Below, one piece after another: positions 1-64,000 of a DNA stretch of 64,000 nucleotides (positions are counted from its first letter, which is position 1; each line of letters starts with the position of its first letter). A model generated the notes under the pieces. It had not been told where the DNA came from, did not search any database, and was given only the letters and a program-made list of their open reading frames with translations. The position numbers and the translations under genes were made by a program. Location: assembly GCA_033439295.1 (NCBI GenBank), contig JAVTLE010000008.1, positions 2,790,001 through 2,854,000 on the forward strand, in the 5' to 3' direction. Source of the stretch: Deuterostichococcus epilithicus (taxonomy: Eukaryota; Chlorophyta; Trebouxiophyceae; Prasiolales; Stichococcaceae).

Positions 1-186
1 GTTGGTGACCACATGCCACACCGGGTGTTGTGACGCTGTGACAGTCTTTGAAAACTGCGAGCACGTCCTCGACCACTGCAGCAATGCCGACACCTGCTCG
101 CAGGCTCGCAGCTGCAGTACTGTGCCGGGAGCAGATATGCAGCGGCACCAGCAGCAGCGGCCGCCCTTTCTAGGGCACATCGCAGC

Positions 187-1296
187 ATGCAGCACGCTGG
201 CAAGCAGCGCGGCGCAGCAGCGGCGAGCAGCGCCGCAACCAACAGCTCAGAAGATGGTGAAGGCGGCGGCAGCAGCATAGCAGCGCAGCCCGGCTGGGAG
301 CCCGCCTGCGCCGAAGTGCTCGTGCGGGAGCTGGGCGTTTGCAGAGTGGAGGCCGCCACCTGGCTCGTCAAAGCCGCTGAGACTCGCAAGCGCAAGGCGG
401 TAGCTGCCAAGCAGCTTCCAGACGCCGGCGCGCTGCAGCCACCGGCCCTCATCAGCGCGGTGCAGGTGCAGCAGCTGGTCGACCGCCTGCGCAGCGACTT
501 CGGCATGCCAGCGGGCGCGGCGGCCGCTATGCTGCGCAGGTGGCCGCGCCTGTTGGCGAGGGAGCCCTGTTCGGCTACCAGCGCCGCCGGTTTCCTGCTG
601 AAGGAGCTTCGCCTGCCTCCCGGCAGAGCCACAACCCTGCTGCGCCAGTGGCCTGGGCTGCTGAGCATGGACGTGGCGGTCCTGCGTCAACGCCGGGACG
701 AATGGCAGCACAGCCTGGGCCTCGCTGACGTGCAGCTGGCGCGCATGCTTGTAAAGCAGCCGGGGCTGTTGACGCGCACAGCAGCCGGCATCAAGCAGTG
801 GGCTGCGGTGCTGCTGGAGTGGTGCCGCGGCCACGGCTGGACGCCAGAGGACATTGCCGAGATGGTGTCCTCACAGCCGCGTATCTTGACGAGCAGCAAC
901 ACGGCGCTGCAGACAAACTTTGGTCGGCTGATGACGGCGTGCAGCCTGACCCAGCAGCAAGCCGCTGCCCTGTGCCGCAGCCAGCCGCAACTGCTGGCCA
1001 TCAACCTGAAGACACCCACCAGGCTGCGCAAGCTGGACTTCCTGCAAACAGTCATCAGGCGGCCGGTTGCAGTCCTCGCGCAGTCTTCGCCGTACATCAC
1101 GTGCTCGCTGCGGGACCGCATCGCGCCGCGCACCTACTTCATGCGGGCGCGGGGCAGGGCGCTGAGCCCGAGCCTGGCCTACCTGGGGTATGTGCAGCCC
1201 AGATTCTGCAAAGCGTGCGGCTGCACGGAGGCAGAGTATGAGCAGTGGGTGGCGGCTTGGCGACTGACGCCGGAAGGACGGGAATGGGGAGTCTGA
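187..1296 (+). CDS. mTERF-family organelle nucleic-acid-binding protein, copy A
   Basis: The 369-residue single-exon reading frame contains about five consecutive repeats of roughly 35 residues, each ending in the mTERF signature of two helices and a Pro-containing turn (RRWPRLLAREP, RQWPGLLSMD, VKQPGLLTR, SSQPRILTSS, RSQPQLLAIN) between about residues 100 and 275. mTERF proteins bind organelle DNA or RNA and act in transcription termination, rRNA maturation or RNA processing in plastids and mitochondria. The C-terminus has a Cys-rich stretch (CKACGC) and ends LTPEGREWGV. The ATG at 187 is the first in frame, but the frame is open from 55 and a possible splice acceptor (CTGCAG) ends at 117, so an upstream exon with a transit peptide may lie outside or at the very start of the window. 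It is the full-length sister of the copy at 2.8-4.2 kb. Family assignment is firm; organelle and target are unknown. Confidence 0.85.
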   Translation: MQHAGKQRGAAAASSAATNSSEDGEGGGSSIAAQPGWEPACAEVLVRELGVCRVEAATWLVKAAETRKRKAVAAKQLPDAGALQPPALISAVQVQQLVDRLRSDFGMPAGAAAAMLRRWPRLLAREPCSATSAAGFLLKELRLPPGRATTLLRQWPGLLSMDVAVLRQRRDEWQHSLGLADVQLARMLVKQPGLLTRTAAGIKQWAAVLLEWCRGHGWTPEDIAEMVSSQPRILTSSNTALQTNFGRLMTACSLTQQQAAALCRSQPQLLAINLKTPTRLRKLDFLQTVIRRPVAVLAQSSPYITCSLRDRIAPRTYFMRARGRALSPSLAYLGYVQPRFCKACGCTEAEYEQWVAAWRLTPEGREWGV

Positions 1297-2830
1297 GCAC
1301 CGGCGGCGGCATCCGTGTGACGACAGCTCCAAGGTGTGTGAGCGTGACAATTCAACACGTAGACTTATGTCCGCTGGGGCTGAGCCAACCAGGCAAGCAC
1401 ACGTGCCTACCAGTGCAGCCGCCAAGTTAGGCTCCGATACGGCTGGTTGATAGCCTCGCCTGATGAGCTGCGCGCTCCTCGCATTGGAGGTTCCATCTAT
1501 GGGCGCGATGCACACGCACTTGCGGCTTGCACTGAGGAGGTCACGCCTGGTCTCGGACAAGACGGTTTCATGGTATTGGCGGCGCAAGCACCAGCGCCTG
1601 CATCTCTGCATCAGCCGGAAGGCGCCCGAGCGTCTGCCTTGGCTCCCAGGCATGAAGATCTGTCATGCTGGAACCTGCTGCCGCTCCTGCCGCGCAGGTG
1701 GCCGCCACTGCGTGATAAAAATTGCCGCTCCCGTGGTGGCTGCGATGCAGCACCTGTGCTGGCCGGCTGCACACCGCTTCACGACGCATCTCGGTGAGCC
1801 TCGCCATTGCACTGCATGTCGGCAGCCACAGGAGCGTGGCCTCCATCCCTGAACCGGCAGCCCAAGGACGCCAGCAATGCGCTTTGTGGCTGTGTGTGCT
1901 GCCAGGAGCTTTGCGCGTGGTGAGCATTCGGTATATTCTGACTGCATCATCGGGCCTCTTGCTACTGGGGCACCGATGCGACCTTGTGTCCTCCCTGCTT
2001 CACCTCGATGCCTAGGTGATGTCAGGTGCTCGCTGCTGTTCTACACGCAGGACCGCCAGTACGACAGGAGCCTGGGCTCGTGCACCGGCCTGTGACACAC
2101 CGGCTTCAGTTGCAGCAGCGCGGCGCGGCCAGCTGCTGCCGCCTGCGGCTGCGCTCCCCGCCGCCGCTGGATGACATTGACAGCTTACCCCTGACAGACT
2201 GGCTGCGGCAGTGTGTCGCGTTCATTACAGTGTTGGCGTTGGAATGGAGGCTGGCTGAACTGTACGAACCCTCGTCAGCATGCAGCGATTCACGATACAT
2301 AAATCAAGGCCTGAAAAGGGCGGCGGCACCTGACTGTGCACCAGGAGGCGGTGACCTTCAAATGCGTTGACCGCATGGGCAACATGTCTCTTAAGGCTGG
2401 CAGCTGGAGTTGAATATTCACTAAGCTGTCAGCCTGCCCTCTCTTGAGCTAGCGAGAGGGGAGCCCGCATTCGTCACCTCTCACTCGGTTAGCTGCCACC
2501 TCACTCGTTGGCACCCTTCTATCTGCCTCTGCGCTCCCCCCGTGTCGTTGGGCAGGGGCGCTGACGAATCCAGGACCGCGACTGCGCTCGCCGCTCGGCG
2601 CATAGCCGGCAAACTCTCCATATTGCACACCAAGGCTCTCTGGCTGTCGACCAGAGCTGGACCTCGCATCTGGGCATCTCGATTGTGCAAGTCACATGAT
2701 TAGCAGCAGCCGGCACATTTGAACCCTTGCAGCTCGGATCATCGGATTGTGAGGCATTCTCGTAAGCACATCAGCGGTTCAGTGAGCTCCAGTGAGCTGC
2801 TCAGCTATAGCACCGTCTGCAGTGGCAGCC
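1297..2830. other. Spacer between the two mTERF-like genes, no gene seen
   Basis: No reading frame here shows family motifs or convincing splice-linked coding character. It should contain the 3' untranslated region of copy A and the promoter of copy B. Confidence 0.5.
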
Positions 2831-4150
2831 ATGCTCGGGCGTCGACCTGCCTCCCTGGCCAACTGCGGCAGCCACCAGCAGGGGCAGGCGTCACTGCTGT
2901 CACCGCACCGGCGTGCGTTAGTTCTTCAGTGCAGCTGCGCCACGGTCGACAGGCTGCCGTCGTGCCGCTCGCAGGCCTGGCGCGCCCGCCGCCCTGCAAC
3001 AGGTCAGTGACCCGCATGGCAGGACTTTTGCACATGGTGGCGATGCAGCAGCTGTCATGTATTAAAGCAGCGGTCGCTGGTTCCTGCAGGCACGCGGCAG
3101 AGGTCGTCCAGTGGGGGCAACAAACGAGCGGTGGCTGTCAGGGGTTTCCCCATGCCCAGCAGCCCTCCCCTGCCGGGCAGGCGGCTCGCCACCGCAGTAG
3201 CAGGCAGCGCGGCAGGCAGCAACTGTAAAGCGGACAAAGGTGGCGGCAGCAGCAAGGCAGCACAACCCGGCTGGAAGGGCGATTCCGCTGAAATGCTCGT
3301 GCGGGAGCTGGACATCAGCAGAGCCGAGGCCGCCGTCTGGCTTGTCAAAGCCGCCGAGGCTTTCAGGCGCAGGGCGGCAGCCGCCAAGCAGCTTCCAAGC
3401 GCCGGCGCGCCGCAGCCACTATTGGCCATCAGCGCGGTGCAGGTGCAGCAGCTGGTCGACCTCCTTAGCAGCGATTTCGGCATGTCAGCGGGCGCGGCGG
3501 TCGCCATGCTGTGCAAGTGGCCGCGCCTGTTGGCGAGCAACAGTGCCTTGGCTACAAGCGCTGCCCAATTTCTGCTTAAGGAGTTGCGCCTGCCTCCCGG
3601 CAAAGCCACAACCCTGCTGCGCGCTTGGCCTGGGGTGCTGAGCATGGAGGTGGCGGTCCTTCGGCAACGGCGGGATGCGCTGCAGAACAGCCTGGGCCTG
3701 AGTGCCGTCCAGCTGGCGAAGGCGGTCCGTCGTGAGCCGGCGCTGCTGACGCTCACGGCCAGCGGCATCGAGCAGCGTGCGTCAGCGCTGCTGGAATGGT
3801 GCCGCAAACTCGGCTGGACGCCAATGGGCGTCGCCAAGATGGTGTCCCGACAGCCGAACATCCTGTCAAGCAAGGTCACGACACTGCAGACCAACTTTGA
3901 CCAGCTGGTGACGGCGTGCAGCCTGACCCAGCCGCAGGCCGCTGCCATGTGCCGCAACCAGCCGACCCTGATGGCCGTCAACATGACGACACCCAAGAAG
4001 CTGGTCTTTTGGCAGACAGTGTTCGGGCGGCCGCTGGCAGATCTTGCGCAGTCTCCACTGTACATCGCCAGTTCGCTGCAGCACACCATTGCGCCGCGCA
4101 TCTACTTCATGCGTGCGCGCAGCAGGCAGCCCAGCCTGACGTTGAGCTAA
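2831..4150 (+). CDS. mTERF-family protein, copy B (two exons, C-terminally truncated)
   Basis: A tandem paralogue of the gene at 187-1296. I infer exon 1 at 2831-3002, starting MLGRRPASLANCG and rich in Arg, Ser and Ala as expected for an organelle transit peptide. A GT-AG intron spans 3003-3089 (donor CAG/GTCAGT, acceptor CTGCAG), and exon 2 spans 3090-4150; the phase-1 join keeps the frame open. If the intron is not used, the first in-frame ATG of exon 2 is at 3152. Five mTERF repeats match copy A one for one (CKWPRLLASN, RAWPGVLSME, RREPALLTLT, SRQPNILSSK, RNQPTLMAVN). The frame stops at TAA 4148-4150. However, the same frame continues without another stop to TGA 4262-4264 and encodes the exact counterpart of copy A's Cys-rich tail. 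The stop therefore removes about 37 conserved C-terminal residues. The repeats themselves are intact, so the product may still bind nucleic acid. Confidence 0.82.
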
Positions 4151-4264
4151 CTGCGTGAGGGGCAGCTCGACTTTTGCGCGGCGTGCGGCTGCACGGAGGC
4201 GGAGTATGCAGAGTGGTTGGCGGCATGGCGGCAGACGCCGGAGGGGCAGCAGTGGGGCAGCTGA
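4151..4264 (+). other. Untranslated remnant of mTERF copy B C-terminus
   Basis: In frame after the stop of copy B. It reads LREGQLDFCAACGCT and ends QTPEGQQWGS before TGA, matching the tail of copy A (VQPRFCKACGCT, LTPEGREWGV). It is either dead sequence after a recent stop mutation or is used through splicing or readthrough that cannot be seen here. Confidence 0.7.
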
Positions 4265-4276
4265 GCGACACCAGCT

Positions 4277-4341
4277 GCGGCAGCGGCAGTGCCGGCAGCG
4301 GCGGCGGCGTCAGCGGCAGCGGCAGCGGCGGCGCTGGGCGT
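4277..4341 (+). repeat. GGCAGC/GGCGGC hexanucleotide-type microsatellite
   Basis: Imperfect tandem GGCAGC and GGCGGC units directly after the mTERF copy B tail; likely 3' untranslated. Confidence 0.7.
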
Positions 4342-5700
4342 CCTGCAGGCGCTGCCATCATCTGGAGATGCCGTCACCCTCCGTGAGTAGGTGGGCACAT
4401 CAACATGTCAGCATGACAGCCCTTGTGATCGGCACACGTCCATTACGGTTCTCGTGTGCGACGCTGCCACTGCTTTGACAGTCGCGCATGCTGAAACTGC
4501 AGACGAACGAGGGCCGGCGCCCCGCCGGTCGAGTGGCTCTGGCGCCTGTGAAGAACGGCTAGATGGCTGGCGCTACACAGCGCAGCAGCCGGTGCCCCGC
4601 AGCTCTGAGGTCCCTCTGGATGCCCCTGGGGAGCTGCACTGGTCCTGCCGCTGGAGTGACACATCCCACACTGCTCGGTGAGGCTGGATGCCCTCATCGA
4701 GGTCCGAGCACTCCTGCAACAGCTGTGCCGCACCCAGGGAGCTGCAGGCAGCCGCCTCTCTGACAGCACAGCGTCTCCAGCGGTGGATCCCTGCTGCCTT
4801 CCCGCTTGTGCTCCTAGCAAGGCGCACGATTTGCTCGCAAAAATGAGTTGCGCCGCTGCGGCGCTGCAACTTTCCATGCCAGTGCGCCTACCGTGCAGCT
4901 TGGCGTCAGGGTTCGGGTGCAGGGGTTAGAAATTTCGATGCCCCTGAAACATCGAGCATCCTTGCAGACATACAGACAGCATCTGGGGCTGACGCCAGAA
5001 GGCTGCAGCCGCTCCATGTGGGCGCAATACTGCTGTTGATGTTCCTGCAGATCCGAGCAGCTGCCTTTTCACAAGCGCATTTTGTCTTGTGCAGGCGGCC
5101 AGCGCCCAGCTGAAGGCGCGGCAGGGGGCGCATCGCGCGCTGTCGTCGTGCAGCAAGCCCTTTTGGCGCCTCGCTGACGGCGTCAGGCGCCAACTTGCCT
5201 GCAGTCGACCACAGACGCATGACACTTTGCAAGTCGCAGCTAGCTGCTGCGGCTTGCAGCGTCTGCTGGAATCTCGGCAATCTGACATGCGGTCGCAAGG
5301 CTTTCGGCCGCCTGGGTAGCCAGCGCACTGGCGACGATGCTCCAGACATGCTGATAGCGGCTGCTGGGAGGCATAACTTTGTGGAAGCTGCAACCCCACT
5401 TGCCGCTCAAGCTGTTTTTGTGTCCTTGGCCGCGGAGTACCTAGACTATACGTGCAAAGTGTGAACGCGCTGTGCCACCGTATGCGCAACTGTTGGCTTG
5501 GACGGGCAGGTAGATAATCGAGGGCTGCTTCCAGCAGCACCGTCATCTATCAAGCATCGTGCACTGGAAGCAGTCTAAATGTGCACGTTACTCATGTCCG
5601 CATGTACAGTTGACGGCGGTCGATGACAATTAGTGTGCTCGCACGCCGGTCTTGCGGTCATTCAGCCGTGCACCACGGAGTCATGGCTGGAGCCATGAAG
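4342..5700. other. Spacer, no supported gene
   Basis: Long frames exist on both strands because of high GC. None shows recognisable motifs or a consistent exon chain, so I annotate nothing here apart from possible 5' exons of the next gene. Confidence 0.4.
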
Positions 5701-5732
5701 CAGACGGAACTTTTCGCAGCATTGGTGCTGTG

Positions 5733-8700
5733 ATGGGCAGCTCAGCTCCGAAGTTGCATGATCAGGTGGTGAAATTCGCTGAAGCCATCTCAGGTGATCT
5801 CCCAGCATTGGATACAGCTCGTTATGTACTGCCTCAATGAGAATGCATCCCGTTCATCTCGGCCCGCTGTTTCCGAGGTCGTTCCTGCAAATTCTGATCC
5901 GCTGCTCCGAGGTTAGATGTGCATCTGCGCCGCCATGGGCTGAGCTTGGAGCAGTGCTACGACCCAGAGGGTTTTGCTGGAAAGGTTTTAGTGGCTTACT
6001 ATCTCGTCTGCGGCGCAGCTTGGCAGCATCGATGCAGCATGAGCCCCGCAGCAGCAGCTACGGAGGAGCAGCATCGCCAAATGGCATCTGTTGTGTTGCG
6101 GTGCAGCCATTCCTGAGGAGGAGGACCGGAGGACCGCAGCACTGGAGACCGTGCGAGCTGCCGTGGCGAGTGTATTTCCGCAATTGGCGCCCGGCGGCGG
6201 CAACGGCAGCAGCGTCAATGGAGGCGGTCGCGCGAACGGTTGTGGCGGCCGCGGCCGCGGCCCCACTGTGGGCGGCGCCGGCAGTAGCGGCGGCGCGGCA
6301 CAGCCTGGGGAACAGCGGCCCAGGACAGTGCAGGTTTGGTGTTCGTGATGATGGCTCGAGAGCGTGTCACGATCGTGCTTCGCTCATCTGCAATCGCTAT
6401 TCCAGCAGGGATTGGTCCAATTCCCACCACATGTGCAGTTGACTTTGATCGGCCTGATAGGTCAAAGTTTACCTTACAAAAATGCCACTACTAGATGCCT
6501 CGAGCACACTCGCAGTGCGCATGTCGGAAGTAGTTCGATGTGCGGCCTGCCAGTATATTGCACCTGGTCCGTGGCTGCAAGCATGTCCCATTGCATGCAA
6601 TGGCCCAACAACAGGACTGCTCGAGTACAAGTGCAGAGGCTTTCCTGCTACATTTCAGTGGTTGAAGCTGAGACGTCTATTGCAGCAGGTTGCTGTGTGG
6701 TCTTCGGCAATCGAAAGCCCAATTGGCTGAAAGTGAGCTCCGCAGCTGGGAGCACATCTCAGTCACTCAGACAGCGGCGCATGAGCTGACTGAATGTGCC
6801 TGTACGACCGCAGCAACTGCCTTCCTGCAGGCTCGCCCATCCTGCGCTTGCGCGTGCCGCTGGATGCTGCTGCGGCATACATCGAACACGCTGGATCGCC
6901 AGCCATGGGCTGCCTGCCTGCAGGCCCACTTAGTCGGCGGCTGCGCCTGCGGCCTGGCGGCTCACGACTCGACCATGGACGTCGCGGTGACTGGCCTGGC
7001 GCAGCCCGACGACCCGCGCTGCTGCGGTAGGGCAATCACACTGCACCGGCCAAGCCCCTCATTGGCGGCACCCAGCGGATGGAGAACCATGTTCTGTCAG
7101 CAGAGCTCTGACCAGTCTATCTGCCGGCCTCGCACCCCCAGCGACCGCCGCTGCTGCAGTAGCTACCCTATAAGGGCAGGGCACCTCACTACAGCGACAG
7201 AGCTCCTTCCCTGGCCCCCAGTGGAGCACTGCGTTACCTGAGCACTGCTAATGCGCTGCGGCAGAGGCTTTGACCCACCCATCTGCCGGCCTGGCGCAGT
7301 CCGGCGACCTGCGCTGCTGTGTGGGCGCCACAAACTGGTGGCCCGCCCGCTGTGAACCGTTGCATGGCAGTCTTACCCCCAGTTCCTTGAAGATGACTGC
7401 CGGATGATCGTTGGAGATAATTGGCGAAAATCATCCGCCAGCGGGTGAGCCTGCTGGTGATGTCACAGCTGGCTCGGTGGTCATAACTGGGTGGCCGGCA
7501 GCTTGTGCACCCCCCACCCCCTCCCCCCGGCCCTGGGTCCTGCCGAAGCGCAGATGGGCTTTTATGGTGTAACAGCCAGCAGCACCTGCGGTGTCACAGC
7601 ATGCTGCGCAGCTACACGACTCCTCCCGGTGTAAAATTCCCCATGTCCGTCGAGCAGCCTCTGGCACTTGCCGGCGACAGTTCTGACCAGGACGGCCCAG
7701 AGTGCAGCTGTCCGCCTGCATCCCACAGAACATACGCAGCGAGGGACATCTTCTGTCTGCATGCCGCAGGCTACACTGAGGCGACCAAGTCGAGGGTGAA
7801 CCGCCACCTCGCGGCGATTCGCGGCGCGCTGCAGGCGGCAGGGGCGTTGCGGAGCGCAGAGCACGTCCGGCGGGCGCGCATGCCCGTTTTGAAGGTTACA
7901 AACTCGTAGAACTGGCAGCTTGGACTTGAACAGAACAAATATGTAGGCTGGTATGCTCTGCCGGTTCGTTTCACTGGGTGATGAGTGCGTGGCGGCGGTC
8001 CGGTGGTGCAGCGGCAGCAATGACAACTGCAGCAACAGCGGCGGCAGCATCGCCGACAGCAGCAGCAGCAGCATCAGCGACAGCGACAGCGGCAGCGGCA
8101 GCAGCAGGCTGCGGCGACATCTCTCCTGACTGTGCCACTGCGGCGCATGCCCGAACAATCTCCTCATCATCTCATCTGTGCTTGAAACCTTTTTGCTGGC
8201 GTTGCAGTGCGTGCTGGAAGGCGGGCAGGCGGTGGAGCTATTCATCTCGGACCACAGCGGCATGCGCACGTTAGCGTGGCTGGCAGCGAAGGTAGGGCAT
8301 GCCTTTATCTCTAACACTTATTTTGCCTGCTGCTGGGGCTGCTGGACCCTTCAACATCGCGACTCTTGGAGGTAGCCCCTGAGGTCCGGTTGCAGCACTG
8401 CCGTTGCATCCGAAGCTCGAATCGGCCTTCGATGGCCTGGCTGCAGTCACGCCGCTCCAATACCGCCGCAATTGCGCGGCTTCGAGTCACATGAGGAGGC
8501 GACAGTCGGTGTCACATGCTGCCTGATTGGACTGCCACAGCCGCTGGGAGAGCGAGCCCGCTGCCGTGCAAGCCTACAGCCGAGACCACTCCCGCAGCAG
8601 CCCAAAGATACAGCAGGAAATAGGCCGGGCGTCAAAGTGACATGCTGCCCTGATCTCATGATACAGGTGGCACAATACCCGGCGCTGCCGCCGCTGGTGC

Positions 8701-11307
8701 TGGTGCTCAGGTACCTGCTGCAGGATGCGGGGTGGGGCGGGCACCACAGCGGCCTCGGCGGCTTCCTGCTGGCCAACATGGCCGCCGCCAGCCTGCAGGA
8801 AGACGAGAAGGTGCGACACTCACCAATCGTTGCATCGATGGATTGTCAAACTGAATCCACCAGTGTGGGTGGGCAGTCTCTCGGCAGCCGAGGCACTCAC
8901 TCCGCTCGCAGATTGATTGTGTTTGGTGCTCTGCCACTGTTTGCGCAAGTGCGCCGCCGCACCTGAACACTCGAATGACGTGCAAGGCGCAGGAGCAAAG
9001 GAATGCCGCGGTGGACTGCGGCGCGGCGCTGATCGCCTTCCTGGAGCGGTTTGCAGCCTTCGACCTGCGGGGTCAGGCCGTGGCGGCCGGACGCGGCGGC
9101 ATCATGCGGAAGGCGAGCTGCTTCTATCAAGAGGATGTTTTGACAGATAGCTATTGGGAAGCCACGGTTATTCTTACCGATGTCACATTTGCCGAGCATC
9201 CTGCTTGAGTGCGCCTGCACCTCTGCAGGCTGCTCGACCACGCACCGCGCCAGCTGCTCCGGGTTGAGGGTTTGGGGTTGCAATGTCGGCACCGCGGGCC
9301 AATTTGGTGTCCGAGAGGGACTGAGAGGACTGGGCATGCTTGGTGCTGGAGCACCACCGCATCAGCAGCGACGCCGCCGGTCGGCCTGCTATCGGAGCCT
9401 CGCCATGCGTGCAGCAGCGGGCGCATGCCTCAGCGGCGACGTGCTGCCGGCCCCAGTTTAGACCGTCTGACGGGTGACTGAGGAGAACATCATAGAGAGA
9501 AGTTTCAAAACCACACCGAGTCCGGTCACAGGCTGACGTCCCGGCAATGGCGCCGGTCTTCGCCCATACTGCGCGCTCCGCGGGGAGCGCGGCTGTGCCT
9601 GCGGATTCGCCAGGCCGCCTGTGTGTGGAGGACCCCATCAGCGGCAGGCGGGCAGCCGAGCCCTCATTGCCCATTGCACTGGACGATGCCGCGGCAGGCA
9701 GTACCGCAATACCACATGTCCACACCTGCTGCTGTCCCTGGAGACTGAGAAAGTTTGCCCAACAAGACAGCACCCAGACTGCAGGACAGCTCTGCTCATC
9801 GGGCTGCTGTCTGCAAGGCTTGCTGACACGCCAGGCGGCGCCACCGCACGCCGCCTGGCGGCCCGCTGCGGGCGAGCCGCCAAGTGAGGGCGAGCTGTGT
9901 TGCACTACAGTGTCGCACCTGTCGTGAAACTTACCCTCCATCGCGGTCCAGGGACATCGGCGGCAGCGCAACGCAGGCGTCGGAGATGCTGGCCCTCTTC
10001 CGCATGGCCGCAACAGACCTTGCGGCCGCGATTGCCATCGGCCGTGCCAGGCCACTGGACGTGCTGTTCGACACCGACGAGGCGCTGCGCCGCAACATGA
10101 TGACAGATACCATCGCGGCGCGCTTCTGTTGTGGGGGGCGGAGCATAATGTGGGGCGGAGCATACTGTGATCATGTTGTTGCGCTGCAGACATTGTGTGG
10201 TGTGGCTGCAGCAGACAGGCTGATGCGGCGCAGCCCCGCGGCCTGTGCGATGGCCAGACGCTGTTCAAGTGGATCGGAAACAAACGCGGTGGAGATCCCC
10301 ACCAGCGACCCTGGCAACCTACTGCCTTGCAGGCGCCGCAGTCGGACGGCACAGCACTGGCAGTTGTGGGCGGGGAGCGGCAGCAGCGGGACGGCCTGGC
10401 ATCCAACGAGCGGCAGCCGAACCCACCGCCACCGGCATTGCAGCCAGGCCTTGGCTACAGGTCTGGCGGCGCCGTCCAGCCTCCGTCGGCTTCAGCCTCG
10501 GGCGCCGCATCGCAGCCGCGGCAGCATCGGCAGTCACATGCCGGTCCGGCATATGACGAGCAGGTGCGCAAGCAAGTTCCTGAAGTGTCCTTGCTTGGTC
10601 AGCAGTAGCGGCATCACACACGTGCGCCTGCTGTAGCAGTGACCTCGAATGCGCCGACTCTCTGACTCACCTCCCTAGCTCCCCTCCCACCAATGCACCA
10701 AGTGGAATCCACATGCAAGTCTGGAATCTGCTGGTTCGATGTGCAGTGCAGCAGCACTCAGTGCAGCAGCACTCCGTCATGCAGCAAATGCGAGACGTTG
10801 AGCCTGCCGCCCGAGTCGAGATGATGGTTCACTGGTCGTGGCCCCTCATTCTGCTTCATCTTGTTTCAAAAGGCGCAGCAGATCCAGCGTGGCTGGGACG
10901 GGCTGGCCTACGTAGGACGCCAGCCGCCGCCATACTACGTGTTTGCTTCAGGGATGACAGCCGCTGCCGCTGGCCCGCCCCCACCTTCATCATCGGCAAC
11001 AACAAGACCCCAGTCAAACGTCGAATGTTGCAGCGCCAGCGGCAGCGGTGGCGCAGGAGCAAGCATGGTGCCGGCTGTGGTCGGCTCTGGCGGCGGCGGT
11101 GGCGGCAGTGGCTCTGGCGGCTGCAGGGGTATCGCCGTTGCGGACGTCTTGTCATGTGGCCGGGACAGCGGCTTTGCAGCCGCTGCCACAATTGCCGCGC
11201 TCGCACCACGCCCCGTCATCAGCGGCTCAGACACGAGCTACTGCTGTGGCCGTCGCCCCCCGGGTCCGCCGCCGGGCACGCCGCCACTGCTGCGTCAACA
11301 GCGCTGA
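5733..11307 (+). CDS. TRF4/PAPD5-like non-canonical poly(A) polymerase with degenerate active site
   Basis: Multi-exon gene of the TRAMP-type nucleotidyltransferase family, which adds short A tails to nuclear RNAs for exosome decay. Well-supported exons: 5733-5793 (ends in the helix KLHDQVVKFAEAIS), 6107-6333 (PEEEDRRTAALETV, then a Gly-rich insert), 6924-7026 (nucleotidyltransferase motif), 7770-7894 (ARMPVLK), 8208-8291, 8667-8810 (YPALPPLVLVLRYLLQ), 8994 to about 9130, a segment ending at 9647 (RLCVEDPISG), and 9953 to about 10130 (DIGGSATQASEM). Phases join cleanly at most junctions. A Gln/Pro/Gly-rich tail follows at about 10.33-10.61 and 10.86-11.31 kb. In the GS..TG(L)..(S)D.D motif the sequence reads GGCACGLAAHDSTMD, so the first Asp is Thr. 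The later catalytic Asp aligns with Glu (VELFISDHSG). The PAP-associated domain is well kept. True start, C-terminal exon borders and the join before 6924 are uncertain; 9647/9953 fits a GC-AG intron. It may be a non-catalytic paralogue. Confidence 0.8.
7124..7323 (+). repeat. Two diverged intronic copies of the preceding exon edge
   Basis: The exon end plus donor at 6993-7027 is echoed at 7288-7322 with about 30 of 35 positions identical, and more weakly at about 7124-7157. Both copies share a CTGCCGGCCT lead-in. They lie inside the large intron of the TRF4-like gene. Confidence 0.65.
8010..8107 (+). repeat. GCAGCA/GCGGCA-type microsatellite in intron
   Basis: Imperfect trinucleotide and hexanucleotide GCA/GCG/ACA units within the intron between exons ending 7894 and starting 8208. 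Confidence 0.7.
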
Positions 11308-12581
11308 GTGGCATAGCAGTCTGCGCTGACGGGCGCCCCTTTTTCATGACCTTGTTATCGAGCTGGCTGCGAAGTTTCGGACGTGGTATACATGGCGTCA
11401 GCAAGGGAGTCAAGATGTCGTCGCTGCATCGGTCAGCTGGGCATAGATGGCGATGTTCCAGCAAACCTGCATCGCGTGACCAACTGCAGCGATCAAATCT
11501 GCAACCGATCGCATTCTCATGCGCGGAAGTCAAGCCGCCACATCACCATGTGCCTGAAGGCTGTGGCATCCTGATGCTGGCAATATGCGACATCCTTCAA
11601 CGATTGTCGCCAGTGCCCACCTGACGCAAGAGTGCAGTTCGTTGGCGACGCAAGTAACTTTTGCATTTCATGCCAGGCTCAACGAAGCATTTGCAAATAG
11701 CAGGGGGTTAGCAAGAAAGCTGAGATAGTGAGGGTGCGGCGGCAAGCGGCGGAAATAATGCTGTCTTTGTCGTTGCTTCCACGGTATCCCATCGAACCAT
11801 CCCAGGCTCGCTCAGCGAAGCATCAACATCAAGAACATGGTGGAAGGATAGCAACAAAGCTGAAATTGCGAGGTTGGGCCGGCATGCAAGCGGCAGAAAT
11901 GTACTGTATTCTGCAAGTAGTATAGTCAAGCCGCTGGGCCAAGGGTCCAAGCTGGGTCGCCGAGTGCGCAAGGGCTGGTACTATAACTTATATGCAGACC
12001 ACTGATGACCCTGAGCAATAGCCACAATTGGCGTCAAGGGTAGCAGTGCTCGACGGGGCGGCAGGACAACCGTGATAGCGAGCGCCGCCGCCGCCGCGAA
12101 GCAAGCGACGCGCCGGGCCAGCGCTCGGCGTAGGGGCAAGCCCCTGCCGCAACCTCCGTCAGCGAACCGCACACGCAGCGTAGGTGCATAATGTCAGGCC
12201 CCCCGCAGGTCGCGGGAGCGCGCACCACAAGAGCACAAAGGACAGTATGTGGGACCCAATGCCATTCAAATCAATAACAACAAGACCGCAACAAGCAAAC
12301 CGCATGCATTTTGATCCTCTCGTATTACTTTGACGGCGCCCCGACAGCACCCACTCCTTCTATTTCTGCCTTTCTTGGCGCCCTTGGGGACACTACCACC
12401 CAACTTGGGCGCACTACCACCCAAGAGCGACACCAGGCCGTAATGCCCGGTGCCGATCAATGCTACACAAAGGCTGTGTGAATCTGACGCACCCATGCAT
12501 GAATTAATTGACACGCGGAGAATTCGCACTTTGAACTTGCTACAATTTCGAACTTTGAATGTCCAGATCCCACCGTGGATG
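11308..12581. other. Intergenic region with a direct repeat, no gene seen
   Basis: No convincing coding signal between the end of the TRF4-like gene and the tRNA. The region holds the degenerate direct repeat annotated separately, and a short 13-bp direct repeat CACTACCACCCAA at 12391-12403 and 12412-12424. Confidence 0.45.
11707..11900. repeat. Degenerate direct repeat pair about 140 bp apart
   Basis: The roughly 50-bp segment 11707-11756 recurs at about 11847-11900. Shared blocks include AAAGCTGA and AAGCGGC(A/G)GAAAT. It is intergenic and of unknown origin. Confidence 0.6.
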
Positions 12582-12692
12582 TTCGGTGTGGCGCAGTGGT
12601 TTAGCGTGGAGGGCCCATACGACCTGCTGGCAAAATTGCCGGCTTACCTTCTCGGTAACCCTCAGGTCCGTCGTTCGAATCGACGCACCGAA
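12582..12692 (+). tRNA. tRNA-Met (CAU) with a 38-nt intron
   Basis: Cloverleaf read directly: acceptor TTCGGTG 12582-12588 pairs fully with CACCGAA 12686-12692. The D stem is GCGC/GCGT with AGTGGTTTA in the loop. Anticodon stem GAGGG 12609-12613 pairs with CCCTC 12659-12663, the loop is CCCATA plus A, and the anticodon CAT lies at 12616-12618. The intron at 12620-12657 sits between positions 37 and 38, the canonical nuclear pre-tRNA site, and can form two small hairpins. The variable loop is AGGTC, and the T stem CGTCG/CGACG has loop TTCGAAT. C33 and the GGG:CCC pairs flanking the anticodon resemble initiator tRNA, while the T loop and the T1:A72 pair do not, so initiator versus elongator identity is unsettled. 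A TTTT tract follows. Confidence 0.85.
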
Positions 12693-12706
12693 AGTGATGG
12701 ACGGCC

Positions 12707-12710
12707 TTTT
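12707..12710 (+). terminator. RNA polymerase III terminator (TTTT)
   Basis: Four T residues on the coding strand 15 bases after the tRNA 3' end, the expected pol III stop signal. Confidence 0.65.
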
Positions 12711-14208
12711 GTTGGTGTTCTAGCTGTGACCTTAGCGTCCACCGGCGTGTGTCTCGTTCCCCACCTGCAAAAACATGATGTCCCGTTGGTGAAATCGATG
12801 CAACAGCTGATAAGTTCGCCGTTCCGTCATGCGGGAGTCGCGCGCGATTGATAGACAATTTGATTGCATCTATGCACAGCCATGCCGAAATCGCCCCCTC
12901 GTCCCCCTGACCGTGTGCATCGGCCCCCCAGCTGCGTGCTGTCATGAGGTTGAGGCTTGGATCGCACTGCTGCCGGTTGCAACCGGCAGGTTTGACAACA
13001 CGCCCAGGCTAGAGCGTGTCTGGCGATGTATTTGACACGGCGCCACCGCCTTGCATGCAGCAGTTGGATCTGGTCTGGGGATAGAATGTATGTGGCGATG
13101 TTCATTATGTCATGCTTACATGAGGTGGACCTTTTTGCTCGCTTCACATGACCGATCAACAATCAGCAAACAATCGACAGTTTGTTTGTGATTCGGTGCC
13201 TTATCAGCCCAAGTGGCGGTGTAACACTCTCTTTGTGCACAGACACAAGAGCAATTCTATAACCAGATAAACTCGTAGAATGTTTTCCCGCCGACGCATT
13301 GCACCGCCTGACACAATCATTCATCAAATGTTCTGTCGAGGGGTTTCACCTCAGGACCGCAGTTCTGTTGCCTTCGTCAGCTGAGACAAGCGAAACAATA
13401 TTCGTTTTATATACAGTATCAGTAAGCTCGTTGTGTTGAAATTTTTGGCGATGAAGCGCCTGGTAGCGCAATGTGACGAATCGGACAGGTTTGCCGCCCA
13501 GCGACTCCGGGTGCTGGAGCTGGCACGGTCTGGCAGCAGGACCAGCCACAGGCGTCGATTGGCGTCAAGCTATGCCGCAGTCTGGCAGGGCGAGGAAGGC
13601 ATCCCTGCCGCCGCCCGTCGCTGACGCTCAAACAGCCGCCTTGACCTGCCCTCAAGGCAGTGGCACCCCAATGCCGGCGCTAGCATACAACATACCACCT
13701 GCGGAGCAGCACAAACATGCGTCACATTCAGACCAGACGGATTGATTCTTTCTTGTCTGTTGCTTTACGAGCAATCTTGCCCACAGGCGCGCTGCTAATA
13801 AGATCGTGGCTGCCACGAGTGACCTGGTGAACACCAACAGCTTCCCATAATGGCGACATTGAGGGCTGCGAGCAAGGGCGCAGCTCAGGGGTTTCTGGTT
13901 ATAGAGCTGCTGATTGAACACATTACAGCAGATGTCGGTCAGATCACGAGCGTGCTGGACTCGCTTGCAGCGTCCATGCGGCAGGCATGCAGACCGCCTT
14001 TGGTATGGCAGCGTACGCAGCAGAGCAGCCGCAGACCTGCGGCCGACCACGGACCACTCATCAGGAGAGTGATGCAACATAATTGTTGAGATGTGCATGG
14101 CCGTAGAGAAATGAGGTGCTGCTGATGACCTCAGGTCTGGACCAAACAGCTTCTAGACTCTTCTGAGACATAACATCTAGAACGACCATATAGGATGCTG
14201 CCAAACCC
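12711..14208. other. Region with no supported gene
   Basis: Frames on both strands lack recognisable motifs. The minus-strand frame at 13652-14098 could be the 3' part of the neighbouring membrane-protein gene, but nothing ties it in. Confidence 0.35.
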
Positions 14209-17200
14209 TCAGCCCATACATGCCGCCAGACTCATAAGGGTATCTGTTGGCAAAAGACAGCGGCTAGTTGTAGGAAGAGGAAAGGGGTGGAGGTGGACGT
14301 GAGACGCAAAGGGGGTAAGAAAGTGCACCTGAGGGGTAGTGCACGTCATTGCTGCGACGCAATAGAGCAGCAGGACTGGCGCAGCCCACACAAACCGAAC
14401 CTGCGCTTTCAGCGGCCCCATGTCACCGTGATTGCAGCCGTGCACCCAGCAGTAAGGCGGTATCGGACATGGTTATTCAATCAGCTGCGGCTGTAAGGGT
14501 CAGGGCGTCCAGCCACACATTGCTGGCGGCAGCATGCCACAGACGTGGTGTGCAAGGCAGGGGGGCGATTGGGGGCTGAGGCCGTTCGACGCGCGTAGCC
14601 TCCCCTACCACACCCTTGAGGCACCCGGCGTCATCAGGGCACCAGTGTCCGGCGTCATCAGGGCACCAGGGTACAGCATCAGAATATCTCATCGTCGGGT
14701 TGATTATTGAGCGAGTGGCAGCACACCCGAACGGACAGGGGGGCGAGCATGACAGCCGTCTCCAGCATGAACATGCGAGCCGCCCACAGTGGGCTGAGCA
14801 GCGGGGGCCCCAGCCCCTCCAGCACGGCGGGCGAGGTCGATACGTTGAAGATCACGGTTGCCGAGGCTGCAAACACCAGTATGCACGCCGCCTCACGGTA
14901 TGCCACATACCTGTTCAAATGGAACGACACGTTCAGGGGAACAAGGCCTGCTGACAAAAGCAAGCCACACCGCATATGTGCAGGCTTACAGGCTTTCAAG
15001 CTCCAGAGCAGTGAGGATCATCACGTCTGCTGCTGACTTTTCGTGCTGCCCTGCTGTGCCGATCAGTGATGCAAGTTGCGCCACTTGCCTGGTGGCACTG
15101 CTGCATGTGAAACGTGTCGCTGCTGCAGCCGGCAGCTGGCAGTCGCAACGAGGGCAAGAGGAACGAGAGGCACAGCGGCGGCGCACCAGGTACGGCCCAG
15201 CAGCGCGACAGCCAGCGCCAGTGTCAGCACCGCCGCCATCGCCAGGCCGGAAGCGAACACCGCGTAGAACAGGTGCGTCGGCGGCCGCAGGCCCTTGGAC
15301 ACGAGGTTGGCCAGAAACACCGTGCAGACCGCGACGTCCAGCTGGCAAAATTTCCAGGAGCTAAAAATTTGAGCAGCAATCGTATCACGGTTGCAGTCCG
15401 GGGATGCTCACAGGATCGATTGGGATCCATTCATGCGGGCTGACGGCCTTGCCAGCTGGCACAGCAGGCACACAACAAGCATGCTTGTGCCCGGGATGTT
15501 GCTCATCAAACGATCGTGGCAGGGGGCTGTGACAGGATATGGAGCCGATAATCCAGCAGCGGCTCACCTGCCAGCTTTGCATGGCGTGCCACCTGGCATA
15601 CGCCTCCTCTTCCGCAGCGCTCCGGTACTGCAACCAGAATGGGTGCGCGGCAAGAGCGGGGACGCCATGCGGCGATGCATTGCCCTTTGAGCTGCCGTAG
15701 CTGGAGTGCATGTCCTGGAGTCTCAGCCTAGCAGCCACGATGCTGGACTTCTTCTCTGCAGGGTCAGCATGACAGACACGATCAATTGGTCAGGTCCTTG
15801 TGCATGTGCACACATGCTGCCCAGCACCATCTGATAGCATGTGCAGCTGGTTGCAGCGGGGCCTCATGTCGTGTGTACAGGTGGTTTGCAGCGTTGCCAC
15901 ATTTGACAATCGGCCCGTCACATTCCCTCAGACGAGCAGGTGGTGCAAGCTTGCTGATGCAGATCTGGTTAAAGCAGAATCCGGGGGATTGCGTCCACCT
16001 GCGGCGCTGTGCAATATGCGGCCCGGCGAGCTGCACCGCTCTGTTTGCAAGCTTTCAGCGGGCGCGGCAGCTGACAGTGCACCTGGTGGGTGGTCACCCA
16101 ATGCAGCCGCCTGCTGAAGCGTAGCCGCCCCTCCGCCTTCATGGCCCGATACGCTGCTGCAGCAGCTCGCGTCGTCGTCCTCACTGAGGCTGCGCGTGCT
16201 GCAGCTCATGGTCGTGGTGTTGCCCTCAGTGCTGAGGCTGCTGACGTTGGTGTCTGCTGGAGCTCCAAGGCTCGTCTCGTGGCTGGGACCAAGGACAGGG
16301 GTGAGTTTCCCTCCGGATGTTGCGCTTGCAGCCGGCGCGCTGCCGGCCGCAGATGGCTGTGGCAGCGGCCGCAACACCGTTGTCAGGAACTGTCGCAGCG
16401 CCTCCGTCGCCGGCGGCAGTGTGGCGGCGAGGGCGTCAGCCAGTGCTGCCACCCGCGGGATGCACCTGCAGGTCACAGTTCCTCTGTTGTGATTTGCAGA
16501 GGATCAGAGTGCAAGGATGGTATGTACGCATGAACGCCATTCTGGCACGTACAGAACGCCAGGCAGGCCGGTGCCTGCCCGGCTTATGCCAGTCTAGCGA
16601 TAAGCCCCAGCAGGCACCTCTACGACGAGGCATGTCCGACTTGTCCGGCGTCGCATCTTGCGGGCTGATGCTGCTGCCAGCAGTGGTGGGTGCAATCCTG
16701 GGCCGACTGCAGAATCAACCAACGCAGATGGCGGCGACAATCGTGCCCATCGCCGATAGTATCGCCCGCCTCCACAACGTTGTTATCGAGCGCTCCGTGC
16801 GCCGCCCCAGGCGGCTGCATCGGCGATCGATTTCTGTTCGGCTGGACCTGTCATGACGTCGTACCAGCAGCAGAAATACCGGGTGGCCCCGCGCGCACCT
16901 GTGGAGGCCTTCGTGCTGCGAGCAGCGGAAAGAAACTGCCAGACAGCCACAGGCACGCTCCTGGTCTTTGTCCGAGCCACCGGCGTTGACCGCTCGGTCG
17001 TGGGCGTTGATTACTATCGGGACGTACAGGGTCGATGTGCACACCCCCTGGCACGCGGAGCGTGAACTGTGAGGCAGACAGGAACAAAAGCGTCATTCGC
17101 GCCCAGATGATCGCCGGTACATGTCGTGCGCGCAACGATCAGCGATCACAGGGATGCACAGGGGTGTACCATATTTGACGCGCGATTTTATCACATGCAG

Positions 17201-17683
17201 GCGCAGGCCAGGCCAGCGTGAATACTGATGAACGTACAGGTGTTTCCGCACCTTGAAAACTCGCCGTGACCTGGGACGAGCCTTGCTGCCGCCGTCGAGG
17301 TGCACGCTCCAACTGCCGATGGCGACAGCGGAACGAGGGAAAGCTGCAGCGGACCTTCCACCGCCAGATCGCTGGTCATGGCCAACACATCATCCGAAAT
17401 TTGCAGTGCGATCCTGTGAGCACCGAGCCAGTTCGAGCCCGGATCGTCCTCGTGCGCGAACTGTGCCAAAATGATGACGGCAGTCGGAATAGACAGGTTC
17501 GGCAGATACGCTGTTGTGGAGCCAAGACTCAGGGAGATACTAGGATGTGGGAGGTTAGGGAATCAGACTCTGCACCTGAGCTCGGAGACTGGCGACAGGA
17601 ACAGCCGGCTTGCATCGACAGCCTCGACTGAGACGCTGCTCGTCGTGAGGCTGTCGACAATGAGTTCAGATAGGCGCTGCATG
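14209..17683 (-). CDS. Unrecognised multi-exon, multi-pass membrane protein
   Basis: A chain of minus-strand coding segments. 17683-17570 begins with an ATG (MQRLSELIVDSLTTSS) and ends at a good donor. The next segment, about 17502-17245, reads SIPTAVIILAQF and SDDVLAMTSDLAVEG and joins in phase. About 16470-16000 is a Ser/Ala-rich region (VAALADALAATLPP). About 15730-15570 is LQYRSAAEEEAYARW, ending at an AG/GTGAGC donor. 15350-15200 contains VFLANLVSKGLRPP and hydrophobic AMAAVLTLALAVALL. 14975-14720 contains hydrophobic ACILVFAASATVIF and AARMFMLETAVMLAPLS. 14440-14340 contains VWAAPVLLLYCVAAM. At least four hydrophobic spans are long enough to cross a membrane. The N-terminal part has the flavour of an extracellular GAIN/REJ-like region of algal polycystin-type proteins, but I see no diagnostic GPS motif. 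Family and both ends are unresolved. Confidence 0.5.
14627..14674. repeat. 24-bp tandem duplication
   Basis: Two near-identical 24-bp units (14627-14650 and 14651-14674) starting GGCGTCATCAGGGCACC. On the minus strand they would encode a repeated WCPDDAG. Confidence 0.8.
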
Positions 17684-18600
17684 GCGCGGCCTGCGCCCAA
17701 GTGGGGTGGTCAGCGCCAGATGATGAATGAAATTGGTGTGAAGCACGCGACGCCTGGTACGCAGACCTGCACCTCCCGCGAAATGTGTTGTAGTGCCCCC
17801 GCTTCGCTCGCAGCTGCACCACGGAGGACTGCGTCTGCTGGCTCAGTTACTGATGAAAGGGACACCCTCGAGCAGGTTTGACCACTTGATGATGGTCTGC
17901 ACGAGACGGGCGTATTTGTGCAGTGGTCAAGCGAGTGGTGATCGTCACAGTCTGAAATCAGGTCAGGGGGAAGTCAGCCAAGTCAGCAAAGTCAGCCAAG
18001 TCGCAGGAAGGGGCGAAGCCAGGGTGAGCCAACGGACTCGTGCAAGTCTTAAGGCAAGCTTAACTCTGCACTCGCGCTCAGGAGTGGTGGTCTGACGGAG
18101 TTGATGCTTGCATTTATCTTACGTAATTTATCGTTTCGCCACGTGTGATTACTTGAAAGGGGTCGTCAAGCTTGTTGCTGCAGCGGTGGCCTTTGTTGCG
18201 CTTCACACTCTCAGCGCATTGCCAGCAATCTGAAAATGCAACTTAACACAGCTTCAGACTGAATGGTGGGCATCTCTTCGCGCGGGCTGTGCGATTCAAA
18301 GAAAGGAGTATGGCACGAAAAGCGCTATCAGTCCCGGCACACGAAACCGACGTTTACAGGCTGCTGCATGGCTTCGAGCAGCGTGTCGCGACGGGTCAGC
18401 CGCTGGGATTCACCACGTTTCGTACCCTGTGGCAAGACATGCATTTCTCTCACATCTTCGAGGTGTGATCAGCTCTAAAAGTGATTCCTACAGATCGTCG
18501 CTCAGCTACTGACATGAGACTGCGAACCTCACAGTGATTGCATCTCACCCGGCGAGCCCGCATTGCTAGATGCGGCCAGCCGTTTGTTGCCCCATAACTG
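17684..18600. other. Intergenic region between divergent genes
   Basis: Lies upstream of both the minus-strand membrane protein and the plus-strand nuclear protein, so it should hold both promoters. No clear promoter element was identified; a short 9-bp tandem repeat is inside. Confidence 0.4.
17970..18005 (+). repeat. Four-unit 9-bp tandem repeat (AAGTCAGCC-like)
   Basis: Consecutive units AAGTCAGCC, AAGTCAGCA, AAGTCAGCC, AAGTCGCAG. It sits in the intergenic region upstream of the membrane protein gene. Confidence 0.8.
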
Positions 18601-18649
18601 GAGAGTGCCAACGACGCTGTTGCACGTCGTCACCGCAGGGCAATTCCAG

Positions 18650-21600
18650 CGGTGCGATGCTGCATCAGCAGTATATGCAATCGCTGTTTGCGGCGGCAGC
18701 AGACGGCCTGCTGCACTCGCCGGCTTCACTGCTGCAGCAGCGGACGCCGCCGGGGAGTCTGCTTGTTGCAGCGGCGGGTGGCGACGCTGGAGGTGTTGCT
18801 CCGACAGCAGGAGCCGGCACTGCCACTGGCCCTGGAGGCGAAGCACCTTCGGCCGAGGGGCTGTCGCCGCCTCTGCAGCTGCCTACCACACCCGCCGGCC
18901 AGCCGCTGATGACGCAGGTGGGGCCGTGTGGCATTAAGCTTGCCCCATAGTGTCTGTGATCAAGGCGGCTGCACACGCAAGTGTGAAGTCGCTGAAGACT
19001 ACAGCGAGCCGGAAACAGACATCGAAAGGTGCATCTCTCCAACAGGCGCAATTGGAGGAGCTGCTGGACATGAGTGACGATGAGGGCGATGCCGATGAAA
19101 ATGTGGATGTCGTTGGCGGCCCGACGCGGCAGCCGCATTCGCTGCGAACGCTGCTGGCGCCGGCGGCTCAGGCACAGCCGCAGCCGCCGGGGCTGGCTAC
19201 GCCGCGGGGCGTCGACGACACAGCTGCAGCCGCGATGCCCGGCAGCGGCGCCGGCACACACGGCGGCGGCGACGGTGGGACGGCAGCGACGGCGACGGCG
19301 GCTGCGATGCCACCGGAGGTCGCTGAGTCAGGGCACTGCGCGGCAGCCGACGGTGCATCCACACAGCCGCAGCCCAGGCGGCGGGGCCGCCCGCCCAGCG
19401 GCAGCATCTCGCGCCGAGAGGCCCGCCGACTGTGCGCTGAGCAGCGCGCTGAGCAGGTGTGCCGCCGTCTGGCAGAACAGTCCGCAACCTGTTGACACCA
19501 TACTGGTGCGAGTGCTTGTGCAGTGGTCGAACCTAGGGCATCACGCGCCAGGAACCATGTGACCAGAGTCTCCATATGACCAGAGCGCTGTGCACATGTG
19601 GACTGCCGCAGGCCGCCCGTGCCTTGGCGGATCAGGGCCAGCCGCCTACGCGCGCCGGCGCCGCGGCCGCCGTCTTTGCGCTGCACTGTCTGCACGAGCT
19701 GCAGCCGCTGAGGTGCAGTGGCGGCGATGGCGGCGGCGGCGAGGCTCCGCAGCCAGTGCGGGCATACCTGCCGCTGCCGGCGCTGCGGTCGGCGGCGCAG
19801 CTGCTGGCTGCCCTCCGGGCAGATGGCCTCGGCCAGGGTGCGGCGGAAGTCCGGATCCATGACTTGTCAGCTGCACCGTAGCGGTCATTCCGCATGTTGC
19901 ATATCACCCTTGTGCTGTGTGCAGCAGAGCAGCTGAGTTTACTGCTATGCATGGTATCAAAGGAGAGGGGATTATCTGGCGACCTGATCTCTGCTTCCAT
20001 CCCCGTTGACACAGCCCTCCTCCGAGCGAGGGGGCGAGGTCCTGAGCGGCACATTGCCAAGGTCCGCAGCGCTGACACGCTGCCGCTTCGCACAGATGTG
20101 GCGGCTGCGCTCAGCGTGATGCGGCGGTCGGGCGCCCTCGCCATCGGCGCACTGGTGCGGCCGCTGAGCGGCTCGGCCGGCGCAGCGGCGGCGGCGCGTN
20201 CCGGGCCCCGCGCCGCCGCTGCGGATGTGGCAGCAGAGACGGCTCTGACTCGCGAGGCCAAGTACTTTCTGTTCTCCACGCTGGAGGCGCGTCTTCTGGA
20301 TCATCTCTCCAACATATTGTGCTCTCGAACCGCAGCTCCCAAGTACATTGGCCCAAGCTCTGAGGCGTCTCATCACGCTGAGGTGGCGGCAGCGAGTGCG
20401 GGTGGCGTCGGCATCACCCGGTGACGAGCTTGATACGAGCCCAGTATCTCGCTGCTGGGAGCCACTGGGTGCATGCAGCCCCCCCCGGGCGCAAGGTGCA
20501 GCAGCAATACGGCTCATCTGACACTGTCTGCGCTCCTCGACCTGGTGCTCAGGGCCTGAGGGGAGTCCAGCAGGCTGTGGACTCTGTGGCGCCGGCATAC
20601 GCGGCTGCGCGGGACGCTGTGTGGGCCAGCGCGGCGGCGGCGGCGGATGCAGATGCGGGCGGCGCAGGTGGCACAGCCGCAGCGGCGGCGGGGGGCCGCC
20701 GGAACGGCGGCGGTGCCCCGCCGCCGATTGCGGACCTGGGCCTGGGCGCCTGGCTGCGGGCGGAAGTCGGCAGGTCTGCCGACGGCATCAGGCAGGTGCG
20801 CCGCCGCGCCGTGGCCGCCTGGTTCGTGGACTCCGACGCCGCTTGTGCTGGCCGTCTAAGCGCGTCTCGCGCTTCTCGCCGTCGGGAGGCGGCCTGCACG
20901 CAGACGGTCCTCAGGCGCCTGCCTGCCCTGCCCACATCTCAGAGCCCACCGAACGCTTCGCTTTGCTGTAAGGTGTCCTGCTCTTTGCCCGAGGACACCA
21001 CGCTCCGCGTCTGTCCTGCGGCATCTGACCTGTTGATGCGCTGGCGGTGCTGGCACGCAGGCCCTGTCGGGGCAGGCGCCCAGCGGGGCCGCTGCCAGGA
21101 GGACCGCAGCGGCGGGCGCTTCGCTCGCCGCTGCTGGTGAGGCGGGCGCCGATGTGGCGGGCGCCGACGCCGATGTGGATCAGGCACGCTCATCTCAGTG
21201 CTTTTGGATTGTGCTCCAGCAACGGCTTTCTATATCGGGTGCCATCTTGCATTCGGGGTTCGAGCCGGGCGGTTCCGCTGCATACGTCTGTCATGGGGCA
21301 TGTTCACAAGCTGAAGCCGTCACAGATTGCTCGCACCTGAGACGCTGCAGCCTGCCTGCAAGGGATCTCCGGCATGCGATCATGCGATCAGCAAACCCAG
21401 CTCGAAAGCAGCGAGCTGGCACATATCATGTACACTGATAATGAGCCGGGCGCACTGCTGCCTGGCACAGGAGTCTGAAGACGACCTCATGGCCTCGCTC
21501 ACGGCGTCACTGGCGCTGCCAGATCCGGACGAGCAAGACGAGGACCTGGCATCCGTTGGTGGCGCGCTAGCTATTCTCGGCGGCGGCGGTGGCAGCGGGG

Positions 21601-23391
21601 GTGCATGGCAGGGCGGCAGCGACGGCGGCAAAGCTTCAGGGCGGGGCGGCGGCCGCGGCGGGAGTGCCAGGCGGGGTGGCGGGGCGGCAGAGGCAAGGGC
21701 AGGGGCAGGCCAAGAAACAGCGGCTCGGCGCAGCAGCAGGCTGAGGCACGCGACCGAGCGGTGAGTTGTAGATGCGCGAGTTCACCTGCTCATGCTGGTT
21801 TGCAACATGGTCCATGGCAAAGCCCTGGCGGTCGTCACCACATCCATCTACACCAGGTGCTGTGCCTTCCTGGCGTGCATGCGGTGGATTCGCCTGCGAT
21901 TTGATTCTGTGGACACAGTGTCAATCCCACCGCCGAGTGACAGGTCCTTGCGGCGGTGTGACAGACTTGCGTGTCTGGAACCGGAAAGGCGGTGCTTCAG
22001 CCATCGTCTTCTACCTGAAACACCTGGGGGTGTCCCTCTGCAAATTTGTGCACCCCAGGGCAGGCTGAGCCGGAGGTCAGCGTCGAAGTCTGTCCTCCCA
22101 GGTGATTCTCTCATCACCTTTTGGTACCAAATACTTTGCATCAGACAGTGCAACTGCTGGACTGCAGGAGCGGGCGCGTGTCGACGCGTCCCTGAGGGCC
22201 TGGAAGGCTGCGGCCGGCACCGCCATGGCGTCCACAAGTAGCCGCGGCGGCAGCGGCGGGGCCTCCTCTGGCACAGCCACCTCGCCCCGCCGGTGGGCGG
22301 CGGGCCGCGCGGCTGGCGAGCGGGCAGACGGTGCAGCGGCCGCGCGTGCTGGAGGGGCCGCTAGCAGCAGCAGAAAGCGTAAGGCCTGTGATGCTGCCGC
22401 CGGCCCGCAAGAGGAGGGTGCCGACCTGCCCGACTGGCCCGGCGGCGGCGGCAGCCCGCCTGCCTCAGCCAGGAATGGCGGCCGGCTTGCCCCGCGCGCA
22501 AGCGGCAGGCCGCCTGTGGGAGCCCGTGCCGCCCGCGGCAAGCGCTCCCGCCTGGCCGCGATGACGGCCACAGGTAACTCGTCGCCGCCCGACGCGGTGC
22601 CGCCTCTGGCGGCTTCCAGTCAAACGCCAAAGCATGCAGCAAAGGCAGCCTATGGCGTCGGCTATGGCCAGGAAGGCGACATGCCGACGCTGCCGGGGTT
22701 GGCGCTCACCCTGGTCGAGCAGCCTGCTGATGCGGCGGCGCCAGCGGCCGCTAGCGCTGTCGTTGCCAGCGGATCGGAGCCACTGGGCACGCGCCTCGGC
22801 ATGGCAGGTAGCCAAGTGGCTGCGGAGGAAACCGAAGGTCGGGCGCAAGTTCAGCATGCAAGCCCTGCCTCAGCGGCGCCCCCCGCCAGCGGCAGCGTCC
22901 TGCGGCAGAACGGCCGGCGGCAGCAGCAGGCGCATCTTGCTGCAATTCGCCCCGCCGCCAGCCCCAGCCACCAGCAGCTGCAGCACGCCGCCGAGCTGCC
23001 CGCAGCTGGCGAGCCGCCCGACAAGCTCGCGAAAGGACGGCGGCAGCAGGGCGCGTCTTTGCAGGGCCGAATGAAAAAATATGGGCGGCCACAGAAGGCC
23101 GCTGCCGCCGCGCAGCCGCCGTCATCGCCACCCCGGGAGGGTTCGCCAGACGCGGTCGGCGGCGGCGTTGGCCGCCAGCAACAGCAGCGTGAGCCGGCGG
23201 GCGCCGTTGCCGTGACAGCATCCACTATGGAAGCTACCATCGGCCTGTCGGAAGTCCTGGCATCGAACGCGCCGGCTGGCGCCTCTGATGGCGAGCGGGG
23301 TCACGGCGGCATTGATGCGGCGGTGGCGCTTGCGGAGCACGAGGCCATGATGGCACAGATTCAGGCCATGCTGGACGACGATGACGGGTAG
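18650..23391 (+). CDS. Low-complexity Ala/Gly-rich nuclear-type protein with AT-hook-like motifs
   Basis: I do not recognise the family. Plus-strand coding segments: about 18650-18950; about 18960-19457, with LEELLDMSDDEGDADEN and an AT-hook-like RRRGRPPSGS, ending at a CAG/GTGTGC donor; 19612 to about 19870 (LPLPALRSAAQLLAALRADG); about 19928-20290 (SADTLPLRTDVAAALSVMRR and REAKYFLFSTLEARLLDHL); about 20550-20830; 21471-21763 (acidic ESEDDLMASLTASL, then Gly/Arg-rich); and a long last exon from about 22102 to TAG 23389-23391. The last exon contains basic SSRKRKACDA and MKKYGRPQKA and an acidic end QIQAMLDDDDG. Alternating acidic and basic low-complexity stretches with Arg-Gly-Arg-Pro motifs fit a chromatin or DNA-associated factor. 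One undetermined base at 20200 lies inside. Exon borders are approximate and two adjacent genes cannot be excluded. Confidence 0.45.
20200..20200. other. Undetermined base (N)
   Basis: Single N in a GCGGCG-rich coding stretch; an assembly or sequencing ambiguity. Confidence 0.95.
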
Positions 23392-23712
23392 TCCCATCGG
23401 CAGTCGTGATGGCACCAGCAACTGGTGACACAGCTGTATGCCCATGGCAGCACTGTGAGCGGCACATGCAGCCGGGTGCTCAGCGTATTACCTGGTGTAG
23501 ATCTTCCGTGTCTGATGCGACGTGTTGCTGCTCTACGTTACCCTGGTGAAGGAAAGTTACGACGTTGCACCGGCGTTGCGCGTGGCCATTGCAGCATCTC
23601 ACTTCTTGGCACCTTCCCCTCATCCGGATCAAGATGCAACGAAAACGCGCGGAGAGTGCGGGTATTGTTGATTGAACTACTTCTCTTAGCCTGAGTAAAC
23701 AGACTGCAGCAG

Positions 23713-24060
23713 ATGCTCCGCGGCCTACGCGTTCGCACAGTAAGCTTGGGCAACTTCCCTGGTTGCATCCCACGGCACTGGAACGCCCCAGCGCTCGGCA
23801 GGCAGGGCTTGATGCCGACGCGCGCCAAGGGCGGCAAAGCAAAGCAGTCGGAACCTCCAGAGGACGACGACGGCATTTACATTGGTGTCAATCGGGGTCA
23901 GCGCTGCGAGTTCAAAACATGCCAGCAGTGCAAGCGGCCCATGAACAGGCGGGCCAAGTGGTCAGACGACGCCACCTGGGCAGCGGTGAAGTACTGCAGT
24001 GACAAGTGCCGCAAGGAGGTCAAGCGCAAGTCGGCAGCCGACGCTGCCGCATCAGGGTAA
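23713..24060 (+). CDS. DUF2256-domain small Cys-rich protein
   Basis: A 115-residue frame. Its C-terminal half carries the DUF2256 pattern: two Cys pairs (CQQC, then CSDKC) around an RRAKWSDDATW segment and VKYCSDKCRKEVKR, a small zinc-ribbon-like module common in bacteria and plastid-bearing eukaryotes. Function is not established for the family. The N-terminal 60 residues are basic and Ser/Gly-containing (MLRGLRVRTVSLGNF), possibly an organelle-targeting peptide; an alternative start is the Met at 23812. The stop TAA at 24058-24060 is only 35 bp from the ATG of the uroporphyrinogen-III synthase gene on the same strand. That leaves almost no room for a separate 3' end and promoter and suggests a shared transcript. 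Confidence 0.75.
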   Translation: MLRGLRVRTVSLGNFPGCIPRHWNAPALGRQGLMPTRAKGGKAKQSEPPEDDDGIYIGVNRGQRCEFKTCQQCKRPMNRRAKWSDDATWAAVKYCSDKCRKEVKRKSAADAAASG

Positions 24061-24095
24061 CGCTCCCCTAGCCTGCAATTGACAGCGGCGGTGGC

Positions 24096-26448
24096 ATGCA
24101 ACGTGGGCTTTCGTCCCAAATGCAGCACCAGCCGCAGTGCACGCGGCACGGGCCAATACCTCAACGGGCGGCCTCCACCAGGCAAGGCCGATACCGCAAG
24201 CAGCGGCGTTCAGCTCACATGCAAGCGCCAGGACGGTCGGTGACAGCCACCGCGGCAACGCCCAGCGACCGATCCAGTGGCACCGCCAGTCACCCGGATC
24301 CTTTGGCAGGTCAGCTTCTTGCTCTGCTAGTCCTGAAGCGTACAGACGTCAGGCATTGCTGCATGGAGCCTGCCCTGGGCAGTGTGGCAAACAATTGGCA
24401 TCCAGGGACAACCCAATGCAGATTCAACACGGGCGCCAGTGGGAGGACTGCTCAGGGGGCGCAGGGCGGGCACGGCGTTGAGCATTCAGTTCAAGAGGCC
24501 TTCTCGCGGCGATGCGAATGTGCATGCCACCATCAATCTTTGGGTGCCTCTGCAGATGTCTCGGAGATGCCGCTGTGGGGCCGCCGCATCATGGTGACCG
24601 GCCCACGGCAGTATGCCGCCAAGCTGGCGGGGCTGCTGTTGGCGGCGGGCGCCCGGCCGGTGTGGCTGCCGACCATCGCCATCCGCCGACTGACCGACGC
24701 AGCCCTCTTGCAGGTCAGCACAGGCTTGCAATACGGCAGTACTGCCAGTGGAGGCGCCCCATGAATACCTCCCACCTCCTCTGGACAGCTTGCCAAGTAG
24801 GTGCTGGCTCATCCCTGCAATATCCCTGAAAGCCCGACTTGGCCGACCTGCAGGCGACCAGGGCCTAGCGGTCGTGTGATTGTGTTTGCGGGTCTGATGC
24901 AGAGCCGTGCGGACGCGGGCCTTGCCAGAGACACTCGCGCAGATTGAGCCCAAACCCCTCGTGGCTGCCGCAGGAGCTGGATGCCGTTCTGGCGGAGCTG
25001 CCTTCCTTCTCGCACATCGCCTTCACCTCCCGCAACGGCATCCAGGCGGTGCTTGCACGCCTCGCGGCGATACACGACAGCAGCGGCAGTGGCGACTGCG
25101 GCAGCAAAAGTGGGGGCACCGCTGCAGCTGCAGATGCACTGAACCAGGTAGCTGTGTGGGCGCTGGGCGCGGACGGCGCGGCGCTGCGAGACGCGGGCGT
25201 GCAGGACGTCCACATGCCTGACGAGGTGCCAGACTGCATGACACCAACGCACACGCACGCTTGCAGCCTGTCTCGCTCCGCAGGATCCGGAAGCTTGCGA
25301 CATCTGTTGCTGAAGGTGCCTGCGAGAGGCAGCTGTGTGCCTGCGCTGATCACAAGATGGGCACGTTGGGTCCTCTGCAGGTTGGCGGGTAGCCTGTGCC
25401 ATGCTGTGGTGCATGGCAGAAGCGCTGGCCACACTCGAGCAGCGCCCATGCTCCCTGCGTGCAACGACGTTTCGTGCGCGTGTCCTGCAGTCCAGCACGC
25501 AGGGTTTGGTGAGGGAGCTGACCCGGCGCGGCGAGGCAAAAGGCGCACGCGTGCTGTGCCCAGTGCCGCTGGTGGCGGCGCCGCTGCAGGAGCCGCCCGT
25601 CGTGCCCAGGTGGGGTTTTGACAGGCGTGTAAAGGGCAGCCTCACGCTGACTCAGCTCCTGTTAATTCCCGCCTCAGATGTTGCTTGCTGCGTGGCGCTC
25701 TTGATGCTTTTTATGTCCCTGCATTCGAGATCTCCTGTTTCCGAGGGCTGCAACCACGAAAGGCTCGCAAAACCCTAAATCCGGCGCAGGTTCCTGGCGG
25801 CGCTGCGGGCTGCGGGCGCGGATGCGGTCCGCGTGCCGGCGTACGTGACCGAGCTGGGCGTCGGCCAGACGGACTGCCTGGCGGAGCGGCAGCTGCTGGA
25901 GCACGGGAACATCCGGGCCATTGCGTTCAGCAGCACCGCGGAGGTGGGCTTGGCAGGGACCTTGAGCTTTGAGGGGCCCTTCACATTGCTCAAACGGACT
26001 GCCTGGCGGAGCATCGCCTGCCGGAGCACAGGAACGTTGCGGCCATCACCCCCAGCGGCATCGCAGAGGTGGGTTGTCAGGTTTCAGCGGCAGTTTTCGG
26101 ATGGGTTCCGAGGCCTGTCGCATAGCGATTTCAGGGGCTGCGGGCTGCGGGATCGTCCAGCAGGACTCCGCACGGCGACGCACCAGACACGCGACAGGCT
26201 GCAATGTGATTCCTTGTGGGCTTCGCTGCTGCCTGCAGGCGCAGGGTCTGCTGCAGGCCATGGGCGGCGATCGCGGCCAACTGGCCGACATGCTGCGGGC
26301 ACAGGACGTGCTGCTCGCAGCGCATGGGCCGTACACCGCGGCCGGGGTCGCCGACACGCTGGGCCTGGAGGTGGAGTGCGTCTCCAAGGACTTTTCTTCC
26401 TTCGACGGCCTGGTGGCAGCGCTGGCGCATCACTGGGCGGCGCCGTGA
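24096..26448 (+). CDS. hemD: Uroporphyrinogen-III synthase, plastid-targeted
   Basis: Closes and inverts ring D of hydroxymethylbilane to give uroporphyrinogen III, the branch point to chlorophyll, heme and siroheme. Six exons join in phase: 24096-24309, 24556-24713, 24974-25225, 25491-25609, 25790-25943 and 26239-26448, giving 368 residues. Exon 1 is a basic Ser/Arg/Gln-rich leader (MQRGLSSQMQ) fitting a chloroplast transit peptide. The HemD fold is shown by RRIMVTGPRQYAAKLAGLL at the start of domain 1, FSHIAFTSRNGIQAVL, the second-domain segments STQGLVRELTRRG and RAIAFSSTAE, and the C-terminal HGPYTAAGVADTLGLEV. All introns are GT-AG. Intron 5 holds an 83-bp diverged copy of the end of exon 5. 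The short distance to the DUF2256 frame upstream is notable. The family is sequence-divergent in general, but the order of motifs is convincing. Confidence 0.85.
25986..26068 (+). repeat. Diverged copy of hemD exon 5 end inside intron 5
   Basis: Aligns without gaps to 25868-25950, including the GAG/GTGGG donor context, at roughly 80 percent identity and 118 bp offset. It remains open in the coding frame (TDCLAEHRLPEHRNV) but lacks an AG acceptor immediately upstream. Confidence 0.75.
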
Positions 26449-26720
26449 GGGCTGCGGCAGCGCTGCCGGCGGCGGGCATCAGTGGCGCTGGCAAGGGCGG
26501 CGGTAGCGCGGTGCTGAGTGTGCTGAAGCTGCGGCGCGGCGCTGTTGGCGGACTGTGCCAGGTGCACTAGCTGCGATTCAAGAAGCCCCGGCCCGCTGCC
26601 GTCCTTGGAAGACTGCCCGCCAAAGCTGCGGGCAGCGGGCTGACAGTGCTGCACTATGCTACGAGTTATGGCGTCACAACACGGAACATCGGTCATGTGA
26701 CTTGAGAGTGTGTGAGGGCG

Positions 26721-26725
26721 TGTAA
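26721..26725 (+). other. Candidate TGTAA polyadenylation signal of hemD
   Basis: TGTAA, the usual chlorophyte poly(A) signal, lies 273 bp after the hemD stop. The distance is plausible for algal 3' untranslated regions, but a pentamer also occurs by chance. Confidence 0.35.
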
Positions 26726-27429
26726 GGGAGGATTGGGGTGAGAGCTAACGCTTGGCGCTTTCAGGTTGCACGAAGGTTTTGGTCACTGTAGCACAGCCTG
26801 TGTCATGCCGCACCCCATGGCGTCAGTGCTGTTGCCATCTTGTACAGGAAGTACGGGCCTGCACATGTTTTGGATCTTCTGTAATAATCAGCCTTCTCGA
26901 GCCATTTCATGGAGCACCATTGACAAGTGAAGGCCTTTGTCACATTGTCAGGAAGCGAATGAACAGGCACTGTGCAGCAAGAATCTCCTTCTGGGTACCA
27001 AGCTACGAGAGTCCAGTCACAGTCCAAGGGGAGCGGGCGCTGCTGCAGTCGGCATGCCGCATCGCCGCGCGGAGGGCCGCGAAGGCATGCGAGACAGCAT
27101 GTAAACGCTCACAAACTTGCTCCCGGTCTTCGCGGCACTGCAGCCAAATTGATTGTCTTGCGCCAATGCGCCCGAATCGGCGCAGTGCATCAGCGACGAG
27201 GGCACGTTTGGCAGCTAAAGACATCTGCGATGGCGTCTGAAAACTTTTCTGAAGGCTGGCAAGAGCCTCTACTGCGTCGCGTGCACGCGTCGTGCCTGCT
27301 GGTCGTTCGGTATCCACTTTCGACCAACGCATGTGCTGGGGCTGGCCATCGTCGCGGCGCTGACGCCTCAGAGAAGTCATATGAGCATGAAAAACAGCGG
27401 CGACAGGATACTGCGCGGCTGCAGCGGAT

Positions 27430-30165
27430 TTGGCGGCTGGCAATTGCGCTGCTGCACCAGCAAGCGGCCCCAGGCGATGTGCAGGTGCACAGCGCAGCGC
27501 TGGGTGGATCAGCAGCTCCAGAAGGGATCAAGATGGCTCTTCATCCAGCACTGGAAACCCTTCACAACCTTCTGTGCAGCGAGGCTGTCAGCGATGGCCA
27601 GCAGGAGGTGGGTGATGGAGCTGTCCTTCTTGAGTGTGTATGCTGCCTAGAAAGATACAGATGCAACACTGCACTCAAAAATGCCTGAAACGTCGTAAAA
27701 AACTTTCAAATACAACTTCGCAGACCAAGGCGCTGCTGCAGCTGCTGGAGTCGGAGGCTGCACCGGAGGGCGAGGCAGCTACTGGGTTGCTGGACTGCGC
27801 CTGCGCTCTGGCCTTCCATCTGATATGCAGATGGCAGGCCTCAGTAGCCTCAGCAGTGAGCAGTGGCGATCAGCCTCGCGAGGCGGCCAGCCAGGAGCCA
27901 TCAGTGGAGGAGGCCGTGGTGCAGAGCCTGTCGCGCTGCATCAGCGTGCTGGCCACATTGCTACCCAGCGCCGCAGATACCTGTACAGCATCAATAGCCA
28001 CGCAGCAGCCGACTGCGGCCCAGATCGCGGCGTTCTTGGCGGACGTAGCGACTGACATCGCAGCCCAGCAGTGTATCTGGCGGCAGCTCTACGACGAGGC
28101 GGCAGCAGCGGCAGGCCTTGATACGGCAATGAAGCTCAGCCAGATCGATACCGAGCTGGCCGGCAACCAGCAGCACGCACCACTCGCCCGGCCTTTCGGA
28201 TCGAATGTCGTCGACAAGGTGCGCGCTTTCCTGGTTTCGGAAATCCGATAATGTTGCACGCATCGCCTGGGTTGCCGTGCCAAAAGAGTCCATCGAAACG
28301 CTTTGGAACGCCTCGGCAGCGTTGCATCAATCTTGGCTGCCATCTGCACCGTGAAGCACCTTCTCCGACAAGGTCTTGACTTCGGAATCGGTTCTGCACT
28401 CAGCTGCTGGAGACGGTGCTGCCGATCTGGCAGCCCGACAATGGCGAGGTTCAGCCAGCAGGTGTGGTCCGGTTATGCACGGGGCCGCCAGCTGACGAGG
28501 CCTTTTTGCTGCGTCTGCTGCGAGCGGCCATCGTCGACAGGTAATTCATTCCGGAGCAGCACGCAAGATGCTTGCCACGACCGGGAGCCTTCTCCTCGAG
28601 GTTCAAATCATCTAAAATGGGAGCTGCGCATCGAAGGCCGGTGCAGCTCTCGTCAGATTAATTCCCACTCGATGCATGTGTGTTCTGATCAGCGGCGGGC
28701 AAAATGGGGTGATTGCCAAAGGTTATGACTTCACAACACAGCAGCATTGTCTAGTGAAGCCGTCGACTCAACGAGATCAGTCTGATGCGCAGGCGGTCCA
28801 GCTCGGGCGGCCAGCAGGAAGTGCCGGCATGCCACATCCTGGTGGTGCACCCCGACGAGAGGTGGGCTTGCGCTTCTTCGCAATTCCACCTTCCTGTCGT
28901 TACACATCACGTATCCGGAGCGTAAATCTGTCATAAAACACCGCGTGCATCCTCAGGGGAAGGTCACAAGTCCCCCATGCCGGTACCCATGGTTCATGAG
29001 AGTGGCACATCTCGGCAGGTTTGGCAGCTGGAGGACCTGTGCTTGAACGTAGGCTCATCCAAGCAGAATGAAGGCATCAAGCCTCCCATTCTCCCGCGCA
29101 GTTACCTCTCAGCGGTGTGTGCTGGTCTGTCGAGGCTGCCGCACACGGCGCTGCTCGGGTCACCCGCGGAGCCAATCATGCTGCGGGAGCGGGCACAGGC
29201 CGCCGGCATCGATGGATTCGAGGTGAGTAGATGCTCCGTGCAACCTGCCGGACCCCTTCGGCTGATAGCACGGCGCGGAACGCCAGAAGTGGCGCGGACT
29301 GCACCCTGTATCGGTTGTCCCAAGCTGGAGCGCTGACAGGAGGGGGAGGGAGTAATGCGATGCACTGCGTCACGCCTGCAATGTGCGTCCTCGAGTCCTG
29401 ACGGCCCGGCGTCTTGTTCTCTGCGCAGGACTATGTGTGGGTGCAGTCTTTGCTGGAGTCAGCAGTACAGCTTCAGCAGCGGGCACCCAGAAACGGAGTT
29501 CAGGGCGACGGTGACGATGCAGCCATCTTGAAGGACGAGGTGGCTGCTGTCAATACACAATGTCAAGCGCCGGAACTCTCTGATTACAGAAATCTACCTG
29601 GTGCAACATGTCTCAAACAGCATCCTCGTGAGAAGGAGCCTGTGCACGATGGCGCTGGAATTTGCATCACCCTGCCTGGCAGGAGTGCTGACTCATGCTT
29701 GCAATAACCACACACTCGCAAGGGTGCTGATGCTCTTCGTGAGCCCACTGCAGAGGTTCACGATGCAATCCAGATGGATCGCCCACCACACAAGCAGCAT
29801 CCCTTCCGAGGACCAGCCCTTCAAGCTCGACACTCTCCTGTCCTGCTGCCACAGGCGCTGCGGGCGACCATGCAGGGCTTTGCCGCGCTGGCTGGCGAGG
29901 AGGGCGTCGTCTCGCTCGACACGCCGGCGCTGCATGCAGCTTCCGCGTTCCCGCACGCGCATGCGTCTGCGCTGGCGGACGCGCTGGCAGAGCTGCGGCG
30001 TGAACCCGAGCCAAGCCAGCCTGGAGGCGGCGCCGCAGGCGAGATGGCGCGGCCGGGGGTGTGGACAAGGTGCCTGCCGGAAGTCGACGCGCCTGCGCTG
30101 CTGGCGGCGGCGGCAACGGAGGGTCTGGTCCCACGACCTGGCACGGGAGCCGTCTTTTCCAGGTG
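27430..30165 (+). CDS. Unidentified exon series upstream of, or N-terminal to, the PKS
   Basis: I do not recognise this protein. Coding-like plus-strand segments: about 27430-27650 (IWRLAIALLHQQ, ALETLHNLLCSE); 27724-28218 (KALLQLLESEAA, LSRCISVLATLLPS, AQIAAFLADVATDIAA), helical and Ala/Leu-rich; about 28404-28540 (LLETVLPIWQPDNGE, DEAFLLRLLRAAIVD); about 28780-28860 (ACHILVVHPDER); about 29000-29222 (LSRLPHTALLGSPAEPIML, ERAQAAGIDGFE); 29430 to about 29530 (DYVWVQSLLESAVQLQ); and about 29850-30163 (TMQGFAALAGEEGVVSLD, LPEVDAPALLAAAATEG). Donors follow several of these (for example GAG/GTGAGT at 29222). It could be the N-terminal part of the PKS polypeptide or a separate gene; no stop-promoter boundary to the PKS is evident. 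The start codon was not found. Confidence 0.4.
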
Positions 30166-30753
30166 GGTGGATCTGTCTGTTGACTTTCAGCATTGCGCCT
30201 GACTCCGGAGGCTCGCACGACGCACCCGGAATCCCGAACCTCCTGGGTTGCCGAGGCTGCGACTGCATGGGCGGAGGCAAGACCAGCTGTTGCAGAGCCG
30301 AAGACTGAGAGCCGCAGATAATCGTTTCTACTGTTCCCAGGACAGCGCGATGTGCCATGAGGAGGCATCAAATGAGACGTTCAGCTGCATACACCTGACC
30401 CAGAACCCTTCTTGCTACTACCATCCATGATGTGATTGTGCTGGTTGCCGAAGACGAGATCTGGGCCGTCAGTTGCTCGCGATTCCACTGCGTGCCGCAT
30501 GCGCATAGGGGCTGCAGCCTGAATGCAGCGGAAAGCCTGAATGTCAAAGCATGTCTGTGAGTTAGCCTGGATCGGCTACGTTGTAAAAGTAGCGCAGGAT
30601 GCATGGGGCCTTCGCCGATCCAGGCTAACGTACGCAGGAGCGACCGCGCCGACAAGACAGGCTCGATAGAGATCTGGTCAACCATGTCGATTGCTGAAAC
30701 AGCTTGCAAAACTCCGGCTGGGATAGTTGCCAAAGCTGAAACCACCTCCGCAG

Positions 30754-32253
30754 GGGCCAGGCGCTGCACACGCTGGCGCATCTCGACAGGGCGCCATTCG
30801 CGGTGCGGCCCTGCGCTCCCGGCGATGTGGAGCAGCTGGCGGCGCTGCAGGCGGGCTGCTGCTGCGCGCTGCAGCGGGATGTTCTGGATGCTGTTGCCAT
30901 CGAGGCGGCCATTGCGTCGCAGGCGCCTGACCGACTCACCTGGATCGCAGAGGTGAGCTCACATGCCAGGAGACCGGAGTTTTGAGCGAGGTCTGCGCAT
31001 TGTGTTGCAGATTTCCGAGGCGGACGAGGTGGCAAGGGCCAATTGCATGTCGACAACTCCCTGTGTTGACGTAATAAATGCAATGGTATTAAGTCGCGTC
31101 ACCAGCACGAGCTCCATGCTGGCACGCAAGAGCGGCTGAGTCGCTGCAAGGCCGTGCCTGACTAGCCACGCGTGCACACAGGCTCCACAAAGCAGATGCT
31201 GAGGCTTGAGTCGTCGTCCATATGGTTGTGCCCTCCTGGGCACCTGCAGCGTACGCTGTGCTCTCCCCTTCCGGAAGGACACGAAGACGGACAGCCGCCA
31301 GCAGTGGGCAGCACCGCAGTGGGCAGCACTGCTGCGACTCGCATCACAGCTACATTCACGGCTGCAAGGCTGGGACTGCACTGAAATGCCTGCAGGTCGC
31401 TGCAGCTTGCTGCGCTAGTCGCTCTGCCGGTCGCCGTCCCTGCAGACCAGAAAGCTACCCGAAATTGCGACGCATCAGACGTCAGCTGGCGTCAGGGAGC
31501 TCAGACAAGGTTTCAGAGCAGGCGGAAGAGGCCACATGTCGAGCTGAGCACATCAGCTGCCTGCGAGCAGGTGGGCGGCCAGGCGACGGCGGCGGTGCTG
31601 CTGCAGCGACGGTCGCCCGGCGGCGTCTCTCCGCCTGCCGGCGACCCACACCGCCCCGCCAACCCTTCGGGCACAACCCTGGAGCTGGCGGCAGTGTGGG
31701 TGGACCCCACGCTGGAGGACCGGCTGGAAGTGGCGTGCTGCCTGCTGTACTTCCTGGGGCAGTACCTGCTCGCCTGTGACGATGTCACCGCCTTACACGA
31801 AGGTTTGTGTCTCAGCTGCACCAAAGGGTCGCTTAACTTACAATTTCACGAGCTTGAGCGGAAGCAAAACTCAGGCGGGCTCTGTCGACACCGGTCGCGG
31901 GCTCTGGCGGCTGCTAATGCATTGTTCAGAAACGGCCGGATGCTGCCAGGCCTGCTCCTGCTGTCGGCGCCAGCGCTGCCGAGCGCACCACAGCAAATGA
32001 CGCTTTGCTGCGGTGGACGCGCATCGTTGAACGAGCAGCCATGCTGAATTCTACAGCATGGCTGCTTCCGCTGCTATTCATCGTGCGCTGAAGACTGCGC
32101 ACCTGACATTCCGGCGCAGGCAACGTGCTCATTGCTCAGGCTGCGCGGCCGCCGCGGCTGTCCTGCAACGCCGTCGACGTCTCAGAAGACGCGCCGCTGT
32201 TCGCCTTCGACTACGAGACTGCCGCCGATGGCCGCGGCGCCGATCGGCGGCTG
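30754..32253 (+). other. PKS: GNAT-like N-terminal domain exons
   Basis: Exons 30754-30952, from 31011, 31571-31802 and 32120-32253. The start resembles GNAT acetyltransferases: [16 protein letters not shown] matches the first strand and helix, LTWIAE the second strand. The exon at 31571 gives [13 protein letters not shown] followed by [16 protein letters not shown], where GNAT proteins have the V.G.L..QR strand and the LAV.V.P acyl-CoA-binding region. The usual Gly-rich Q/R-x-x-G-x-G/A loop is not clear (EDRLEVA). GNAT domains act as loading domains in some PKS such as the curacin synthase. Here it precedes an ACP, so a role in starter-unit loading is an inference. Confidence 0.45.
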
Positions 32254-35200
32254 GTGAGTCAGTGTGATGGTGTTACGGGAGAACATTGAGGGATGAAGGA
32301 GGGTCTTTCTGAGGGTACTGCACGTCACTGTTCGGCACACTTTGCAGCTCGCGATTGCAATTAGCAGGGAGGCTCCGACAGGTGTGGCTGCCTTGCAACA
32401 ACTGAATGCATGAAGAATCGACATGGTGAGTAGCCCTCGAAAGCAAGAATCCATGGTCAGCGACTGGGCCAGCAGCAGGGCCAGAGCAGCGCAAGGCTCA
32501 TATAGTGGGTGCACTGTCTGCAATTGAGATCAGCCTACCAGCAGCTGGCCGCAAAGCTTGCCATTGACGGGCTGCACTCCAGTCGGCGCCTGTGCAAGGG
32601 GCTGCTGAGGTGCAACGCGGCAAATTGGGCTCCACCTCGTCCGCTGCTGGCTTCTGCACGATGGTCACTCTGGCCTCCGTTCGAGATCGCCTTTGCTCAT
32701 CTGTCCCGCTGCCTGAAGTAGGCGTGCAGCAATCTGCGCTTGCATACGCTCGCATGTCGCTCGCTGGCTCTGGCTTTCCGAGCTCGGTCTGGACCTGGAC
32801 GGTGGTCCGGAAACGGCGGCGGCCACCCAACGTTGCTCAACATGCACGACATAAATCTTATGACCCCTTCTGAAAGACTCAATTGTGATATCGCCCTGCT
32901 CTCGATGCGCAGACCTTCAAGCGCGGGCTGGACCTGGACATCATTCTCGAGACGCTGCTGGCCAGCTACACCGGCGTCGAGCCGCAGCAGCGGTTCCGCC
33001 GCGCTTCTGCTGCCTCCTTGGCAGGTCAGCCATCAACATTTCTGCTCTCGCTGCCTCTCAGAGACTTGCTGAGAAGGGCAATTCCAGCAGCTGCTGCAGA
33101 GGACTTGTTGGTTGCTGCAGCGGTGCCTTTGGCAGCTAGCCGTGGGGCGCACACAATGCACAGGATATACTGAGGTTCTCCTCCTGCAGCCGAGGACGAC
33201 GGCGGCTACGGCCGGGTGCTGGGCGCCATCATGGACCTCATGGGCGTGTACCTGGAGGAAGCGCTGGACGAGCCGCCTAAGGAGTTCACCGCCCAGACGT
33301 CGTTCATGGATGCGGGGTTCGACTCCCTCGACCTGCTCAAGGTTCAAGTCTCTCCGCTAGTATCATCCGTCTGACCTGTAGGTCAATGACCAGCAGTGTC
33401 AGGTGGACTCTGGTGGCCGCAAGTCAGCGGATCACGCATGTGGCGCCGGCCCCCTCATGGCGGCTGCTGCTGGCGCTCTGCATGTCGCCCTGGCGTGGAG
33501 CGTGGGCTGTTGGGGTCGGAGCAACTGCTGGCGAAACACTAGGGTTCAGCCCTTCGGTGGTACCTTTGCAGATGCCTTGAGCTGTTTGTCCTCATCAAGG
33601 CAGTGCAGGAACACCGTGGGAACGCTACCGTTTTCGGAAACTCGAATGGTATCCCAGTACCAATGGCAGAGGCCTGGCACTGGGCGTCCGTCGAGTCTAT
33701 GTAAACGTCAGAGTACAATGAATCCATTGACCTGTCCGGATTCAGCTTTCGTGAGGGCCCGGACGACGAGCTGAGACATATCTCGTGCCGTGCTGGGACT
33801 CCTGGGGGCTGGAACTGCGCCAGCGTCAGACCGGTTCAGTTGCCAGGGGCCGGCAGCAGAGTGATGCCTGACCAGCGGCTGTGCGCGGCATGCGCAGATG
33901 GTGACGCTGGTTGGTAGCGAGGTAGGCATGGCGCTGGTGTCCAAGTAACCACACCCACGGGTCTGTCAACGTTATTTGCTGTGCAAACTAGCGTTTTCAC
34001 TTCCACTTGGTGCGCAGATGGTGACGCTGATAGGCACGGAGGTTGGCATGGCGCTGCCGACAACCGCGCTGTTCGATTACCCCTCTGCGGAGGCGCTCGC
34101 CTACTTCATCGCATCCGCACAGGTGCGAACCTGGTGCCCACCAGCCGACTCGGCATGTCCTGCCGAGGCCCTGTCCGAGAGGAAACTAGCGTCTCTGTGT
34201 GTACTGTGTGTCTGTTGTCCAGATGTCAGGCCTGCGGGTTTGCTGGCTGCCGCCTTCGCACAGACTCCCTTCTGCTATGTCACGCTGCAGTCGACGGCGG
34301 TGGCCATGCAAAACAACACAGCAGTCAGCGCCTGCGTGCGGCGCCGGTATGTGCAGCAGCCGGCCCCCTATGATCGTCAAACATCTTCGAAGTAGGGTGT
34401 CTGGACTGAATGACAGCTCAAACATTTCCCATGCACGCTGCAGCTTGTGGCAAGCGGCGGCGCGGCACGGCGCGGCAGTGTGACCACCTCGCAGACCGGA
34501 TCCTCTGTGGACGGCCTGGCTCGGCGGACACTGGGCGAGGCGCGGCGCGGCTCCTTGTGGGCCACCCTGGGGCGGTCCGACCCGCTGCTGCCAGACGGCC
34601 GCCGCCGCTCGGTGGCCGGCACCGCAGGGTGGGCCAGGAAATGAAAGCATTTCCTTGTCAGAACGCTCTTGTCATTGTGCCATGTACTGTATGGCTTGAC
34701 CTGAGAAGGGCTGCCATGTGTTGCGCCTCGCAGCCGCCGCATGTCCAGTGCGGCCGGCTTGCACAGTCTCCTGAATCCGGGCAGCGCCCGCGTCACGTCC
34801 TCCTCCATCCCGGAGCCCTTGGCGCTGCTCGACTCGCGGCGGCCGTCCGTCGTCGACGGCTTTCGGCGGGCGCTGGGTGGCGCCCTCTTACCAGGTGCGG
34901 GTTGCAGTGGCCGAAACCGCTGCAAATTCAACCGCTTGGAGCCTGCCACCACGGACTGCCCTGAATGAGTGATGGCCGCACAGCTACCCACTGGGTACTG
35001 CAAGTGACCCTCTGGCGACAGCAGCGCGATACCTCGTTGGGCACCTAGGTCACTCTTACCGCACCAGCTGCAAGCTGGCACGACATTCGGCACAGTCACT
35101 GAAGGTTGAAGTTACAAGGCATGCAGAAGCAATATGCTGCTGCGGTCTGCATCAACAGAGAGAGCGCTGCATGTGCAATCCACGAACCACAGCATAGAGG

Positions 35201-38200
35201 CCTTCTGATGCTGCCAGCGGGTCCGATGCAGACGACTCTAAGCCATTGACGTAGCCCTATATCTCATTATAATATATATATTGTGTCTGGAGACCCCTGT
35301 CTATGGAAATCATATATGAGCTCGGCTGTGTTCTTGTCACTGGGTGACCCGAGGCGCAGGCGCGCGGCGGCAGTCGCAGACGGCGGCGATGATGAGGCGC
35401 GGCAGCCTTGTGGGAGTACCGTTCGGCGCGCGGCGCGGCTCCGTGCTGCTGGATGGCCGTCAGGCGGTCACCGCACTGCAGGTGACATCCGATACAGTGT
35501 CCTGTTTCGTTCACGAACTTCATCCCTCTTTGTTTGCCTCTTGTCTTTACAGCACTAGACAACCCTCAGGATCAGGATGAGCCGCAGGATGTCGTGTCGT
35601 TGTGTGGTGTTGCTGGGCGGAGTGCTGCACTGCTGCGGACGCAGCCAGGGGCACACCATGCGGCTGGGTTAGAGCGAAACCAACCCAAACACTGCAGGAG
35701 CCCCCTCGCCCATTTAGTGCGCGTGTGACACGCCACAACTTCAGTATTGCATCAGTGGCGCAGCCGCCCGCCTGCACCTGCTCCTCCAAGCCTGTTCAGC
35801 TCTTTCACATACACACAGAGACCATGCTGCAGCAAGTAGGAATCAGGACCATTTCTGCTACCAATCCGATCATGACACCCTGCACGAGCTCGACAGCACA
35901 TGAGCACCTCGACACGAAAGCGACGACCGATCTGCGCGCCCAAGTCACAGGTGGTGGTCGCTGAGGCGGCTGTTGTGCGCATGGCGGGGCAAACCGCTGC
36001 GCCCGGCGGCGTCGCTGCCTTCCAGCATGACATGCCGCGCGCGGTGCCGCTGGCGCGATGGGACGCGGACGCGGCGGCGCTCCAGAAGCACGGCGTCCGC
36101 TTCTCCGGCTTCCTGGACGGTGAGGCATCCCTCTTGCCGTGCGGAACACGGGCCTCGCTGTTGGCAATCCTGGCGTCTGTCATCTAAGAACATGCGAATG
36201 CTTTTGCGCTTGGCATGTGATGCAGCCAGCTGCGGACCCGCCTGGACTGTTGGCACTCCGAAAACAAGTGGCCTCGGTGCCTGGAGATGGACATCAGGAG
36301 GGACCAGGTTGCAAAGTCAGTACAATCCGAGCTAGTGCATGTCGGTCAGCCAGTGCCTATTCATGGTCATATGTCTTCGATGATGGTTTGCGCAGACAAG
36401 CATTCCTCACAGCGCCGGCTACCCATGGTGTTGGCGCTGGTGAGGTCCTTGAAGTCTACCCCGACCACCCACAGCACTTCAAGATGTCAAAAATTCGGCA
36501 GTGGCTGCTGGCTCATCATAGAGGAACGATTAATGAAATCTGTTTGAAATCTGTCGATCTTGTCAGCCAAGCAGAGAAATCCCATCTGCTCACCCGCAGG
36601 TGTCGACGCCTTTGATGCTGGTCTGTTTGGCGTCTCCGCCGCGGAGGCAACCTTTCTGGACCCGCAGCAGCGGCTTCTGTTGGAGGCGGCGCACGTGGCG
36701 CTGTCGGCGTCAGGGCTGCGGCTGCAGCAGGGCTTCAGCGGCGCGGGCACTGACATCTCGGTCGCCGGCCCTAAGGCGCCGAATGCCAGGTGCTCAGATG
36801 GCTTTCTCGCAAAGATGTGCTGGACAAAGGGTGAAGGGCAAGAAACGTGTGGTTCCTTTGCACGACACACGTTAGAGGATCGTGAGATTACAACTGGCTT
36901 CAGCCGAGTCAAACTGTTGGCCCATACGAGCTGGGCGCTCGAGCTTTCCTCTGAACTGCCCATCGCATGACCGTCTGCGGACTGCCTGCCCGCCCAGGCC
37001 GCTGCAGCGCAGCGCCGCCGCCAACTGCGGCGTGTACATCGGCATATCCTACAACGAGTACATCGGACTGGCTGGTGCGGCGGCAGGCGTGTCCACCTAC
37101 ACCGCCACCGGCGGCAGCCTTTCCGTCGCTGCAGGTCAGGCAGCGCCTTCGGACCCTTTGAAAGGCTTTCGTGTGGGATTTGCGATTCCTTGTGCGATGT
37201 TGAGTGGGCCACGTAATGGCGTGACTTGGCGTGTGTCCACGGAAACCGCAGCCGCAGCATTGCCGCGTTTGCCGAGGCTGACTTGGTGATCCAGGGCTTG
37301 TCCTTGCCATTATGGGTCCTTCAGAACCTCAAAATCCGGAACAAACTATTATTGCGGAACCCGGCCTGCGCTGGTGTGTATGCGGTCTGGTGTGCTTTGC
37401 CTCTTGTGTTCGGCTCTGATGCCATACCTCGATCAGAAAAATCGGCAGCCCGCCAGCACATCAGCACATTGGCTCATCAGGGCACCCGCTGCATCTGCAT
37501 GCTGGGCTGTAACCAAGAGCGCATGCCAATGACCGGCCTGACGTCGGCCTGGCAATGATCAGCTGTCCATCGCAGGGCGCCTGTCCTGGCTGCAGGGGCT
37601 CAACGGCCAGTCTAGCGGCGCTCTGGTTTGCCACCTCAGGCATGGTGGCACATCCGAGCTCAGACCAGTCCTTCCTTTCACTGCAGGGCGCCTATCCTAC
37701 CTGTACGGCTTGAACGGCCCGTCCATCGCCATCGACACCGCCTGCTCCTCATCCCTGGTGGCGGTGAGCACCGCCCGCAACAGCCTGCTGCTGGGCGTGG
37801 CGGGCGGTGCGCTCGCCGGCGGCATCACGCTGCTGCTCAGCCCCACCACCATGGCGATGTATGCAGTGGCAGGTGCGGGACCGGGCTTGCGGCTTTGGCA
37901 CCCTGAAATACCTACAGTGCTCAGTCTTGTGCCTGCAGCATGAGGGCCAGCGAGCAGACCTCGGCGCCTGTCAATGGTGTCATCCCTGCCAACTGCCGCT
38001 TGGATGGCAAAGCCATTCCACAGGCATCTGGAATGGCTGAGCTCACCCAATGGCAGTCAGTCAGGAATTCCCATCAAAACCCGCGCCCACATAGCCTGCA
38101 TTGGTGCCATGCACAACAGATCGAGCCATGTTCTTCAGTCGTAAACCTCTTGCTCCTCTAGTATTCAGGGAGTAAGAAGCAGTTTGCCGACTGAATTCGA

Positions 38201-41200
38201 CCATGCATTTATAAGGCTTTCCTGTACAAGTTCCAACAGGGTTTGCTCTCCATGTGGCTGATGTCTGCCTTGCATGGAACCCTCCGACCAGGCATGCTGG
38301 CAGTGGACGGCCGGTGCAAGACCGTGGACGCCGGCGCCGACGGCTACATGCGATCCGAGGGACTCGGCCTGGTGGCGCTGCGCTGCTTGTCCTCCCTGGA
38401 TCCAGAAGCAGGAAGCGGCGGAGGCAATGGATGCGCTGGAAGCACCGGCAGCTGCGGCGGCCACATCCTGGTGTCCGGCTCGGCGGTCAATCAGGACGGC
38501 CGGTCCAGCGGCCTGACGGCGCCAAACGGACCCAGCCAGCAGAACCTCATCCGAACGGCGCTGGCAAACGCACACCTGCCGGCACACATGGTGCGTTCCT
38601 GGTTCTGCTTGAGCCTGTGGACCAGGCCTCGCCAGTCGGCAGGCCACAGTCTTCTGCATCACGCCTGTTCTCGTGGCAATCTGGGCATCCAGCCCCCAAT
38701 CTTGGCATTTACTCAACCTGCCGCGGTGCCGGCGCATGTTTCGTTGGCGACAACATCTTTTCACAGCCACAGCCACAGGGCTGTGGCTGTGGCTGTGCAA
38801 TTTTGAGGGTCTCCAAGGGCAGCATGTTCTCTGGCCCTGCGGCGGCCGTGCATGCATCAAAGTGCCACAACAAGCACGAGGCCTCTGTTCGTTGTCATGC
38901 TCCGGGCTTCGCACCAACGTTCCAACGTGCAGTGTTGCCATTTCTTGCCCGTCCCCGGCCCTTCGCAGCAGCTCCACACAAACACCAAGCAGATGCTAGA
39001 TCTAGTGATAAGATCAGGGCCCTAGGGACTGTTGTCGTGTGGTTGTGTGGAACTGCAAGGGTTTTACAGGCGCAAGCTTGCGAAAAAAAAATCTGTCCTG
39101 CAGGTGGGCACGCTTCAGATGCACGGCACCGGCACGCCGCTGGGCGACCCCATCGAGGTGAACGCGGCGCTGGCAGCACTGCTTCCAGCATCTGGCGCTG
39201 CCCGGGAGCAAACGCCCCTGGTGCTGGCGGCGGCAAAGTCGGCGGCGGGCCACGCTGAGGCGGCCGCCGGCATGGTCGGTTTTGCGGCGGCGGCGCTGGC
39301 GGTGGAGGGATGCAATCACCCGGGCATCCTGCACCTGAGGTACGAGCTCACGACTGAAACAAAGTGATACAAGGTGTACTGGTATATACATCTTTGACCG
39401 ACAAAACACTGTATTGCTGCAGCACCTAGAGTTAGTGCCTGCGGCTGATGTGGCCACTGGGTTTGTCCTCCCCATCATGCCTTTCTTGAGCCTCCGACTT
39501 GTTCAAAGAGGAGCCTTGAGCCTTCACAAACTATATATGTGTAAGACCCACTGTACTCTGCCAGCTCCTCTCAAGAGTTGCCCCCGTGCCCACGCCTGCA
39601 GGTCCATCAACCCGCACATCACGCCGACCCTGGACGCTTTCCGCCGCCGCCCCACCCGCGCGTCGTCAGCTAGTGGAGACACACGGCTCGGCGGCCTGGC
39701 AACGTATGCACCGCGGCAAGGCGGCGCGACGCCGGCGGCCGGCTGCGGCGACCGCTCAGTGTTGGGCATCAGCTCCTTTGCTTTCCAGGTCAGGGACTGA
39801 TGCACGAGCTCGTTCGTACTTTGTATCATGTAACGGAGCGTCAGACCCTGTACACCTGCCAGATGGAGGAACAGCCAGCCCCTGCCTGATATCCACAAAG
39901 CCCGATGGCCGAGCAGCGGGAGACCAGGAGAGCGAGGCAAAAAATTCTTTGCTGCACGGGATTGTCCACTTGCGCAACCCCGCATGCTCGGAGATCGCTG
40001 TCACAAATCCAGTCCACAGAGCTGGGCTCCGGGCAGGGCCATGCCACCGACTGCGCAGCCCGGCGCGCAGGGACAGTGGCTATGCCCCCGTACCTGGGTG
40101 GCACCCGCCATCCAATGTGCGACGGATGGTCGACTGTTCCTGCGTTTGGCCATGATGGTCGGTGGCATGCCTCGCAGCTTGCATCCAGTAGGCCAGTTTG
40201 TGCACAAAATCAGGCGCGAGACTCATGTCAGCTGGGTCTCCGGCAGGGCACCAACGCCTATGTCACCCTGGTGACGGCCGGCGTCGAATGCATCAAGCAG
40301 GGCCACCAGACTGTGTTTGTAATCGAGCTTGCGACTCATGTCAGCTAAATTGCCCGCAGGGCACCAACGCCCACGTCACCCTGGAGACGGCCGGCGTCGA
40401 CTTCGACGCTTCCGCATTCGCCGGGCGGCCCTTCGTCTGGCGGCGGGCGGCGTTTTGGTTCGCACCGGCGCCGCACACGCTGCAGCGCCAGGGCGTTGCT
40501 GTGCTGGCAGGTTCGCTGGTGTATACAGGCGGTGCACCGGTCACCCTGCTACTGCCGGGTGTCCAGGGCGCTGCTGGTGGCCTCGTTGCTGGGGCTAAAC
40601 TGTAACCTTTAAGGCCTTGCGGCGGTTTCTATGTAGCCATGCAAACTCAGGCGGTCAGGCGCGGCTCACCTGCTGCTGCCGCGCGGCTCCTGCGACTGTG
40701 TTTCCCTGTTTGTGGCCGCAGCGTGTGCACATATGAGACGCGGTGTGTGCGCCGTGCGTCGCATCGCTCGCACAATCATGTTTGTCTGTCCAGCTTTCCA
40801 GGCGTGCCAGCTGCAGTGGATCGTAAGGCATTGATGAGACGATTTGGAGAATGGGTATGCGCAGCCACTCACATGGGGCTGCAAGCTGCCCATGCTCGAG
40901 TTTACCTGGCGCCCCTGCTGACCTCTGCTATGCGCCAAGCCGTGCCGGGCCTCTTTGTCACGGCGAGGGTCACAGCGAGGGTTGCTAGACAACGTAGCCA
41001 AGCTGGCAAAGTGTTCGCACAAGAGAAACCCGATATTAATGATGAGCCTGATTCTCGATGCGGCCTAGAGCAATGGCCTCCCTGCTGCAGGCATGCTGCT
41101 GCGCTGGGAGGCCTGCGTTGGCGGCTGTGCTGGCACGGCGGTCCTGATCGACTGCCGGCGCAATGGCGGTGCGTTGCTGCCACCGGCGGCGGGCCTGGAG

Positions 41201-44200
41201 ATGGCATGGGCCGGGCTGTGCTCGACGGCGTATGGCACACAGCTCAGGCACAGGTTCGCGAGCAATTTTCGACAATGCTTGAAGTCCACGATTTGAGTCT
41301 TGTCACCGCTGCTGTTGCTTGCTAGCTGCCATAGTTGCGGCTTTAGGATATGACAATCTAGTATCGGTCCCTTGAAGGGGTTTAGGCCGTGCAATGAACC
41401 AGACCAGTGGATGGATTGGAATCACAGACGGGGGCTGACAAGCAAGGCCTCTCATGCGATGTTCGGCAGGCTGCAGCTGGCGGACATGGCGGTGCAACCG
41501 GTGGCGACACCCACCCGCGCTGCCGCCTTCTTGCTCGGCTGCACGCTGGACAGCCGCCGCGGTAGCATTCATGTCACGGCTCAGTTACAGCCTGGCAGCA
41601 CGGACAGCAACCAGCTGCAGCCGCAGCAGCCGGCTGCGGCGTTCCTGAGCGCCTCGGTCGCCCGCGCCGGGCCGCTGCCGATCATGCCCGGCATCAGAGC
41701 CACAGGCGCCACCCGCCCAGCAGCGGCAGCTGCAGCGCAGGGCAGCAGCGGCGGCAGCTCAATCAGCGTGGGTAACAGGCGGCACGCTGCCGCGGTCCTG
41801 GCGGCGGCAGCAAACCTGCTGGCCGCCATTGGGCTCAGACGGCGGTTGGCGGCCGGTGCCACGTCAGCGACGGTCGACCGGCCGCAGCAGCCGCACGCAC
41901 AGGATGCAGGCATGCGTCTACTTGACCTGTGGCATGCTTTGTCTTATCGCCGTAGGGGCACCACCACCAAAAGCATGCTGGCAGACGCTGGGAGATGCAT
42001 GTCAGCGGCATATGCGGAGTGTGCTACCTTATGTGCCTGCCATGATGTGCCCGGGACAGGTGCACATCCTCCTGCCGCACTTCTTCGATGTCTTGACAGG
42101 CTGCGCCTTTGTTGATCGTGCTGTATGATCTGCCATAATCCACGACGTCACATTCTCAGTTGTTCACGTGCATTGCCCGTAGGGTACCACACCCACCCGG
42201 CCACCCTCGACGCCGCCTTCCAGGCAGCGCTGCTGGCACGCGACACCACGGCAGCACACGCTGCAGAGGCGGAGGCGGAAGGCGCAGTTGGCTGCTGGTC
42301 AGTGCCGCTGCGGGAGCAGCTGGTGTCTCTGCGCTCCTTTTTGCCGGCAGCTGACGAGGCAGCAGGAAGCAGTGCGGCGGCAGGAAGCAGCTCGTCTTCC
42401 AGGACAGCGCCCTGCCGCCTGGGTGCAACCGCAGCAGCCGCCCACCTGCAACAGGGCAAAGGCGGCGGCCCACTGGCGCAGCTTCGGGGCGTGGTCTTCG
42501 CACAGCAGCAGCAGGTCAGTGGAGCCTCAGAAGCGGCGGTCGCAGCAGCTGCACATGCCAGCGGCAGCACGGCGGCAGCCAGCTTTCTGTACCAGACAGT
42601 CTGGGCGGCGGACGGCTGCGAGGCGGCTAGCGAGTCGAATGTCAGCAGCCGGCAGGCAGCGCCGCTGTCGGGCCATCGCCACAGGCTGGTGATGTGCTCA
42701 GCGGCCCGTGGCAGGCGAAGCGTGCAGTTTCGAATACAGCAGCCGGAGGCTGCGACAGCAATGGCGGCGATGGCAGCGTTACAGCAGTCCGCAGCCCGAG
42801 GGGACACTCAGGTGGGTAGCAGCTGGCACCGCAGCAACCAGGCGGGGTGTCCAGGTTGCTGGTCACAACGCGGCCAGGCCACCCTTCTGCAAAAGGCTGT
42901 GGCACAGCCCAGGCGAGCACACCCGGGTGTGAGCAGCCCCTGCAGAGAACGTGCTTCATCTCTGCTTTCCTGTGGCTGCGAAACGGACGACTGCTCCCTG
43001 GCATGTGCAGGTGGCGCTGACGACGGCAGGCAGCGGCGCCGCCGGCCCGCAGCCATGCGCGCCGCAGCCCTGCAGGCTGCGGGGCGCTGCGGCGCTGGCC
43101 GGCATGCTGCGCGTGGCGGCAACGGAGCGACCAGACGCCGCCTGGTCGGCCGGCGACGGCACCATCGGCCAGGCATGTCGTAGGTCACACACTCGCGCCC
43201 CACTTCAGGCAGGAGTCCAGCTGGCGAACAACGACGCAGGTCGTCTGTGTTTCTGCTGCTCAGGGCAGAGGTATTGCCAAGTGCGAGTTTGTGTGGCCCA
43301 AGGTGCCACTGCAATCTTCAACCAACGGCGCTCCTCCACAAGTCCTCTTCGCCCCACTGCTTATCAAATGTGAATCTGAGAATGATCGACTGCAGAAGGC
43401 AGAATGCATCTGCTGCAGAAAACTGGACCTCTTCACTGCTGCTGCTGCCGCCGTATAGCTTGACCGCGAAGATGTCGAAATTTCTGCTGCAGGGCTCGCT
43501 GCTGCATATGTTACAATGCAATTGGCACGTGCCCAGCGCAGCTTGCTCAGCGGCTAGCAGGAGACTCCCCACCCTGTCCTGACATATTTTCGTACCAATG
43601 AGCAGCCGCAGCAGCCACCACCTGTGCCCCAGTCTGTAAGCGGAAGCTGTACAGCGCTCTTGATGCATTTCTTGAGTGCATCGTAGGTGCCACTCGGCCT
43701 TTGGAGCGCACAGCTCGGCGGCTTTGGGCAGCGGTCAGCTGCCGGCGTCCGTTCCAGCCCCGGCTTGGTGCCCTGGACGCCGACGGCTGCGGCTGGCGGC
43801 CAGCCATTCTCAGCGACAGCAGCTGGTCTCGCCGCGCAGTGCACGGCACAGCCGGCAGCGTGGCTGATCAGCGGCGGCGCTGGCGCGCTGGGCCTGCTGA
43901 CGGCTGTCTGGCTGGTGGGCGCCGCCGGCGGGGTAGGTTGCGATGGCACCGCAGGTCACCACGACCCGGCAGGCCCTGGAGGCTATGGCAGCGGCGGCTC
44001 AGCTGCCGGCAGGCTGCGGCTGGTGCTGACGTCGCGCAGCGGCAGGTTCGCGGCAGCGCAGCAGGGCGGCCTGGCGACGCAGCTGTGCGCCGGCAGCGGC
44101 CCCTTCTCCAGCTGCTGCGTCACCCTCGCACGGCGCGTCCTCTGAGTCGTCCAACAGAGACTGCGACCGGCGAAGTTCTGCTGTAGATGTCTGAGCTCTG

Positions 44201-47200
44201 TGCAGGGTTTCTTGTGCATGGCGCATTCATCCAGGATCCCGCGCACCTGCTGGTGTGCCAACGGAATGCCCCTGACCTGAAATCCCTGCAGAAACTGAAC
44301 ACCCGAGGCCAACATGGGATCCCTCCGCACATGGCTGCCCGCAGGTGCGACGTAGGCGTTTTCGAGGAGAGTGTTGCAGCTGCGGAAGCCGCGGCAGGCG
44401 CCGGCGCTGCCGTCGGCCTGGCGCATGCGGCGGGCGTACTGCAGGATGCCATGCTGGCCAACCAGACGCCGGCGCACGTGCGCGCCGTGTTTGCACCTAA
44501 GGTCGCCGGCGCGAATGGCCTCATACGGGTGAGCATTGTCAAGCCACTGCTGGTGCACAGGTTGATTGGCAAAGCATTCGCTTCCTCAAGACAGCAGGGG
44601 CGACTTGTGCACTTGCACCAGGCTACCGTCCACAGCACTTGGCTAACCTCAAGGCCGGGCCATAGTCATCTTGTGTCCTCAGAGGGGTCCAGAGCGATGC
44701 CACTGTGTCAAGCGGGTCTCGCACCGAAACTCTCGCCTGCCCTTGCTGCTGCACCATTTTGGAGGCCCCATGCCCAAGCTTGAAGATGCAGTTCTGCATA
44801 TTGTCTGTCTTGCATGAAATTCGATACCAGCTTGCAGGTCGCCTTGGTGTTCAAGCGCAGCTGCGGTTCAAGGTCCAAGCTCCTTGTCTCGGCTTTGCCC
44901 AGAGCACGAAAATGGCCTGCAAGCCTGACTTGCTTGCAAGCTTCGGGTCAGAAATACTTCCCTGCTTCCTGCAGGAGGCAATGCATCATGCAGCAAAAAT
45001 GGTGGACTGCACGGCACGCTATCAAGAGAGACACTCACTGACACGGCCAGTTTTGCAGGCCCGTGCGGCTTAACAACATGCAGCATGCTCTTCTTCGGTG
45101 TTGCTGTGCGCTATCTCGCATGCCATCTTTTCCAGTACTTTGACAAGGCTCCCTGGCACGGTTTGCAGGCCCTGCACGGCACGGCGGTGGCTCAGCGAGT
45201 GCTATTCAGCAGCGTTGCCGCGCTGACGGGTCCGGCGGGCTCCGCAAACTATGCGGCCGCAAACGCCACTCTGGACGCCGCATCGGCGGGCCTGCAGGCG
45301 CAAGGTGCGCATTAAACGACCTGAAACGCCCCCTGTGAAACACCGCCTGTGCGGAACGCTCCCAACAGCCATGTACTGAGCTTGATAGCTGTGCCAAGCA
45401 CTGAAACTCGCAGGTGATGCGGCTGTGGCGGCGGCGGCGCTGGCCATGCTGGTGTCACAGTGCAGAGTGACAGGCGCAGGCAGGGCCAGAGGCTGCTCCT
45501 GGTCGCCGGCATCGGCGGCCTGGTGGACAGCTTCACCCACCCTGTGCCTGCCGTTAGAGGGCCTTCTGTCACTGCACAGGCGTGGCGTGCGTACGCATGG
45601 GTCTACACAATTCTGAACAGCAAATATCATCAATCGAATTAATGCACAATAAGGGGTCAATCGCTCATCAGCGAGCCTGGCTGCCCCTGCGCAGGCGAGG
45701 CGTGCACAAGTGTGCAGTGGGGCGCCTGGGGCGGCGTCGGCATGGTGGCCGACAGCGCCGCGGTGCTGAGCCGCATGCTGCGCGCCGGCATCGGCACGGT
45801 GGCGCCGGCGGCGGGCCTGGCGGCGCTTGCGGCCGTCCTGGCGCAGCGGCGGCCGCTGGCGCAGGTGCGCGGGTACTGAAATACATAGAGTCGTACAGCG
45901 TGTGCTTCGTTGTCGGTAGTGCCAGCCTGCAAGATCGTTACACAGCCGGGCCAGTGGATGCAAAGGGTGTGCAGGTGCACACCCAAATCGATGGGTACGA
46001 TCTGGGAACAGTGAAATGCAAGTGGTACTGGCACACAGCGCAATCCATCGACCTGTGCAGCCTTTGTGCGATGCGGCGGACAGTCGTTGTCTTGCTGTTG
46101 CGGTCCCAGTCACTCGCTGGTGGGTTCGCCGCGCATGCGCGACTGCCACGCTGTTGTTCCAGGTTGCACCGGCAGCATCTGCAACGATATCACGGAGTTC
46201 AGGCTGCATCCGTATGCACAGCTCATCGGTTGCACAATGGCTCTCATCAGGTTGAGCGCAGCTGATTTGGGCACCTCAAGTCATCTGCGTATTCTGCGCA
46301 GTCAAATGCCTGGCATCTGGACTGCGAGTCCCGGCGGCAGGCCAAGTAAACTAGCAGACTAGCAGGAGATGGTGTGCGCTTGCGGTCATACTACCATGGT
46401 GGCATACGGTAGCCGCAGCAGGTTACCATGTAGTTGTTTCCAGTCTTTCCAAAAATGATATCCATACGATTTCCGATGCAGGTGTCAGCGGTGCCTTTCG
46501 AGTGGCCTGTCTTCCTGCGGGACGCCCGCCAGGCAGCGCAGCCTTTCTATGCTGCCTTCCTTCCGGCAGCCGGCGCGTCGCAGCCACATCGCCTGCCGCC
46601 GCCACCGCCCCACAGACCGNGCTCGCAGCAGCCGGAGCGGCCGCCGCCGGACGCCGCGCGGCTGTCTGAGGCGGCGGTGGCGGCTGCGGTGGCCTGTGCG
46701 GTGCGGGCGGCGCTGGGGGAGGATGTCGAAAGCAGCGCACCGCTGCTGCAGGCGGGCCTCGACTCCCTAGGTGGCCGCCCGCTGCTGCACAACTCGGACT
46801 CGGATCACGACCCTGGTTGCTGTCAGCCGCAAAGCACTCCTCCGCAACAGGCTTCCATCACACAAGCCTCTATGAAAGCCATGCCTGCCAGGCTTGGTTC
46901 CCCCTGTCACAGTGTCTCTGGCCGCTCCCCCTGAAGCTGACAACCTCAAACAACACTGCATCTCGCGGCCTATAGCTGCGTTTGGGTCTGCTGCGGCGTG
47001 CAAGGTTGCCAGCTGTTTTAGGGTTTATGGTTAAGGGTTTCATGTCCTGCTGAGCAGGCGCGGTGGAGCTGCGCAACACCATCAGCCGGGCGCTGGGCCT
47101 GGAGCTACCGGGCACCTTAGTGTTCAACTGCCCGACGGCGGCCGACATCATCAGCAACATCCTAACCAACTTCCGACTTCCAGCCGCTGGCTTCCCATCC

Positions 47201-50200
47201 TCCCCCGTCGCCGCCGTCGGCACCAGCGGGGGCCCGGCAGACGACGGCGGCGCCGCCGGTGGGTCGGGCGCTGACACGATGGGCATGTCGAGGGAGGCGG
47301 TCGCAGCTGCTGTCATGGCGGCGGTGGCAGGGCTGCTGGGGGAGGGCGTGGCGGCGGATGCGCCGCTGCTGGCGGCGGGCCTGGACTCGCTGGCGGCGGT
47401 GGAGCTGCGCAACGACATCGCCAGGTGCGGTTTAAGCCCCTGTTGCACGCATCCCTTTCACGAAATGCGAGTTCCTGGGGATGCTTGTTTGCTGTCCAGG
47501 CAAGCCGCGGACAGCAAACAAGCCGCGGGGGCCGAGGGAGTCGAGGGTCCCCAGTCCAAAACAAGTTGCATTCGTGTGCTGGGCTTCCAGCATCGGCCCC
47601 CCTACAGGTAGTTGATGCGCTTGAACGATGCTGCTGGGTATGATACCCCTGCCGGACACAACGCCTTCTGGCCAACCTGAATGCGCCACTGTGTCGCTTA
47701 AGTCCAAACCCTAGCAGCTGAGGCCAAGGCCAGTCGAGCAGCACGTGTGAGGATCTCGTCCGGCTCGACGCCTGCCGGAGTTCGTTACTGCGGCACTGTG
47801 GCATGTGTCTCGAATGCTACATGGCCAAGCCTGCTGTCTACGATCAACAAGCACATCTCTGCTCGATAACACTGTTCCTAGCTTTGGACCATTCGCTGCA
47901 CAGGCACCTCGACTCGCCAAGCAGAGCAGCATTTGATACTGCAGGTGGACCGGCAATGCACCTGGAAGATGTGGGTTTGGAAGCTGCTAGCAGCGAATCC
48001 AGCAGAGACGGCGGCGAAGGAGAGCCTCTGCAATCGTCTCACGACCGCCTGCTGTGCTACAGTACGAGCATGACCGTGTTCATTCTTACGATTGCAGGTC
48101 CTGCAGGCTGGACCTGCCGACGACGCTGGTGTTCGACTATCCGACCACCGCTGCGCTGATCGGCTTCATTGCGGCGCAGCTGCAGCCGCTGCCAGCCGAT
48201 GGCGCCGTGCCCAGGCTAATTGCCAGTGCCGTGTCCTTGAGGCGAGTGCCCAGAACATTTCCTTCCACCACCACTGTCTGCTATTGTCGCTGCAGATGCC
48301 GCACCGTTTGTTCTTGGTGCTAAGCCTACAGCGCCGGCGCACATCTTCTGTCACTGTTACAGCAGGAGGCGCTATGCAGGAGAAAGCGCCCACACCCATA
48401 ATCAGTGTCCCTGGCCAGAAACTCCAGCCGGGCACGCACGGAGGCTTGTGCTCAGTTCTTCTGTCATCAGCAGTCTCTTGATGAACGGGTTTGCAACCTC
48501 TCATTCGCGCCTGTGAGCAGGGACGGCAGCCAGCTGGTCGTCATCGACTCCCTCACCGGCCGCTTCTCCAGCCACCCTGGGGCGACAGCAGGAAGCGGTG
48601 ACCGCGCGGCGGCGACCGACCTGACACGCCCGACGCCCTTTGTGCGCTGGGACGTGGACACGGACCTGCCTGGCGTGGTGTCGCACAAGCCCGGCAGCCG
48701 GTTCGGCAAGTGCGTCTGCCCAGACGCAGCAAAGCAGCGTGTCATGGTTTCGGAACAGCAGCTTGGCTCGTTTCCTGCCCATGCAGCTGCCCACAAACCG
48801 CAATGCGTCGGTGCGCATTCACCATCGCGGCTGCGCTCAATGGGCATCTGTGGGCAGATCCACCACCAGACAAATGACCGCGGCACGCGCCGGAGGCGAG
48901 CCGACAAGGAGACCTGACATCAGTGGGTCCACAGGCACCGAAGGCATCGACTGAGTCACATCGCACCCTGATAGAAGAGCTGCGCCGCGCTTCCAGTCCA
49001 CGACATATGGCTGCGCAGGTTCCTCGAGGGTGCTGAGGAGTTTGATGCCGTGCTGTACGGCATCAGCCCCTCAGAGGCGCTTGTCATGGACCCTCAGCAG
49101 CGGCTCATGCTAGAGGTGCGTCTCTGATACAGTCCAATGCTCAAGCCGTTGGGCTTGCCAAGGAGCGTCCTTCCAATCAGGCAGCACACGGCAGGCAAGC
49201 GCAGGCTGCAAGCTCCAGTGCCAGTCGGGTGCCCGGCTCGCTGGCTGTTGAAGTCGGCGTTTTAGTGTGCTGTCTCGGATGCGGACACTGCTGAATGGCC
49301 TGGCGTCATGAGCGTGTATCAAAGCGCTATCGGCTGCTCGCGAGCACATCGAGATGGGCCATGGAGTACATGCTGCATTTCATGACTGTTCAGGTCCGTG
49401 CCTGCTCCCCGGGAAATTGCCTGACGTGTGACGCTTTTCCGCCTGCTGCAGGGTGCCTGGGAGGTGGCCGCGCAGTGGCGGGCCGGCGGCGCCGAGCTGA
49501 CGGATCCCGGCGCTCCATCGACGGCGGTCATCGCGGCGCAGTCCTTCTGGGACTACAGCGCCATGCTGCCGGGTGGGAACGCGTCCGACGCCTACAAGGT
49601 CAGCGGCCGGTGCTTCAGCGTCGCCGCGGGCCGCGTCTCCTACGTGCACGGCTTTAAAGGTGGGGCTCGTCAGAATGCGGACACCCCAAGGTGCAGCACC
49701 TGGCACACGTTGTTGCCGTGTCTTGGAGCACGGTCACACATACCTGCTGATGAGAAGGACAGATCCGTGTGGGCGGAGACGTTAGCCGGCATGTCAGACT
49801 TTTCGGGGCACCGCTGGCGGGTCAGCCTGGCTGTCATGGTGTTGCAGGTCCGTCGGTCAGCGTCGACACGGCGTGCTCCTCGTCGCTGGCCTCCGTCGCG
49901 CTGGTCGCGACGCTGATGAGGGCCGGCAAGTGCGGCCGGGCGCTGGCGGCGGCGGCGCTGCTGACGCTGGACCCGTGCACCATTGGCGCTCTGGCGGCCG
50001 CAAACATGCTGGCACCCGACGGCCGCTGCAAGACGCTGGACGCGTCCGCGGACGGGTGAGGCATTCCCGAAATTGGGCTGGACCTCTGGGAGCTGCTGAT
50101 GGGCTATTGCGAAACCTTAAGCAGGAAAAGGAGTTTGATAGTAAATTCTGGAGTGTCAGCCTATCTCTGCAGCTCTGCCAGCTCACCAAGTGGGTCACAG

Positions 50201-53200
50201 TGCGGTTGGGTCACGGTGCAGACAGTGAACCTCCTCCCAGAAGCCCAGCGCTGACCTGCTCCCTGTCAATCCTGTGTGGCAATGAGCGCCGATCACACCC
50301 GACAGTGGCATGGCCCTCTGACTTGTCATGTTGACAGTTCCCAGGCCCTACCGGCATGCGCAGTGTCGCCTGCTGCAAGACCACGGGCACACACCACGGC
50401 GCAGCTGTATAGGATCTCCATGTGCCGGCAGGGGTGGCCGAGGTGCTGTGCAGCATCAGCCCGAACAGCTTGGCGCCCACGATCGCCGACTGCATGTACG
50501 CATTCCGCTGGGGGCTGTCGCTCGCACAGTCGGCAAAGTGCGCATAAGCCGTACTGCGCCACAGCAACCACGACATCACTAGGCGGTAGTGGTGATAGTT
50601 GGGTATCACCCGAAATGCTGGAGATCAAGACAAAGAGCGCTGTGCTTGAGAGAGAAGTAAAACACACAGAGCGAGTGTGCACATTTTCGCGTGCCGCCTC
50701 GGCGTTCAAGGGAGCTGACGCCGCAGTCAATGCGTTGATCACCTACTGGGGCTTGGTCAACCGCTGTGGGACCAGGCCCGAAGCCGAGCTGGCGGCGTGT
50801 TGACATTCCGAAGGTACACACGCGGTGAGGCGGCCACCGCCATGGGTGTCAGCCTGCGGGATGCGACAGACGTCTCAGGCGCCGCGGACACTGGCGTCGT
50901 GGTGCGGGGCTGCGCCATCAACCAGGACGGCCGGTCCAGCAGCCTGACAGCGCCGCACGGCCCCTCGCAGCAGCAGGTGCGTTGTTTCGTCATGTTGACA
51001 AAACAGCAGGGTCTCCACTGCCAGTAGCGCAGGGTCATCGCGATGGATCGTGTCATCGGTGTGCAACTTACTGTGCACAGCCAATGGTGGCTCGAGGCGC
51101 TCGTGGCTGCTCAGCACGAGCCTACCTATGTGAGCTCTCATATCAAGCTTTCCACGCGCCCCTCTTGAAACCGCTGCTGGGCACTGCGGGCCGAGGCACC
51201 GTGACATTGTGTGTCTTCTGCGCGCCGGCAAACACAGGCATGTGGCCGCCAGGCATTGGGACGCTTAATATGCAGGTGTTGCGGACAATTCGAGTTCAAG
51301 AGAACCGTGCTGGCATGCACAGGTGATGCGAATGGCGCTGGCGGATGCTGGGCTGCGACTGGACGACATCGGGACGGTGGAGATGCACGGCACTGGCACG
51401 CCGCTCGGCGATCCCATCGAGGTGAGCCCATCGTCCTGCAAGCAAACCGCTGGGGCCACAGCCGCAGGGTGTTTGCAGCCAAGTCAGACGTGCAGTGGCC
51501 TCTGCTGCTGTGGCAGTCTGGCCAGAACTCCGTGACGGGTCACTGGCACGTGCGTTGACGACAGAGCAATGGCAGCAGGTGTGGTCCCGTGCTTCTACTG
51601 CGATGGATTTCCGAAGTAGAAGTCGCAGTTGCCCTGACCCCAGACCCTGAACACTGCACAGGTGGGCGCAGCGCATGCAGTGCTGCTGAAGAGCGGCCAG
51701 CGGCTCACACCGCTCACGCTGGCGGCGGCGAAGGCGTACCAGGGCCATTGCGAGCCCGCCGCGGGCGCCACAGGCATCCATGCCTCCGTGCACAAGTGAG
51801 TGTGTAGCGCCTCGTTTGCCGCATGTTGGCGCGCAGCACTTCCTTGTGGGGAGCAGGGCTCGAAGCACACGATGGGAACGAGAACTACCTTTCAAGTGCA
51901 ACCGCATGTGAAGCTCGGCTCTGCTATGTATCTTTGTTAGAAGCTCGATTTGATGCAAGAGCAGCAGGACATGCATGAGCTGGGATGTATGCTTGACGAA
52001 TGGTCTTTCAAGGGTGCGCGACACTGGTTTTCACGGCTGCGCAGGCTGATGCAGGGCGTCACGCGGGGCATCCCGCACCTGACAGCCGTCAACCCCTACA
52101 TCGCCAGCAGCCTGCAACCCCCCAAGTCGTCAGCCACTGGAGACTGTGCCGTGCTCATGCCCCGCCAGCGCGGCTGCAGCGCTGCATCTGCGACGGAGGC
52201 TGGAAGCTGCGTCGGCATCAGTGGCTTCGCCTTCCAGGGCACCAATGCGCACATCATTACCGGCAGGTTCGTCGGGCCACAGCTAAGACGCATCAGCTGC
52301 TTCACTCGCTGTTTCTGGCCCCGCACTTTGCAGAGACAAGGGCCTGCACCCTGCAAGGAATCTGCCTGCAGCTGTCCACTGCGACAATGAGGCGCTGCAG
52401 TGACGGCCATGGGAAAGTCGGGTGCCGCAGCAGAACCTCTTGAGGCTGGAGCCGCACTGTTGTGGCTTGGGCCCGAGGCTCAAGCTTGCTGAACAAGTTT
52501 ACAAGCGAGCACTCTTGAGCTTGAGCCCGAGCAACACCATTGCTCACCCTTGAACCTCAAGCAACGGCGGCTCAAGAGTGCACGAAAGCATGCGCGACTG
52601 CTGCACGAAAGAGTGCGTGACTGATCATCTGTCCAAGCAGGCGACACAGCGGCGCCATGGCGGGCTACCGAGGTGCACTCACCCCTGCGGCGGCGTGGCG
52701 GCGGCAGCGGCACTGGTACGCACCCTCGCCACACCGCCTGCTGACGGCGTGCCGCGTCGCAGCCGCCCAGACAGCAGGTGAGCAGGCACAAGGGTGGCCC
52801 CGGAGCTGCCACAAGCTGATTGGAGTTCTTCTCTTCGGCAATGGTGCGGCTGACTGCGGGATTACGCCTGCTACCTTTCACTGCCTCTCGGCGCCTGCCC
52901 CACATGCCCAATCCCCTTCCCCACCCTTTCGACGCCACACACTCACACGCCTCACACCATGCGCCACTTCATTCATGGCACCACCACGTGAATTCGCTCC
53001 CCACACTCACATCCTCATGCATCGCACCGCAGGGTTCACCTTCCGCCTGGCAAAGACTACGGGGCTGGCCTTCCTATGGGCGCACCGCGTCTCGGGCAGG
53101 GCGCTGGTGCCTGGCGCCGCCATGTTCGAAGCGGCGCATGCGGCAGGCTGCACCCTGGCAGGTGGAGCATTGAACTCGACACCGGCGCTCGCAAGTTGCG

Positions 53201-56200
53201 ACATGGTTGGCAAACAAGCTGACTTTCATGGACGCTGCATGGCGGTTTCGATCGCAGCTGGACACCCCGAATCGTCGGGCATCTCGTGGCAGTCTTTACA
53301 CACTTGACTTCAGGCTGTGGTCGATTTCAGACCATCATCGACCGAGGGCGCAAGAAGTATGCAAGCTTTGCACCATTTTGCACCGACAACCGTCAATTTG
53401 GCCGTGGGCGTGTGCCTTGTCCCACTGGAATGCACCCGCTTCGGCTCCCAGCGGCTGAACTCATGACCTGCAGGCGCTGTTCAGGACCTGCGGCGGCCGG
53501 CGCTAACGGGACTCGCCATCACCGCGCCGCTGGTGCTGCCGCAGCCGCAGCCGAAGCAGTCAGGGCGAGGCGCTAACGCTGCCGCCGACTTCATACTGGA
53601 TGTAATGGTGGATCTGGGTGGCAGCGGCGTGCGCTTGGAAAGCCAGTTGTCCGGCCAGAGGTGAGCTTTGGATTGGCCCATACTCACCTGGCCCATGTGC
53701 ACAAGCATGTGGCAGACCAAGCATGCTATCCGCGCTCATGCAGAAGTGCACCCATGCTAACCTTGCCGACCAGAGCTTGCGCAAGGTGCGTCTCAGCGAG
53801 GTCGGCATGGGTGCATGCAATGCATATCCACGATATCAGGCTATCTGTATCGTGCTTTGTTGCTACCTTTTTCAGCATGTGGTGTGGCATGCTGGGTTCG
53901 TTTCACCATGCCGACTGCGTCACGATTTGCCGTCTCGAAGAGCTGTGTACCACATGCACATGAAAACGCTTCAACTGCTCTGTGAGCAAAGGCGTCATTG
54001 CACTGCTGCGCTGCTCAGCAGCGCAGCCATCTGACTTCGCGAAGGCAGCCACGACAGCGAAGATAGCCAGCCCATGTCTTCGCAGCGCATCATATCAGAC
54101 CCGCGCAGACACCTTGAGCCTCATTGCAGAATGCAGACCTCGAGTTTCCAACCGCCTGTGCACCAGTGACTGTCTCACGCTGCCGCAGGGCACCTACGCC
54201 GCACCTTCAAGGCGGGTTCACGGCCGCATGGCAGCCGCGGGCCTGCTCAGTGACCGCATGCCCTGGCGGCGGAAGCAATGTGTCACGGACGGTCCTACAC
54301 GGGCTGGCGCATCCGGCGTCCGTACAGCCGCCTCTGGGCCGGGGGCTGGGCTCTGTCGATGCTAAGGTGGGCATCTGTTTGCAGTCCATCGAAAGGTCCC
54401 TGGCCTTCATACAGTCAACGCCGTGCGCCCGCCATATGCTCGGCCTCTATCCTGGGTAGTGCCAAATTGCCCACTGGGTGAGACAGTGCTCGACATACCC
54501 GCTGGGTAACGCTGCTCGAGCGATTCGTGCTCGTCCTACCCACTGGGTTTGCCGACATTGGCCACCCACTTGGTGACAGTGCCTGAGCCAAGGCTGACGA
54601 CTTGAATCATGCCGCTCGCTACCACCTGTGGCCGCGTACCACGGATGCTGACATTCTGATCCTCTCACCGTCCGCAAATCCCTTGTGCAGATGGTGTCTG
54701 CCGACGGCTTCACTGCCCACCCTGCCGTGGTGGACGTCGCGTCACACTTTGGCGCCATGTTCGACACCGACCCTAGGGCTGCGCCGGGATCTGCTGCCGC
54801 TGCAGCCAGGGTGCCTGTGGGCCTTGGAGCCTACAGTGTGCCAGGTGCAGCTCCGCAGGTGTGTGGTGTCCTCAACGAAGCTGTGCAGAGATCTAGTTCG
54901 GGCTGTTTGCGAGGTTGACGACAAATGTGAGTGGCTGTTCTCCGCCGGTGCAGAGCATGTACGTGGATGCTGACGGCAACTGACAGCATCATCGGACCCA
55001 GTCAAAGCTGAGCTCCTGAGTTATGCTAGTTCCGCTCTGTGGTCTCAGTACTGAGTGATTTGACACCGACTGGTTCCTGCAGGTGACTCAGCTCTACGCC
55101 GCCAGCAACGCCGCGCATGTGTCTGCCAATGGCACGCGGCTGAGCAGCTTCGAGCTGCACGCCGGCAGCGGTGGTGCAACGGCCGCATTGGCCGGCTGGC
55201 AGGCCCGCCCGATTGGCCGTTCATTGCAGCTACCACAGGCTTCTGCCACGGCAGCAGCAACAGCCCAGCTGGCAGCGCAGCTTGAGCAGCTCGCAGCCAG
55301 CGCTTGGGTGTATGAGATCCAGTGGCAGGCGGCCGCTGCCACTGTTGTCGCCAGCAGCCGCAAAGCGGAAAGCAGCCGCAGCCGGCTGCACTGGCGCCTG
55401 CAGCCTGGCGGCAGCCATGCAGGCGGCTTGGCCGGCGCAGCGGCAGCCGGCTCGACGGTCGGCACCTGTCTGAGACTGCTGCGCATGCTGCAGCAGCCGG
55501 CTGCCGGCAGCGGTGCAGCAGTGCTGTCGGTGTTCCTGTGCAGCAGCAGCGCGGGCGATAGCAGCAGCGCAGGGTGCGACGGCGGCCGTCGGCCTGGCGC
55601 CGTCGCTGCCATGGTGGCGGCGGCGATGCTGCGCACTGCAGTGCTCGAGCAGCCGGCGCTGCAGTATCGGCTGACCGTCACCAGCACGATCAGCTGGAGT
55701 CGTGCGGCGCCTTTGGCGCCCGACCAGGAGGCAGAGCTCCGGCAATCATCGGCCACGGCTTTCGTGCCCAGGCAAGCTGCAGCGGCTCCAGGGTTCGGGG
55801 CACACGATGAGCGGCATCTGCTCTGCAGAGATGAATGCAAATTGGAATAACGTGCAGATAGGGCTGGTTGTGCCTGCCCGATTGGAACAATTTATGAAGT
55901 CTGACACCAAACTAGTCCTGCTCTTGACGAGCCTGCAGTGTACTCCATACCCTGGGGTTCTCAGCCGGTGGCTGCTTGCAGGCTGTTGCCAGCCATACAA
56001 CAGGCGCGGTCTGGTTTGGACGCTTCGCCTGCGGGCAGCTCTGCAGGCACGGCGCTCATCACCGGCGGCATGGGCGCTCTCGGCAGCCTCGTCGCCCGCT
56101 GGCTGCTGGCGGGCGGCCAGGGCAGGTAAGGATGCTCTTATAAACGTATAGACGTTATTTAATTGCTTACAAGTCAGCTTCTATGTATTGACCGCTGAAA

Positions 56201-59200
56201 CGCGGCGCGGTGCCCTTGCGGAAGCATGGCCGCCAGGGTGGGCGCCCAAATCAAGCAGGGGTGTTGATACTCTCGGGATAGCCCTCTTTAGGGCGTGGCC
56301 AAACACATTACCCGGCACATGGCACATGGCTAAGATGACTATTGTGGAGTGCGCTGGCCCCACAGTGCCGCTTGCATCAAGCCCTGGTCCTGGCTCCCAT
56401 AAGCAGCTGACGGCACGTGATATTCCAGCCAAGCCACCTGGGAAGTGCCAATTTCCTACTGGACTTGGTTGTTGTCATTTGCGAGCACTTCTGTGCGGAA
56501 GCCTTGACCGAGCCGGCCATGTACCGCATGCTGCCATAACAGTGTATCGGGGGCCAATTTGCTTGCGCATGTCATGTTGCACATGGAAGGCGCATTGCAT
56601 GGTGACCGCATGCAGACAGGAGGTCAGTAGGTGAATGCACTGAAAGTTCAATCGGTACTACAGGGCCTCCAACATCGTTTGTCTTGGGCGCACTGGTCGT
56701 GGCGCCTGTGTCAGCGGCCTTACGGCAGCTGGAAGCTGCGACGGCTGTGTGCAGCTGGAGTTCCGAGCGGCTGACATCGCGGCGGCAGCTGACCTTGAGC
56801 AGGCGACTGGATCCAGCATGCAGGTGGGGTTACACACTCGCCTAGAAACTCTCTGCACAAAGTTCCTCCTCAGCAGAGCCGACGCTTTCCCAGCAGCGCC
56901 TCCTGCTGTGTGTCTGGCAGTGCTTGAACGCCGCACCTTGTAAGGCCCATCGACCAGGTGAAAGGGGCATCCAACTGCCCTGAATGATTGATGTCACCTG
57001 AATGCTGCCAACTCGCAGGCCAGCAAGCCATTGCAGACGGTGCTGCACGCCGGCGGCGCAATTGCCGATGCGCTGGTGCCCCGGCAGACGGCCGCCAGCG
57101 CCCGCGCCGCCGTTGCCGCCAAGGCCGCCGGCGCCGCGCATCTGGTCGGGCTGACGGCGGCAGCGCCGCTCGACAGCCTGCAGCTGTTTTCGTCCGTTTC
57201 CGGGACGCTGGGCAACGCCGGGCAGGCCAACTACGCGGCAGCAAATGCTGCGCTGGACAGCATGGCTTCCGATCTCCAGGTACGACTCCCTGTGGCGGGT
57301 GATCTCCACTGCATCCGCGCCGCAGCCGGCGCCCACAAGACGAGCGTGTGCAGTGGTCGTTGCTGGACAGATGCAGTGTCACTTTTCCCACAAGGAGTCG
57401 GTGCGTCTGTCGCTCTTTGGATACAGACTGGACAGGCAGCCTCGTGATGCTGACACTCCGGCTGACTACAGCTGGCGATGCCGGCCTTTGGCTGAGTTCT
57501 GTCGCTGATGCTGGCCTTCGGCTGAGTCCTGACGGTGATGCTCATAATTTCGGCTGAGTCCTGCTGGTGACGACCATCGGCAGGCGGCAGGGCGAGCTGC
57601 CATCAGCCTGGCGTGGGGCCCCTGGGGCGGCGCCGGCATGGCCGCAGCCGACCCCGGCCTGACTCTACGCCTGCGGCGTCAAGGTACTGCATCGCGAATC
57701 CTGGGCAGCAGCATGCGCACATACTCACTCAGGGTCATGCCAAACGTGCAACACATGCAATTCACAGATGCTGGCTTAGCCTGGGGCAGCGTTGTGAGTC
57801 GCAGTGCGCTTTCCGCATGCTGATCCTTGCAAGCCAGGCGCTTTCATGTGCGAGGCATAATGCCCACGCATTGAAAAGGCAGTGCTGGTGATGATCAGGG
57901 TGCAATGCACAGTGCAGCTTAGAAAACGTCTAGAAAAATGCCGAAACTTGTGAAATTGTCTAGTCTTTAAATAGCAGAACATTTGATTCTGTGTATTCAG
58001 CCTGCGCTCAGGCTTCGAGACGCTTGAGCCCGGACAGGGGCTGGCCATCCTCGCGGCTGCGCTGCAGCCCGCTTCCGCCTTCCCGCCTGCCGCGGCGGCC
58101 AGCCCGCTGCTCTGGGGCGCCCTGCTCAGGCCGCACGGAGCCCGCGCCGGCAGCCGCATGTACCTGGAGTTCGGTTCCCCGCCGCAGCCGCAGCCATCGG
58201 GCGCACAGCAGCCGGCGCTGCGGCCGCAGCCTGCACAGCGGCAGCAGGGCGCCAGTGCGGCAGTGCAGGCAGAGAGGAGCAGCGACAGCAGGATGCAGGG
58301 GGAGGCGGCCGTGCGGGCGCAGCTGCTGGCGCTCATGCGCGGCATCGTCGGCGCCGAAATCTCCCCGGATCAGCCGCTGATGGAGGTGCTGCCGTTTGCA
58401 CAAAGCTCACTGGAAGCTCAGTGTAAGCTCGGTTGGTGGGCAGTCTCGCGGCCGCAATATGTCTGGTCGCACCCGAGTTGCTGTCTGCGCAAGTTGCAGA
58501 TGCTTGATGGTGCTGCAAGGAGAGAGCATGGTGGCGGCCCATGTTGCGAGTCCATGGCATACCCGTCATTTTGCTGCAGCGCGCAGGACCTTGCTGATCG
58601 CAAGTATTGTCGTGGGTGCGCAGGCTGGGCTGGACTCGCTCGGGGCGGTCGACCTGCGCAACGCCATCGCCGCCGCCTTTGGCATGAACCTGCCGGCCAC
58701 TGCGGCTTTTGACTACCCGACAGCTGCCGCCCTGGGCGACCACATACTCAAGGAAGCCGCGCCGCCATCTGCGGTCGCAGAGGAGCAGCGGCGGCCGTCA
58801 GGAACATTCTCGGATCGCTCGGAATGGGACGACGACCAATCAGGCGGCTCCTGGGACGGCCAGGAGGCAGCGGCGGCCGCGGCGACGGAGGCAGGAAGCG
58901 GCAAAAGCAGCCGCGGCGGGATGTCGGAAGCGGAGGTGCTGGCTGGCGTGCGGTCAGCGGTGGCGGAGGTGCTCGGAGCATCCTGCGTCGGCGATGACGG
59001 GCCATTGATGGAGGTGGTTCCAGCAGCAGTTGCAGCATCCTGCTTCCAAAAGTGCCTGCAGCATCCTGCTTGAGCTGCGCATGCTGCGGCAACATCTCAT
59101 CCAGGTCATGTTATTGAGGGCTGGCATTGCAAGGTGAGTGACTCTTGAGCGCGTCTGCACGGGGCACGCTGCAAGGGTGTGGTCACTGAGCTAGATCAGC

Positions 59201-62200
59201 CCGACCGAAGCTGGTCACCTTGTGTACCAGTCCCCTTCCGGCCTGCCGCCACCATAGGCAATTCTACACTCTGCCTTGGCCCTGCTAGCCGCAGTCCAGC
59301 CTCGCTCTGGCCAACTGGAAGCGCTTGCACTTCCTGTCTTCAGTGTAAAGTGTGAACTTGCAGGCAGGGCTCGACTCGCTGGGGGCGGTGGACCTTCGCA
59401 ATGACCTCGCGGCGCGGTTCCAGACCGACGAGCTGCCGGCGACGCTGGCATTCGACCACCCCACCGTCGCCGCGCTCGCGCGGCTGCTGCTGTCGCTGCG
59501 GGGGCAGCAGGGCGGCTCGCGGGCGGACGCAGGGCCGCGGCGGCGTCGGCGTCAGGGGCCGCAGGCCGCCCTGGAAGCGGGGACCGCCAACAGGAAGGAG
59601 CGGCGCCGCGGCCGCTGCGAGGTCGTCAGCGCAGCCGGCGTGTACCCCAGCACCGGGCGAGGTGCCCCATCCTGAAAGTCCGACTGGCCTTCAAAAATCT
59701 TGCTGGCGTGTCTGCCTTCACCTACAGCAGTCCCTGGTGTGGCAGCGCGGTCATGCGGACCCGAAGCTGGAACAGGTGCTGCAATTGGTCCAGGGTCTCG
59801 GAAGTCTCGCTGCTGCTTGCACGCATTGATGTCGCCTTGTCGTGGCAGCAGGCGTTGCCGGCTTCTGGGCTGCGATGCGCGGGGGCGGGACGCTGCAGTC
59901 GCCGGTGCCACATGAGCGCTGGGACCTGGACGCTGTGTATGCGACGGAAGCGGAGCCTGGCAAAAGCTATGCGCGCTTCGGCGCCTTCATCCAGGTGATC
60001 TCATGTAGTAACCTTTCTTCCTGCTGGATTCGGTGTGAAAGATGCAACATTGCCGAGGATGGAGTGGCAATCTGTTTAACATACCTGCTATGTCCAATCT
60101 GGAAAAATCATCTGCAAACTCCGCCCTATTCAAGAACACTGTGCACAACGACCACAGTTGTGACATGCTGCTGCATCGTCAGGGCACAAAGCGACTCTGA
60201 AGGGTGTCCTCGCCCCCTGAGGCGCTGTTGTGAGCTGAAGTTGTGGCTGACGAGACGGCCGCACGCTACTCCAACTAGGTGCCGACGCGCACCGCCACAT
60301 GACTCGGACCAGTGGAGCATTGCTCTCAGACGGAACCACGGCATTGCAGGGGGCGGAGCTGCACGATGCTGCCTACTTCCGGCTGGCTGGCCACGAGGCG
60401 CTGGCGCTGGACCCGCAGACGCGCCTGCTGCTGGAGGCTACTGCCGAGGTGGGTCGCAGGTTCAGGGTTCAGGAACCTACACCCTAACACCAGAGGGCCT
60501 GCTGCAGCCGCTCAGTGAGTCAGCTTTCTCAGGCGGGATGCCTGGTGCTGCTGGAAGCGGCTGCCGCGGTGGGACCTCAAAAGCGGACCATATTGCTGGG
60601 TGCGCCAGGCGGGTGAACTCAGGTGCTCGTGCTCACATCAGGCTGGGCGGCTTTCCTGAAGCGCTTGGCGCTGCCAAATGCAGCACGTCCAGCAGGCACG
60701 GTCTGTGGCAACAAGCCCGGTCTGTGGCGGAAGCCGAAGGAGCATTCTTGCTGCTATCTGCAGCCCAGCACCAAATAGGCAACAGCTGGCCTGTCTGGCA
60801 AAGGTACAGGTGTCAGCATACAGGACGAAGACAGATAGCGCAATTCATGCAACCCAAAGCGTATGCTTACGCCTGCAGGCCCTGGCAGACGGCGCCGCAT
60901 TCGGGCTGGGGCCGGCGACTGCGGCGCGCACTGGCACCTACGTCGGCTGCATGTTCACGGACTACATGGCGCTCGTGCGCATTGGTCACGGGCGCCACCA
61001 CAGCGGCGCGCTGATGACGGGTATGTAAATTTGCTGTGATCTTAGTCCTGTGAGTGACTAGGCTTGCATGCAGAGGCGCGGTCGCCGCCATGCCGGCGAA
61101 TTCACGACAAACGGGCAAGTTCATGACGAATGAGCGTCGTAGTCCGAGCTGATATTTGAATCGACACGAGGGCGGATGTAGTAGCGAATCACAGCGGCTT
61201 GGTCAGAAGTACTCGCACTGATGACGAACCGATGTGTGGGAATTGGTGTGCCCTGCTTGACACCAGTTCAAGTCACGCCTCGAAGGCGCACCTCAGGCAG
61301 CAGCCGTGGCTCCGGCATGCAGGCACACACTGCAATCGTCTTATGTTTGCAGTGTGCGATGCAGTCGTTGTCACTGCTGTTGCTTGCCGCTGCATTATGC
61401 CCAGTGTCAGACCACTAGGAATGTCAATCAGGTGGATGTCGGGGCCCGCTGCGCTTTCTGGCAGCATTTGCCGTGCAGCGCGGGCGCAGGGCCGCCATGC
61501 AGGGCGGCGGCTTTGCGTGCGTTCATGCGCTGAAGGCTTCTGCAATGGCATTGATTTACAAAATCATTCCCAAATTTAATTGTCGCACCTACCGCAGGCG
61601 TGCGTGGCGTCGTCTCAGAGCGGCCACATGACACATCCTGACACCCCAACTCCTGACCCTCAGGCTGCAGCGCCCCTGCCACGGCAACGGCAAGTCACAT
61701 GACTGATCTGAGGTGTGCACCTGGCACAGGCGTGGGCGCGCCGTACCAGGGTGGCCGCGTGGCGTACGCCTTCGGGCTGCAGGGACCCTGCCACGGCATC
61801 GACACCGCCTGCTCCTCCTCCCTGGTCGCCACGCACGCCGCAGCCGCAGGTGAGCCGGCTCGTAGGCGCACACCAGCTCATTGTCGACCCCCTGTCAGGA
61901 GCACACTGTCGCAGTGCTGCCGGAATGGGTTCAGCTGCACACCGGCGCTGCAGATCATCATATAGCCAATCAGCGGCGCCCAAGCCGCTGACGCAGGTGA
62001 GCCGATTACTTGAGGTCCTGGGGGTTCGGTGCAAGCATGCATCGTAGCTGACTGAACGGGCTCTGAGGCTCTGCCACGGCGCTGATGAGGATTTGCAGCC
62101 ATTGGGAGCTGCATGCTCGGCGTGTGCATCCTTGAGTGGCTGCAAAGCATGTCCAGTGCCGACCCTGCCTCACCTGCGCTGGCGTGCTCAACCCACAAGC

Positions 62201-64000
62201 CGATTGTCAGGCGCCGCTGTGTCGAAGAGCCGAGGGCTGTTCGAGCAGCCGCACAGCAGACCGCCTGCAGCAACTGACTCGTGGATCTCTCATGCAGGTA
62301 TTGCGGCGCGCGAGTCGGATGCGGCAGTGGCTGCGGGGCTGAACCTCATGCTGTGGCACGAGGTCACTGCCGGCATCTGCCAGCTGCAGGTGCGGCTGTG
62401 ATCTCTGCAGTGGTAAGCTCGAAATAATAACAGCACGTTCCCAGTGCGGTGAAATGTCAGCCTCCTCCGGAAGCTGAAGTGATCAATTGCACCCTTGCAT
62501 GGAGGCAGTCACCTGCAGATGCGACAGAGCCTGGTGCAGCAACTCTGTGTCTGCCTGATGAAAGCTGCCTTTCTGTATGCCACAGGCGCTGTCGCCGGTG
62601 GGGCGCTGCCAGTCGTTCGAGGCCGCCGCCGACGGCTACGGCCGCGGCGAGGGCGTCGCCGTGCTGCTGCTGCGGCGAGCGGCAACTTCCATGGACGGCG
62701 GCGGCGGCAGTGGCAGCCTTCGGCGATGTCAGGGTGGTGCCCCGCACCAGGCGGCGCCACTTGCGGTCGTCTGCGGCTCTGCTGTCAACCAGGATGGGCG
62801 GTCGAGCAGCCTGACGGCCCCTAACGGCCCGAGTCAGCAGGCAAGGCCTCTGACGCTTGAGTATAATGATTGTATGAACATCACAGCTGAGCACAAGCCA
62901 CCCTGGACTGTGACGGCTGTCTCTCGCTGGTTCAGTCTAAAGCCTCGAGCACTAAGGGATCTGGCGGCGAGGGCTCAATGGCGACGGCCTTAACCCTTTC
63001 TCCACAGTGCTGTGGGCCACGCTTGCAGCCAGCGTGCAAGCCTGGACTTCCTCCAGGAGGCTTGAATGGGACCTCCAAGCTTTCGGGGCGCTGCTTGGGG
63101 CTAGCAAGGGGAGGAACCCCAACCAGGCATCTCCAGGCATCATGGGTTTCGGGAACGCTCAGACCTGCGGAAACGCATGCCTGCAGAATTAACAGAGCCG
63201 GGCATCTACGCCATGTGGAATCTCTCCGATGCGCCTTTGTTGTTTCTCGTATGACAAGCACAGCCTGCTGATACAGCACACACGGCCTCGCTGCCCCGAG
63301 AGCTTGTCGGTCCCAGCTGGTGTCCTCAGCAAATCTGGTCCAGGCCGTACGCACGTGCCGGAGTTCTCTGTCAACACTCATCTGCTGCATGAATTGCTGC
63401 GACTCATCCATGCAAATCCCCAACCCGTTCCAATGCACAGGCGCTGGTCGCCACCGCGCTGGCTGCAGCGCACCTCCCAGCGTCCGCCGTGGCCTTTATC
63501 GCGGTGCACGGCACCGGCACGCCGCTGGGCGACCCCATCGAGGTTGGCGCCCTGGGTGCGGCGCTCGGCAGCGGCGGCAGCGGCAAGAATGCGGGAAACG
63601 GCAAGCAGGCTGGCCGCCCGATGCTGGGCTCTGTGAAGGCGTGCTTCGGCCACACCGAGGGCACCGCCGGCATCACAGGCAAGTCGCGCTCGTGCTGCTC
63701 CACATCTCGATTCAATCACCCACCCTGGCAGCAGCAGCAGCAGTCGTTCTCCCTTTTCGCTAGTCTGGCGGCTCATCAACAGCTTCAGCGACGAGCTGTT
63801 ACACGGATTGCCCAGCTGGCCGGCTGCCAAGCGCCCTTGCGGCTGATCTGATGGAAACAGCCGTGCAGAAGCGACACCGCATAACCCAGCGAGTGTGGCG
63901 CTGCAGCTGTGCTGCCGTCTCGACGCCGCCGTGCTGCGGCAGCCATTTGGCGACCAAGAAGCCGTCCAAATCTTCAGGGACTGCTGTCTGCTGGTTCATC
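30754..64000 (+). CDS. Multimodular type I polyketide synthase lacking AT domains (3' end outside window)
   Basis: At least 33 kb of in-phase exons encode a giant cytosolic megasynthase. Domain order: GNAT-like, ACP, linker, then KS-DH-KR-ACP-ACP, KS-DH-KR-ACP-ACP, and a third KS still running near the right edge. Each KS carries DTACSSSL and HGTGTPLGD and the second His motif; each KR carries a GG.G.LG cofactor loop and the Ser/Tyr pair; each ACP carries a DSL phosphopantetheine site. After KS1 and KS2 the protein passes straight from the KS C-terminal TNAH motif into the DH start, so no malonyl acyltransferase exists in cis and one must act in trans. Multimodular type I PKS genes of this kind are known in chlorophytes. 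There is no methyltransferase or enoyl reductase. The chain-release domain is not in the window. Whether 27.4-30.2 kb belongs to the same protein is open. The product is unknown. Confidence 0.88.
32913..34122 (+). other. PKS: loading-region acyl carrier protein
   Basis: Exon 32913-33024 ([18 protein letters not shown]) leads into 33190-33341, which carries the carrier motif [11 protein letters not shown] with the Ser for phosphopantetheine. The ACP is finished by exon 34018-34122, with [16 protein letters not shown], the classic helix III-IV signature. Holds the starter acyl chain for KS1. Confidence 0.85.
33892..33937 (+). repeat. Intronic echo of the ACP exon start
   Basis: Copy of 34012-34057 (GCGCAG acceptor plus first coding bases), exactly 120 bp upstream, with about 7 mismatches in 45. 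It retains the GCGCAG/ATGGTGACG junction. Confidence 0.8.
34444..35482 (+). other. PKS: inter-module linker exons
   Basis: Arg/Ser/Gly-rich segments with little predicted fold: about 34444-34627 ([27 protein letters not shown]), about 34735-34894 ([16 protein letters not shown]) and about 35347-35482 ([19 protein letters not shown]). Repeated RRGS motifs look like possible kinase or flexible-linker sites. The placement between ACP and KS1 and the open frame support inclusion in the PKS. Confidence 0.5.
35258..35283. repeat. AT-rich TA-repeat tract in intron
   Basis: A run of ATATATA-type sequence that stands out against GC-rich surroundings; intronic. Confidence 0.6.
37573..37619 (+). repeat. 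Intronic echo of KS1 exon start ([11 protein letters not shown])
   Basis: 47-bp copy of 37684-37730, offset 111 bp, about 74 percent identical. It keeps the CAG acceptor and an open frame ([15 protein letters not shown]). Confidence 0.75.
40220..40287 (+). repeat. Intronic echo of KS1 last exon with acceptor
   Basis: Copy of 40333-40400, offset 113 bp. A 14-bp intronic block is identical, and the 41 exon bases differ at only 3 positions. It has its own GCAG acceptor and encodes [14 protein letters not shown], changing the conserved NAH to NAY. This is the youngest-looking of the echoes. Confidence 0.85.
40440..42811 (+). other. PKS module 1: dehydratase DH1, catalytic His replaced by Cys
   Basis: Would remove water from the beta-hydroxyacyl-ACP. 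The domain begins at [10 protein letters not shown] (40.45 kb) and continues in exon 41091-41253 with [17 protein letters not shown], where active DH domains have D-H-x-x-x-G-x-x-x-x-P; the codon at the His position is TGC (Cys). The next exon, from 41470 ([14 protein letters not shown]), gives the middle of the double hotdog fold. Exon 42183-42811 gives [14 protein letters not shown] with the second catalytic Asp and Gln intact, then the start of the structural KR half ([11 protein letters not shown]). With the His missing, dehydration is doubtful; the domain may be structural only. Confidence 0.8.
43011..45879 (+). other. PKS module 1: ketoreductase KR1
   Basis: NADPH-dependent reduction of the beta-ketone. 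Segments: from 43011 (structural half, [16 protein letters not shown]), about 43840-44130 with cofactor loop [12 protein letters not shown], about 44346-44528 ([26 protein letters not shown]), about 45125-45303 with catalytic Ser and Tyr ([20 protein letters not shown]), and about 45709-45879 ([25 protein letters not shown]). The Asp of LQD sits where B-type KRs have LDD, so a D-configured alcohol is the likelier product. This is inference from a family rule. Confidence 0.87.
46482..47178 (+). other. PKS module 1: first ACP of a tandem pair
   Basis: Exon 46482-46770 starts with the KR tail ([12 protein letters not shown]), a Pro-rich linker with one undetermined base at 46620, and the carrier site LLQAGLDSL. 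The GT-AG intron splits the motif, and exon 47058 on continues [19 protein letters not shown] with the FNCPTAADI helix region. Confidence 0.88.
46620..46620. other. Undetermined base (N)
   Basis: Single N inside the Pro-rich linker before ACP1a. Confidence 0.95.
47277..48225 (+). other. PKS module 1: second ACP of the tandem pair
   Basis: [17 protein letters not shown] and [17 protein letters not shown] in the exon ending 47424, completed after a 680-bp intron by exon 48107 on ([19 protein letters not shown]). Tandem ACPs usually raise flux through a module. Confidence 0.88.
48519..52266 (+). other. PKS module 2: ketosynthase KS2
   Basis: Exons with matching phases: 48519-48709 ([15 protein letters not shown]), 49019-49115 ([25 protein letters not shown]), 49452-49659 ([13 protein letters not shown]), 49849-50055 (active site [12 protein letters not shown]), 50814-50976 ([19 protein letters not shown]), 51323-51421 ([14 protein letters not shown]), 51662-51795 ([15 protein letters not shown]) and 52045-52266 ([14 protein letters not shown]). 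Catalytic Cys, His and His are present. The insert after GEAA ([15 protein letters not shown]) is shorter than usual. As in module 1, the C-terminus is followed directly by a DH, so there is no cis AT. Confidence 0.9.
52460..52580. repeat. Imperfect GCTTGAGC/CTCAAGC repeat cluster in intron
   Basis: Several inverted and direct copies of GAGGCTCAAGC, GAGCTTGAGC and CTCAAGC within about 120 bp between KS2 and DH2 exons; they could form small hairpins. Confidence 0.5.
52641..55790 (+). other. PKS module 2: dehydratase DH2 and structural KR half
   Basis: Exon 52641-52777 gives [17 protein letters not shown], the DH entry. Exon 53033-53161 has [16 protein letters not shown] with the catalytic His intact. 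About 53475-53660 ([29 protein letters not shown]) and about 54190-54366 continue the fold. About 54693-54859 has [15 protein letters not shown] with the second Asp and His. Exon 55083 on ([27 protein letters not shown]) closes the DH and starts the structural KR subdomain. In contrast to module 1 this dehydratase looks competent. Confidence 0.85.
54470..54575. repeat. Four copies of the palindrome ACCCACTGGGT in a DH2 intron
   Basis: CCCACTGGGT at 54470, ACCCGCTGGGT at 54497, ACCCACTGGGT at 54538 and ACCCACTTGGT at 54564. Another copy lies in a far intron at about 34986. Confidence 0.75.
55998..57685 (+). other. PKS module 2: ketoreductase KR2
   Basis: About 56047-56127 holds the NADPH loop [18 protein letters not shown]. 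About 56735-56820 has the strand [16 protein letters not shown]. Exon about 57020-57279 has [16 protein letters not shown] and the Ser/Tyr site [19 protein letters not shown]. Exon 57584-57685 has [17 protein letters not shown]. The Asp of IAD suggests a B-type ketoreductase as in KR1. The intron between the last two exons carries a four-unit tandem repeat. Confidence 0.86.
57446..57568 (+). repeat. Four-unit, 30-32 bp tandem minisatellite in KR2 intron
   Basis: Units start GATGC at 57446, 57477, 57507 and 57537 and share CGGCTGAGTCCTG. It is wholly intronic. Confidence 0.85.
58012..58765 (+). other. PKS module 2: first ACP of a tandem pair
   Basis: Exon 58012-58385 begins with the KR tail ([18 protein letters not shown]) and a Pro/Gln linker and ends at DQPLMEV-type sequence. 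Exon 58624 on gives [17 protein letters not shown] and [14 protein letters not shown]. Confidence 0.88.
58918..59640 (+). other. PKS module 2: second ACP of the tandem pair
   Basis: The exon ending 59013 carries [17 protein letters not shown] and PLME. Exon 59364 on carries [17 protein letters not shown] and [15 protein letters not shown]. The intron between them falls at the same place (just before AGLDSL) as in the preceding ACP, which supports duplication of this ACP after the intron existed. Confidence 0.88.
59033..59075 (+). repeat. Two-copy TGCAGCATCCTGCTT repeat
   Basis: A 15-bp direct repeat 27 bp apart, just inside the intron splitting the second module-2 ACP. Confidence 0.75.
59851..63681 (+). 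other. PKS module 3: ketosynthase KS3 (continues toward right edge)
   Basis: Exons: from about 59851 to 59994 ([23 protein letters not shown]), 60350-60448 ([15 protein letters not shown]), 60879-61020 ([15 protein letters not shown]), 61730-61849 (active site [12 protein letters not shown]), 62298-62389 ([12 protein letters not shown]), 62586-62840 ([26 protein letters not shown]) and 63441-63681 ([28 protein letters not shown]). Cys, His and His are intact. The introns after 62840 and 63681 are best read with GC donors (CAG/GCAAGG, ACAG/GCAAGT). The KS C-terminal third and the rest of module 3 were not found before 64000. Confidence 0.88.
60541..60573 (+). repeat. Intronic echo of a KS3 exon end
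   Basis: Copy of 60421-60453 at exactly 120 bp offset, including the GAG/GTGGG-like donor context, with shared blocks GTGCTGGA/GCTGCTGGA and CTGCCG.GGTGGG. Confidence 0.65.

Follow-up and report, generated by a model that had tools for sequence, protein, structure and literature searches.

The ends of predicted exons in the alga Deuterostichococcus epilithicus are repeatedly accompanied by diverged copies of themselves inside the adjacent intron, most of them about 115 bp away. These exon-edge echoes are real, genome-wide and non-coding, and they seem unusually common in the present genome. They could be explained, at what we judge to be an even chance, by short tandem duplications that straddle existing splice junctions, one copy remaining exon while its twin, removed by splicing, decays. 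The window, that is, the whole stretch analysed, comprises 64,000 nt of assembly GCA_033439295.1 (contig JAVTLE010000008.1, positions 2,790,001 to 2,854,000, forward strand); outside it, the genome was sampled at 24 loci of 10 kb each. Exon edges are predictions of a gene finder trained on the present genome, without RNA check, and exons shorter than 50 nt or scoring below 8 were left out.

The window was scanned for similar pairs on the same strand, without input coordinates, at all offsets from 20 to 1500 bp and at scores of at least 19, pairs with a self-similarity of 0.62 or more at periods 1–18 being dropped as low-complexity. This yielded 25 pairs, while one local dinucleotide shuffle of the window gave none. 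All six echoes named in a first-pass annotation were regained in this way and align at or near the positions given there, and their recurrence in unrelated genes is upheld. Three further echoes were found (at 6806, which is weak, 61657 and 61974). The copies are as follows.

6806..6868, + strand: weaker additional echo of the start of exon 6924–7026 (exon-side copy 6894–6962), offset 88–94 bp; alignment.
6993..7024, + strand: exon-end copy of predicted exon 6924–7026, TRF4-like (name from the first-pass annotation); alignment and blind scan.
7126..7162, + strand: first echo of the TRF4-like exon end, some 133 bp downstream; identity in 31 of 39 columns.
7288..7319, + strand: second echo of the TRF4-like exon end, 295 bp downstream; alignment and blind scan.
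25866..25957, + strand: end of hemD exon 25790–25943 plus 14 bp of intron; Pfam HEM4 at E 0.002, below cut-off.
25991..26081, + strand: hemD exon-end echo within the intron, offset 125–124 bp, with 170 bp between its junction and the next exon; alignment.
33891..33936, + strand: echo of the ACP exon start in the upstream intron, offset 120 bp; blind scan and alignment.
34011..34056, + strand: start of ACP exon 34018–34122 plus 7 bp of intron; identified as ACP from motif and context.
37572..37649, + strand: echo of a KS1 exon start, offset 111–113 bp; blind scan and alignment.
37683..37762, + strand: KS1 exon start (exon 37687–37872); Pfam ketoacyl-synt, 7.3e-17.
40193..40287, + strand: echo, offset 113 bp, of a KS1 exon start and the 54 bp of intron before it; 38 of 41 matches in the exon part, 36 of 54 in the intron part.
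40306..40400, + strand: KS1 exon start (predicted exon 40360–40510) with 54 bp of intron; alignment.
60426..60453, + strand: end of KS3 exon 60350–60448 plus 5 bp of intron; Pfam ketoacyl-synt at 19.0 bits, short of the 20.8 cut-off.
60546..60573, + strand: echo of the KS3 exon end, offset 120 bp; alignment and blind scan.
61657..61692, + strand: additional echo of 61769–61804 in predicted exon 61730–61849 (KS3), offset 112 bp; blind scan and alignment.
61974..62004, + strand: additional echo of 61827–61857, at the opposite end of exon 61730–61849 (KS3), offset 147 bp; blind scan and alignment.

Two of the six had been described somewhat differently. The TRF4-like copy at 295 bp does align but is a second-order echo, since another copy sits in between, about 133 bp from the exon end; the intron parts of this array are likewise similar. 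The hemD echo also aligns, with a gapped offset of 125–124 bp instead of 118. The KS3 echo at 60546 is the weakest of the six (28 bp, 24 matches). As for the identity of the genes, Pfam matched four of the five ketoacyl synthase exons submitted, one below cut-off, and two of the four hemD exons, both below cut-off; no match was obtained with the 35-residue ACP exon 34018–34122 or with KS1 exon 40360–40510 alone.

When each exon edge was aligned to its own flank (match, score of at least 16), 41 of 868 edges matched, compared with 2.0 per set in three control sets in which the edge was aligned to the flank of a different edge. Outside the window the figure is 34 of 693 predicted edges, with ten of the matches at offsets of 105–125 bp and 19 at 90–130 bp. 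The enrichment at 105–125 bp that the first-pass annotation had put forward for testing is present, with 17 exon/non-exon pairs versus 2 non-exon/non-exon pairs, the non-exon class also containing exons missed by the gene finder. A visible echo is carried by 35 of 450 confidently predicted exons, about 8 percent. The shuffle and the swapped-flank control rule out chance or base composition as the source, and the divergence of most copies on the exon side, 15–31 percent (10th to 90th percentile), makes assembly error unlikely.

Independently of the edge scan, pairs at distances of 60–330 bp were tallied, and their 47 alignments reduce to 42 echoes on 39 edges once duplicates are removed; the codon-position counts below use all 47 rows, repeats included. 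In the alignment, distance and flank sets derived from this list, the automatic alignment misplaced the TRF4-like donor entry by picking up the array's intron part. The distance to the nearest echo has a median of 119 bp (interquartile range 101–140, 39 edges), and 32 of the 39 distances fall within 75–160 bp. The narrow offset previously remarked upon is thus borne out, and it behaves as would be expected for the size of a duplicated unit: it is uncorrelated with the visible copy length (r = 0.06, n = 35), and three-copy arrays are spaced at one and two units. The splice junction, said to be included in each copy, is reached within 3 nt by 35 of the 42 echoes, although not by every one. As to whether two adjacent copies of a whole unit are present, the picture is mixed: the aligned core spans 59 percent of the distance on average, reaching at least 80 percent in 8 of 35 cases, flank homology is on average at chance, and of the eight three-copy arrays inspected three have homologous spacers, whereas in the other five the spacers did not align.

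The echoes show no coding constraint. The view that they often stay in frame fails overall, as 25 of the 39 echoes with an exon part of at least 30 nt are disrupted (an in-frame stop in 5, a gap not divisible by three in 23) and the nearest-echo distances are spread over the three reading frames as 11/12/16. The same figures argue against protein repeats and against alternative or mutually exclusive coding exons. Differences between copies by codon position (19.4, 18.4, and 26.3 percent), together with gaps of mostly 1–2 nt (57 of 78), fit one freely decaying copy. Of the exon-exon repeats at 60–300 bp, 29 of 32 preserve the reading frame, unlike exon-intron repeats, a contrast to be expected if duplications that are not spliced out are purged. 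A large share of these exon-exon repeats, however, are compositional protein repeats. A copy of spliced mRNA is also rejected, since the sequence past the echo junction matches the neighbouring exon at 17.0 of 40 positions, compared with 16.5 after shuffling (n = 33). Introner elements, by which many introns in an alga are hit by one process, leave many near-identical genomic copies. Here, in contrast, a whole-genome search with one spacer and one intron stretch, very common words being skipped, returned only the queries themselves, and 25 spacers are not more similar to one another than controls, which argues against a shared inserted element.

It had been suggested that duplications of about 110–120 bp create introns. 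A gained intron would be one unit, and an echo is therefore expected next to the opposite splice site; none of the 39 testable echoes lies within 15 bp of it, the median distance being 300 bp (three of the 42 have no confident neighbouring exon and were left out). Likewise, a direct gain signature, at least 20 matches of 35, is seen in 3 of 312 introns, compared with 2.4 in controls. Intron gain by tandem duplication is refuted as the general cause, and we give it very little credence, even though some echo-bearing introns are absent from sister modules of the same protein. By eye and on predicted exons, the echo-bearing introns of KS1 and ACP1 have no counterpart at the corresponding place in KS2 and in three further ACPs of this synthase, respectively; KS3 and the remaining ACP have nearby introns that may correspond. 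The modules differ in their introns, and introns therefore come and go in the synthase gene; the differences at KS1 and ACP1 may reflect either gain or loss. The position of the echoes inside longer introns fits growth of existing introns, the median length being 440 bp with an echo (n = 25) versus 241 bp without (n = 287), although longer introns also offer more room for matches.

In the mechanism that we favour, a short tandem duplication, arising for instance through break repair, would land across an existing splice junction. The copy attached to the remaining exon would stay in use, whereas the second copy, with its duplicate splice site, would be stranded in the intron, spliced out and left to decay without coding constraint. 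Each such event would make the intron longer, and two copies, once present, may become three. The simplest form of this idea, in which neutral short tandem duplications fall anywhere and exon edges stand out just through their one conserved copy, is improbable. It is true that intron-only duplications exist in the same range (eight events in the 60–180 bp searched, five of them away from an exon echo), that a 99 bp in-frame exonic duplication was found (locus L025, 9321), and that a conserved exon copy does extend detectability. Among young pairs the discordance is also smaller, with about seven exon-edge (identity of at least 0.86) to five intron-only events (at least 0.82), compared with simulated intron-only/exon-edge ratios of 1.4–2.3 at such ages. 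Nevertheless, this version fails because homology in the flank stops near the junction and intron-only duplications are too few. Past the junction, the intron flanks match at 18.2 of 40 positions (n = 25; 19.6 for the 20 pairs with a distance below 180 bp), close to random pairs (17.5, sd 5.8), whereas two detection-matched simulations give 27.8 (sd 1.13) and 27.6 (sd 1.18), with none of 2000 runs as low in either. For 33 exon-edge events, 30–36 intron-only events are predicted with fitted ages and 46–52 at constant rate, versus the eight observed. Faster turnover through larger indels (15–100 bp, constant-rate simulations) repairs neither mismatch.

Either the exon holds or homogenises the copies, or the copying is itself directed to exons. 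In the former case, exon-edge duplications would, conjecturally, persist longer than intron-only ones through being held by the exon: a collapse would carry decayed bases into the exon, and exon-templated homogenisation may preserve the similarity of the shared core. In the latter, a process such as local template switching would place 30–110 bp of exon edge with a few intron bases into the intron, leaving the intron flank unduplicated. This would account for flank matches that average at chance and for the shortage of intron-only duplications, and the most similar case (locus L003, exon 9658–9796) has sharp edges, being identical at 39 of 41 positions where the alignment ends, with 24 matches in the next 40 flank bases, slightly above random. 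However, insertion at a set site should make the distance increase with copy length, which is not observed; there is clear homology of spacers or flanks in locus L008, in the TRF4-like array and in KS1 40193, and no process that recognises exon borders in DNA is known to us. We hold exon-directed copying to be rather unlikely. It is also very unlikely that the echoes are functional, as decoy or alternative exon ends kept by RNA-level selection: their cores are less diverged than their flanks and many retain GT or AG, but neither coding constraint nor frame preference is seen, and by eye the splice-site bases are no better preserved than the remainder of the core. A bolder reading, also rather unlikely, is that a process tied to exon borders repeatedly deposits a copy of the exon end about 115 bp into the intron and that the exon keeps this copy similar by local exchange or copying; introns would then expand from their exon edges as arrays of worn copies.

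Intron growth is hard to follow since intron sequence fades fast. A conserved exon provides a reference by which duplications inside introns can be recognised and roughly dated, and if the sample holds genome-wide, such datable duplications would be present at thousands of places. Any model of repair or recombination faces concrete, testable demands from the preference for a unit near 115 bp and from the lack of homology in the intron flanks. Echoes also mislead gene prediction; indeed, an initial gene-finder pass took the hemD echo for an exon. No description of the pattern in algae was found in the literature searched, which covered titles and abstracts and did not extend to the Chlorella variabilis NC64A genome paper, and the main text of the Coccomyxa genome paper, supplements aside, lacks the words pseudo-exon, pseudoexon, and repeated exon.

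The echoes resemble the pseudogenic exons of mammals as described by Morais and Harrison (2009; PMC2718932), which are decayed copies near the parent exon with frameshifts, stops and decay-type codon changes; the echoes too are non-coding copies near their parent, with disabling changes in 25 of 39. The mammalian copies are reported for 0.4–1.0 percent of genes, about 55 percent of them near full exon length and about 12–22 percent on the opposite strand, whereas in the alga partial ends are copied, mostly at about 115 bp, in a scan restricted to the same strand. The share of exons with an echo (35 of 450 predicted) far exceeds the mammalian one, with the proviso that the counting methods differ. 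A process with small homology-independent tandem duplications is break repair by Pol alpha-primase and CST (PMC8355091), reported to produce duplications of tens of bases whose length is set by where fill-in starts on the overhang. That system was demonstrated for overhangs of about 43–50 bp in cells of mouse and human, and the passages concerned describe no test in algae and do not deal with lost intron-flank homology. A further likeness is a potato gene (2016; PMC4974935), reported to carry a short tandem duplication across an intron-exon border as well as an 83-bp tandem duplication within an intron. In potato the border duplication gave rise to a new spliced intron, whereas the algal geometry is that of growth of existing introns.

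The genome of Deuterostichococcus epilithicus comprises 46.8 Mb in 21 contigs and its genes are spliced, including a RuBisCO small subunit gene, which lies on a large contig and is split by an intron. The closest solved structures to it are small-subunit chains, presumably of Chlamydomonas, and the gene points to a green alga. The exon set comes from our own two-strand gene finder, trained without annotation on 304 kb made up of the window and 24 sampled loci, which settled on the donor CAG/GTGMG and the acceptor YGCAG/G and yielded 450 confident predicted exons (at least 50 nt and a score of at least 8) with 868 intron-flanked edges. Two regions of the window are referred to here:

Window 33190–63691: type I polyketide synthase gene, with three ketoacyl-synthase (KS) modules and five ACP-like stretches; intron positions by eye.
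Window 193–1248 and 3181–4112, plus strand: two similar long exons with a tandem-copy appearance, which we take to resemble an mTERF-like gene.

Pfam recognized the ketoacyl synthase in four of the five KS exons scanned, one of them below cut-off, and uroporphyrinogen-III synthase in two of four hemD exons, both below cut-off; neither the ACP exon nor the KS1 exon at 40360 was matched.

All six echoes, worn non-coding copies of an exon edge inside the adjacent intron, that the first-pass annotation had named align, and they are found among the 25 matches scoring at least 19 in an offset scan of the window (20–1500 bp) that was blind to the finding; one local dinucleotide shuffle of the window gave none over the same offsets. 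The identical scan of 16 sampled 10-kb loci returned 182 matches scoring at least 18, against 2.2 for each shuffle; apart from the usual short periods, the offsets peaked locally at about 100–125 bp. When up to 80 nt of each edge was compared with its own flank, 41 of the 868 edges scored at least 16 against 2.0 per control set. Outside the window the proportion was 34/693, and 15 of the 25 sources carry echoes. Three-copy arrays are visible by direct reading of the sampled loci, as are worn copies of both ends of exon 9658–9796 in locus L003. In the window and the 24 loci, 27 echoes lie on the acceptor side versus 15 on the donor side.

The narrow range of offsets is borne out, with the nearest echo at 90–130 bp for 24 of 39 edges (median 119 bp, interquartile range 101–140). 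Several larger distances are second units (271 = 143 + 128, 270 = 141 + 129, 321 = 161 + 160, 236 = 113 + 123 and 174 = 83 + 91), and the 295-bp echo of the TRF4-like gene has a middle copy at about 133 bp. The distance behaves as the duplicated unit, since it shows no dependence on how long the visible copy is (r = 0.06, n = 35); the aligned copy covers at least 80 percent of the unit in 8/35 pairs, and spacers are homologous in three of eight arrays. Other repeats occur in the sampled loci: a 99-bp in-frame duplication within a predicted exon (L025, 9321–9503; 90 percent identical over 84 bp), of the same size class as the echoes; a non-coding duplication of about 158 bp (L025, 4266–4565), at most 92 percent identical and among the most similar outside exons; a tandem array outside coding sequence, its unit about 73–78 bp long (L021, 8295–8860); and a pair of 29-base repeats, 187 bp apart, that recurs as a pair in L013 (at 1956 and 9750), perhaps a dispersed repeat.

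Exon and echo differ by 19.4, 18.4 and 26.3 percent at codon positions 1, 2 and 3, as expected from one free and one constrained copy. That echoes often stay in frame is not supported: exon-intron distances split 11/12/16 over the frames, and 25 of 39 echoes are disrupted, either by a stop codon in frame or by a gap whose length is no multiple of three. Exon-exon repeats at 60–300 bp keep the frame in 29 of 32 cases, many being compositional protein repeats. Judged from these alignments, the exon is the parent copy and the echo is debris.

If the duplicated piece had itself become an intron, the echo should adjoin the opposite splice site. None of the 39 testable echoes touches it (median distance 300 bp), and a direct intron-gain signature over 312 introns did not exceed the control level. 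The proposed route of intron gain by tandem duplication is thus not supported here as the general cause. Echo-bearing introns have a median length of 440 bp (n = 25) against 241 bp for the others (n = 287), as growth would give, though longer introns also leave more space for a match. Within the synthase, intron positions differ by eye between paralogous modules, which implies gain or loss of introns among them: the echo-bearing intron of KS1 (SVAA/GRLSY) is absent from KS2 and that of ACP1 (SLDLLK/MVT) from three other ACPs; in KS3 and the remaining ACP, introns lie close by at approximately placed positions. On this comparison of predicted modules, intron turnover within the gene is real.

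Plain neutral tandem duplication was weighed with the sequence past the junction. The intron flanks there match at 18.2 of 40 positions on average (n = 25), which is chance level, or 19.6 (n = 20) without five second-unit echoes. Detection-matched simulations of neutral duplication gave 27.8 (or 27.6) matches, and 0/2000 were as low as 18.2. Pairs that include a conserved exon copy decay more slowly; once this is allowed for, 30–36 intron-only duplications are expected, or 46–52 at constant rate, and eight were found, five of them away from exon echoes. Neither the flank deficit nor the intron-only shortage was reconciled when larger indels were added at a constant event rate. Among the youngest pairs, which are least model-dependent, about seven exon-edge events stand against five intron-only ones, where 1.4–2.3 intron-only events per exon-edge event are expected, a milder contrast than in the full set. 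All these simulations use predicted exons and assumed rates, with exon positions at 10–15 and 60–70 percent of the neutral rate. The flank and intron-only results run against simple neutral duplication.

We favour duplication over existing splice junctions, with intron-only duplicates lost and exon-edge ones surviving. A duplication would span an existing junction; intron-only duplicates would then be lost and exon-edge duplicates would persist by a putative lock-in; perhaps exchange between exon and echo would keep their common core similar as the flanks fade. The main rival to this reading is exon-directed copying. Tests for a shared inserted element, and for an origin of the echoes from mRNA, found neither.

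The literature searched, with most subscription papers outside its scope, held no description of the exon-edge echo pattern in algae. Disabled exon copies occur in 0.4–1.0 percent of mammalian genes (PMC2718932), a tandem duplication over an intron-exon border created a new intron in potato (PMC4974935), and the enzymology of short tandem duplications at breaks has been worked out in mammalian cells (PMC8355091). The present case is unusual in how frequent the echoes are, in their preferred distance of about 115 bp and in the ending of homology near the splice junction.
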